Assembly: GCA_963969365.1 (NCBI GenBank)
Contig: OZ017752.1
Coordinates: forward strand, 806,001-870,000
DNA: 64,000 nt
Source of the DNA: Asterochloris sp. CNOR1
Lineage: Eukaryota; Chlorophyta; Trebouxiophyceae; Trebouxiales; Trebouxiaceae
Direction: 5' to 3'
Shown: positions 1 through 64,000 of the stretch, one piece after another
How the letters are laid out: each line of letters opens with the position of its first letter
Numbering within the stretch: position 1 is the stretch's first letter
Made by a program: the position numbers and the translations under genes
Notes under the pieces: generated by a model
Databases searched by the model: none
Told to the model about the DNA's origin: nothing
Seen by the model: only the letters and a program-made list of their open reading frames with translations

Positions 1-257
1 CTGGGGCAGGGGCTGTGCCACTGGGGCAGGCAGGCAACCTGCCTGCGTGCTGGCAGAGTCTGGGGGCTGGCCACCTGCAGAAGGGATCGAGTAGACAAGC
101 TCTCAGGAGGCAGTGCATGCCAGACTATGCGCAGCCCACATGCTTCAGCACGCCCATGGGCGTGCACAGATGGTGCAGCCTGCTGTGTACAAACTGCTGA
201 GGAAGTGCTGAGGTGACGGCGGAATCTGAGATTTACACTTGTGGCACATCCCCTCAC

Positions 258-1328
258 CTGTCTCTGCTACCAGGGCTGTGCCTCCTGGGCCCAACTGCAC
301 CTGCACAGCTGCATCTGTGAGCCACCAGGGCTGCCAGGGCTCTACCAGGCCGCTCAGCTGCCCGGCAGCCAGGGCGCGGCGGAAGTCCTGAAGTTCTCCA
401 GGGGTCAGGTCTTCCTCTCCAATTGTGACGTCCTCACCTCCAGCCTCCAGCTGCAGGGGCCAGCGCCTTGCAAGTTTGGTGGGGCAGGACACTGGCACTG
501 CTGGCTACCGCATGAGGAAGGGGCGTTGCACGAGACCGCAGGCAGATCTGAGGTACAGAGCAGACACAGCACTAGTTATGTTTGAGGGTGCGCAACAAGT
601 GTGCCTGAATGCTCTAGTACTCCCTCCCTTCGGTCAGCGTCTCACCTGCAGGCGCCACGCTGGTGGCCACAGACTGCACTGCCGCTTATATGAGGTGGCG
701 TGAGGCTCCCTTCAATCAAGGTCTCACCTGCAGGCGCAGCTTCTCAGCAAGGGCAGCCGAGACTTCAAGGTCGTCCACTTCCCCCTCCCCTTCCTCCTCG
801 CCGGCGCCGCTCTGCAGATGCTCAGCCTGAGACCGCGCCTGGGCAGCCAGCACACTGCTGCCGTCTTCTGAGTTTGCATCCACATCCGTCAGCTGCGCCC
901 TCTCTTCAAGCTCCTGGTCATGGATGCGCTTCAGGATCTGCAGCATCCTGTGCCGCTCAGCTGGGTCGGCTTGCGTCTGTTGCAGCTGCTCCACCGCATT
1001 CTCTCTGCAGCAGGGCATATGACTGCATCACTAAAGACACAGCTTCTTGTGGCAGGCTGCCGAGCAAGAGAGGCAGGGTAGACAGCAGGTGATCACCTAT
1101 AGAAGCCCTCTGTGCAGCGCTGGTCGTGCTCTTTGTAGCATGGCAGGGAGCAATAGCGCAGGTTGCAGCGTGGGCAGGTGTACCTGGCCCACTGCTGGTG
1201 GCATCTGCAGTGAAGCAGATCAGCCTCATGAAGTTTGACATCGACGCCAAGGAGGAATGGATGCATTTAGCTTGACTTACACACTGCAGACATCCTTGCC
1301 CTCTCGCTGCATGCTCAGCTGCCTGCAT
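258..1328 (-). CDS. ZNHIT2: ZNHIT2-like HIT zinc-finger protein (3' end beyond window)
   Basis: HIT-type zinc-finger protein of the ZNHIT2 family, known elsewhere as an R2TP/HSP90 cofactor in assembly of snoRNP, spliceosomal and polymerase complexes. Hand-spliced minus-strand exons are 1281-1328, 1097-1191, 728-1004 and 258-450, with phases 0, 2, 0, 1. Exon 1 supplies the first zinc pair (CLQC). Exon 2 continues with ARYTCPRC, RYC, then CYKEH and a final Cys, followed by FYR, the classic zf-HIT ligand order. Exon 3 has ILKRIHDQELEE and an acidic stretch. Exon 4 has the family-typical LVEPWQPWW. The last donor (GTGAGG at 257-252) is open, so the C-terminal half lies left of position 1; bases 1-257 read as intron. 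The start is the ATG at 1328, which gives the CxxC needed for the finger. A copy of the exon 3 donor sits at about 640-662 and is not used in this model. Confidence 0.85.
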
Positions 1329-2560
1329 ACAAATGGCAATAACAACTCAATCTACAGGTGCAACAGGGTAAATAGAAAGATCAAGATTAGGTGGCAAGGT
1401 AGGTCAACTCTGCCACAGCACTCAATCACGGTCGCCCACGGCGGCCAACTCTTGAGTTGCATGCTTGCAGACTTCCAAACAGCACATCATCATATGTTGC
1501 CTCAGAACCCGTATGTCACATGATCTGCAGGCAGCAATGAGGCAGCTCATTGCTGCCTGAGCTTCAGCGCTACTGGATCAGGCTAGAGCACAACACGGTA
1601 GGATGGAAGAGAGCAGGCTGCTCACCAACAGTGACATCCCCAGCAGTGAGGATCCCAGCTGGAGGCAGGATCAAGCAGTGCAGCATCTGTGCTAAGTGTT
1701 CTGCAGTCAGAGCTACAGCCGGCATGTTGTACACCAAACACATGCAGGGATCTGGATCTGAATGTCTACACTTGATTCAGATCAGTGTTCCAACTCAGGA
1801 AGCCTGTTCAGCAGGAGACTTGAAATCTTCATGTTTCATCAGATGCTCTACATGGTCATGGCAGCATGCTGTCAGCTCAGGCGCAGTGGCAGCGCAGGCT
1901 GCCCTATTAGATTGCCCTGCTTCTTCTGACAGTGATGGGGCCACCTCTAACCTGCTGCTGGTGGTGCTATCTCCAACTGCAGCATGAGGATTGATAGTCA
2001 GCCATGGCATGGGCCAGCCAGTTGGGGCTGGTCAGCACAAAGCCACACACCTATTGTTGTGCCTCCAGAGGGCTGCCCTGGGGCAGTGCATCAAGCTCTG
2101 ATAGTGGCAGATGCGAAGCTGCTGGCCCTGGCGCTGGCGCTGGCGCTAGCTCTGGAGCTGCTCCTGATGCAGTTATATGGGCAGTTGACATTGAAATTGG
2201 CTGTGGGCTCGAGACAGGCAGGATGTCAGCCGCCTGTGCAGGCCGGCAGCTGCAGCTGGCAGCGGCGCCTGCCAAACACAGCTCGCAGTCGCAGATGGAT
2301 CCTTGGCTGCAGGCAGAGCTGCAGTTTTCACAAGCTGACTGGCCTCCTAAGATGCTGCCAAGGAGCAGAACCCAGCCAATGAGTGTCCTCATTTCTTCTA
2401 TGACTCTTGGGCCACGAGGTGTCAGCCAGCGCACTACCGGGAGCGTAACGGTCTGGCAACCTGAGGTTTCTTGTGCCAGCTGGCAGCATATCAGAATGGC
2501 TTTGCACAGGACTGATGATGGCAGTGCTGAAGCTTCATTTGTAGAAAAGTTCCGTCAGTC
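1329..2560. other. Intergenic region between ZNHIT2 start and GRP94 stop
   Basis: About 1.2 kb between the start codon of ZNHIT2 and the stop codon of GRP94, both on the minus strand. It should hold the GRP94 3' UTR and the ZNHIT2 promoter. Open frames here have no family-like features and no convincing splice partners. A short array of a GGCGCT-like hexamer lies at about 2127-2150. I see no RNA gene or mobile element. Confidence 0.5.
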
Positions 2561-5500
2561 CTAGAGTTCATCACGGCCTTCAGAGATGGGCTCGCCGTCA
2601 GTGTCATCCTGTTCTGCCTCCGCATCCAATGCCTCTGGCTCCTCATCAGCCTCATCCTGCAGCGAAGCCGGCAGATGAAGCTTTGTTCCAACATGCAGAA
2701 CTTGTGTCATGCAAGAAACCGACACGAGACCATGCATACCTGAGGCTCGTCAGGTTCTGCGGGGACAGAGAGATCCCCTTTGAGATCAAGTGCGTCCTTC
2801 ACTAGGCTGTAAATTCTGCTGTTGAAGGCCTTTGGGTTGTCAATCTGCAAGGCAGGACTGCAGCCATCAGCACTGGACCCTGCCAGTGTGCATATTGATA
2901 ATGCATTGCCAGCATGCACTGCTAGACAGCATCAACAGCTGCTGCCTAAGCAGGTAGCCAGCCCACCTGGAAGCCAGACTCAAGCAGTGCTGTCTCATAC
3001 AACAGCGATGCCAAGGAAGCCGTCGTGGAGCTGTCCTTGTCTGCCTCAAAGCGCTGCTTGACCTCTGTGATGAGAGGGTGGTGGGGGTTGATTTCAAGAA
3101 TCCGCTTGCCCTTCATGTAGGACGCCCTCTCAGCATCGCCTAGAGCCTGCAAACAGGGCCGCAGCTGAATGGACAGCAGTGTTGTTGGCCCTGGCAGTTG
3201 AATTCAAGCACACGTCCTTCTGCTCAGCGTCAAGACGCCACACCTGTCAGCTCCTCCTACGCGAGCCTCTCACCTGACTCCTCATGATGCGCTCCATGTT
3301 TGCGCTCCAGCCATACTTAGAGGTCACCACCACGCAGGGGGTGGTGGACAGGCGTGTGGAGATCTTGACAGACTCAATGTTGGGGTCGCTGACAGCCCCC
3401 TTCCACCAATTGGTCAGCTCCTTGAACATCTCCTGCAGGAGCCGGGCACAGCATGGCATTCAGCAGTGCGGCGATTGCTGCCTGGCAAATGCCTGCTGCT
3501 TTTCTGAGTCGTGCAGCCCACTGTGGATGGCGGGCGAGACCTCACACTACGTGCATGCACAATGCTCAAGCGCCCATTCAGCGCTGACGGCCAAAGTGCA
3601 GGCCTCTGAAGCATTTTCCATGTCAAATCTGAGCCACAGTGCCTTCCATCTGGCTGGCAGCCAGCCGGCCCCCCCTGGACACGCTGCCCCGCCTTGACCT
3701 GAGATGAGCAGTGCAGCAGGCTGCCGGACCACCCACAGAAGCACTGCATGGCAGCCGTGCCATCACAGCCAGCAGCTCCACAAACACGAAGCCAGAACAT
3801 TTGTTCCCCACCTCCCTCTTCCCACCTTGAGCTTCTTGTTCTCCTTCTTGGCATCCTTGTCCCCCAGCTTGAGGTCGTCCTTGCTCGCATTCTGGAACTT
3901 GATGTCCTCAAACTCCAAAAGGTTCTGCATGAGGTACTCGTCCACAGGGTCTGTGAAATAGATGACCTCATAGTCCTTGGCCAGCAGCTGTTCCAGGAAG
4001 GGGCTCTTCTCCAGTTCACGTACTGTCTCTCCTGCAGGTCAACGGTTCAACGTGAGACAACCTTGCTGTGAGACAGCTTGCAGAGCATGTAGCTGTTCCA
4101 GTCTTTCTGGAACTCGAGGCTCTTTTCCAGCTCATGCGCTGTCTTGCCTGCAGTGCGAAGGGTACGTGGACTGGAGACAATGCAGGAAATGAGCTCTGAT
4201 GATGCCACCTTGCACAGTGCAGCTGCCTATTGCATTTCTAAGGGCTGTTCCCACCCACCTGCACTGGCTTGCCTGCAGGTGGATGCTGTGCAAGCAGCTG
4301 CTCTCCTCTAGCTCAATCTCAGAGTCCTGTGGCTATCACCTGACACTGAGGGGGTGTACACAACACAGTTGCTTCAGCAAAGGGGCTCTTGCTGGCTCGC
4401 ACACAAATCAGCAGGCACACAAACTGCACAGGACCTGCAGCTGTGCTCTCCGCAGACTGCAAGGGGAAACAGCAGCCGCACAGTGCAGCACGAACCGCTG
4501 GACCTGATGTACACCATATCAGCGGCAGTCCCTGGGTTTGCTGCCAATGGGGCTCGTTGCGCCCAGCCTGGCAATGCACAAGTGTATGACTTCTTGGCCA
4601 GCAGACAGCAGGGCAAGTGTCTGGCCACTGCAGCAGTGCAGCCTGCCTTTGGGTTGCAGTGTTGACCCTGCGGACACTGACACCCCTGTAGCAGATCATC
4701 CTCTAGCTGAGGCTTCCACACGCGCTGCAGACGCTCCCATCCCCACACAGCCCCTGCCCACCAGCTGGCAATCTGAAGCTTCCCTACCATGCCTTCCATA
4801 GGCCCTGGCCCCTCAGTATTGCCACAGTATCTTTCACTTGCCAAGGCTGTGCTGATGTGGCTCTGAATCACCATCCCTTCCAGCCCATGGCGACCTGCCA
4901 GGCTTAGGCAGAGGCTGGGCTGTGCAGCCTTCATCAACAACTTACCAAACCGCCGCAGTCCCTGTCCCACTCCCACCCTCCACACACCCTCCCTCACCTG
5001 TCCAGGGAAGGGACTGAAATGTTCTGGATTATAGGTGACCCCTCCCTGAGGAGTGCTGCCACAGCAGGACGCCATGCGCAACGCTCAGGGCAGGTGTCTG
5101 CCAGACCTGACGTGTTTCTTAGTCGATCAGCGCACTGCCCCTTGCTGCGCATGGTTCCTCACCTGCCAGGTAGTAGATGTTCTTCTGCCCAGGCTTCATG
5201 CGCTCCACATACTCCTCCAAGGAGATGAGCTTGCCCCCGCTCTTGCTGGTCTGCACGCGCAGAAGCCTGGCCAGGCGGTTGCGGTTCTGGGAGTCCTCAA
5301 TCACGCCCAGCTTCATGGCCTTGCCAAACTGGGCCCAGAAAGTCTGGTACTTGGCTGCAGCCTTGTTGGCCTCCTCGTCAGTGGCTGCAGGGCAACAGCA
5401 GCATTGCTTGGTTGGCATGTCTGGGCAGACACTGAGCAGCAGATGCATAGAGCCCTGGCTGCTCGGACTGCTTGCCTCCTCGTGAGGGGCTACGTGGCAC

Positions 5501-8500
5501 AATTGTCCAATGAAGAGTACACTGATGACGACACAATGGACCCAGGCACAGCAACTGCCATCTGGCCACGCTCATGCAGGTTGTTCCCTGAGGACTTCAG
5601 GTGGCACTGCATGCAACATGTAATGGGAAACTTGGAGCGGCTTGTTCGGCAGTGGCCTGGCTGGCCTCCTTGTTGGGGGCTGCAGGGCAACAACAGCACT
5701 GCTTAAGGGACTCCCTCCTGCTAACTCTAGTGCATGGAGTCCTGGCTGCCCCAAGCATGCAGGCTTTCTGGCCTCCTTGTCACGGGCTGCAGAGCACAGG
5801 TGCCATACTTTGAGGCACACCCCAGCACACATTGCAGGGACACAGTCTGTGGGCCTCCTTGCTGGTGGCAAGGGGCCGAGTGATACTAGACATCACTCCT
5901 TCACACAGACTGTCTGCAGCAAGCAAGCTGTGAGGCACGCTGTTCGGGTATGATTGGCACAACGCAGACAATGAGGCGCGTGCACAAGCCTGGCTGCCTT
6001 AGATTGTTGAGACCCGCAGCACAAGATCAAGAAGCTATGCACATGCTCTCGCTGTGGAGCAGCGCTCGGGGCTCAAGAGCTCATTCAGCCTGTGTTGGCT
6101 TCGTTGCTGACGACAACCACAGCCAGCTTAGACAGGTGCAGCTGACCTTCGCCCTCCTCAGGGTTCCGCACCGCCCTGTCAGCGTCTGACAGCTTCTTGA
6201 GGACGTCCAGCACCTTGCGCACCAGCTTCTTGCGGATGGTTTTTAAGGCTGCGCTCTGCTGCAGGGTCTCGCGTGACACCGACAGGGGCAGCGTGTCAGA
6301 GTCCACAATGCCATGCAGGAAGGCAAGGTACCTGCAGGCCAGGGGCTGGCAAGTGAACAAGGCTGGCAATGTGAGGCTAGGTGCTGAAAATATCTGCAAG
6401 CAGTTGCAGGCTGGACACACTGAAGCTACGCAGGCCACCAGGAGTCTGCAGGGAAGCGCCCTCTAGGACCTCTGGGACTGAGCATGCAGGTGGTGCTGGA
6501 TGTCGTGTCATGCAGCAGACTGTTGGACAGGCTGAGCTCACGGTGGGGCAGGATGAGGCTGCATGCCTACATGTTGATACGTGCCGGTACAGAGCCCATG
6601 GGCATGATCTGGTTGAGCTTGACATCCATGAGCAGAATGACAGCCTGCTTGCGAGTGGGCTCTGTACCGGCACGTATCAACATGTAGGCATGCAGCCTCA
6701 TCCTGCCCCACCGTGAGCTCAGCCTGCCCAACAGTCTGCTGCATGACACGACCTTCAGCACCACCTCCATGCTCAGTCCAATGACAGGGCAAGCAGGCTG
6801 TCATATTGCACAATGCATGCTTTGGCCCAGCTCACAGCTCTGAGCAGCGTTTGCCTCAAGCTGCCCTTCTGGCTGTGGGGCCAGACCTGTTCTGCTTGCA
6901 GTGCCAGCTCACTTGGGCATCAGCTCCTCAAAGTCATCTGAGATGAAAACGCGCCGCACATACAGCCGCAGCTGGGGCTTGGTCTCATAGAAGTTGTTCA
7001 GGAAGTCCATGGGGGCAGTGGGAGGGATGAAGAGCACAGACTTGAACTCTACGTCGCCCTCTGCCTTGAAGTGGGAAAAGGCCAGGGGGTCGGCAGAGCT
7101 CTGCAAGAATGAGTGTCAGTCAGTGCTGCAGGCTGGGGGCTGTCTGCCTGGCATACACACCAGCTGCACCTCTTACAGGTCAGAACGCCCCGTCTATGAC
7201 CTTGACAACAGCAGTCAGCATGTGCGCAGGCTGCCTGCTTCCCTGCAGAGGTGCAGGGATACCACACTCCCATTGCTGACTGAAGCATCAAGTTAGTCAG
7301 GCTCTCCAAACCACATCCCATTTCTGACTGAAGCATCAAATCGCAGTTGGGCTGAGCTTGCCCGGTCCGCCAACAGCGCCAACAGCACCAACTGTAAATG
7401 CATCAGTCTCCCCCGCCATACACGACATGATGCCAAGTGACCCAATAGGTAAGCTTGCCTTGGACACTGCCTTGAAGAACTTGTTGTACTCATCCTCCGA
7501 GACGTCGCTGGGGCTGCGCAGCCAGATAGCCTTGTTATCGTTCAGCAGCTCCCAGTCCCACACGGTCTCCTTCTCTATCTTGGGCGTCTCTGCCTCTTCT
7601 TCCTCAGAGTCTACAGCAAGACAGCACGTTATGCAGCAGCTGGGGCTAGCCCAGAGCTTCGCTGTGTGACGCAAACAAACAGTGCTGTCTTTAGGCTTTC
7701 CACAGATGGCTACCACATGGCTAAGGGCCGCACAGCAGAGGAAGTCAGGATAGCCTGACATGTGATACTATACAACATCAGGAGTGCATGCCTGCCTTGC
7801 CCTTGAAGCTGTAGCATCAGAGGGCATGGCAGCATCGAGATGCTGATGAACTTGCAGCACCATACATCACCAGATTGCAAACTCATCATAAAAGCGGCAG
7901 CACTCTCATTCTTGCGGCTGCACACTGCCTCTGGTCACCTTCATCCACATCCTCCACGTCATCCTCCTCAGAGTTGCTGTCAGTATCAGCAGCTGCATCT
8001 GCATGGCAGGCAAGAGGCAGCTTGAGCCACAATTAGTGTTCACAGCTCTATTGAAACCTGAGCAAAAGCCCCAACACTTTGGCAGCTGACATTCAGCAAG
8101 GATGGGCTCACTCCTGCTGCTGGGGGAGACATGATGCGCTATGGGCACCTCACCTCATCTGCAGGCATCATGTGGCACGCAGGGCCTGCAAGATGCAGCC
8201 CTCAATCTTCTTGCACACAAGGCTGAGTTATTGTGTGGAGTGCAGCACCCACCAGCGGCTTCCCTGGGTGCCTCCTTTCTCCCACCTCCTGGCAGACCTG
8301 CTCAGCGGCAGGCACCCTCAACACAAGCTGTACTGGTACTCTGGGGCATGCAGCACCCACCATCAGCCTCCTGATCTGTCTCCTTGTCGACTTCCTTGCT
8401 GCCCCAGAGGTAGATGGGGAAATTGATGAATTCGCTGTACTTGCCCACCAGCTCCCGCAGCTTGGTCTCGTCTGCGTACTCCTGGGCCTCCTCCTGCATG

Positions 8501-11025
8501 GAATTGACACTGGGGGAGCTCAGTGCAATTCAATGGCAGTGCTACAAATGATATGAGCTGATGCATTAATGTCCTCCCTCTAGCCAGCATGGCAAGACCA
8601 TTGCAGCAGCACTGATGGGCAGCCAGAATTCATGCGCAGAAGGGGCCAGCTCACTATGGGGAGGCCATAGGGCCGCCCTGCCAGGCTGGCTCGCAACAGC
8701 CCACCATGCAGAAGCCGCCAAAACAAGGCAGCAGCAGGTGCAAGGGATAGGCAGTCAACTAGTGCCTACTGGCTGCTGCTGCATCCCCCAGCTGTCCAGC
8801 TCAAGACCCAAAGCATGTCGCGCGATGCTATGGGGGCTTTCCAGCACTGAAGGCAGCCAGCAGGTCCCTGCCACACCCTTCAGGGCCCACCTTGAGGTGG
8901 ATGTTGATCTGTGTGCCCCGGCCCAGTGGCTCGCCGTCTGTGTCCACAGAGATGGCGTAGTCGCCAGACGCCTGCGACTCCCAGATATACCTGCACACAG
9001 AGAAGTCATGAGTTAGCTGCCAGCGCTGACAGCGCTGCTCAAGCACTGCCATCAGCCTGCTGGGTCATTGTCAAGCGACACAGCCTGTCGCTTTCCTGGC
9101 ATGAGCATAGCAGGCCCTGGGCGCCATAGCCCAGCACCAGAACCCCTTTGTGGCAGCACTTTAGCTGGAGTGCACAAGCCAGTGATGGTATGCAAAGGCC
9201 TATTGCCACAAACTCTGGTTGTTTGCAGTGGAAGGATAAGTGTCCAGGGATGTGCATTCATGAAGCCTCAGACTTACTGTTTGTCATCATTGTGCTTGCT
9301 GACCACCTCCACGTAGTCTGCCACCAGGTAGACTGAGTAGAAGCCCACCCCAAATTGTCCGATGAGGTTGACGTCGCCGCCCTTCTGCATCTGCTCCAGG
9401 AATGCTGCAGGTGCCAGCGGCATGGATGAGTAACTACACAAGCAGCAGAGTGCTGGCTGCTTCTTGTCGTTGCAAGGAAGCAGGACACACCGCCCTGCCA
9501 TCACAGATCTCCAGAGCAGCAATGCCTCTGCTGCCAGAGCAGCTGCACGCACCGTCAGCATTGCAAGTTTACTGCGACTCGTTCGAGGGCACCGTTGCCT
9601 CCTTTTGGCAGCAGGTGCTCATGACAGCTGCGCACTTGCAGCTTGAGGTGCGAGACTATGCAAGCGTGCTCAGTCGCTGCCAGTCAATGATCTGCCACCA
9701 GCTCCCATCCTAGCTGCCAGCATCTGCACGACAACGGCGGCATCGGACCTGAGGTACCAGACTTGGCAATGGTGCCCAGGTTGTTCTTGAGGTCCTCACG
9801 AGTCATGCCCACGCCTGTGTCCCGGATGCTGAGGATACGGCGGTCCTTGTCCAGTTTGATGGTTATCTTGAGGTCAGTCTCCTCGCCCTCGCCCAGCTGG
9901 GTCTTATCTGCAGGGCAGGCAGGGGCCTCTATCAGACAAACACCCTTCTGCCGGGGCCAACTGGCAGCCTCTGAGGCTTTGGGCAGCCCCAGGCATGACA
10001 CTAGGCCCTGATGGTACAGATTCAGCTGGAACTTGTCTGCAGGGCCAGCCATAGCGGCCACCAGCAGCTGTGCGCGCCCACCACACATGAGACAGGGCCA
10101 TCAGGTGCAGACTCGGCCGATACTGTTGTGCAGGGCAAACTGGACTCCTTGGGTGTGTTCCTGGCAGTCTCACAGGGAGCGGTGCAGGCCTCAAAGTGAC
10201 ATCAGGCCATTGCAGTGCAGCATTTGCTGAGACTTGTCTGCAGGGGGGGCTGCCATCCCTCAGTGTCTCCATGACAGCCGCTTGGGCACCTGCAGGCCTA
10301 GCTCCTGGAACACTGAATGCAGCCTGGTACAGCAAAGTGACCCTGACCTTGTCAAGCTGCCGGTGCAGCAGGTGCCTCATATGTGTGTGTGAGCAGGCTT
10401 GCCAGCAGGGCTTGCATCTGGTAGCACTATCACTGCCAAGGCACGGACTGCATACTGCAGGCAGCCTGGCGCCAACCTCTAAGGCCCAGCAGCCTGATTT
10501 TGTCCAGGGCATCAGAGGCATTAGAGATGAGCTCCCGCAGGAAGATGTCCCTATTGGAATACAGTGAGTTGATGATGATGTCCATCAGCCTGTTCACCTC
10601 CGCCTGAAACTGAAAGCGCTCTGCCCCGCCTCGGAAGGCATGCCTGCAGGTGCAGCAGTTTGTGAGGGCTCTTCTGGCATCTCAGCAAGTGGGGCCGAGC
10701 TGCAGGGAGGGGGCCGGGTGGATGCTGGGAATTGCAGATGGTGCCGCTCACGGCTGAGCTGCTGTTTGGGAGGTGTCAGTCTCTGTCCTGTGTCCAGTGC
10801 TGATACCCTCATCACCAGGGGAGGGATCCAGAACTTCAGGGATGTCCCCGTCATCTGCGCGACGGCCTGCAATGCCGATCACCACTGTCTCACCCCAGGC
10901 ATCCTTTCAGATTCCAGTCACAATAGATCAGCCAGCAGATCCCCTCTGACCGCCATACCTGGCAAACAGGTCAGCGCCAACAGGAAAACTAACAGCAGGT
11001 ACAGCCATCTGCGCAGAGAACCCAT
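2561..11025 (-). CDS. HSP90B1: Endoplasmin / GRP94, ER-lumenal HSP90
   Basis: ER-lumenal HSP90 chaperone. Seventeen exons join in frame: 10959-11025, 10752-10866, 10477-10643, 9749-9907, 9278-9404, 8891-8990, 8361-8493, 7939-7998, 7459-7610, 6913-7100, 6147-6331, 5163-5384, 3826-4031, 3274-3432, 2967-3146, 2740-2844, 2561-2656; about 806 codons, normal for the family. Exon 1 encodes a signal peptide ([16 protein letters not shown]). The GHKL ATPase domain shows [20 protein letters not shown] and [19 protein letters not shown]. The charged linker is in exons 7-9, then [40 protein letters not shown] and [14 protein letters not shown]. The protein ends RDEL, an ER-retention variant. Exon 8 could start at 7992 instead of 7998. 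The exon 9 donor is GC, not GT. It is divergently paired with BiP, suggesting shared unfolded-protein control. Confidence 0.96.
4085..4290 (-). repeat. Echoes of GRP94 exon 13 start
   Basis: The exon 13 start (plus-strand 3985-4037, containing CAGCTGTTCCAG, GGGCTCTTCTCCAGTTCACG and CTCCTGCAGG) recurs at about 4091-4153 (AGCTGTTCCAG, AGGCTCTTTTCCAGCTCATG, TTGCCTGCAG). A shorter trace is seen near 4266-4279 (TTGCCTGCAGG). Both lie in GRP94 intron 12. Confidence 0.82.
6475..6779. repeat. Intronic inverted repeat, 124-bp arms
   Basis: Arms 6475-6598 and 6656-6779 are reverse complements over 124 bp with 4 mismatches counted by eye, separated by a 57-bp spacer. The repeat lies wholly in GRP94 intron 10 (6332-6912). 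The pre-mRNA could fold into a long, nearly perfect hairpin. No transposase frame, terminal motif or flanking duplication that I can see marks it as a mobile element. Confidence 0.95.
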
Positions 11026-11289
11026 GCCAGAAAGTAAAGAAGGACACTGTTGCCCGTCTGGGTGTTGCAACTTAGAGATCGAAATACAAAAACGCTGCAA
11101 TTTTCTGATTGGCAGGTAACTGGAACCCTGATCGGTGCATCAGAGACAATTGGAGGCTCAACCAATAGGATCACATCCATCAGGTTTACAGGAAGGCCCA
11201 ACCACAGCCTGCCCGGCAAAATTGAGGAAAGCGCGCTTCAGACAAGACATCGCGTTGGGCATTGATTGATCGGGGCTTGTAGCACCATC
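11026..11289. promoter_or_regulatory. Shared divergent promoter of GRP94 and BiP
   Basis: 264 bp separate the GRP94 start codon (11025, minus) from the BiP start codon (11290, plus), so both 5' UTRs and promoters must lie here or overlap. Three CCAAT boxes are present: ATTGG at 11108-11112 and 11149-11153, and CCAAT at 11162-11166. A canonical ERSE (CCAAT-N9-CCACG) or ACGT-core UPR element is not visible. No clear TATA box is seen. Confidence 0.7.
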
Positions 11290-18760
<7,471 letters not shown>

Positions 18761-18826
18761 AGTTATCTTGACACTGAGCAGCTCTAGAGTTCAAGGGAGG
18801 GTCATTATTGAAATTCAGCCATTTCA

Positions 18827-18831
18827 TGTAA
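18827..18831 (+). terminator. Candidate polyadenylation signal TGTAA of BiP
   Basis: TGTAA, the usual chlorophyte polyadenylation signal, lies 67 nt after the BiP stop codon. The 12-mer AGCTCTAGAGTT overlapping the stop is repeated about 30 nt downstream. Confidence 0.5.
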
Positions 18832-19591
18832 AAAGTGTCAACAGGCGCTGGGTCATATGATGGACAAGTGGACACTGGAGAAAGCATGCAGCAAGCCAGG
18901 CAGATGGCAGGCTACTGCTGCTGCATGGGAACACCACCCAGCCAGAGAGGTTTGTGCGCCAGTCTGACCATTACCTGGAAACAAATGACACTGCGGCCAC
19001 AACACATGAATGGCTTGTTTGCTGTAAAAAGTTCTTGCAGCTCAGAGTGAGACCACAGTGCCTAGTTCACTGGTGGCGAGATGGGCTGGGACAATTGCTC
19101 GCCTTGCAACATGGTTGTAAGTATGTGCAATTGGCCTGACGCTGACATGTGGGTTTACGAGGGGCAGGCAGCTTCTCCCGCCCTGTGCAGGCGGTGTCAT
19201 AACCTCAACCTGAAATGGTCTACAAGCACAACACATGCTTGCGCCACTTGCAAGGTATCTTATTGGACACAGCAATTTCTGGGAAGTTTGGCTGGCTGGC
19301 ATGTCAGGCAAAGTAACCCGCAATGTTTGTGTGCATTGATCTGCAGCTAAAACTGGTGAAGCGACATCACAAGTTCGCAATCTGGGTTTCTGGGGTTTCT
19401 GGGTTGCGCGCCCCCTCCCGCTGCCTGGGCAGGCGCCGCGCTCTGTGGCTAATGGAGTCGAGTGGGGCCTGCCCAAAGATGCAGCAGGCTCCAGAGGCAG
19501 CCGCTCTGCCAAAGCTGCTGGCAGGCAGGTTGTGCCTGCTGAGGGCCGGATGCTGATATTACGTGTGCTCTGAGTGCCCAAGGTGCGCCGT
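18832..19591. other. Convergent intergenic region, BiP / Q-rich gene
   Basis: About 760 bp between the ends of two convergent genes, expected to hold 3' UTR sequence. No frame here has recognisable content and I see no RNA gene. Confidence 0.45.
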
Positions 19592-22500
19592 CTATTCTGC
19601 TGAGGGTTCTTGCCTTGTGCTAGGGTGGGAGCTGACTTCCCGCTGTGCTTCGGTGGCCTGTCTCTGGCGGGCCTGCGCCTGCGACCGCTCCAGCTGCTGC
19701 TGAGCCTGCACCAGCGCAGTGCGAAAGCGGTGGCAGGGAGTGGCAGGGAGTGAGTTGCAGCACCAGACCACAAGCCCCCACGCCGCCCCAGGAAATGCAG
19801 TGCTGACTCAGCTGGGTGTACCATTCTGCCGCACCTTGGGCAAAATGATTGACAGGGCCAAGGGCTGCTATCAGCAGGTTGCCAGATCTCACTTATTCGC
19901 GCATTGGCAAAGCCACTGATGGACAGAGGGTGCATGGCTGAGGCTGAAGGCTGCACAGAGTTGCCAGATAGGAGCTCAGCAGTCTTCCCAAGGTGTCACT
20001 GCCAAAGCGGGGCTGCATCTGGATGCAGGATGTGAGCAAGCAGAATTTCACCTGCTGCAGCAGGCTGACGCCTTGCTCTGGCTGTGGAGGTACTGCCCCT
20101 GGGGCCAGCCCCTGTGGCTTCTGCTGCCCCAGCAGGGCTAGCAGTGTGGCCTCATCAATGCCCCCATACTGTGCCTGGGCTGCATGGGGGAAGGGAGCCG
20201 CCTGCTGGGTTGTCTGCTGCTGGCCGAAAAGGGACTGGAGGCCGCCTGGCATTGTCTGCAGACATCACACAAGCCCTGCTGTTTCATTGCGCTTTTGCAA
20301 TGCTTGTGCTCTACGCTGAAGAGGAAACGTCCCACAAGTGGCGCAAATGCACTGCCAGGAAGATGTTGCGCAGCAGGTCACATTGCCCCTGGTGTCCGTG
20401 AAGCGGCATCTCCCAAAGGTGCAACTCAGGTGCTGTGTGGCGCAAGCCTCTGCCTGCCCAGATGGTTGGGCGCCTCTGGCATCGCCAGCTTTGCAGCGCC
20501 TGCCAGAGAGGCACCTGCCTCCCTGCGGCTTAGCAACAGCACCAGCCTCCTCGCGGTTGCCAGGGATGCCCCTCCCAGCAGCACTCAGCAGCAAACCAGC
20601 TGCATGTCTCAGGCTGCCTCTGCAGGCCCCCTTCAGCCCTGAGTGCCCACTCAAAGAGCACTGCCAGGCCTCAGCGCGACTGCAGAGGCTTGCCTGTGGC
20701 GCCATGAAGCTGCTCTGACCGCCATGCTGGAAGTACTGGCCCTGCTCCTGCAGGTGCGCCGGCTGCTGCGAGCGCACCAGGGACTGGAGCAGCTGCTGCA
20801 GCTGGGCGTCGCCTGGCACCTCGGGGGGGGCGGCCTGCTGCTGCTGCTGCTGGTGGTGGTGGTTGTGGTGCCTCGAGGCCTGCAGCAGGTCCAGCAGTTG
20901 CTGGGGGGTCAGGCGCAGCCCCGCCCCGCCGCCCTGCACCTGCTCGGCTGCAGGCACGCGCTGCGCCTGCGGCTGGTGCAGCATCCCCGAGGTCTGCTGG
21001 TGCAGCTGGGCCTGCAGCATCGGGTCCTGCAGGAGGTGGAGCCCTGGCAGGGCCCCCCCCGGCTGGTGGTGGTAGCTGGCGGCCTGGGCCTGGGCCTGTT
21101 GCTGCTGCTGCTGCTGCTGGCCCACCCCCGGGGCCAAGTCCCCTGGCAGGCCTCCCCACACGCGAGGGTCCCATGTCATGGGCACTGCCCCCTCAGCCGC
21201 GTAGCCGCTGCCAGCCTGGGACTGCTGGTGGGCTGCCGGTTGCTGTGACCCCTGGCTGGGCAGGGAAACCAGGCTCTGCTGCTGCCGCTGCTGCTGGAGG
21301 CCCTGCCCGTGGCCCTCCCCTGAGCCCTGCAGCAGCAGAGCTATACTCAGCAGCTGTTGCAGGTGTGCGTAAGCAATGGCAGGCCTGTCAGTACCTTGCG
21401 CCCGCATCAGGCCAGCATGCCCGCTGTCCCCCAACACTGATATGTCAGAGGCACATGCTATGCTTTGGATGACAATTCTGGATCATCTGTTTGGCATCTG
21501 CTTTATCAGTCATTGTGACTTATGCCCAGTCACCTGCAATTGCCGCACCCTGTTCCAGCACCCTGTGAACACATTGAGATGCTGAGACTCCTTGGCACCT
21601 CGGAGAAACGCACGTCATAGGCATCCAGAAGGCAGCAACCATGCAGGGGCCTGGGAGCTTGTCTCAATGCAAAATGGCAATCCAGTCAGCGACGTCAAGA
21701 GGCTATTTCAGGCTGTCCAGAGACCAGCTGGGGCTGCAGCCACTGCCAGAAGTGACATAAAGGTGATCCCAGGCCATGCTGCACACGGCAAAGGCAGCTG
21801 ACCACTTGTGTGGCAGCGATCTGGCTCCGAATGCTGAGGGGGAAGGTCCAGTCAGCAGAGCACCACAACATGTCCGGCCCAGTCAAGGCGGGCCCTTGCC
21901 TCAGGTCCACCTGATGTGAGCAGCAGTCATGAAAGGGCACTGAGCCGCACAGCAGGTGCCCCACTTGACTGTATAGCACTGCGCTGCGTGTGAGCCCAAT
22001 GACACCTCACGCACTCAAGCCCGTTCCCAGATGAGCACGTCTGGCTATCGACTCTGCTGCCAGCAGCAATCTGCAGCCTTTCAAATATCCAGCAGAGCAA
22101 GCACACCTGCTCAATGTGCTCAGCAGAACGCTCACTACCAAAAGCCACAGCCTTGGAAACGGCGCAGCAGAGCATGCACCCCTGCTCAATATGTCCAGCA
22201 GAGCAGCCACACAGCTCAAGCTCTAGAGGTTGCCTGTCCAGGGCCATGTCCCACTTGGGCCCGCCCAGCCAGGCCGACAGCACTCTGCAACCTTGGGTCA
22301 GGCTGCATCTGAGCATCAAAGCCTGCTTGGCCGAGAAGGGGTGCACCAGCAGCGTGCCACACTGCCTTCAGGCAAGGAAGTCGCATGATGGACCCCAAAT
22401 GCTCACCTGAGGGTCCACCAAGCGCGTCCTTGAGGGCCGGCCTGATGCCTGGGGCAGGTAGTGCGCCTGAGAGGAGAAGCCCTGCCCCTGCCCCTGTCCC

Positions 22501-23820
22501 AGCAGCTGCTGGCTCTGCGAGCTCATGGCACGCTGCTGCTGTCCAAGGTTCCCCCAGTTGTCCAGGAGGCTCTCCAGAGGGGAGGCGCTCTGACCCGGAC
22601 CCTGCTGGGCCAAGCCCGCGGACAGCAGCTGGGAGAGGGCAGCTGCCTGCTGGCTGGACTGCTGCTGCCGGGGGCGGGGCAGCAGCTGCTGCGCTGCGGA
22701 CACATCTGCGAGCAGGGAGCCCACGTTGCCCAGCTGGCGGGAGAAGGGGAACTGCAGGGACTCGTCCTGGGGGAAGGGCATGGCCACGTTGGGGTGCAGC
22801 GTGGTGGTCACGCTGACAGGGGTGCGCCCCCCACGCCCAGCCGCCCGGCTCCTGTCCGGGTCGAACTGGCTGAAGTCAAAGGGCATGTGCGAGCCCGAGG
22901 CAAAAGCCGACAGCCCTGGCTGCCCTGCAGGGTGTGGGGGCCAGCGGTCAGGCGCGCCTGGGCTGGCGCTGGCAGGCTGCTGGCCTGCCGCTGGACGGGG
23001 GCTGCTGCCAATCGGAGCGAGGCTTGCAGTGTGGCTCTGTGCAAGCAAGGCTCCAGGCAGCAGTGCTGGGTGACATGCCCCGGGCAAGAGACAAGGCAGT
23101 GTGCAATGGCAGAGGCAGCCATGACAGGGCAAGCCAGGCAGCAGCACCAACCTGGAGGCGAGGGCGGCGGGCTAGGACCTGGCTCCAGCGCTGCAGGGGC
23201 ATGCAGCTGACCCTCTGCCCTGCTGCCGCCCTTGACAGGGCGGCGCATGCGCTTGGGCCCAGAGTCCCCAAAGCCACTGTCCTCAGCGTCAGCTCCCAGC
23301 GTGCGGAATGTGCGTGGCCGGGGCCCAGGCTGCTGGCCGCCCGCCTCCCCAGTCTCAGCATCAAAATCGGGGTCAGCATCTCTTCTGCAGGCAGACAGGA
23401 TGCTGTGTAACTATCAGCCTGCATTGTTAGCGATGGCTCTTGAAAACATGGAAGGGCCAGATTCTGTGTCATGTGTCATGTGTCAGGCGTGATCCAGGGA
23501 ACAAGCCCCCAGACCAAAGCATTGGAGACTGCGTCAGTGCGTATGTTATTTTGAAGCATGAAGAGAGGCTATCTTCACAGCCACACTCTACTATTCTACT
23601 ATCATGAGGACTCCTGCCTCCCAGGCTGCCACGATTCGGGGAGGGCGAAGAGGACCGTTATGGGGCGTGAGGGGCCAGGGGGAGGATCGACTCACCGAGA
23701 GCTGCTCCCTCCACTGCTTCGAGATCCCGAGTGCTCCCCTCCTGCAGAGGCTGCTCTCGAGCTCTTCCTGCGACCACTTCGTCTCAGAGGGGCATCCTCT
23801 GGATCGACTGACTGGTCCAT
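19592..23820 (-). CDS. Gln-rich low-complexity protein, unrecognised
   Basis: I do not recognise this protein. Six exons join in frame: 23696-23820, 23152-23384, 22407-22924, 20694-21326, 20052-20255, 19592-19705; 608 aa. The N terminus is basic and Ser/Arg-rich (APLRRSGRRKSSR), followed by KRMRRPVKGG, which could act as a nuclear signal. The middle and C-terminal parts are dominated by Gln: runs of 6-8 Q, a His-Gln tract (HHNHHHQQQQQQ), and short amphipathic pieces such as LLDLLQASR, LQQLLQSLV and TLLALLGQQ. The last exon is a charged Gln-rich helix ending PSAE. Composition suggests a transcriptional or mRNP regulator, which is inference only. Exon 4 ends at an apparent GC donor. An alternative last exon at 19893-20012, ending in TAA, cannot be excluded. 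An upstream in-frame ATG at 23907 is possible. Confidence 0.65.
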
Positions 23821-25645
23821 TGCTGCAGCTGCTTCAGCAGATGGGGCTGCTGCCTGCTCTGCCTGCACAGTTTGTATGGGAGAGGGGTTTGCACAGAGCG
23901 GACGCATGCGCTAGCAGGCTGCAGCAGCGGACAGACAGATGGACTTGCCTGTCTGGCTCTCCTGGATCCCGCAGCTCCCTTCAGTGCGCTGCATCCCACA
24001 TGATGGCGCCTGGGCTGCAACTTGACATGGCACAGCGGGCACTCCTGCAGCTCAATGCCATGGCCACGCTCCTTGCCCGACCCTCTGATGTCTGGTGCAG
24101 CTCGGTAATGGACCTGCACACAAGGGCCAGTGTTGGCATGGGGGGCTGGGGGTGTGTCAGTTGGGCGCTTTCCTATCTCCGCATGGAGCAGGGTCCATGA
24201 CAATAGCCTGGAAGCGTCATGTGCAGCTGCCGTGCAGAGACTTGCCTTCAGCCTCCAAAGCTGAGCGAAACTCCTGTTGCATGAAGGATAGGGGCATCTG
24301 CAGGGGCGCGGGCATGTTGAGCTGCCAGATGGCTGTCAGAAGGCTGCATACACGGCACCAGGACGGGGCCCAGGCACGTAAGCGAGGCAACCCCAAGAGG
24401 TAACAGGAAGAACAGCCCAAGTCTCACCGAAATCGAATGTTCTGCGTCTCCGTGTCGCTGGGTGAGGAGGACATGTCTGATTGCCTCCAATGCACCGGGC
24501 CGCGGGGCCCGGGAAAAAGGAAATTCCCTTGAAAGACAGAAAGCTTCCAAGCCTAAGCCATGGGAAGGACCATGTGCATTTGCATGCCAGGTCCGGACGG
24601 AGGTGCCATGCTCCACCTGAATCACACTCAAAAGATGGCAGCAGCACGGCACAGTTCTCAGGCCAGGAGGGATGTACAGAGGTCTCTGCAGGTGGGTGCT
24701 CGGGCCCTGTTGCCTGCATGGCAGCCCTGCGGCCCAGCCCTCATAACGTCCCTGTTTTGCTTGTGGCGCAGGAGCTCATGAACCACAAGTTGTTCACCCT
24801 GTTTTGGGATCTGGATAATGCCCGAGTACCTGCCAGATCCCTGGGGCCCCTGAATGAACACCTCAAGGTCTGCACGCAACCAGAGCATAACAGCCTTGCC
24901 ACCGGTCAGCAAGCAAGTCAACCACTATCTGGTCAGTGCAGAGAAGTGTGGAGTCCCTGGGGGCACATGTGATTGGCGTCCGCTGCTATGCCAATCCCAG
25001 CACGGCTGCGAGTTACCCTGCAGCCCTTCTGGACAGCACCATGACTGACCTCACATGGACAACAAGCCGCCAGTGAGCTTGGAGATGCATTCAGCGCCCA
25101 CACCTTGTCAGTCTGTCTGAGCCAGCTGGTTCATGGACTCCAGGCAGTCAGCAGACCTAGCCATCCAGGCTGACATGCTGGAAGCTGCCAAAGCAGTTCA
25201 AGCCGGCATCATGTTACTGTCCTCGGATGGCGGGTTTGCAGAAAGCCTGACATGGTGCCAGTTGCAAGGGTCAGTCACCATTTCTGCAGCTGATGCCCGC
25301 AGTGGGAGGACCAGCACAACGAGACGCAGACAGCCGCTGTGGACCACAACAGCCCTTAGCAATGCAGCTGACGTTGCTGTACGGTGGCATGCCCTTGAAG
25401 ACGGTGGGTTCCTGAATGAGGCTTTTCTTTTGAAACAGAATCTGTGGTTTGTCCAGCAAAGCACAGAGCAGAGTCCTCCCTCTCAGTGCTGGGCAGTCGA
25501 TTGTTCCTGATGCATGCCCATGGTGCACAGGCTGCTAAATTGCTGCTGGGCTGTTGTCTAGTTAATTGTAACTTGACAGCTGTTCAGCGAAAGGCGATCC
25601 AGTCCTGATGTTCTCTAGGGGCTGTCTGTCCCGGTCTGGCAATAG
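23821..25645. other. Gene-poor stretch between Q-rich gene and kinesin
   Basis: About 1.8 kb between the start of the Q-rich gene and the stop of the kinesin, both minus strand. It should carry the Q-rich gene's promoter and the kinesin 3' UTR. A GC-rich near-palindrome lies at about 24488-24512. Open frames of up to 163 codons exist on both strands but none shows family motifs or a consistent splice chain. Confidence 0.4.
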
Positions 25646-28600
25646 TCAGGTTTGCTGGGGAACTGGGCGCCGCTGCGCACCCTTGTCAGTGGCTGCAACG
25701 ACCTGCCGCTGCGCCTGCCCAAGTTCTGTCTGCTTGACTCGCTGGGCGAATTCCAGGCTGCACTTTGTCTCAGCCACGTCTGCCAAGCTGGGACTGCAAC
25801 GAGCACACAAAAGGGAAGTGTCACGATCCTCTCTGCTTTGCGACAACAGTAACATGTCCAGTGTACCAGAGGTACAGGTGCAGCCTAGAGCAAGGCCTTT
25901 GCATGCGCACTGAGCAGCCCTTCAGTATACGAGTATGAGACCCACCTGCAGGCCACCACCATAAGCACCTTACTTTGCCCGCCCAGGCTGTCCTCCAGCA
26001 GCCGCGTCAGCTTGCTGTTGCGGTAGGGGATGTGAGCAGCCTTTTGCTGCAGCGCCTGCAAGATGTACAGAGCCGCCCCCGTGAGAAGCACTGAATGGCG
26101 TCATTACAACAAAGAGATGCCCCCTGGGCAGGACCTGAAGTGTTGCGGGATCAAAAGGCTCTCAGGACCATGACGCTTTGCAGTTTGCTGCATCCTGGCT
26201 GAGCAGGGAATTTCTGTCAGCGGTATGCAAAGCTGGCACTGCAGCTCACAGGCCTGCTCACTCCTGGGCATCTCAGCTTTTAGATAGTGGGAAGGGTGGC
26301 AAGCTGCAGGTGCAGCACCAATGACGTGCATTGATGCACAACATCACCTGGAACCAGCTGAACTCAAGTACATTGGCTGCCAAGCTGCTCATAGAGCAAT
26401 GCTGCACAGCCCTGCCCACCTGTATGACGTCTCCCAGTGCCAGCAAGCTTCGATTGATGGCCTGGCTCTCCTTCAGCTGGTTGCCCTCCACCTGTGTGCG
26501 GGACACGCGCTCGCTGCCAGCCAGATCAATCAGGTGCAGTTTCCCATGCGCCACCTCTCCTGCAGGGCAGCAGGCGCAGCGGCTGCCTCAGCAGCCGTCC
26601 AGGTGACAGGCACAGATGTCGACCGCTGCGCCAACACAAGATGTGACTTGGTCGTGCCTGCCCTGGCCATAGCTGACAGTGCTCTGGTATGGCTTGACAG
26701 CCAGAATCGGCGCAGGCCTGCAAGCCACGTTGTGAAGCAATGGGCAACCATATGCCAGGGGGCCAGGGAGTGACCCCCAGTGGGCTCGTCCTTAGCAGCA
26801 CAGGGAAGGTGTCCGCACCTGTCCTTTTGTCCTTGGATGTCAGGTAGACAGTCAGCACCTGGTGGGATCGGCTGGAGTGCTGGTTCATGCGCGTGGAGGA
26901 CACCGTCCGATTGGCAGCCCCAAACCGCAGCAGCTTCTCCACCTCACTCATGGACCGCACCTCAGCCATGGTCAGGCCGGGTACGTTGAATCCTTCTGTA
27001 TTCTGCAGGGCATGAGCAGCCTCACAGCTCGTCACAGGCATGGGCAGACATTGCAGTCAGACATGACGCCCCCCCTCCGTGCTCTGCAGGAACAAGCAGC
27101 AGGGCTTTGGGCACTGCATCTCAGGCATGGGCAGGCCTTGACTGCCTCTGCCCCCTGCAGAGACAAGCAACAGTGGCATGTTGAGCCTTCAGTGCTCTGT
27201 AGAGGCAAGCAGCGGCCGCATGGGGTACTGCACCTCAGGCATGGTCAGCACTGGCAACCATCAGCCCTGGCAGGACCAGCCTGAGATTGTGCTGCAGCCA
27301 CGAGCAGGAGCGGCTGCAGCTTACTGAGACTCCAGTTTCCATCGTGCGGCAACAGATGGCCTGTCTGGACAGCACTTCAAGGCTGAGCGGGGGGGGAGTG
27401 CTGGCTGGCTCTGACTTCATGGTCCCAGAATCCATCACGTAACCATCAGCCCCAGCAAAGCATCAGCTGTGACCTGTCTGATGCTGTTGGCGGGCCTCAC
27501 CTCGTGCACCTCCAGCTTGGCACTGCTCTCAGGTCGCAGAAGGTCCCTCAGCTGCTCGTTGTAGACCTCCAGCAGGCTGGCCATGATCCTGACCTCCTGG
27601 GAGGAGGCCAGCTCAGCCGCCAACCTGCCACAGTGAGGGAGGTCTGTGCGTGGAGGATGCGCAGAACCACAGGCTGGACTCACGGAGTCCCATGTGAGTC
27701 TGCTGCCACGGGGACTGCCAGCAAGCGTGGCTTGGCCTGGGGTGTGAGACACAGCCAGGCAGCAGCGCAGGTGGCCGAGGTATGCAGCACTCGTTGTGCC
27801 TGCAGCAGGGCAGGTGGCAGCGCTGTGCAGCACTTACTGGAAGAGGTGATTGAGGGCGCGAGTGCTGATGCCAGGATCCTCCTTGGGGCCTTGCATGGTG
27901 TGCGTCTTCCCACTGCCAGTCTGGCCATAGGCAAAGATGCAGACCTTGTACCCATCCACCACACTGCAGGGCAACACAAACCTGTGGTGCAGCCACTGTG
28001 CAGGCATCAAAAGGCAGCAACTGGCATCAGCAGGTCACTGCAATGTTACCTGCCAACGAGGGACTTCACCTCAGCAAAGACTGCTTGTTGGGGCTGCACG
28101 AGGAACAGTACAGGGTCAGCATGAGTCTGGAAGCCCCAGACTACAGCAAGCGGGTGCTACAGGATGCAGCTGAACCATGGTCACAGCTCAGCAAAACAAT
28201 CATGTTCAGGCCGCACTCCCACGTGCTGCTCATCATTTCTGCTAGCGGCAGCAGGGCAGGCTGGCAAGAGCAGACATGGACGCGCTGCACCTGCACAGCT
28301 GCAACCATGCACATGATGTGGTGGCTAAGGGATCATATGGCCTGCCCATGCAAACACTCGCCGTGAAGGGGTCAAAGACACAGTCCAGCTCATAGGTGAA
28401 TCGGTTGCCTGTGCGCTCTGAATACAGCTGCACATGGTCCTTGCCTAGGAGCCGCACGGGGGAGGCAGCAGCTGCAGCAACCTCCTCTGGCAGGAGAGGC
28501 CTCACTCTGGCAAACACCCTGCATACAGTGCAGCGTTTGGAGTGCAAAGTGGATCGAGTGCTGCAGGACCTTGGGACACAGGTGCAGCAATGGCATGTCT

Positions 28601-31600
28601 CGCTGAACACATTGTAGCATCTTTGTGAGCAGGGCGAGTCAGCACAAAACAGGCAGCGCAGCACACCTGATGTTGCCCCGCAACTCCACCAACTGATTGC
28701 GCAGCTTTTTGCACTCCTTCCAGAGCTGCACAGCAAGGCAGTTAGTGAGGAAAGAGACTTGTGCAAATACCCCATTCCCTTGCCGCCAAACAGGCTTGCC
28801 AAACACACGAAGGCAGGCATCGCTGTGTGTTGCTCTGGTGCACCACATTGCATCCATCTGGCATGCTGCTGTATGCTTTGCTGGCCAGGACAATGCCTGG
28901 GCCACTGATGCTAGTCACAGATAACTCCTAGCCTGAGTCCATATTGCTGCTCTCACCTGATCAGACTTGGCAAAGGCGTCCTTCAATTGCAGCTGCTGCT
29001 GCGTATGCTGGTTCAAAAGGGCACTGAGCTCAGCTGCCTGCGCAGCCTTCTCAGCCTGCAGCCATCCATAGCCAGCTGTGCATGCCTGCTAACGCTGCAA
29101 GAACTCATGAGAACAGCTGGTGACCACTGCCACTTGACTGGTGTTGTGCAGCCGGGTGCAGCATTGAACTTCAGCTTCAAGCTGGCCTGGTCCAAGGCAC
29201 CGCACCTGCAGCACTGTCACAGCAGTTGCCTGCGCCCCTGCCGCCTGCTGCAACGCTGTCCTGCATCGGCAGCACTGACATTGGGAGGGTAGAGGTGGCA
29301 ACCCACCAGCTGCAAACCAGCCTCTGAGAAGCTACAGGGCAAGGAAAACCCCCAACAATCCTCCACTCAATGAAATGGTGCAAGTGAAAGTGCAGCAGTA
29401 GCCATCACGTCAGCCAAAGTTGGCCAGCTCGGCTTGACACCAGCTCTGCTTGCCGAGCTTGAGTGGTGCAGCCTGCATACCTGAGGTCCTCTACCTGATC
29501 CTTCAGGGAGGCCGTCTCCACCTGCACCTCCCCAAGCTCCATCTGCACAGCAGCATGCAACACAATTGCGGGCCACACTTTTTCTGCAAAATGATACCGG
29601 GCTCAGGGAGGCTTTGAGAGCAACTCCTTTGCTCAATCGGAACATGGAGGTTGTGCCACAGACCCCCAATGCAGGAGGGCAGGCTCATATGGTCTGCCTG
29701 CTGGGCCTGCCTTACGCCAAGACCCCATGCCCTTGCAACTTTGGACTGGCAGCTTGACACCAGGGGTTGCGTACAGCACAGGATGCTGCTGCTTCCATGT
29801 CAGCACAAGATGCAGGTGCCAGCTCTCACCTGCAGCTCTGCAATCACCTCCTGCGCTGCATCGCGTTCATTCTGCACAGCCTGCAGGGCCTCCTGCAGCC
29901 TGCCAGCTGCTGCAGACCCCCCCTGCCGCAGTGTGGCATGCATCGCCTCCCTCTCCTGCACTGCGGTGGCCGCCCGGACCTGAGCCTGCTCCAGCTCATG
30001 TTGCAGCTGCTGCTGATGCTGCGTCTGCTGACGCTGCAGGTGGCGCAGCTGCGTCTGGGCCTCTGCAGCCTCCTGTCGATTCACAGCAGCCTGCAGCAAG
30101 GCAGCTCTGTGTGCCGTGCACCCACATCAAATGTTGCTTGCATGCATCAGGGCAGGGTCAGGAGGCCGTGTTGACCAGTTTGACAGAGCACAAAGGTGTC
30201 CAGCGGCGCGCTGAGTTGCAGCACAGAGGTGAGGGCCATTGGCTACACCTCTGGGGCTGGCCCCAGCTGCAAGTCAGGACTTCAGAAATGGCATGCAAAG
30301 TTGCAGGCCCTCAGCCACAACTTCAGCTGCACACCATCAGGAAAAGCTGCGACCCTGGAAGTGCCTGGATGTTGCTGTCGACAGTTCACTGTGCAGCAAA
30401 GTTCTGCAGGCCCCACCTGCTGGGCGTCTCCCTCCTGCATCTCCAGCGCTCGATGCTGCCTCTCCACAGTCGCCTGGCTGCTCTGCAGCTCTGTGGTCAG
30501 GTCAGCAATCTCCCGCCTGAGCTGCGCCACCAAGCCGTCATCCCCACCCTGGCTCTGCGCCAACAGCTGCGCCTGCATGCACAGATACAGAGCAAAATGA
30601 AAGAGTCTGCCAAGCAGGAAGCTGACGCATGGCGCACAGTCTTGTTGAGCATTGTCCTTTTGGGAAGGCTTTACTGGGGGTCCTGTGCAAGGTCACTAGT
30701 GCAATCCAGCATGCCCCACTGGCGGTGCGTATCTGCCAAGCAGCACATGAACGAGGAAGGCTGCCCCCTCACACCCCTACAGGACATGTGCCCGAAGTGA
30801 GGGGCACCAGCCACCTGCAGCTGCGTGTTGTGCCGTGCCAGGTGCTGCAACCTGTCCGCATGAGGGCTCCAGTTGCTGCGCGGGGTGGGGCCCCCGCTGC
30901 TGAAGGCATCGTTGTGCTGCATCTGGAGGGCCAGAGGCGTGTTGGCCTGCACAGGCAAAGTGCTGCAGCAGTGGTGTGGGGGCTAAGACAGGGTGTGCAG
31001 GCACCACCCGTGCATAGAAAATCACTGTGCAACAAATTTGGTGGCTGACCATAAGATGCATCCTGGCTTGAGCCTGGGATAGAGGGACACCAGTCTGCAT
31101 AGTCTTGCTCAGCGTCAGGGCCAAAGGTTGATTGCAGTGTTGTAGGCACTGCTGCTGCTCTCACCATGGAGCTGTACGCAGATGCATGCGGCGACAGCGC
31201 AGCTTGTCGCTGCAGGAGCTCCATCTTCATTTGCTGCAGCTCTATGAAGCGGGCGGTGGCCTGGGAGTTGGCTTTGGCAAGGGTGCCGTGCAGCGCCTGC
31301 AGACAAACACATTGACTCCGGTGGCTGAGTCTCAAAGCAGCAGCTCCAGAAGTGCATGCCAAGTTTTGTCCCCAACGAGACTTGGGGACCAGCAGCCAAG
31401 GGCTGCACAGCAAAGTGGTGCTCTCTGCGTGGGAGGTGGACTAAGCTGCACACCTTGATCTGGCGGACGGCGCGCTTCCGATTCTGCTGATGCCGCACCA
31501 CGGCCTCCTCCAGCGACCCTGGCCTGCAGCACAGTACCTCTCATCTGGACCTGCCTCCCTCGTTGTCCAGGGCTCCACCCCTGAAAGAGCACTGCCAGAC

Positions 31601-32529
31601 TGGCTGTCTGCTGACGCAGCATACAACCCTGCAAATGTGCACTGTAGGGACCTTCTGGGCTGCCCTGGCCTGCATTGCATTGCCAAGAGTACAGCAAGAC
31701 AGCAATGACAAGCTCCCCTGCTCTAGCAGCAGGCCGCCCTCTCTAGGAGGCCGCTCTGAGTATGACCAAGGCTGGAAAGGCCTCTAACTGTATCGCTGAG
31801 CGTAGGCGCTGAGCGACGGTAAGGCTGCAGGTAAGCGGCCATCTGGTCTGCCCTGGAGCCCACCTGTGCCGGGACGCTCCCTTGCTGTCCGGGTCCTCCA
31901 TAGCTGCCACAGCCTCAGCAAGCGCCTGCTCCGTGCCCTCACTGGATGTAATGGTCATGATCTCGTCCTCTGCATCCCCATACACATTGTCCTCGACCGG
32001 CCCCTCCCCTAACTGGTCTGGCCCTGCCGCCTGGCTGTCAGCCCCTTGTGCGCCCGGCTGGCTGGGCAGCAGGGCAGCCTTGACGCCATGCGGCAGCAGG
32101 GGCAGGCCCAGGCTGCCCATAGGGTAGGAGCCCGAGCTGGCTGTGCTGCCGCTGAGGCCGACCATGCCCTTGCCCAGGGGGCCGGGGCTCAGGACGCCAG
32201 GCTTGAGCTGCTGGCTGCCTGAGGGACTGGTAAAGCCCCCTGCAGTGCTGCTGCTGAGGGAGTCGTCTGCCAGGCCTAGGGAGTCCAGCATGTGCTCCTC
32301 ACTGTACTCCCCCTGCGTGGTGCTTGGCTGCTCAGCCCTGCCCTCCTCTGGGGAAAGGTCCTGAGCAAGACCAGCCAGAGAAGGATTATATGCCTGTAGG
32401 GATGTAAGCTTTGATTCAAGGCCACCCTCATGCAGCTAGACCTGAGGTGCTATGCCAGGCAGCTCCCTTCAGCATGGCATGTGCATGATTGAGTGGAGTC
32501 CCTACCAGGGGCCTTTGAAAGGTCCTCAT
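25646..32529 (-). CDS. Kinesin-14, C-terminal motor
   Basis: Microtubule motor with the motor domain at the C terminus, the arrangement of minus-end-directed kinesin-14. Eighteen exons close exactly: 32506-32529, 31864-32360, 31454-31523, 31165-31296, 30815-30946, 30417-30572, 29830-30090, 29495-29542, 28957-29055, 28667-28725, 28362-28518, 28050-28093, 27838-27963, 27501-27624, 26819-27002, 26420-26559, 25946-26055, 25646-25793; 836 aa. Residues 1-175 are Ser/Gly/acid-rich; about 175-470 are coiled coil (for example [14 protein letters not shown]). The neck [13 protein letters not shown] is the kinesin-14 signature. The motor has the P-loop [11 protein letters not shown], switch I NQHSSRSH, switch II DLAGSE and the end motif [10 protein letters not shown]. 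The 24-nt first exon is the least certain part. The exon 11 donor appears to be GC. A spindle or cytoskeletal role is inferred from the family. Confidence 0.93.
27083..27255. repeat. Degenerate repeats in kinesin intron 14
   Basis: Within the intron between kinesin exons 14 and 15, a segment with an ACAAGCA core recurs at about 27083, 27157 and 27197, and a segment containing CTCAGGCATGG recurs at about 27120 and 27232. The second also resembles part of exon 15 (about 26955-26985). Confidence 0.6.
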
Positions 32530-32634
32530 TTTGCCGGGCGGATATGCACGACCACTTTGGGCCTGGATTTTGCCGTTGGTCGAACTTGTTGACCAGCACT
32601 TCCGCACCAGCCCATCCTATGTCTGCACCCAGAC

Positions 32635-32727
32635 TGTGGTAGCAGGTTAAGAATGTGGTTGCAATTGAGAGATGTGGTAGCAAGTTGAAAAGATGTGGTA
32701 GCAAGTTGGATGTGGTAGCAAGTTGAT
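32635..32727. repeat. Tandem repeat upstream of kinesin
   Basis: About four to five imperfect copies of a 16-20 bp unit with core ATGTGGTAGCAAGTTG. The array lies between the RING-ARM stop (32740) and the kinesin start (32529), so in the kinesin promoter or 5' UTR. Confidence 0.9.
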
Positions 32728-32739
32728 GTACCAAACCAC

Positions 32740-34502
32740 TCAGTTTTGTGCAGCAGCTGCTGGTTCTGACAGACAGGAGCTCCGAAGCCTTTTTAGGAGC
32801 TTGTCAGCATCAAGGCTATCGCCCAGGCGTTCAAGGGCAGGGTGAGCTGCTGCATAAATGGCCACTCTTCTTTGCGGGCAGTCAGAAGACAGGCGCGAGA
32901 GCAGCTTAATGCTGTCGGCCTGGATGTCAGGGAGCGTGTCGTCCCCCAGCAGCTTAGCCAGGCTGTTGATGACATTGCCATGGCGCCCACAGAGGTCCTC
33001 CTTGAACCGCTCGCTCTGCGCCCTGAACTGCTCGCTCTGCGCAAGCGTGTGCAGGCAGCGCACAGCTGCTGCAGCTGCAAGGGTTGCAGCCTTGCTGTGG
33101 CTCCAACTCTCCAGCAGGTGCACAAGAGCGTCCACGACATCACAATTCATCCTCAGGGCCGCCAGGCGCTCAGCAGAGTCCGCACACATCCTTCGCAGCA
33201 GGTTTGCCGACTCCTCCTGCAAAATGGCGTGGTGGCTGCGCAGGTCGCCCAGCAGGGACAGGGTGAACCTCTCCACCTCTGCCTGGTGCCCAGGCCAGCC
33301 GCGGCACAGGCGGCCCAGAGCGGCTAGGGCACTTGCTCGGGCCGCATTGCTGCTGCGCTCCTCTGACAGGCGCAGCAGGGCCTGCACCCCACCAGCCTGG
33401 CTGATGGCGGCCCTGTGTTGCTTGGAGCCACTGGCCAGGTCCCCCAGGAGGCCTGCTGCCTCTTCCTGCACCTGCGTGCTGCCATGGGACAGCAGCTGGA
33501 CGAAGAGGGGGATGTCTGCTGCCACGTCTTTCTTGACAGGTTTCCCTCTGGTCTGTCGCGGGAACGCAGCAGCTGCTGCTGCAGCCATGGGGAACGCCGC
33601 GCATCGCTGGGGCAGCCTGCCCTGCACAAACCTAGCCTGGCATGGCTGCCAGCATGCAGCAGCGGCTGAAGCCTGGCACCCAGCTTGACGCGCGGACGGC
33701 CGCTGAGTGCTGCTTGCTGGCTGAGTTGCCTGCTGCCGCAGGGCAGCCAGTTCTTTGGCAATGTCGGAGGCGGCCCAGTCCTCCAGCTTGCACCTGGCTT
33801 TGATGGTCTGCAAACTTTTGCGTACAAGGTGGTGCCTGCATGCAGGCCATGTAACAAATGGAGATCTGCTGTCTGTAGGCTGTCTGGCAAGGTTGGGCAT
33901 GTAATAGAGCGCTGCGAGTCAAGCAAATAGCATGAGCACCTGTCGTCTGGCTCATCATAGCCCTTTTCTGCTTCAGTGGGCCCATCTGCCTCGGGGCCCT
34001 GTACAGAGTGGCAGCAAGTCGTTGTGGACATGTAGCAAGGCTGTTGCAAAGACAGCCAGAGCCCGGTCATGCACTGCAACCTGGACCCCAAGCAGACGCC
34101 ATGCAAACATGCCATGCGCCTCACCAGCCAGGTCAACAGGCGAAATGCCTTAGCAAACCCATTGGCAGCCATTGAAACATCTCCGCAGGGGGCAAACTGA
34201 GGGTCAGGGCGGAATGTTTGGCGGCAGGTGGAGCACTCCACTCTCCCTGTCCCCTTCTGAGTGCCCCACCCCTGATTGATACACCTGGCACAAAAGATGT
34301 GCCCGCAGGGCAGCATGTGTGGAACCCTTTCTCCCCTTGACCTGAAATCCTCATAGCAGATTGTGCATTGCCTGCATGCAGGTACTTAAGTCAGGTACTG
34401 GCCTTCTTCATGGTGTTGCCTTCAAGTGTCCACAGGCTGCTGTCAGCTAAGCATTGGACGGGCTAACCTCTCAAAGGGCTCTGCACTGCCCTGGCTGCTC
34501 AT
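32740..34502 (-). CDS. RING-finger plus armadillo-repeat protein, probable E3 ubiquitin ligase
   Basis: Four exons close in frame: 34468-34502, 34125-34371, 33940-33998, 32740-33814; 471 aa. The N-terminal RING (from about residue 13) reads QCTICYEDF, then MLPCGHIFCARC, then VECSTCRQTF, giving all eight C3HC4 zinc ligands. A short linker contains GFAKAFRLL and an acidic EAEKGYDEPDD. From about residue 190 the protein is a helical repeat of ARM type, with units such as LFVQLLSHGSTQVQEEAAGL, GVQALLRLS and AVRCLHTLAQ. Plant ARM-repeat ligases usually carry a U-box, so RING plus ARM is less common. Exon 4 uses the acceptor AAAAG before TTTGCAG, needed for phase. The substrate is unknown. Confidence 0.87.
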
Positions 34503-35057
34503 AGCGCAGACCTAGGAAGCTACCTGCATGGCAAGTTTGCTACATTGAGGACCACCTGTTTGTCCACAATATGGAGGATGCTTGTGGCTCGTGCTCAGGC
34601 CCACCTGGGCCTTACACGGCCCGGAGTCATCAGCAGCATCGGCTTTCAGCCCTTGGACTGGCAGCAGGCGCTCAGATCTGACCAGTGGCCTCAGTCCCCT
34701 CGGGCACCAGCCGGCTGAACACAAGGTCAGGCTGCCACGCAGTGCTGCGCCATGCAGTTTTGGTGCGGAGTATGAGAGATTAGACAGCGATGCAGGCCAG
34801 CTTTGAGCTGCTGGTGTAGGCCAAGTCTGCTGTGTTCACACTGCTGGTAATCCTCTCCTTTCAGTTCTGCGTTACACTGTTGCAGCGAACAAGTGCTTCA
34901 ATGGCAGGTGAGAGCGGTCTTGCAATTAAAGTGTCGCAGTCTTCAAGAGACAGCCCTGGGCCAGCCAGATCAGCAATGCTTGGGCCAAGCGTCAGGCTGC
35001 ATGCTGTAGGTTATCTTGCGCAAATTTCTGATTTCTGTCAAGCCATCATCATCCATC
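34503..35057. promoter_or_regulatory. Divergent promoter region, RING-ARM / FCF1
   Basis: 555 bp between two divergent start codons (34502 minus, 35058 plus). No open frame of interest. It should contain both promoters; I cannot single out a TATA box or other defined element. Confidence 0.4.
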
Positions 35058-36760
35058 ATGGGCAAAGCAAAGAAGACTCGCAAGTTTGCGGAAGTGAAAA
35101 GGATGGTCAACCCCAAGGACACCCAGCCGTGAGCTGCTTGGCTTGATGCTGTGGCAGTGAAAATCTTGCCTCATTACATCTTCCTTGACACCTGCAGGAT
35201 GAAAAAGCAGAAGGTGGACAAAAAGGATGACGTGCGCCATATGTGAGTGTCAGCGGTCCCAAGCAGCGCTGCAGAAACTGGCCCTGCAGGAGACAGCGCC
35301 CTTTCAGTCCTGGCAGTCTGACATCACAGCTTGGCTGCAGTGAGAAGACGCCGGCTGCACTCTTCTTTAAATACAACAGCCAGCTGGGCCCGCCTTACCA
35401 GGTGCTGGTGGACACCAACTTCATTAATTTCAGCATCAAGAACAAGGCAAGTGGCCGAGAGGGAGCACCAGCTGCTGCATGACGTTTGCTATGTGCCAAG
35501 CTTCTGTGTCAGGGCGCATTCAATGCTGCTGGCCTGCCGCCAGCTTGGAAGTTGGTTGCCCTGAGGTCCAGCAAACCCTCAGAGCTCAATGCCTTGAGAC
35601 AGCGCAGCTGTGCATGTGCTGGTAGTCCCTCTTGGGTTTTGTGGGGACGTCTCTTCATCAGTGTGGGTCACGCTGCCCAACCTGCTCTGAGTGGGAGCCT
35701 AAACATCGACTTTAGTACCGGTACCTGAGCAGCTCTACTGGTTCATAGCTCTGTGCAGGCGCCACACAGCTCCCTCTTCCCCTGCAGATCGACCTGGTGC
35801 AGGGCATGATGGACTGCCTGTACGCAGAGTGCACCCCCTGCCTGACTGACTGCGTCCTTGCGGAGCTGGAGAAGCTGGGACAGAAATACCGTGTGGCTCT
35901 CAAAGTGGCCAAGGTCAGTTCTTGTCCTGAGGTGCAACACTGTCGGAACCAGCGTTCTCTTCAAGTGGCCAAGGTTGGGGCCTGGCTTTGGCTGCATCGC
36001 AGCCTTGCTGTCACAAGAGGCCAGCATCAGTGTGTGGGCTGCCATGGCTGGAGCATCAGTGTCTTACCAGTGTGTCTTGTGAAGTCTTTCAGAGTTCTGC
36101 ATCCAGGCTGTGAGGTGCCATCAGGTGCAGGCTGCTGCAGTCAGTGACCTTGGTCATGGCTGAGGAGCTGCTGTCGCCAGTCTTCACTGGATGTGATGCA
36201 GCCTTGATGGCTGACCCTACACTCAGATGCCTTCACCTCCCGCTTGATGGCTGCACGGCAGCCAGCCAATCTGTGGCATTGCGTCCTGTGAGCCCCTGTA
36301 GGGCGCCGGCATCACGCAAGCAGACCTTTTGAGCCCCTGCTGTTGGGGTGAAAGTCAGATACTGCCATCAGATTGTTGTAAGACCCTGCAGGGCCTGCCT
36401 GAAGATAGGCCTGCACCCGCATCGTGCAGGATCCTCGGATTGATCGGCTGCCATGCACCCACAAGGGCACCTACGCTGATGACTGCATTTGTGAGCGTGT
36501 CAGGCAGCACAAGTGCTATATTGTGGCCACCTGCGACCGCGACTTGAGGCGGCGCATCAGAAAGGTGAGTGGCTAGTTTGGCTTCTGGCTGCACGTCACT
36601 CAGCCTACTTGAGGCAAGCTGCATGCCTGGTGCTTCCATCCCCCCAAACTATCAACTTGTGCTGCAGATTCCTGGCGTGCCCATCATGTACCTGGCTTCG
36701 CACAAGTACACCATCGAGCGTTTACCAGAGGCTACAATGGGAGGTGCCCCTCGGAATTGA
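35058..36760 (+). CDS. FCF1: FCF1/UTP24, PIN-domain pre-rRNA endonuclease
   Basis: Small-subunit processome nuclease (family role: cleavage at pre-rRNA sites A1/A2). Six exons: 35058-35128, 35198-35242, 35341-35446, 35788-35913, 36430-36564, 36668-36760; 191 aa, close to the usual 190-200. The start [16 protein letters not shown] matches the conserved N terminus. The PIN core shows [50 protein letters not shown] and [20 protein letters not shown], containing the acidic metal-binding residues. The protein ends GGAPRN, slightly shorter than animal homologues. Intron 3 starts with GC (AAG|GCAAGT). The gene is convergent with the SDR gene, with 146 bp between the stops. Confidence 0.97.
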
Positions 36761-36800
36761 GCACCCCTGTCTTGTTCAATGCGTATGTGCCATTTTATCA

Positions 36801-36812
36801 TTACATTTTACA
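36801..36812 (-). terminator. Two overlapping-context TGTAA signals for the SDR gene
   Basis: On the minus strand TGTAA occurs twice (complement of 36808-36812 and 36801-36805), about 95-106 nt after the SDR stop at 36907. They lie only about 40-50 bp beyond the FCF1 stop, so the two 3' UTRs probably overlap. Confidence 0.45.
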
Positions 36813-36906
36813 TATGGAGACCCAGACTGGAAGATCTTACATTGCTGGCCATGGAACATATCGCTCACAAAATTCCATGACACACATGCATTGGCTGTTT
36901 GCGGTC

Positions 36907-39900
36907 TCAGATCTCAATGAACTTCTGGTTCTCAGGCACAGATATTTTGCCCTTCCCGCTGACAGGCCTGTCCTTGCCCTCTATCTCAGACAAGATTGGG
37001 TCGGTGGCCAGCAGGATGCGCCCCTTGCTGCAGCAGGAACAGCAGCCAGCTTGAGGGTGTAGCCCGACATCTCGGGGGTGAGTTGTGGTCACAGGCCATG
37101 CTCACACATGCTGTTGAAAGGCGCAGCAGCGCTTGTTGCCTTTGTTGGACACAGGGCATACAAATGCTGATGCAGGCAGCCAGGCTGAATGACCACAAGG
37201 AGACGTAAGACATATGGGTGTGTCACATGAGGCGTAGGCAGAAGACTTCAACCTGGCAGCCAGCAGGCTCCTCACCAACAGGAAGGGAGCATGTCTCACC
37301 TGTCTGAGTCCACAATCTCAACGATGTAGAGCCGGGCCAGCGCCCTGTTGGTGTGCTCAGACATCTTGGGGTCTGTCTGGGGCTGCTTGACGTCCATGCC
37401 TTCCTGGCGCTTGATCAGGGTGCACACCCGCAGCTCATTCACCCTGATGGGCAGCTGGGCAGTCTCCACAGCATACTGCAGGGCCGCATGCGACAGTCAG
37501 CATCTTGCTGTTGCACTGCAATGAGCACACAAGTCCACCAAAAGCAGGCAAACCAGAGCCTCGTACATTAGTGCAGAGACCGCATCAACATGCCAGGCTG
37601 GCCCAGTTGGACCAAAAAGAGAGGCTAAACGCCATGGTGCAGAGAAACTGCTTCCTCACAGCAATGCACAACATGCTCTGGATATGCCAGGCAAGTATCA
37701 TGGGGCCCCTTGTGGCAGCGGGTGCGCACAAATTTGCAGCCAACAGCAGCCTGTCCCCCTTGCAGGCAACGCTGCTGGTGGAGGTACACCACATGCGTTT
37801 GCAAGCAGCAGCATCGTAGGGCATGCCTCACCTGCAGGAACATGCCCAGCTGTGCAGAGTTGGATACAGTCATGATGCTGGCCCGGGGGTTCCAGATCTT
37901 GGTACCCACATTGCCGGTGGCTATGGTGTAGCTGCTAGTGTCCTTGGGGAACAGCAGCGGGATAAACACCTTGGCGGCGATGAAGTGCCTGTATGTGCAG
38001 AGGAGCGCTTGACTGTTGGGTAGCTCTTGTGGAGGGCATGGACTGTGCTAGCCAAGGGCAGCCACCTCGGGCCTGCACTCGAAACAGGAAGCCTCGGCAG
38101 CTGGCATGTCAGAGGGGCCTTTTTACGCAGAAAAGGACTGCTGTGACCAGGATGAGTGAGGCTACATGTGCAATAGCAAGCAGGCTCAAGCTCCGTTCCC
38201 AGGCAATCCACACAAAGTAGCCAGACATCAGCTCGTCACTGTGCACAATGCACAGGATACCTTGTGGATTGGTCTGGCCACTAGAGAGGACGGTGACAAC
38301 CAATGTGGAATCTCACCCATTGATCCTCCAGGCCAGCTCAGAGTCAAAGACCTCGATGGGGATCTCCAGCAGCCCTCCTGCAGTCCAGCACACAAGGAGT
38401 GGGTGAGTTCAAGAGCAGGCCACCTCAGAGTCAAAGACCTCGATGGGGATTCCAGCCCTCCTGCATTCCAGCACAGAGGAGTTGTAAGCACAAGGGCAAG
38501 CCAGAGCACCACTGGCAGGGCCAGCATTGCTAACAGCGACACACACATGGGTGCCACTATTAAGGTGGGACCTGTGCAGTCTGCCCCCTCCCCAATCAGG
38601 GCTGCCATGCAATTTACACAGGCGCACCTTCCTCAATCCAGCCGCCCACAGACACAAAGGTATGGTCCACACCTGCAGCCATGGGGGGCTTGCAGTCAGC
38701 CAGCCACGGGCACAGATGTAGGGCTCAGGCTGCCTGCAGCCGGAGGACAGTACTCGTGTGCACTGAATGCGCACACACATACACCTGTGCTCACCTCCAT
38801 GTTCTGCCCGGATCTTCTCCGACAACTCGTGGGCTTCTCCCTTTTCGTGAAGGTTGACAATGGGGATCTGCACTTCTGGAGCATAGTGCAGTGGCTCAGC
38901 AGCCCTCACACTCTAGCTCATGCTGAGCAACTGCGGGTTGCGCAGGCAGCACTGCGTCAGGCGAATGCACATCAATCTGAAGCTGTGCACATAGCTGTGC
39001 ACTGTGGCAATGCCTTGCAGCATTTCTGATGCACATTAAGCCGCCACAGGCCTGCTCACAGTCTCCAAGGCAGCACTGCAGACATAATCCACATCCTGGC
39101 AGGGCTGAACTAACAAACAGCCACATGCACAGCTGCAGGTCCAACAGGCAGCCCAGCAGCAGGTGCCCCGCCAACCCCCCCTCACCACCAGGTTGGAGGT
39201 GTCCAGCCCAGTCATCTCCTTCTCCAGCTTGCCCTGCACTAGCAAGCTGGCTTTAATGCATAATGCCTGCAAGCCAGTGACGCTCATGTCCAGCGATGGG
39301 ATGTGCACCCACTTGCAGCCTGGGGCAGCCTGCGGGGCGGTGCCAGGCAGGCCTGTGCAACACCCTGAGAGGAGTGTCAGGCCCAACAAAGCAAAGGTGG
39401 CACCTCTGATTACATGCAGCTGAAATGTTTTTTCGTGCAAGTGTTCCAGTGATGTGCGCAAGGGCTGGTCTTCGGCAGGCTGACCCGCCCAACTCCACGC
39501 AACTCCACACTCTCACATTCCCACAAGTGCAGCGTGGTACGCAGCATACGGTACGGAAGGCTGTGCAGAAACAGCATGCTGCTGAGGCAGCGCCTGCCCC
39601 CAGGGACTGTCAGCGCTGCAAGCAGTTCTTGTGTGCAAATCCCTAGCAGCGGATGGCAGAATGGCTTCTCAGCTAAGGTGTTTGCCTGACCCATGGTCTC
39701 TCGTTGTGAATGAATGTTGAGGAAGCAGTTGTGTTGAAGGTCACCCAGCACATGAAGGTCATCCAGCACAGACACACTTGCTTCCTTGACGTGCATGTGT
39801 GAGTGAGGCAGTGCCTCACCCGCTCCTCTTCGTTGTAGACGGGCGCGATGACTGCCTTGGCCCCTTCAATCAGCCACTGCCGGGCCACGCCTGCCCCAAA

Positions 39901-40631
39901 GCGGTGCCCTGCTCCAATGACCAGGGCCACTGCAGGCAGACATGGGCATGCTTGGGTGCTGCACACACTGAGTAGGCTGCTGGCAGAGCTGCAGCTTTGC
40001 AGGTTTGCTTGTGTGTAGCAGCTGGCGCCAGGCTACTCAGAGCAGCCCTGGACGCCTGTGCAGGCAGACATGGAGGCATCTTATCCATCAGACTGCCTGC
40101 TGGCTCATTTGCTGCCCTGAGCATGCAGAGGCCATGCCAGCAGCACAGAGGCACACAAGTGTGTGGGAGTGGAGTGCAACGCACTGCACTCCCTGGACTC
40201 CCTGCCGGCAGTGTGCATTGTGTACATGCAGGAGCGAAGCCACAAGCTAGCAGGCCAGCACAGGACCTGCTCTGGCCACCGAAGCCACGCAGGGGCTTGC
40301 AGCAGTAAAATCATTGGACGGGCTGAGTAGGCGTGCTGACATCACACCAGCACAAACAGCATCTCCTGCAGGGCCCACCTGCATCCAGGCTGGGAGCCGT
40401 CAGATTGTAGCGGGTGTCAACCTTCTGCTCTCCTGACTGGGCAGGATCGTCCTGCTTGGGTGCCATCCCTTCCTTGCGCTGCTGCGGCTGCTTGCCCCTG
40501 TCACTGCTCTCAGATGGCTTCAGCAGGGAGCCTAGCTCAGCTGCCAGTGCGCGCATGCCCAACATGTGCAGCTTCAGGCTCTGACAAGGCCTTGACCTAT
40601 CCTTAACCAGTTTCAAGAGAGCGCGGTACAA
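36907..40631 (-). CDS. Short-chain dehydrogenase/reductase-like NAD(P)-binding protein
   Basis: Rossmann-fold protein resembling SDRs. Nine exons: 40379-40631, 39820-39929, 39186-39329, 38795-38867, 38628-38672, 38317-38377, 37832-37988, 37300-37475, 36907-37027; up to 379 aa. The nucleotide-binding loop is ALVIGAGHRFGAGVARQWL (about residues 87-105). Later blocks are HTFVSVGGWIEE (the usual strand 4 region), FIAAKVFIPLLFPKDTSSYT and SIMTVSNSAQLGMF. At the position where SDRs carry the catalytic Tyr-x-x-x-Lys I see none, so enzymatic activity is doubtful. ATGs at 40565 and 40556 are alternative starts; the N-terminal ~85 residues are low complexity and could be a leader. Substrate unknown. 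A frameshifted copy of exon 6 lies in the upstream intron at about 38424-38480. Confidence 0.75.
38424..38480 (-). pseudogene. Frameshifted duplicate of SDR exon 6
   Basis: This stretch repeats the SDR exon at 38317-38377 plus its TGCAG acceptor, including an identical 27-nt core (ATCCCCATCGAGGTC and onward). Four bases are missing near its 5' end, so including it would shift the frame, and the frame it opens soon reaches a stop. It sits in the intron just upstream of the real exon. Confidence 0.85.
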
Positions 40632-40696
40632 TAGAGCGGCTGAGCTTATGCACAGGAAAGGGTCTACAAGAGCATCAGGTGTTGCATGCCGGTAGG

Positions 40697-41152
40697 CTAA
40701 GACCTCCGTTTAAAGCTGTGATAGGCTGTGCCCACCCCAGAAATGCCTGCCAGGACTAGGTACACCACTGCCACCACCCAGCAGTTCTTCACAGCATTGT
40801 GCTGTTGCGTTTCAAAGTCTGGGTAATTGTCAGATGAGACATCGTACCACTCTCCAAGATACCTACAAGCATTGCCAGTTGAGTGTCAGCATGCATGGGC
40901 AGCAACAAGCAATGGGGCAGAATCTGCACAAGCAGGGCAACCCACTGATAGTTGCTCCCAATCAGCAGCGCCATGACTGCCATGAACACCGCTCCAAAGC
41001 CACTGGCCATCAGGCAGAACATAGTCCCTGCACATTGAGGGCAGTGTTCCGTCACCAATCAAGGGAAGGCTTCAAAGCTGGAGAACGCCCTTGCTGGTGA
41101 TGGGACTTCCAGGATCTGCCAGCAGCATTCTCTCACCCGCAGGACCACACAT
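40697..41152 (-). CDS. RNASEK: RNase kappa / V-ATPase subunit f-like small membrane protein
   Basis: 87-aa two-pass membrane protein in three exons: 41137-41152, 40946-41027, 40697-40862 (16, 82 and 166 nt; phases close). It begins MCGPAG, then a first membrane helix (MASGFGAVFMAVMALLIGSN), a polar loop YLGEWYDVSSDNYPDFETQQ, a second helix (CWVVAVVYLVLAGISGVG) and a basic end SFKRRS. This layout, the CGP start and the Tyr/Asn-rich loop match the RNASEK family, which in animals associates with the V-ATPase membrane sector. The gene was too split for any exon to stand alone. It is divergent from RRP15 and lies 65 bp upstream of the first SDR ATG. Confidence 0.75.
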
Positions 41153-41435
41153 GGCTGCTGGTCAGCCCCTGTGGGGCACAGAACACAGAACCTGTGTTTC
41201 TCTGAAGGGCAACCTGCTCTCTTCGGTGCTGGGCTGTTGTTCACGCTCAGCCCTCAGCCAAGCTGTTCCTTAAATGTATGAGGTCTTGATCTGCGTGTCC
41301 GCACAGCAGGGTTTCAAAGGGGGCTTTTGGCCATTATTCATTGTGGAATTTCTTCTCTAGGTCAATGACTTGCTTGACAGGGCCACTTGAGGTGCAGTGT
41401 ACCACTGTCTCAAAGAGACAGCTCTCAGTGCAAAG
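41153..41435. promoter_or_regulatory. Divergent promoter, RNASEK-like / RRP15
   Basis: 283 bp between divergent start codons. No open frame of interest and no defined element recognised. Confidence 0.45.
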
Positions 41436-43745
41436 ATGGAGGCTGAAGTGGCAGCTGAGTTTGCTGACCTTGGAGACGGCAGTTCAGATGGGGGTGAGCT
41501 GCTGACGCCCATGGTGCACACTCAATGCAAAGGAAGTACCTGCCAGCCAGCATGCACAATCCAAGGCTACCATCAGCTTGCTCATGATGTCCCAGAAGCT
41601 TGCACAGCAACCTGTGCAGTGCAAAGCCACATTTGATGCAGCTTCTGTTCAAGGGCAGATGGTCACAGGCTGCCTGCATCAGGTCCAGCTGTGCCAGCAT
41701 CTATCAGTCTCCCTGTCTGCGCTGCAGAGTCTCAGCAGAGAGAGACAGTCCCCAGCAAGCGCCGGCTTGCACAGGCTGGCGCCCTGCCTGGTGCCACTCT
41801 GCACAAGAAGACAAAGCTGACTGAGGCCTGTCAGCCCAGGCAGGCTCAAGGGATGGAGACACCCTCCAGGCTGCAGACACACGACTCTGCAGCCCCTGCC
41901 GACCAGTCAGCCAGCTTTGGTGGGGCTGGGTCAGATGACACCTCAGATGGGGATGCAGACAGCAGTGGGGACAGCGCGGGGCAAGAGGGCCAGGAGAAGA
42001 CTGGGACGCCCTTCTCTAGAGCATTTGCCACCATCATGGCGCAGGACGCTGACATTCTGGAGGTGACTGCCGCGTTTCATGCATGCGTTAGAGACCCTCC
42101 AGTGCACAGGCCCCATCAAAGCCTGCTTTGGTGGGCGCCAGCTTGTCTTGTGCTGAACATCGAGGCTGGCTGCTGCCGCGGCTCGACAAGCTCCTTGTTT
42201 CCAGCATGCACAGAAGCTGTGCATTCAAGGTGACCCCTAGATGTGGGTCCCGTACTGAACGCTGCACCCTGAGTCCTTGACGTAGAGCCTTGTGGACCGG
42301 CTTGGCTTGATGAGCACGAGAATGCCCTGTGTGTGGGGCATTGATGGACACCCGATCACGGTGTGGAAGCCTGCTGATGAGCAGCTGCCGAGGCGGCTGC
42401 TGGACAGGCCTGTCTGGAGCTGCAGAGGCGCAATGCACTGCCTGCGAGTGGGGATCAGTCCTCTGCACAGCCGCCTGGCCTTTCCTGACAGCCTGCTGAG
42501 AGGGCAAGTGCCCCTGTGTGCAGAAAAGCAGCAGCCTGGCAAAACGGAAGCGCAGCGAAGCTGCTGAGGAGCAGGCGGAGCAGAAGACCAAGCACCTTCG
42601 GCAGGCACTGCGGCAGCAGGGTCATGTGGTGAGTGCAGCAGCTGCACTGCCCCTATCGTGCTGTTGCTAAGGAGTCAGATGTCTGGCCATGTCCAAAGTT
42701 TGGCATGCATCAGGTTGTAGGTCGCAGGTGTGCCTCAGATTGTGGGTCGCAGGTGTGCCTCAGGTTGTGGGCTGCAGCTGTGCCTCAGCACAACCCCTGC
42801 TTGGCACCAGTCAGCTGCTTACAATGGCGGTGCAACAGCAAGTCAGCCAACACGTCCACCTGCACAGGGTAAGTGCCCTGGCTGCACTGCAAGCATACAC
42901 CTAGCTGCTGGCTGCAGGCCTGCACCCAGCTGCTGCCTGTAGCACAGCACCCTGGCAAGGCTGGCATTGCCTGTGCAGCCAAGCTGTAACATGCAGCCAG
43001 GCACCTGCACCATGGTGCTCTGACCTGCATGTCATGCAACCTGTCTTCATGGCGCAAGCCCTCTGATGCACAGCTTTGCTTGGAATGTAAGTCATGCGCT
43101 GACCTGTGATGCTCAAGCGCTGTGATAGCCAACTATTGCCTGCAGGCTGTGCTCAAGAAGGGCCAGGATCCAGCGGCAGATGCCAAAGAGAAGGTCCTCA
43201 TGAAGGTTGCAACCAGGGGCGTGGTCAGGCTGTTCAATGCAGTCAGCAAGGCCCAGAAGCAGCAGAAGGATGCCCTGGCAGGCGGGAAGCGCACCAACGT
43301 GAGACCCTGCAGTGGCTGCTGTGAGACAGGTGCCTGACACACAGTAGTGACAGCACTGAGTGAGTCTGATGCTGGCCCCTGCAGGTGGCCAAGCTGAGCA
43401 AAGCCAGTTTTCTGGCAGAGCTGAAAGGCATCAAGGCCAGCGCTCGATTGCCCCTGCCTGGCAGAGGAGGTGGTGTTGCTGCAAGGGGCAATGGGTCCCA
43501 GCCACAGATGCAGCCGCCGGCAGCAGGCTGGAATGTTCTGCAGGACAGCTTTGGCCTGCCAGGTGGGTTCCTGAACTGCCGGCGGTGCCCGTTCTCAACC
43601 ATTATGCAGGCACTGACACCACTGAGTTGTGCGTACAGGCACCACCAAGATGAGGGCCTGGGACCAGGCCGCCAATGGCTCAGATGACGAGCCAGCAGCT
43701 GAGCAGCTGCAAGACTTTAGTGATGACAGTGATGAGGGAGGCTGA
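41436..43745 (+). CDS. RRP15: RRP15-like nucleolar ribosome-biogenesis protein
   Basis: Pre-60S rRNA processing factor of the RRP15 family. Six exons: 41436-41493, 41728-42062, 42524-42628, 43146-43298, 43385-43562, 43639-43745; 311 aa. The N-terminal third is acidic and Ser-rich (SFGGAGSDDTSDGD), followed by FSRAFATIMAQD, which corresponds to the family's FADA-like block. Exon 3 is a basic helix (KRKRSEAAEEQAEQ). The diagnostic core is exon 4, VATRGVVRLFNAVSKAQKQQ. Exon 5 has KLSKASFLAELKGIK and GWNVLQDSF, and the acidic tail ends DDSDEGG. All are in the family order. Nucleolar location is inferred. Confidence 0.92.
42715..42789. repeat. Three 25-bp tandem repeats in RRP15 intron 3
   Basis: Exactly three 25-bp units (42715-42739, 42740-42764, 42765-42789) with core GTCGCAGGTGTGCCTCAG. 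The third unit differs at a few positions and contains CTGCAG, an acceptor-like motif. Confidence 0.92.
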
Positions 43746-44284
43746 TCATGTGGTCTCTCATGAGCTGCCTGCCTAGAGAGATTCTGCTCTGAAGCCATGA
43801 GACTTACCTGACACCCCTAGCTACTGAAGAGCTTCCCCGTTGCTCCCTTTGCACAGCTCGAGCATCTCAGAACGCAGGCAACCCTCAACAACCAACCAGA
43901 GGCTCTCAAGATGATCGGACAGATGGCAATGTCGATTCGCCCAGGAGGGGTGCCTCTCATGGCAAGTTCTCGAGCATGCTGTGCCTGAGGGGTGTGCCGG
44001 GCCTTCTTGCTTCGCTCATTCGGCAATATGCGCTGCAACGAGCTGCGTTGGCTCCTGCTGCAATGTTCCTGCACACGAACAGTGATCTGGAGATGATGTA
44101 GTCGGCAGGAGCACAGGGATGTGGCTGTGGAAGGCAGAAGCCATATCACCTTTTGCATTCCAAGAGATAATGCATGCAGATCTATCATGTACTGCTCTGC
44201 TTTGTGATGAGCAATGCTCTCCATTGCTGCAGACCCAGCAGAGGTCAAGTCTGAGGGCAGCCCCAAGGCAAGCCAGCTTGATGC
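43746..44284. other. Intergenic region upstream of ELIP
   Basis: 539 bp between RRP15 and ELIP, same strand. It should hold the RRP15 3' UTR and the ELIP promoter. No family-like frame, RNA gene or clear light-response motif is recognised. Confidence 0.4.
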
Positions 44285-46036
44285 ATGTTGACAGCTAGCC
44301 TCCAAGCCAGCTGCAGATTTGCTGACTTGGCGTCATTCAGAGCTCCTCTCATACCTTTCAGAGCTGAAGTATGTTGTCGTAGGCTGAACCGCACAGTGAT
44401 GATGGCTGAGCGCCCTAGACAGGACGACAACCCTGCAGACAAGCTGGGGGCTGCTGTGGAGGATAAGCTGGAAGGTTTCGTGGAGGTGGGTCACCTCCTG
44501 CAATATGCTGTGCAGGGGCCGGTGCACTAGCCAAGATCTAGTGTTGTTTTCAAGCAAATTCGGGGCTGCAACACGGCAGGGCTGGCTTGATGCGCAGGCC
44601 AAGATGCAGGTCTTTGCCACTTCGGCTATGCATCGCTGGATTGTTGCACAGCTCAAGCTTCGAGGGCAGCATTGTCGACGGTGCATTTGATTGGCCAGTG
44701 CTGGGCTGCTTACATGTGAGGGAGCTGAACAACGCTTGTTGCTGCACAAACTCAGCCTCATGGCCATTCTGGTGCAACATCCTGGATGGCTGCACATGTG
44801 AAGATGCAGAAAACATTTGGAGGTGCAGGGGTAGGTGACCCACTGGCCACCAGTGGGCTGCTGCATACTGGGTGCTGAGCAGAGGCCTATGCAGGCCGAG
44901 GCATGCTCGAGCATGTGCATCGCGGTGCTCGGGCCAGAGTCAACGAGAGGGTGTGGCCAAGCTGCAGGCCTGTGCTGGCTCCCACGCACCTGTAGTGACT
45001 GCTGCATGGCGCATGTCATAAGGGTCATGCTGATTAGCGCCTCTATCTTGCAGGCAACCAAGGAGAACTCTGGGCTGGGTGCTAACCTCAAGCAGCAGCC
45101 GGGCAACAAGAACCCTAGCAAGGGCAGCATTGTGGATGAGTCTGGCCAGGCAGGAGGTGAGTGTGGGAGCTGTGTGCTCAATTTTCAGCTCACTGGCAAG
45201 TGCCTGGCCCCTACTGTGCTGACATTGTGTTGTATGCCTGCAGAGGCTATGGCACCTGGCGGTTTGGTGCCCGAGGTCACCAACGGTGAGCAGCTGCAAC
45301 CTGCCATGGACTTGCTGCATGCCACTATTGTGGCGGGTCCCATTGTCGGGGTAGGTCCAGGCATCGTAACTCGCAAATGCCGCAGCAGCGCCTCTGTCAG
45401 CGCTTTGCTGTTATACCTCAGGCACCTGTCGGTCAGCGATTGCCCTGAGTTGCTGCCCAGCAGAAACTTACACCAGCCACCCACGGCACTGCAGGGCGTG
45501 CAGCCATGCTGGGCATGCTGGCAGCCTTTGGCGCTGAGCTGGCCACCAAGGAGCCCATTGCTGCCCAGGCACAGAAGGCACCCCTGCTCATTGCGGCCAC
45601 CTTTGTAACAATCATCATTGCCAGCGTCATTCCAGTGTTCCGCGGCGCTGACCTCAACCAGAAGGGCGCTGGCCCCTTCACACCCAGAGCGTAAGCTTGC
45701 CGCATGTTTTGTCGTTCTGCCTTTTGTGTCATCATACTGTGCCTGTGAGACAAGCTTGGCTGTGGCGCCGGCCTTCGTCTGCCAAACACCTGGCCATTAC
45801 ACACCAGCAGCAAGAGCATGAGCAAGCCTCTTAGGAGGGTCTGCAGCGTCAGCTGTATTGGCCTCCCTCGCACAGCCTCTGCCCAGCCACCACATATGCT
45901 CTGACTGTTGCTCATGTGCTGCAGTGAGATCTGGAACGGTCGTGTTGCCATGGTGGCATTTGCTACCCTGCTGGTTGTGGAGACCTTCAAGGCTGGCCCA
46001 GGACTTGTGCCCGGCGGGGGCCCCCCTTCAATCTAA
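44285..46036 (+). CDS. ELIP: Early light-induced protein (LHC superfamily), plastid
   Basis: Thylakoid chlorophyll-binding-type stress protein. Five exons: 44285-44485, 45054-45156, 45244-45285, 45495-45690, 45925-46036; 217 aa. Residues 1-38 are a plastid-type leader rich in Arg/Ser/Ala (MLTASLQASCRFADL), followed by a cleavage-like RTVMMAE. Helix I carries the LHC motif EVTNGRAAMLG, formed only when exon 3 ends at 45285 (donor GTGAGC) and joins exon 4 at 45495. Helix II is LLIAATFVTIIIASVIPVF. Helix III carries EIWNGRVAMVAF. Two LHC motifs plus a middle helix is the ELIP pattern. The family protects against photo-oxidative stress; light induction is expected but no promoter element was identified. 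Confidence 0.92.
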
Positions 46037-46666
46037 AGTGTCTGCTTCATTCAAGTTTAAAGGTCTGGAGAGCGTCAGCTGTCTTAATCTAATTCTCCCA
46101 GGATGCCTCAGTGCAGAGAAGAACACGACTGGAACCAGTTTTGACAATCCGAGCTCAGATGTCTGAGCAGCATGAAGCATCACAAATTGTTGAATGGAAG
46201 CAGCTGGCAAGTGATACTGCAACGTTTCACCACACAGCTTATGGGCTCGTGCTGTGCCAGCCAAAATGGCTTGTAAGTGCTGGTGTGCAGCCATGCACAG
46301 TGCCTGGAGCAGCACCCCCAAGCCATCCTGAACATAGTGTGCCAGGTAGAACGCCTAGGAGCTGGCAGGCAAATGGGTTGATGGCTGTGCAAGCCAAGCA
46401 GTGCAACCCAGACTTGAGGAGGCAGCTCCACCAGCACTTTCACACTGCCGCCCTGGGCTTCAGTATCAAAGTCCAGGGGTTGCTTGCTTTCCGATCGTGA
46501 CTTTGTACCTCTGGGACGCAGGTAAAGGCCGCTTGGCCGGCAGCTTGACTGCATTTGCCTGATTGGAGGTTCATTGGTCAAACCTCCCGCTCAAAACTCA
46601 GAGTGCACCCCGATCATTGCCCCGTAGATCAGGGCCTGGCAGGGGCGTGTCGACTGCCTGCAGGGC
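46037..46666. other. Intergenic region, ELIP to F-box cyclin
   Basis: 630 bp, same-strand neighbours. A 129-codon open frame at 46111-46500 has no recognisable motif and I do not call it. No RNA gene seen. Confidence 0.4.
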
Positions 46667-49600
46667 ATGTGCGGGATGCCCGGCCTGGTGGAGCGGCAAC
46701 AATGCAGCCCTGGCAGCCCTCTGTCTAGCCTGAGCAGCCTGAGCAGCCTGAGCAGCCTGACCCTGACTTCCTCTCTGCCGGAGGAGCTGTTCATCGAGGT
46801 CCTCGGGCGCCTTGACTCGCCTTTTGACATTGCCAGGGCCATCTGCAGCTGCAAGGCCTTTGCCAACATCCAGGATGACATCTGGAAGCTGGCCTGCTGC
46901 AAGCGGTGGCCATCCTGGGCCAAGGTGGCCACCGCGGCCAGCACCAAGTGGAAGCGCCAGTATGAGATTCTGGAGCTGCGGGACAAGGAGCTGCTGGCAG
47001 TGCCATCAGTGCAGGCTATCACCCGGCTGCAGACCTGTGTCACTCCCAAGCACCGCATGGTGCTCACTGAGTGGCTTGCTGAGGTGAGAGATGGTGGGCA
47101 GCTTGATCAAAATATGTGGTGGGTTCACAGGGTTGTCTACAGCATCGCATGGTGTTCCTTTGGAGGGAGACTCTGTCTCTGAGGTCCAGTTACATGATCT
47201 GCAGTTCATGACCCCCACTGTGGCTTGGCATCTGGCCAGCTGCAGCCCCGTGGCCCCCACTCTGAAACGCTGCTGTGCACGACAGCACAGCAGAATGCAA
47301 CTGGGCTTGACAGCAGTACCATGTGCGGCCTGCAGGTCTCCTGGGACTGGTGCCTGGAGTCCACAGTCGTGTTCAAGGCAGTCAGCTACCTGGACCACTA
47401 CCTGGCGTGCAACACCATGCCCCTGCTGTCGAAGTGAGCCAATGAGCACTGCCTGCTGTGCCTGCAGGCGCCAGGCACCTGCATGGTTCTGAGCTGTTGC
47501 CCAGCATCCCTGCTGCCTCCGGCACTCCCCTGCACATGCAGCCTCGCCTGCAATCAGGGTGGATCCTTGACCCTGGTGCCATGATCTCTTCCTGTTGGGC
47601 TGAGCACATATGAGTCAGCCACCGGTGGCGAAGTCTGAAGACCTGTCTCACCGCTGCATGCTGGTGACCATGCTACCTGAACTTGACAAAGCAGTCTCAG
47701 CATCAAAGCAGAAGCCCACCTGCTCCATCATGGAGTAGACAATGCTGTACAGCTAGGGCGCAACAGCGTGCCTCTTCTGTTGTGGTCACTGATCTTGGCC
47801 CAGCACCATGCCTGTGGCTGCCCTGGCCCTTGCACTGTTGGGGTCTGCTGCTGACATGGCACCCCATTGCATATCAGCTGATGTGGCTGCAGCTGTGAGT
47901 CCTGTGCATTTTTGTGGGCAGTTTGTCTGCAACTTGAGAAGCCTGGGCCAAATATTACAGGGCAGGGTCCCATCAGGAAGCTTCATCTCAGCTGAGGTCT
48001 GCTGTGGTCTGTCTGCTGAGCTCCGTTGACGTCAAAGCTGCTGGGGGCATTAAGCTGTCCAGCATCGCTGACAATGCAGCCGCAGCCGAACCCCAGAAAG
48101 TTGATTCTGCTGCAGGTTTGGGCCAGCTGACCACACCAAACACCAATAGCACACTGCCACTTGGCCACATTTACAGCTGCAGCCAGACTGCTTGCTGCTG
48201 CTGCTGCTCAGGTTCCAGCTGCTGGGTATCGCCTGCCTGCGCATCGCCATGGTGGACATGCGAGGAAAGTCACCGGCGCCAGAGACTGAGGTTGCTGAGG
48301 AGGCTGCTGTGGATCAGGACCCCCTGGCCCCTGAGCGCTTTGCCCATGTCAGCGACAGGACCTACACCACAGAGCAGGTGAGCATGAGGGCCTGCATGGG
48401 GCAGCAGCCCGCATCACAGGACCCCTTGTCTTGCCCCAGAGCGCTTGGCCCGTGTTGACAACAGCAGCTTAAGCGCAGAGCAGGTGGGATCCCTGGCCCC
48501 AGTTCTCACAACAAGTCCCTGCCTGTGTCAGCGCAAGACCTGCTCTCCAGAGCAGGCTGGCTTCTCATCCACAGGCCCTCATTGCCAAGCAAGTCATCAT
48601 GCTTGGCTCCTCACGGCAGCAGGTTGCACAAGAGAAGGCCAGGCCCCTAAGCGCTTTGCTCACATCAGTGAACAGACCTACACTGCTGAGCCCGTGAGCA
48701 CTGCACCCATGTACCTCGACGCAGCCTTGTTGTGACTCCTGTGGCCTGCAGCTTGCCCAGCAAGTTCCTCGCTCCTGACCTGCCCAAATGCATGGGGATG
48801 CCGCTGCAGCTCTCGCAGCAGTGCCCTCTTGGTTGCTGCTCAGGCGCTGGGTGGTGAGGATTTGCTGTGCATGTGTAAGGCATGACAGGGCAGCAGCAGT
48901 TGTCATGTTCATGGCTCTTGCTGTAGATGACCTCAGTGCTGAAGTTCGGAGGTCTGCTTTGGCGCAAGGTGAACATGACAGGGCAGGGGATGCCTGAAGG
49001 GGCTCTTCCTGCTGCCTGGCTGCGGCTGCTACACCCTAAGTGTCTGGCTGTTGCAGGTGGAGGTGATGTGGCCAAAGGCTGCCTGAAGCAGCTCTTTGGT
49101 TACCCGGGTCCTGCTGCGTGTGCAGGCTGGAGAAGTGCCTGGCCTGTGCAGGTGGCGGCGGTGGCTTTCCTCAATCTGCAGCTGCACCTGGAGCAGCAGT
49201 GCGTGCTGAAGCTGGACAGCTGAGCTGTGAGTGCCTGGCCTGTGCAGGTGGTGGAGATGACGGGGCAGGTGGAGCTAGGCCTGCAGGACCTGGTGCGGGA
49301 ATGCCCCAACTGCAAGATGTTCCTGCGCAGCCTGTGGTACCGTGCAGGCATTGCAGACGTGCAGGTGGAGGCAGAGATGCACATCTACACCCTGGCCAGG
49401 TCAGTGCGCGGCAGGCTGCTCGCACGAGCTGGCCTGTGTAGCAAGCACACCCACAAGTCCTCAGGAATCGCTGCATTGCTAGAGTGTGTGGCAACAAGGA
49501 CTGCTGAATCTGATGCTGACCCTGCACGCCTACTCTCACTGCTGCGACCAAGATGGCTTCCCGCTGTTCACAGGCGCTGTTCACCCGCATCACATGCTGT

Positions 49601-50414
49601 GCTGTGCAGCTGACTTGAGCATCCCTGCACTGCTCTGACTTGCTGCCTGCTGTGCTGTGCAGCTTCCTCCTTCAGCTGAGCCTGCTGGACCTGGAATGCT
49701 CCGCCTTCACCCCCAGCATGCTGGCTGCAGCGGGGCTGTCCGTGGCCTGCGAGGTGTTTGCCAAGGAGGCATGGCCAGCCTCCCTGCAACAGTACTCAGC
49801 CTACACTGTGAAGGACCTGCAGCCCTGCAAGGACAGGCAAGCGACATTCGCCATCCTTCAGGGTGTCCCAACTCATTGCTCATGCGGCAAGCTGGAAGAC
49901 CAGTGGGAGCTAGGGACCTGCCTGTGCCACTCTAATGTTGCATGGACATGGGACAGCACCTCACATCATGGGACAGCACTATTCAGCAAGCTGAGCAGTC
50001 CAGCGGAGCTTGCCACATCAATGCCGTAGACGGGTACCAGGTGGTATAGCAGTCATGCAACATATATGCCAGGCCTGCATCTTCTGACGTGATGCAACGC
50101 CCTTCTGCAGCCAGATGCCTGCCCTGCATGGCCTATCAGCATAGCCCCGGTGGCTGCCGTCACCTGCATGTCCATGCAGCCAGCACCAGCTAAATGGCTG
50201 CTTGCACAGCCGACATTTTCCATGAGCTCTGATTCTCAGCAGCAAGGATCAATTTATCTTTGGCCTGGCTGCAGGCTGTGCCACGTGCAGGCTACTGCAG
50301 CTGCACCACACCTGCGGACCTGCTGGAGGCAGCACTACGAGTCGCATGCGTACGACGAATTCCAGTGTGAATGGCAAAAGGCACTCCAGATCATGGGAGC
50401 CGCCTGCAAGCTAG
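46667..50414 (+). CDS. F-box plus cyclin-box protein (cyclin F-like)
   Basis: Fusion of an F-box and a cyclin fold, the architecture of cyclin F. Exons: 46667-47083, 47336-47433, 48212-48377, 49248-49399, 49663-49836 and a terminal exon from 50291. A Ser/Leu repeat (SSLSSLSSLSSL) precedes the F-box LPEELFIEVLGRLDSPFDIA (about residues 43-90, with IWKLACCKRWPSW). The cyclin box follows: MVLTEWLAEVSWDW, TVVFKAVSYLDHYLA, FQLLGIACLRIAM, then an acidic insert, FAHVSDRTYTTEQV, and the second fold SFLLQLSLLDLECSAFTPSM. Exon 5 seems to end at a GC donor. The last exon is ambiguous: phase-consistent reading ends at TAG 50414, but another frame (AYDEFQCEWQKA, ending 50419) looks more protein-like, so a misjudged junction or indel is possible. 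F-box proteins recruit substrates to SCF ligases; the target here is unknown. Confidence 0.82.
48378..49247 (+). repeat. Exon-edge echoes in F-box cyclin intron 3
   Basis: The end of exon 3 with its donor (48328-48384) recurs at 48644-48700, where 44 of 57 positions match by eye and GTGAGC is kept, and more weakly at about 48432-48488 ending GCAGAGCAGGTGGG. The acceptor and start of exon 4 (GCCTGTGCAGGTGGTGGAG at about 49238) recur at about 49143 (GCCTGTGCAGGTGGCGGCG) and 49051 (GTTGCAGGTGGAGGTGATG). Confidence 0.9.
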
Positions 50415-50419
50415 ACTGA

Positions 50420-50836
50420 GCGTCTCCTGCTGCAGCACCAGATAGGCAGCTGCAGCTCACCTCACATCACGGGTTTGGTGACTGAGCACCCTCAGCAGCC
50501 ACTGACATTCGTGGCACAAGATTTCATTATAGGCCCCTCTCTAACGATGTGCCTCCGCTGCCATTCAATTGTGCTGGTGAGAGCTGCCCTTGACATATGC
50601 AACAGGCTCTACTTGGAGCATCGGAGAAAGCAGCAACACCGCACCCACTCCCAGTCTACTCCCTGCCTATCAAAGTTTGTCCATGCCTTTGCCAGCAAGA
50701 CTTAGCCCTTGCGGGGTTGGCATTGTTTCAGTTATTTTGCACAATCATGTTTATTTTCTTGGTTACCCTCAATGAACCCGCACACACAACACTGAATGTA
50801 CCATGCATGAAATGCCATGAATTAGAGAGCTGTGAC
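50420..50836. other. Convergent intergenic region, F-box cyclin / EFG1
   Basis: About 417 bp between convergent stops; expected 3' UTRs. It is more AT-rich than its neighbours around 50730-50770. Nothing else recognised. Confidence 0.45.
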
Positions 50837-53452
50837 TCAATGTTTCCTGCGCCGCTTCCTGCCTCCCTCAGCTCGAGTGCGCAGCGGCTGCACAGCGTTG
50901 CCTTTGGGTGCCTTTTGATCTGGCTTTGAAGGTAGCTTGTTTTGGCTGCCATCAGATGACCTGTGCTGCCTGGCCAGGGTTGGCACAGGCATCTCTGGCC
51001 TACTCTTGAATACAACTGGGGGCCTGCCTGGGTTGCCTTTGGCGCGGCCAGGCACAGAGGGGGCTGGGCCTGCCTGGCGAGGTTTTGCAGGGAGATGCGA
51101 GCTCATGTGTTTGTTGTTCAGCTGCAGCAGCAGCTGCTTGGCCTTGTTTTGCGCTGCCTGATGGGGCTTGTCCTGCACACATCAGGCTTGGTGGACCACT
51201 GAGCTCGGCGGGCGTGTGGCTCTGGGCTCGTGACTACAGAGCAGCATTGCAAGACATGGTGCTCACCTCTCTGACTGCTGATTGCCGTGCTGATGTGCCA
51301 CGGCCCTCCAGGGTAGCAGCCTTCGCAGTGTTCGCATCCAATGCATCTGACCCAGCTGATGCAAAGAAAGGGTCATCCTCTATCTGGTCCTTCCATCGCG
51401 GAGCGCCAGCATGGCCATCACCAGTGCCCTGTGCAGTGCCTGGAGCTGCTGGTCTGGGAGCCGCAGCTGCCCTACTGGCAAGCTGTGGGCTGCTGAGGTG
51501 TGCACTGCCAGTGGTGCTGCCAGGGCTTCTGGCAACAGAAGCAGGCTTCTGCGGCTGCTTGACCTCCTGATGCCCCTGCTCATCCTCACTTCCATTGGAG
51601 GAGGCGTCCATGTCCACATCCTCGTGCTCGTGTGACTGCATGGCAAAAGGCGTGACTAACACTGCAACTCTGTGAAGGCCGACCTCAAGCTGACACTGAG
51701 GCTGTATCAAGCAGTGCCTGCTGCAGGGCTGCATGCATGCTGTGAGAGGGTACCTGACAGCTCCCGGGACAGTCACACAGCGCGTCCATGGGGCAGGTCG
51801 ACAGGATTGTGCCAGTGTGGCCTACCTCAGCCTGCTTGCGCTTTGCGCCGGATAGAGGTGCGCCAGATGGAGGGGACGTCTGCGGCGGGCTCCGTGCCAG
51901 CGGGGGCTGCCCGCCCAGGGTGCTGCGCCCCTCATCTCCCTGAGTCAGCATGGCCACCTCGGCCAGGTGCTGCTTGACCAGGCCCCGCAGGCGGGCTCGC
52001 TCAGCCTCGAGCTGCTCCTGTGCAGCTGCGTCAGGGGCAGTCTTGAGCAGGCTGACGTACTTCTCGGTGCGGGGAAAGTGCAGGACGTACTGCAGGGGCA
52101 CGGGCATGCATACGTCAGCCACACGGGACCGCAGTGCAGCAGCTGCACCACTGCAGCTGTCCTCCTTATGCTGTCGGAGACTGGCGTGCTATTGGTGCTG
52201 GGGGAGTGCAGAACGTGTTCTGCAGCAGACCCTTCATGTGGGAGCGCTGCAGATGGGGGCAGCGCAGCTCAGTGCAGAACGTGCTGCAGGGGCAGGACAG
52301 GCATGATCCTGGTTTGCAGGGTAATCCCAGTGCAAATGCAGCTGCTGACGTCCTTTAGCAGCTGGGAAGATTCCAGTGTGCAGGTCATACTGCAGAAGCA
52401 GATCGAGCATGTCCTCTGCTGCAGCCCAGTGCATGGCGATCGTGCAGTGCAGGACATGCTGCAGGGGCCTGAGCACCTGCAGGGCACTCCTGGGGACCTA
52501 GCAGCAGGCTGCAGCCTCTGTCCTGGGGCAGATGAGCCAGGCAGATCATGCAACAGCATTCTGCAGTGCCAGCAATCGGCAGCATCAGCAAGGGCTCCAA
52601 GTCGATCCAGGTTGCTGCAGCTGCCAGGACAGGGCACAGCAGCTGCAGGGTCTATCTTGAGGCCTGAACAGCCAGCTAGGTCCTGTAGTGGTGGGCAGGC
52701 CCTGCTGCCCAGGCAGAGATTCGGTGAAGGGCTGCCGTGTGTTCCTGCTTGACACCCTGCACAACGACGCATGCCGCAGAGTCTGGCAGGGGGCCCACCT
52801 GCAGATCCTCCTGCGCCTGGTGCAGCTCGGCAGCCTGCTGCTCAGCGGTCCCTGCACCCCCCGTCTCGATGTGCAGCTGCCGCTGCAGGTGTTTGATGCG
52901 GCGCTCCAGCTTGACGCGCTCAAAGAAGCGGACCTGCACAACGACAGCCGGTCAAGGCACTGTGGCTGAGAGCAGGGCACAGGGCCAGACTGTATGCATA
53001 GCAAGGCAGCCAGAGGGCTTAAAGCCGAGCAGCGCTGCCTGATCCATCACATGGAAACTGACCGGGCGCGTCAGCCAACTTTTGTGACTTGGAGCAGCAG
53101 GCGGCTCAGTGCGCCCACCTTTTGGTAGCGCTGTGCATACTTCTGCCTGCGCTGCTCCTCCTTTTGCTGGGAAACAGCCTTCTGCAGTTGCTCCCGCCTA
53201 GTTTCCAGTCCCTGACGCAGCCTCTTGTCAAGGTGCTCCTGCAGCAAGCCCCCGAGCATCAGCAGCAGCACAAGAGTGATCCCTACAGAGCTCCTGTCTC
53301 ACCTTCCTCAGCAGCCTTTCTACGCCTCTCAACAGAGCTTTAGGGGAGTGCTGCTTCTTAGGCTTGCTGGCTGTGGGGCCTTTCAACGGGTTCCTTCCCT
53401 TACCCTTCGATGGCCTGCCCGGCCTTGCCATGTTGGCTGCCATGCAGTCCAC
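50837..53452 (-). CDS. EFG1: EFG1-like rRNA-processing protein
   Basis: Nucleolar 18S rRNA-processing factor of the EFG1 family. Six exons, nearly all phase 0: 53303-53452, 53119-53238, 52799-52933, 51826-52089, 51267-51635, 50837-51172; 457 aa. The conserved part is residues about 30-175: LLRGVERLLRK, a basic coiled coil (QQKEEQRRQKYAQRYQK), VRFFERVKLERRIKHLQRQL, and YVLHFPRTEKYVSLL, in family order. The C-terminal ~250 residues are low complexity: acidic (SHEHEDVDMDASS), Pro/Ala-rich, then a basic end GGRKRRRKH. This makes it longer than typical fungal EFG1. The start could also be the internal ATG four codons in. Confidence 0.88.
52200..52480 (-). repeat. Four echoes of the EFG1 exon 4 acceptor
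   Basis: The real exon 4 acceptor region reads, on the plus strand, GTGCAGGACGTACTGCAGGG at 52078-52097. Similar segments occur at 52205 (GTGCAGAACGTGTTCTGCAG), 52272 (GTGCAGAACGTGCTGCAGGG), 52378 (GTGCAGGTCATACTGCAGAA) and 52446 (GTGCAGGACATGCTGCAGGG), all inside the intron between exons 3 and 4 (52090-52798). Confidence 0.88.
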
Positions 53453-53534
53453 TTTGCGACCTGTTCCACTCTGCCATCATCAGCAACAGATATAGTGTCT
53501 TTGTCCTGCCCTCCCTGTCCCTAATCAAGCAACC
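53453..53534. promoter_or_regulatory. 82-bp divergent intergenic region, EFG1 / NUP62
   Basis: Only 82 bp separate the EFG1 start codon (53452, minus) and the NUP62 start codon (53535, plus), so transcripts probably overlap or have very short 5' UTRs. No TATA-like element stands out. Confidence 0.55.
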
Positions 53535-56500
53535 ATGACAAGCTTCAGTGGTGCGGCTGCTTGCATCCAGAAGTGTTGCTGATCCAGCAATTCAATGTGA
53601 CTAGAGACGTGCACAATGCAGGGGGTGGTGGTGGCTTTGCTGGCGGATCTGGTGGGTTTGGAGCCTCAGTGCCAGCATTTGGAGCACCAGCGTCTTCGGG
53701 AGCTTTTGGTGCGCCAGCATCCTCCAGCGCCCTGTCATTTGGAGGATTTGGGACCACTGGTGGAGCCTTGAGTCCTGGGGCCTTTGGAGCATCTACAGGT
53801 GACTGCCGCCACCTCTGCATGTGCTTTGCTCCAATTGATTGCTGCAGACAAAGCTTACTGGCTCTTCTGCCTGGCAGGCAGTGCATTTGGTGGCGGGCTA
53901 GCAGGCTTTGGTAGTCAGCCTGCGGCAAGCTCAGCACCAGCATTCGGCGCTTCAGGGTCAGTACCGGCATCGCCTCATAAATTTTTTCGAACATCTGCCA
54001 AGCAGATGTCTTTCGCCTCCTTCATGTGGCCCCACAAAGCTCTTGATGCAGGGGATTTGGGGCTGCAACCGCTTCTAGCGGTGCTTTTGGAGGCTTTGGC
54101 GGCAGATTTGGTGAGTCCCTGCCGTCAGCTTTGGTGGATCTGTTGCGTCCATCTGTTGCATGCCGCAATGTGTGCTTGGAGGAGCGGCGCTGGCAGGCTG
54201 CCTGTGCTCTGTCGCTTACCCTGATGGACCTCTCTGCAGGCACACCTGCCTCATCTGTGCCCGCAAGCGGCGCATTTGGCGTGCCTGCAGGCGGGGCCTC
54301 CAGTGCCCCTGCAGCCAGCTCCGCAAGCGTAGGCTTTGGGGGTCCAAGTGCCTTTGGGTCAGGCTTTGGCGCACCAGCAGGGAGCTCAGCGCCTGCTGCA
54401 GGGGGGTTTGGGGCATCACCTGCCAGCGGGGCAGGGGTGGGCCTATTTGGGACACCGCAGGCTGTGACATCAGGTCAGTGCTGGCAATCAATCTCAACTT
54501 TGAGCACATATGTCTGTCAATGGGCGCCAAAGGATCCTTGGGCTGTCTGGCCCTGCTGGCTGCACACCACGTCATCTGCAGGGCCCCACAACACCTCACG
54601 TCCAGGTGCAGGTGCGGCCTCTGGCGGCTTCAGCTTGGGTTTCGGCAGCTCCGCAGCGGCAACCACGCCTGCTGGCCCTGCCAGCAGCTCCGGGGGCTTC
54701 AGCTGGCCTGGTGCGGCCTCCAGCGCGGCAGCAAGCGCAGCGCCAGCCAGCCCAGGGGGGTTCAGCTTCCCTGCTTCCTCAGCAGCGGCAGCAGCAAGCA
54801 CCGGGGGCTTCGGCTTTGGTGCTCCTGCAGCAGCGAGCACCAGCGGCTTTGGCTTTGGTGCTCCTGCTGCCTCATCTGCCGCAGCGAGCACAGGGGGCTT
54901 CAACTTTGCAGCTCCTGCCGCCTCCTCTGGAGCAGCTGGCTCCGGCGGCTTCAACTTCTTGTTGCCATCGTCCTCGACAGCTCAGAGCTCAGCAGCAGCC
55001 ACACCAGCAGCCAGCAGCAGTCTGCTCTTTGGAGCTGCGCTGGCTGCCGTGCCAGGCAGTGGGTTGTTTGGGGCATCCTCAAATGCTAGCACCTCCGCAC
55101 CTGCCGCTTCAGGCCCAGCCCTGACCCTGAACTTTGGGACGCCAGGCCTCAGCTCCTCAGCTGCTGCGTTTGGAACATCGGCGCCTGCCAGCACGGTCGC
55201 CTCGGCTGCTGCACTGTTTGGGTCGTCGACGCCTGCCAGCTCAGGGACTGCACTGTTTGGGGCACCCAGCACAGGCACTCCAGCAGCTAGCTCGACGGGG
55301 GCCCTGTTTGGTCCCTCCACCACAGCTGCCTCTGCGCCTGCCTCCTCAGTCCCGGCAGCAGCCAGCACTGGGGCAGTTGCCTCAACCCCTGTGTTTGGAT
55401 TTGGTGGCGCTGGAGGTAGCAGCTCGCAGGCGGCGCCATCTGCCAGCGCCACTGCTCCCTCCACCCAAGGCGCCACGCAGCTGCCTCCAGAAGTAGCACC
55501 GACCTCTGAGATTGAGGTGGGCGTTGTTGGGAGCTCACCTCTTGCAATGCTGACTGCACTCTCAGCTGCACTCGAGCTGCCGTTCTCATACTAGGTGAGA
55601 ACGCTTCCTGCTGTTGCAGCAAGTGACTAAGCGCAACTGCTGGCACATCCAGGTGGCCCTGCATGCAGTGATTTGGCAGCTTGCTGTGCCAATGCCAAGA
55701 AGTGGCTTTGTCGGCATGTATAGCACAGCATTGGCCAATGAAGCTTGGCGGCAGTAAAGTCTTGGCTTGCCTGCTGGACATGGGTGTCACCTGACACGTA
55801 CCATCCCTCCAGCATGGCTGGCTGCCTGATGCTGCACTGCCCTGCCCTGCACACCTGTCAGCGCCTCCAGGCAGCAGCCCACCTCTGTTTATTCCCTGCA
55901 GGGCATGGATGTGAGCGGCATCATCCAGGCGTGGACGGAGGAGCTGGAGCGGCAGGCGCAGGCCTTTGTGAGGCACGTGGGGACGGTGGCCGAGTGGGAC
56001 CGCCACATCCTGCAAAACAAGCATGCCCTGCTGCAGCTGGAGGCTGAGATGACCAAGGTAGATTGCTTGGGGGCAGCCAAACATCTCAGAGACCCGTAAG
56101 GGCGTGCAGCAGCATCCTTTCACAATGAGGTGCCAGTCACACAACTTGTGGTGCTGGCTGATACCCAGTGGGGTGGCATCCTGGCATCTGGGATCATCTC
56201 TGGGTTGCAGCCCCAGAGCGTGCGTTGTGGCCAGTCAGCCAGAAGGTAGCACCCCAGCAGGTGTCAGGGCGGTCCACAAGGCTGCTGCGGGTGTGTAGTT
56301 AGCCCAGTTGGCATCGACAGTGACGGGCACAAAGACAAATGCGCCTGCTGCTCTGCAGGTGCATCACAGCCACGATAACCTGGAGCGGCGACTGAGTTTG
56401 GTGGAGACGCATCAGAAGGAGATGCATGAGCTGCTAAGCGGAATGGAGCACGAGGCAGAGCGCCTGTACAATGTGAGCATTGTCACTGACCAGGCGCCCT

Positions 56501-57369
56501 GGGGTGATATGGGTGCATGCTGGGGCCTTGCCTTGGCAGCCTCCAGCTGGGCATCAAGCTGAGTGTCCTTGGGCCACTAACGCATGCTGCAGGAGCCCTG
56601 CTCTACACAGTCCAGCCGCACCCTCAGCTGGGCCTACAGCTGGATGGCCCCATAGCCCGTGCAGTCTCACCTGGCAGCCTCCAGCCGCCATCCCAGTGTG
56701 CCCTGCAGCCTCTTATGGGGCAGCCCCCAGTTGGACTCCACGCTGGGCGCGCAGCTCCAGTGGCCTGTCTGACCCTGTGGAATGCCCTGGCGGTCTTGTG
56801 TGGGCCCAGGCACTGCTGCTGTCCTGGGCGAGGGTGCTCTTGGTGCATGTGCAAGGCAGCCCCGCAATTGGCACTGTGGCTGTCACGCAATGCTGGAACT
56901 GGTGGCCTCCAAGGTTCAGCTGCCTGTTGCAGCAAAGCCCACCTGCATGACAGAGCCCAGAGCCCTGCTGCCACACTTGGCGCTTCCCAGATGGCTTTGG
57001 CTATGACATCAACATAAGGGGGAGGTCGTGCTCTGCTGCTGTCATGATAGCTGTTTGATGTTAACTGTGCAGGAGGGGCTGTCTGGCCTGGGCTATGATG
57101 ACCAGGCGCGGGATGAGCTTTATGAGCGTGCAGAGAAAGTTGGCAAGTCGCTGCTGGACGTTGGCGATGAGCTCAGAAGTTGCATCGACAATGTCAATGC
57201 CAGCTCTGCCACGGCTTCAGGGGACGGTACCCCCCTGGGCACTGTGGTGCGCATCCTCAACAACCAGCTGCAGGCGCTGACCTTTGTTGATGAAGAGGCC
57301 ACCAAGCTGACTAAGCAGGTGGAACATCTGACTGGCAGGCACATCACACAGAGTCAATTTGACCTGTGA
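53535..57369 (+). CDS. NUP62: Nucleoporin NUP62 (FG nucleoporin)
   Basis: Central-channel FG nucleoporin. Nine exons close in frame: 53535-53550, 53622-53798, 53878-53956, 54052-54110, 54240-54473, 54582-55516, 55902-56057, 56359-56472, 57073-57369; 688 aa. Residues 1 to about 490 are Ala/Ser/Gly-rich with many FG dipeptides (GGFG, AFGA, LFGA, FGFGAP). The C-terminal ~190 residues are the conserved NUP62 coiled coil: IIQAWTEELERQAQAF, EWDRHILQNKHALLQLEAE, HQKEMHELLSGMEHEAERLY, then VVRILNNQLQALTFVDEEA. The 16-nt first exon (MTSFS plus a split Gly) joins directly to a Gly-rich block. Exon 6 could alternatively start at the CCAG acceptor near 54605, which is also in phase. Confidence 0.93.
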
Positions 57370-57426
57370 GAGAATATAAAAACCCCCCTGAGAAAGCTGA
57401 CATGCCATGAACTCTCCAAGTGTCAG

Positions 57427-58899
57427 ATGCATCCAAACCTAACACAACTGAAGCCTCACTTCGCCATGCAACAAGTCACAAGAAGTGCAGCCTCTCTACT
57501 GCACCCTCAACTGGAGGGCACCAGTGGCCGTCAGACGGTCTGGGCGAGACCCCATGAATCCGGGTGCAGGCAGCCCAGGGGCTGTCGTGCAGCTGTATTT
57601 GCCCAAGAGGGCTCATCTGAGAGGCAGCAAGAGAGGCAGCAAGGCTCCCGGCGCAGCTCAGGCTCTGTTGACCAGCTCCCCCGGCGCGATCAGTACTCCT
57701 CATTCCAGGCTCCACCCCCTCCCCCACCTCGGACTGGCTCATATCAGCCGCCGCCGCCGCCCCCTAATGGTGGAGGTCCGGAACAAGGCAGCGGCGGAAT
57801 GGACAACTTTACAAAAGCAGTCATTGCTGGAGCCTTCATCATTGGCATGGGCACTGGGGTGAGCCTGCTCATTGCAGACTGTCGCTGGATGCTGTGCAGA
57901 GCAACCAGCAAGTTGCTGCCTGAAGTTCATGAAGCTGTCTGCAAGAGTGACACTGTCAGAAGACATTGTCACGCAGGCCTTGTCCTACTGCAGGTCTGGC
58001 TGAACTCGGAAGTCAGCCTGCACCCCAACAACGTGGCCTCCACCGAGCTTTTGGACCGCAAAACGCCAAACGCAGAGATCTGCGCGGCCAATGGCTACAG
58101 CAGCATGGTGTTCGACCAGCGCTTGTTTGTCTCCTTCAACCCGTGAGTGATGCTGCTGTGAGGCAGCACTAAACTTCACCAATAAACCTGGCTGCCAGCT
58201 GCTGAGCTTATCAGAGCTAATGCTGACCTACAAGCGTGCCTCCTGCTGCAGTTTCAATGTGTATGTGGCACAGCCAGAAATTAAGCCAGGCTGTGTCCTG
58301 CGGAGGAGCAATGTGAATGTGCTGGAGAGCCGCAAGCTGGTCACGGGTGGCGAGGTGAGTGTTTGCGCCTCCCTGTCTCGCAGCAGCTGAAGCCAGGTGC
58401 TCACATGCTGGACGGACGCTGCCAAAGTATGCCTGCACAGCTCACGACCACGACCATTCTCAGACATGACAGGCTGCTGGCTGCAGGTCAACTCATGCAA
58501 GCGTAACATGAACACATTTGCGTTTGTGGGCGACCTTGAGAAGTCGCCAGAGGTGTCCTGCGTCTACCACAGCGAGGATGCAGAGAACCAGGTATCGCCT
58601 CTGTCCTGGGATGGTGCTGCTGCCTGCTCAAAGCATTGCACCACAGCAGAGGCCATGGGTTGGGACTGTCAGACGTCTACAGTACATCTGCCAAAAGCCA
58701 TCATGGCAGTGCTATGTCTTTGAGCGTTGCAAATGGACCCCATCTCGGCAGCAAAGGCTGAAGGTGCACATGCTGATTGCAGTTCTTGGTGGACCCTCAG
58801 CGGGCCAGGCTTGGGGATGGTTTCCAGCCAAGGCCTGGCACTAAGTTGGGACCAGGCTCAGGGCAGATGAGCAGCCCAGATACTGGTGACGGAGGCTGA
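57427..58899 (+). CDS. Plastid DUF3172 protein of cyanobacterial origin
   Basis: Five exons: 57427-57858, 57994-58142, 58252-58354, 58487-58591, 58783-58899; 301 aa. The N terminus is basic and Ser/Arg/Gln-rich, consistent with a plastid leader, followed by a Pro-rich linker (QAPPPPPPRTGSYQPPPPPP) and a single membrane helix (FTKAVIAGAFIIGMGTGV). The rest matches the DUF3172 layout: NNVASTELLDRKTPNAEIC, FDQRLFVSFNPFNVYVAQPE, KPGCVLRRSNVNVLESRKLV, RNMNTFAFVGDLE and VSCVYHSEDAEN. Function is unknown; the family is widespread in cyanobacteria, so endosymbiotic transfer is the natural inference. ATG 57466 is an alternative start. Confidence 0.88.
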
Positions 58900-58989
58900 G
58901 GGCCTGGCTGCCCATAGCTGTGAATGAACCCTTTTTGAAACTCTCTGCAAATGCATGCTGTACTTGATAGTTTGTTTACACAGTACTTC

Positions 58990-58994
58990 TGTAA
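58990..58994 (+). terminator. Candidate TGTAA polyadenylation signal
   Basis: TGTAA lies 91 nt after the stop of the DUF3172 gene, in the position expected for a chlorophyte polyadenylation signal. Confidence 0.45.
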
Positions 58995-59152
58995 GGAAGG
59001 GTAGCTTGTGACGGGCTGCTCAGCTGATGTCTGGCAAGGCATATGGCACATATGAATGTGTTTGCACTCACGAGTTTGGGCAGACTGCGCATGCATCAGA
59101 CCCTGCAATGGGGTCTGTTGCTGCTGGCAGCTAGGTGGAGCAAAGGCAATTC

Positions 59153-62100
59153 TCAGAAGATAAAGGAGGAGCCCTGACAGAACAGCAGCTGGCAGCATTT
59201 GGGGGCTGTCAGCTGCATCCACCCAAGAATCAGACCAACAGGGCGACAAAGCATCCAGGTCATCCAAACAAAGGTAGTGTCAGACAAGCTGAGGACTTCA
59301 GCTGGTCTCTGCAACAACAACAGCTGAAGCAATAGCGGGGCAATGAATGGTACTTGACAAGCTTGAAGATTGACTGCCTGCAGCCTGCTGACAGCTGCCT
59401 TGATGCTCTTGGAGAGGTCCAATCGCTCTTGAGTCGGGCTGGGACAGCAGTGAAAGAAAGCTGGAAGCACATGCCCCTGCCTGCAGGGCAGCCATGCGGT
59501 CAAGCGAGCAGTACGCCCTTGAGACAGCATGCCTCATGCAGCACTCAGCTGAGGCAGTGCAGGCATCGCTGCCATAGGACCAGTGTACCTCTGCCAGCCC
59601 TCTCCTGACCCACTCCTGGTTGGCGGCCCACGCAGCAGACTGCTGGCCCAGCGCGCTCAGTGCAATCAGGACGGTGGCGCAGCCCACAGTGGATGGCCGG
59701 TGGGCCAGCACTGCAAAGTCTGCAGCACACTGTCAACCTGCTCAGTCCGCTGCAGTCTCACAGGTGAACTGCTTTGCATTGTGAAACTGCAGCATAGTGT
59801 TAACCTGCTCAGCTTGCTGTAGTGTTACAGGTGGCACATGAGGCTTTGCACTGTGGAGCCTGCAGCACAGCGCCAACCTGCTCAGCCTGCTGTTGTGTGG
59901 CAGGTGGCACAGTAGAATTTGCAAGTGGCACAGGTGGCGTCTAAAGCGCTTACCCCAATTCGTTACTCCATTGAGATTGGACACCACGCTTAGTCCAATC
60001 AACAGCTGTACCTCAGGTGGCATATAAAACTGTGCACAGGCACAACCGAGCAGCCTACAACACCAGCAGCCCCCACCCACTCACGCGCCAGGGCGTGTGT
60101 GATGACTGCGTAAGCTTGCTGCCGGACGGTGCTCTTGAGTTGCCATTGCAGATCTCCCAGCGCTGAGGTCTCGAGAAGGAGGGCGTCGACACAGTCTGCA
60201 GCTGTGACTGCGGCAGTGCGCCAGCCCAGCGCTGCCATCAAGGCCAGCTCCATGTCCCTGATCTCGGCAGCAGTGTAGTGGCCCTCCCAGGGCGTTCCAA
60301 CCTGCAGTGTGAGGGCCGACCTCAGCTCTGCAAGTACGTCTGAGGAGAACCTTAGTAGTCTTTCCAGGCCGTTGCAGCCTGCCATGTGGATGCTGATCTT
60401 ACTTTAGCAACCAGGTATGGGTCAGAAGTCAGTGCCCCTCCCAGGTCTTTCCAGCCTGTGACGTGACAGCACACCTCAAGCCAGCCACCAGGTCTATGCA
60501 GTGGTGCAGTGGCCCTCATGGGCCAGTGCACGGACGAGCAGCAAGGTCAGAAGCAGAGCTACAGCCTGTGAATAGAGAGATTGCAGGCATCTATGCAGTG
60601 ACAGGCAGCACATGCAGCAGGTCCCCCTGTCCACCTGCATGTGGAGTGCAGACACGGCTGCAGTGAGCAGCTGCACATGCAGTAGGCGTGGTCCAACCTG
60701 CCTCTAAGTGCAGACAGAGTGCAGTGCGCTCAGCAGCGGCCAGGCTGTGACCATGGGCCAGGGTATGCCTGGCAGCCTTGCAGCCTGCCGCAATGCACCA
60801 TCAGGTGGCAGTTGGCTGACCTGCAGCCACACTGGGCGAATCTGCAGAGCTGCACTCTCCATCTTGGTGGCCACGGACAGGCAGGCAGTGGCAATCAACT
60901 CGGCTGGCCAGCTGGCCCTGCATGGCTGCAAGACAGAAGCAAGCCTGAGGCACACGAAGCAGAGCCCACCGCAAGCAGCATCGCACAGCAACAGCAACGC
61001 CGAGGCAGCACCTGTGCTCACCTGGACAGCGAGGCTCGCCATGAAACGGTCAAACAGGCTGACAGCGAGGAGCAGGGTTGACAGCTTCAGCTGGTGTAGC
61101 TCTGCGACCTGTTCATGAGGAGGAACCAGGTTAGGCTGCAAGCATGTGCAGGCTCCTGACCTCCCCCAACAAGTAGCAGCAGCAGCTGCCGCGGGTTGGC
61201 CTGCTTTGGTTGCAGGCAGGCAGTCCTTGCAGCGGGTGCAGTGATGCTGCACAGGCAGGCTCCCGCCTGGTCCGCCAGAGCCCTGTCAGCAGCGCCTTAC
61301 CATGCGCATCCAGAGCACCACCAGCTGCCGGGCGACTGCACCAGTGTGTCAGCAGCACCTCACCATGCGCATCCAGAGCACCATCAGCTGCCGGGCGGAT
61401 GCATTGGACGTGTGCTGGTGGCTGCCCTCCTGCTGTGTGCAGGTCTCTTTGTGCAGCAGGTGCTCCAGATCAGAGCCCCACTGCCCATATGCATCCACCT
61501 GCAGGCACACGGTGCACCGTGAGTGCCTGAGACCGCACCACCACTCAGGGGCTGCACTCTGCGGGCTGAGCTGTTCCCGATCTGCATCTCCACATGTTGA
61601 TATCCTAAGTTCATGGGAGTCAAGGGTTTGGCGGTGTCCTGTTGAGCAGGTGCCACATCTGTTGCTGCAGCACCTTACCTGCAGGCCCAACTAGCCCTGC
61701 CGTGCGCCACTTGAGGACATTGCTCAGGGTGATAGAGATAAAGTCGGGCGCAAGGTGGCCAAACCCCCAGTGTCTGCACTCATGCCCCACCTCTGGCCGC
61801 AGATGCAACCGACAGCCCGTCTACATTCTGCAGAGAGCAGCCCCAGTGGCCCAGGGCCCAGGCCCCCGGCTCCTGCACATGTCTGGCTCTGGGCACAGCG
61901 AGGGCTCCCCTCAGCGCTCTGACCACCAGCAGGTTGAGAACAGAGGGGCGGTTGTTGGGGTGGTGGGAGCCAGCAGGGGACAGCAGACGCAGGAAACGTT
62001 GCAGCATTGTCGACACCCAGCGAGAGGATGTGCTAGCTCAAGTGGTCTGCCTGTCCCACAAGGCAGGGCTGTGAGTGTTGCTGGACACGCACAGGGGTGC

Positions 62101-63014
62101 TCCTGGGGGTGGGAGGTGAGAACGGCACAATCTGCTGAGGCATACGACCAGTTGCAGCACCTGCTGACGCCCAGCGCCGTGATACGTGAGCTCACCAGTT
62201 TGCGTCGCACACCAGACAGTAGTGCCAGACAAAAAGGTGGCTCAGGCATCTTGCACTGTGTGGGCACAGCCGTCAGCTCAAAGTTTCCCCACCTGCTAAT
62301 GCCCAGCGAAAAGCTGTTCGAGGTACATTCCCCAGATCTTGTTTGCAGTGCACACTCATCCGTGGCCTGGAATGCTTAGCATGCTGCAGCAGCTGTTTGC
62401 CAGCAGATACACTCCAATGCCTGCCTCTACTTGGACAACACATCAAGGCGCTGCTGCCTGGCTGCAGTCAGTCCCAGAGTCCTGCTGTCCTCCACAGTCA
62501 TGTGCAGGTCACGACGGCAGTGTACAGGTCATGACAGCAGTGTACAGGTTATGATGGCAGTGTACAGGTCATGATGGCAGCTGGCGTGCCCAGGATGCCC
62601 AGCATGAGACTTCGCCTGTCTGTTGCTGCCATGAAGCACCGAGATGGACCACCATGAGAAACTGCAGCTGATTCGGTCCCCAGAGCAACTAAAGGTTGAC
62701 ACTCTCTCCTGCATCATGAGCAACTCCGCATTGGGCTTCCAATGCACAGCTCTGCACCCGCCCATCTGCAGAGCTGCATTCCCTCTGCAGCCTGCCCTGC
62801 CCATCCTGCTCTGCCCCTGGTGTGCTGAGCAAGCACAGCGGCCCACCTGCAGAGTCGACGTGGCCAGCAGCCGCTTCTCAAAGCTGGTGCGCCGCTCAGA
62901 GTCCAAGATGCGCACTGGCCGCACGAAGTCACTGGGAGAGGCAGCCTCCAGCACTGCATCCTCTGCAAGCTCTACACTGGCCTCTGAACAACTGAGGTCC
63001 ATGCTGTGGCCCAT
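59153..63014 (-). CDS. Cyclin (two cyclin folds), class uncertain
   Basis: Cell-cycle or transcriptional cyclin. Exons: 62847-63014, 61364-61498, 61022-61108, 60821-60925, 60085-60301, 59589-59719 and a tentative last exon 59153-59476. All junctions are phase-consistent, giving about 388 aa. The first cyclin fold is clear: VAELHQLKLSTLLLAVSLFD then RFMA, AELIATACLSVATKMES, and MELALMAALGWRTAAVTAAD. The second fold is LKSTVRQQAYAVITHALA, then HRPSTVGCATVLIALSAL. The N-terminal block has LEHLLHKE and SARQLMVLWMRM, the usual lead-in to the cyclin box. Overall it looks most like A/D-type or solo cyclins, but I cannot fix the class. The first exon (across a 1.3-kb intron) and the last exon are the weak points. 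Confidence 0.72.
59736..59935. repeat. About 70-bp tandem repeat in cyclin intron
   Basis: Three imperfect units each containing AACCTGCTCAG and a TTACAGGTG- or GGCAGGTG-like box (near 59737, 59803 and 59873). The units overlap copies of the acceptor of the exon at 59589-59719. Confidence 0.75.
62501..62580. repeat. Four exact-length 20-bp tandem repeats
   Basis: Four 20-bp units at 62501, 62521, 62541 and 62561 with consensus TGTACAGGTCATGATGGCAG and one to three substitutions each. They lie in the long first intron of the cyclin model. Confidence 0.93.
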
Positions 63015-64000
63015 CTGCGGCCTGCAGAAGGCATGAGGGGAACTGCAGCTTAGATATTTGTGGTCACCATGGGGTGGCGTCCAGGTGGCGTACTCTGGAC
63101 GCGCATGCAGAGCCAGGTGCCTGGCGTGAGACCCTGAGCAGCTGCATGTCTGACATTGCCCAAGTTTGGCATCAATTTGGAAGCGGCAGGAGAATGCGCC
63201 CGGTGAGCCAGGGCAGCCTCTGGACAAGCCTCGGACCCCGTGCTGATACAATCTTCACGCAGGGGCAAGAAGTGCTTGGGTACCTGTGAGGCAGTCAGGC
63301 AGGGTCAGACAGCATGAAGCACCTGTCATCGATGTCGAAAGTGGAAGTGCAAAAGTCCTGCGCACTGATGCCGCTGCCCTGGGATTTGAGATCTGCAGGA
63401 AGTGCTCAGGGATTGTTCAAGAAAGCACGAAGTGCAATGTTAGGTCCCTCTTTGAAGAACTGCAGCCTGCATGCTGGCTGGATGGATCAACAAAGGCATG
63501 GGCACGAGATTCTGCATGTGGTTTTGGGCAGGGATCATCTTATGTTTCAGGCTTTGCTGAGCAAGCATGGCATCAAGAAAAATCCATGAGCCGGATCAAG
63601 AGCTCACCCGAAGGTTGACGCCAGCCAGGCTCGGACATTGTTCCCACACAACTTGCTCTTCTCGAATGTTGTATGATCGGCTTGAAATGGGTTGTGTTTT
63701 CCTAAACCAAGCAATTCACATGCAAGTTGCTCTAGACATCTGCATGTCATTATGACGTATCCAATACAATCAAAGCATCTGCCTTCCAGCGTTTACACAG
63801 CAAGAAAAGCCGTACTAGAGGCAGTAAACAGTATGGCTGCAACCTTGTCGTCAGCAAGCGTTACATGTGCTGGGGCCTGCAAGTCGGCCTGCTTATCTCT
63901 TCTTGGGGAGCCTGATGACTTCTGAAATCAGGCCAAGTCCTCTGTGCTGTAGGAGCCTCTGACATTCAGGTGTCAGCAGACTTCAGCCAGCACTGCTTTA
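63015..64000. other. Right-edge region without a called gene
   Basis: About 1 kb upstream of the cyclin's first exon. A 110-codon plus-strand frame (63286-63618) shows no recognisable motif or splice partner. The sequence becomes more AT-rich after about 63640. It probably contains the cyclin promoter and possibly part of a neighbouring gene beyond the window. Confidence 0.35.

Follow-up and report, generated by a model that had tools for sequence, protein, structure and literature searches.

Many introns of the green alga Asterochloris sp. CNOR1 carry degraded copies of the exon edge that adjoins them, and these splice-site echoes look like decayed ordinary short tandem duplications. The copies were first noticed in a preliminary description of a 64-kb window (the entire stretch of DNA described there), and we extended the analysis to four further stretches of 50 kb each from elsewhere in the 56.4-Mb genome. 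A recognisable copy of an own exon edge occurs in 57 of the 638 introns predicted in this sample (9%), corresponding to 58 echo edges. Introns and edges were predicted by a self-trained gene finder, which printed 708 introns; relative to the 638 used in the edge tests, 66 of the difference come from adjoining introns separated only by an empty exon, which were merged into one for these tests.

First, each of 958 edges was compared with its own intron and with 20 mismatched introns (19,160 mismatched pairs). At a score of at least 26, 65 edges had a copy in their own intron versus 3.5 expected from mismatched intron–exon pairs, with corresponding values of 117 versus 27.8 at a score of at least 22, 38 versus 0.5 at 30 or more, and 29 versus none of the 19,160 mismatched pairs at 34 or more. 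The window alone gave 14 of 240 edges at a score of at least 26 (1.2 expected), and held-out Hsp70-family loci gave 5 of 133 edges with a copy (0.05 expected). Reverse-complemented edges (5 of 958) and dinucleotide shuffles (0.3–0.5%) stayed at the mismatched level at score 26, and edges matched the remaining introns of their gene no more often than in the controls, also for neighbours no farther than 0.8 kb away (2,142 comparisons). The echoes thus exceed both shuffled and mismatched pairs, the comparison that the preliminary description had named as one that could refute it.

Second, an annotation-free orientation test counted BLASTN pairs lying 50–600 bp apart in the window and the four 50-kb stretches, and found 83 same-strand and no inverted pairs at 35 bits or more, and 118 and 5, respectively, at 30 bits or more. 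Beyond 800 bp the two orientations were similar (146 direct and 131 inverted at 30 bits; 11 and 5 at 35 bits). Stretches aligning to their own reverse complement were excluded from the inverted count, because each arm is scored twice there; the window has 10 such self-alignments at 30 bits or more, at distances below 100 and nearly all at distance 0, of which only 6475-6779 is strong. Echo copies are in direct orientation and mostly less than 600 bp from their source. As originally claimed, they are real, local and same-strand, and, with mismatched introns at chance, no shared family is seen.

Third, 26 window edges chosen by hand, mostly from the original list or because they had been hit before, were re-tested with 500 randomly drawn intron segments as the control (minimum possible p 0.002), and the originally listed exon numbers were matched to edges by position; 16 of the 26 reached p 0.002 (Table 1). 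Eight genes are thus well supported, where the preliminary description spoke of at least nine. At ZNHIT2, a longer pair joins 624-655 with 706-737. At BiP donor 18073, the blocks 18063-18092 with 18150-18179 and 18107-18152 with 18207-18254 are read here as one tandem duplication that was probably broken by an indel. The EFG1 source lies 31–65 nt inside acceptor 52142. The described near-whole exon copy in the SDR gene proved to be a near-complete tandem duplication, whose source segment takes in acceptor 38377 along with the greater part of the short exon. Cyclin acceptor 59719 was marginal in the re-test (p 0.05), yet lies within a tandem array. Weaker results came from F-box cyclin donor 47083 (p 0.018) and ZNHIT2 acceptor 450 (p 0.022), and GRP94 acceptor 9404 was not significant against the 500 random segments (p 0.16). 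No match at score 20 was found for BiP acceptors 11826 and 12211, either of which could be the listed 'exon 2', for GRP94 acceptor 8990, the probable 'exon 4', or for FCF1 donor 35450, EFG1 donor 51826 and EFG1 acceptor 51635.

Table 1. Copies of exon edges and neighbouring sequence in the window, with identities and re-test p values
Feature	Position of copy	Strand	Remarks
ZNHIT2, copy of donor edge 727/728	639..655	-	In intron 451-727; 17/17, p 0.002
GRP94, copy of acceptor edge 4031	4118..4153	-	Upstream intron; 29/36, p 0.002
GRP94, copy of acceptor edge 5384	5655..5704	-	Intron 5385-6146; p 0.002
GRP94, second copy of acceptor edge 5384	5758..5799	-	p 0.002
GRP94, third, weaker copy of acceptor edge 5384	5474-5499		p 0.020
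GRP94, copy of donor edge 9749	9644..9673	-	Score only 25; 23/30, p 0.002
GRP94, copy of acceptor edge 10036	10197..10245	-	39/46, p 0.002
BiP, copy of acceptor edge 15602	15512..15536	+	21/25, p 0.002
BiP, copy of donor edge 15805	15929..15980	+	Spacing 163 nt; 43/52, p 0.002
BiP, copy of donor edge 17383	17521..17550	+	26/30, p 0.002
BiP, copy of donor edge 18073 and following intron	18150..18254	+	Two collinear blocks; edge p 0.002
FCF1, copy of donor edge 35913	35957..35975	+	17/19, p 0.002
SDR, near-complete tandem duplication of 38329-38422	38416..38503	-	Unit 87 nt; 58/60, p 0.002
F-box cyclin, donor-side exon end 48377, copy 1 of 3	48417..48486	+	p 0.002
F-box cyclin, donor-side exon end 48377, copy 2 of 3	48520..48556	+	30/37, p 0.002
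F-box cyclin, donor-side exon end 48377, copy 3 of 3	48639..48700	+	50/61, p 0.002
F-box cyclin, copy of acceptor edge 49248	49134..49158	+	p 0.002
EFG1, copy of exon sequence 52077-52111	52271..52304	-	Adjacent intron; p 0.002
Cyclin, decayed tandem array from acceptor 59719	59720..59923	-	Period 67-73 nt, about 2.7 copies
Cyclin, copy of acceptor-side exon end 60301	60423..60458	-	p 0.002
Cyclin, further copies of acceptor-side exon end 60301	60353-60388, 60498-60517		p of the three copies 0.002, 0.002, 0.004
Cyclin, tandem copy of donor edge 61364	61284..61340	-	Unit 63 nt, 91% identical; 50/55, p 0.002

The echoes are probably what is left of short tandem duplications, arranged head to tail with units mostly of 50–200 nt and located anywhere in genes. 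Roughly half of the strong pairs have a tandem-like geometry: 16 of 81 are near-complete tandems (block at least 75% of the spacing, or abutting), and similarity continues beyond the block at p ≤0.05 in 27 of the remaining 65, compared with about 3 predicted by base shuffles. In the edge set, anchored extension exceeds the control on both flanks. Pair spacing has a median of 135 nt. The pair lists at score 32 are not free of chance matches (545 direct and 38 inverted raw query hits), and pairs are partly non-independent, several deriving from one array. In the edge set, the block-to-spacing ratio has a median of about 0.3 whatever the identity level, a value that stems partly from limiting the query to 80 exonic and 40 intronic nt, whereas simulated tandem duplications with modest indels keep 0.84–1.0, or 0.75 if all are old; for many pairs, copies inserted at a distance or extensive indels in the introns must therefore have played a part.

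A tandem unit covering one splice site would leave the protein unchanged if the spliceosome, as we infer, continues to splice at the outer copy, meaning the first donor or the last acceptor, and the inner copy turns into intron. The intron would gain about one unit together with a second splice site, and the exon-derived part of the copy would decay, free of coding constraint, with the conserved true exon as the reference by which old copies stay detectable. Exon edges would look like a special source because that conserved exon keeps old copies recognisable. The mutational step is presumably replication slippage, unequal exchange or end-joining.

Short local copies would also result if an intron break were patched with a nearby short stretch, inserted away from its template. 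In many pairs, short blocks that match well are separated by unrelated sequence, and 38 of the 81 strong pairs have no significant similarity beyond the short block. Repair duplications in passages of Pace et al. 2009 (PMC2671141) are likewise proximal in vertebrates, with a mean of 162 bp, and place short local copies of splice sites and exons in introns. However, the same passages describe an inserted exon copy in the opposite orientation, whereas no inverted pair at 35 bits accompanies the 83 direct ones here, and 43 of the 81 strong pairs either form a near-complete tandem or resemble each other in the flanks as tandem copies do. Repair would be expected to leave microhomology or filler at the breakpoints, which decay has blurred in these copies. 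We consider repair-mediated copying a rather unlikely explanation.

Young copies are too scarce for tandem duplication at a constant rate. Among the 85 pairs with at least 35 aligned nt, only 5 are 90% identical or more, compared with about 30% in a constant-rate simulation, and the suggestion that the process is active is thus unsupported. The share of introns with an echo also varies among stretches (chi-square p 8e-4), between 4 of 119 in the poorest and 20 of 111 in the richest, which counts against a uniform process. One unlikely reading is that a past, regionally clustered wave of 50–200-bp tandem duplications set much of present intron length, with selection retaining copied 3′ splice sites as a buffer or as alternative acceptors.

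The preliminary description saw each intron as copying its own edge, and a dedicated process might preferentially copy splice-site regions, for example through pre-mRNA or the splicing machinery. Edge-spanning blocks are indeed in 1.4-fold excess (62 versus 44.7 expected, sd 5.2; reached by 0 of 500 random placements), an excess that exon conservation can explain. The AG of copied acceptors is kept in 19 of 21 cases (p 0.003 versus other AGs); selection keeping it was considered and rejected, as neutral decay simulated under identical filters yields 0.71 by itself and leaves p 0.034, a weak hint at most that the copies may serve as decoy sites. Against edge copying, 45 of the 142 pairs that are not wholly coding (0.32) join intron to intron, and randomly placed 50–260-bp tandem duplications under neutral decay approximately reproduce this share in simulation (0.38 with uniform ages, 0.27 with old ones only), so a special edge-copying process is unneeded. 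Moreover, eight of nine boundary-ending donor copies do not continue into the next exon, the ninth only abuts it, and three acceptor cases were negative; no spliced-RNA template is therefore seen. Copying of exon edges as such is very improbable.

It is hardly credible that the echoes are alternative or mutually exclusive exons born of exon duplication: the SDR copy does include an acceptor and the larger part of its short exon, and 22 of 26 copied acceptors with an intact AG do not fall below the 5th percentile of scores for real acceptors, but codon positions 1 and 2 have diverged nearly like position 3 (identities 0.84, 0.84 and 0.78 in aggregate; single copies may differ) and multiples of three are not favoured among the spacings (34, 52 and 56 pairs with remainders 0, 1 and 2). 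The copies as a group are non-coding, in aggregate not the conserved in-frame exons that the preliminary description had named as its refutation, and some retain splice sites that score like real ones. Our own gene finder called echoes as extra exons in GRP94 and BiP, which we judged false from their translations.

As was also proposed, echoes accompany longer introns. Echo introns have a median of 349 nt (n=57) versus 197 nt without an echo (n=581, including 58 untestable introns shorter than 80 nt); among testable introns of at least 80 nt the medians are 349 and 212 nt (n=523 without an echo; p 1e-8), and the difference of about 140 nt is close to one duplication unit. The related idea of intron gain by splice-site duplication fared less well: the Rogers-type signature of a new intron was rare and not clearly enriched at a score of at least 24, with the intron end copying the upstream exon end in 3 of 512 (0.6 expected) and the intron start copying the downstream exon start in 2 of 512 (0.3 expected). 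A comparison of intron starts with intron ends is disregarded, because its best hits stem from introns so short (less than 80 nt) that the two windows of 40 nt share sequence. Single introns, for example C2 8412-8500, may be Rogers-type candidates.

Short local copies have reportedly been called 'doublets' by Thomas et al. in 2004, a term that Pace et al. cite beside repair-mediated proximal duplication, and Messer and Arndt are said to have described short insertions as tandem duplications in 2007. The short insertions in passages of PMC2374710 are likewise local, direct, same-strand copies, but the units here measure about 50–200 nt, are mostly old and stand out because the exons are conserved. 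In intron gain by tandem duplication (potato RdRp, PMC4974935; review, PMC3443670), duplication also yields extra splice sites and, in the potato case, also crosses an intron–exon boundary; here, by contrast, existing introns appear lengthened, the copies lie inside the adjacent intron and the new-intron signature is nearly absent. Introners and introner-like elements of algae and fungi (PMC9860276, PMC4457414) similarly derive intronic sequence from copying, but no shared family is found here: cross-locus similarity is at chance, and three echo stretches searched in the 56.4 Mb matched only themselves (the search skips very common words), so an introner family was rejected. Among the titles and abstract openings of the matches listed, there was no report of an own-edge echo pattern in a green alga.

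Echoes call for caution in annotation, where they can be miscalled as exons, as in GRP94 and BiP. Existing introns can lengthen without transposons, and tandem duplications would both lengthen introns and leave spare splice sites. Comparing introns with conserved exon edges recovers decayed duplications, and intron growth could therefore be measured across genomes; if the reading of a past wave were true, exon edges would be a clock dating intron growth, intron by intron.

Exon edges match their own introns far more often than they match other introns, bearing out the suggestion of the preliminary description that introns here contain degraded copies, or echoes, of the boundaries that limit them. 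Each edge was compared with its own intron and with 20 mismatched introns; of the 958 edges, the excess of own-intron matches made up 9.3% at score 22 (6.9–12.1% as the 95% range from a gene bootstrap) and, at score 26, 6.4%. The excess is present in all target-length classes and greatest in the longest, 300–400 nt, where 38/230 edges matched against 1.15 expected. At least one echo edge was found at score 30 in 27/48 genes, and in held-out Hsp70-family loci 5 of the 133 edges reached score 26, where 0.05 were expected. Annotation-free pairs 50–600 bp apart in the window and four 50-kb comparison stretches numbered 83 on the same strand versus 0 inverted at 35 bits, and 118 versus 5 at 30 bits.

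The comparison stretches lie one each on contigs C1–C4, all at 1.00–1.05 Mb, in a genome of 56.38 Mb and 21 contigs with GC near 58% and dense introns; these traits fit the lichen alga Asterochloris glomerata, for which the available part of the published account gives 56 Mb, 56–62% GC in 98% of the genome and 9 introns per gene (PMC6652019). A self-trained hidden-Markov gene finder predicted the 48 genes across this sample, with a clean splice consensus (CAG/GTGAGC and CTGCAG/G). In its models some neighbours were fused and some echoes taken as exons. The edge tests used 638 predicted introns, back-to-back introns having first been joined, and intron bounds were set by hand for the re-test of picked window edges. 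Five of the ten window models were compared with Pfam, and all five matched (cyclin/F-box, SDR, Fcf1, Efg1 and cyclin families); BiP exons matched HSP70, one match stopping exactly at donor 17383; the names GRP94 and ZNHIT2 rest on reading of translations. Echo-bearing introns per stretch ranged from 4/119 to 20/111, the richest stretch being that on C3 (1,000,001–1,050,000; loci L019–L023); the next richest gave 13/120.

At score ≥30, 68 edge alignments span 15–98 nt at 70–100% identity and a distance of 31–280 nt. Setting aside the ten that are purely intronic, 24 of 28 acceptor blocks cross the edge and 19 contain at least 10 intronic nt, and donor blocks are exon-only in 16 of 30. We infer that this difference follows constraint, the constrained stretch being longer at the intron end than at the intron start. 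Serial copies occur in introns of the F-box cyclin (three, edge 48377), cyclin (at least three, ~70 nt between them, edge 60301) and GRP94 (two strong and one weak, edge 5384).

Among strong pairs (score ≥38, not wholly coding; n = 81), 16 abut or fill at least 75% of their spacing, and in 27 of the other 65 the block is adjoined by further similarity at p up to 0.05; tandem-duplication behaviour is thus seen in 43/81, and the other 38 show neither feature at these thresholds. We also simulated duplications of the observed spacing placed randomly on these genes, dropping exon-internal and multi-boundary ones and letting the remainder decay. The intron-only share was 0.38 with uniform ages and 0.27 with old duplications only, close to the observed 45/142 (0.32), so this share does not require edge targeting. 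Edge-spanning blocks are 1.4 times commoner than under random placement, and the simulation retains longer blocks than observed; either introns undergo many indels, or some pairs are spaced copies made during repair.

Other repeats and structures of the window are tabulated below. The hairpin was read as lying in a GRP94 intron, although the gene finder makes 6571–6738 an exon; possible identities are an inverted duplication of recent date and a long precursor of small RNAs. The gene holding the in-frame repeats encodes alanine/glycine/phenylalanine-rich repeats and is nucleoporin-like by eye.

Repeats, structures and extra predicted exons in the window
Positions	Feature	Details
5632–5679	Extra gene-finder exon	At or beside an echo
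5821–5913	Extra gene-finder exon	At or beside an echo
6475–6779	Near-perfect long hairpin	Arms ~120 nt, loop ~50 nt (read from fold); −280.9 kcal/mol, z −30; one locus only in genome
18149–18160	Extra gene-finder exon	At or beside an echo
32635–32726	Intronic short tandem array	19-nt units
42706–42788	Intronic short tandem array	25-nt units
48468–48483	Extra gene-finder exon	At or beside an echo
54680–54957	Imperfect in-frame tandem repeats	39 and 51 nt, within predicted coding exon
62501–62580	Intronic short tandem array	20-nt units

The echo record is mostly old: identity reaches 90% in only 5 of 85 pairs with at least 35 aligned nt, against a constant-rate expectation of about 30% (1262/4156, simulation). 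Introns with an echo have a median of 349 nt, versus 197 for all others and 212 for others of at least 80 nt, a difference similar to the median copy spacing of 135. This link is an association, from which we infer intron growth by duplication.

In the parts available of the sources, precedents include a boundary-crossing tandem duplication in the potato RdRp gene (PMC4974935), intron gain through tandem duplication in Drosophila (PMC2891723) and in review (PMC3443670), a fly and primate survey in which most short insertions are tandem duplications (PMC2374710), local repair duplications in vertebrates that include splice sites (PMC2671141) and introner surveys (PMC9860276, PMC4457414); the available parts of PMC12712428 and PMC3488318 added nothing on precedents. 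The outcome here differs from the cited cases in that existing introns apparently grow, at many loci.

Divergence of the copies is near-even over codon positions in aggregate, so the group as a whole does not consist of alternative exons conserved in frame, a reading that the preliminary description named as a possible refutation. AG is intact in 26/28 aligned copies and GT in 10/12, and 22/26 and 8/10 of these, respectively, reach at least the 5th percentile of the scores of real sites. The sign of selection keeping copied acceptors is weak. From their translations, we judge the four extra exons that the gene finder made at or beside window echoes to be false, and echoes are therefore a likely source of annotation errors.
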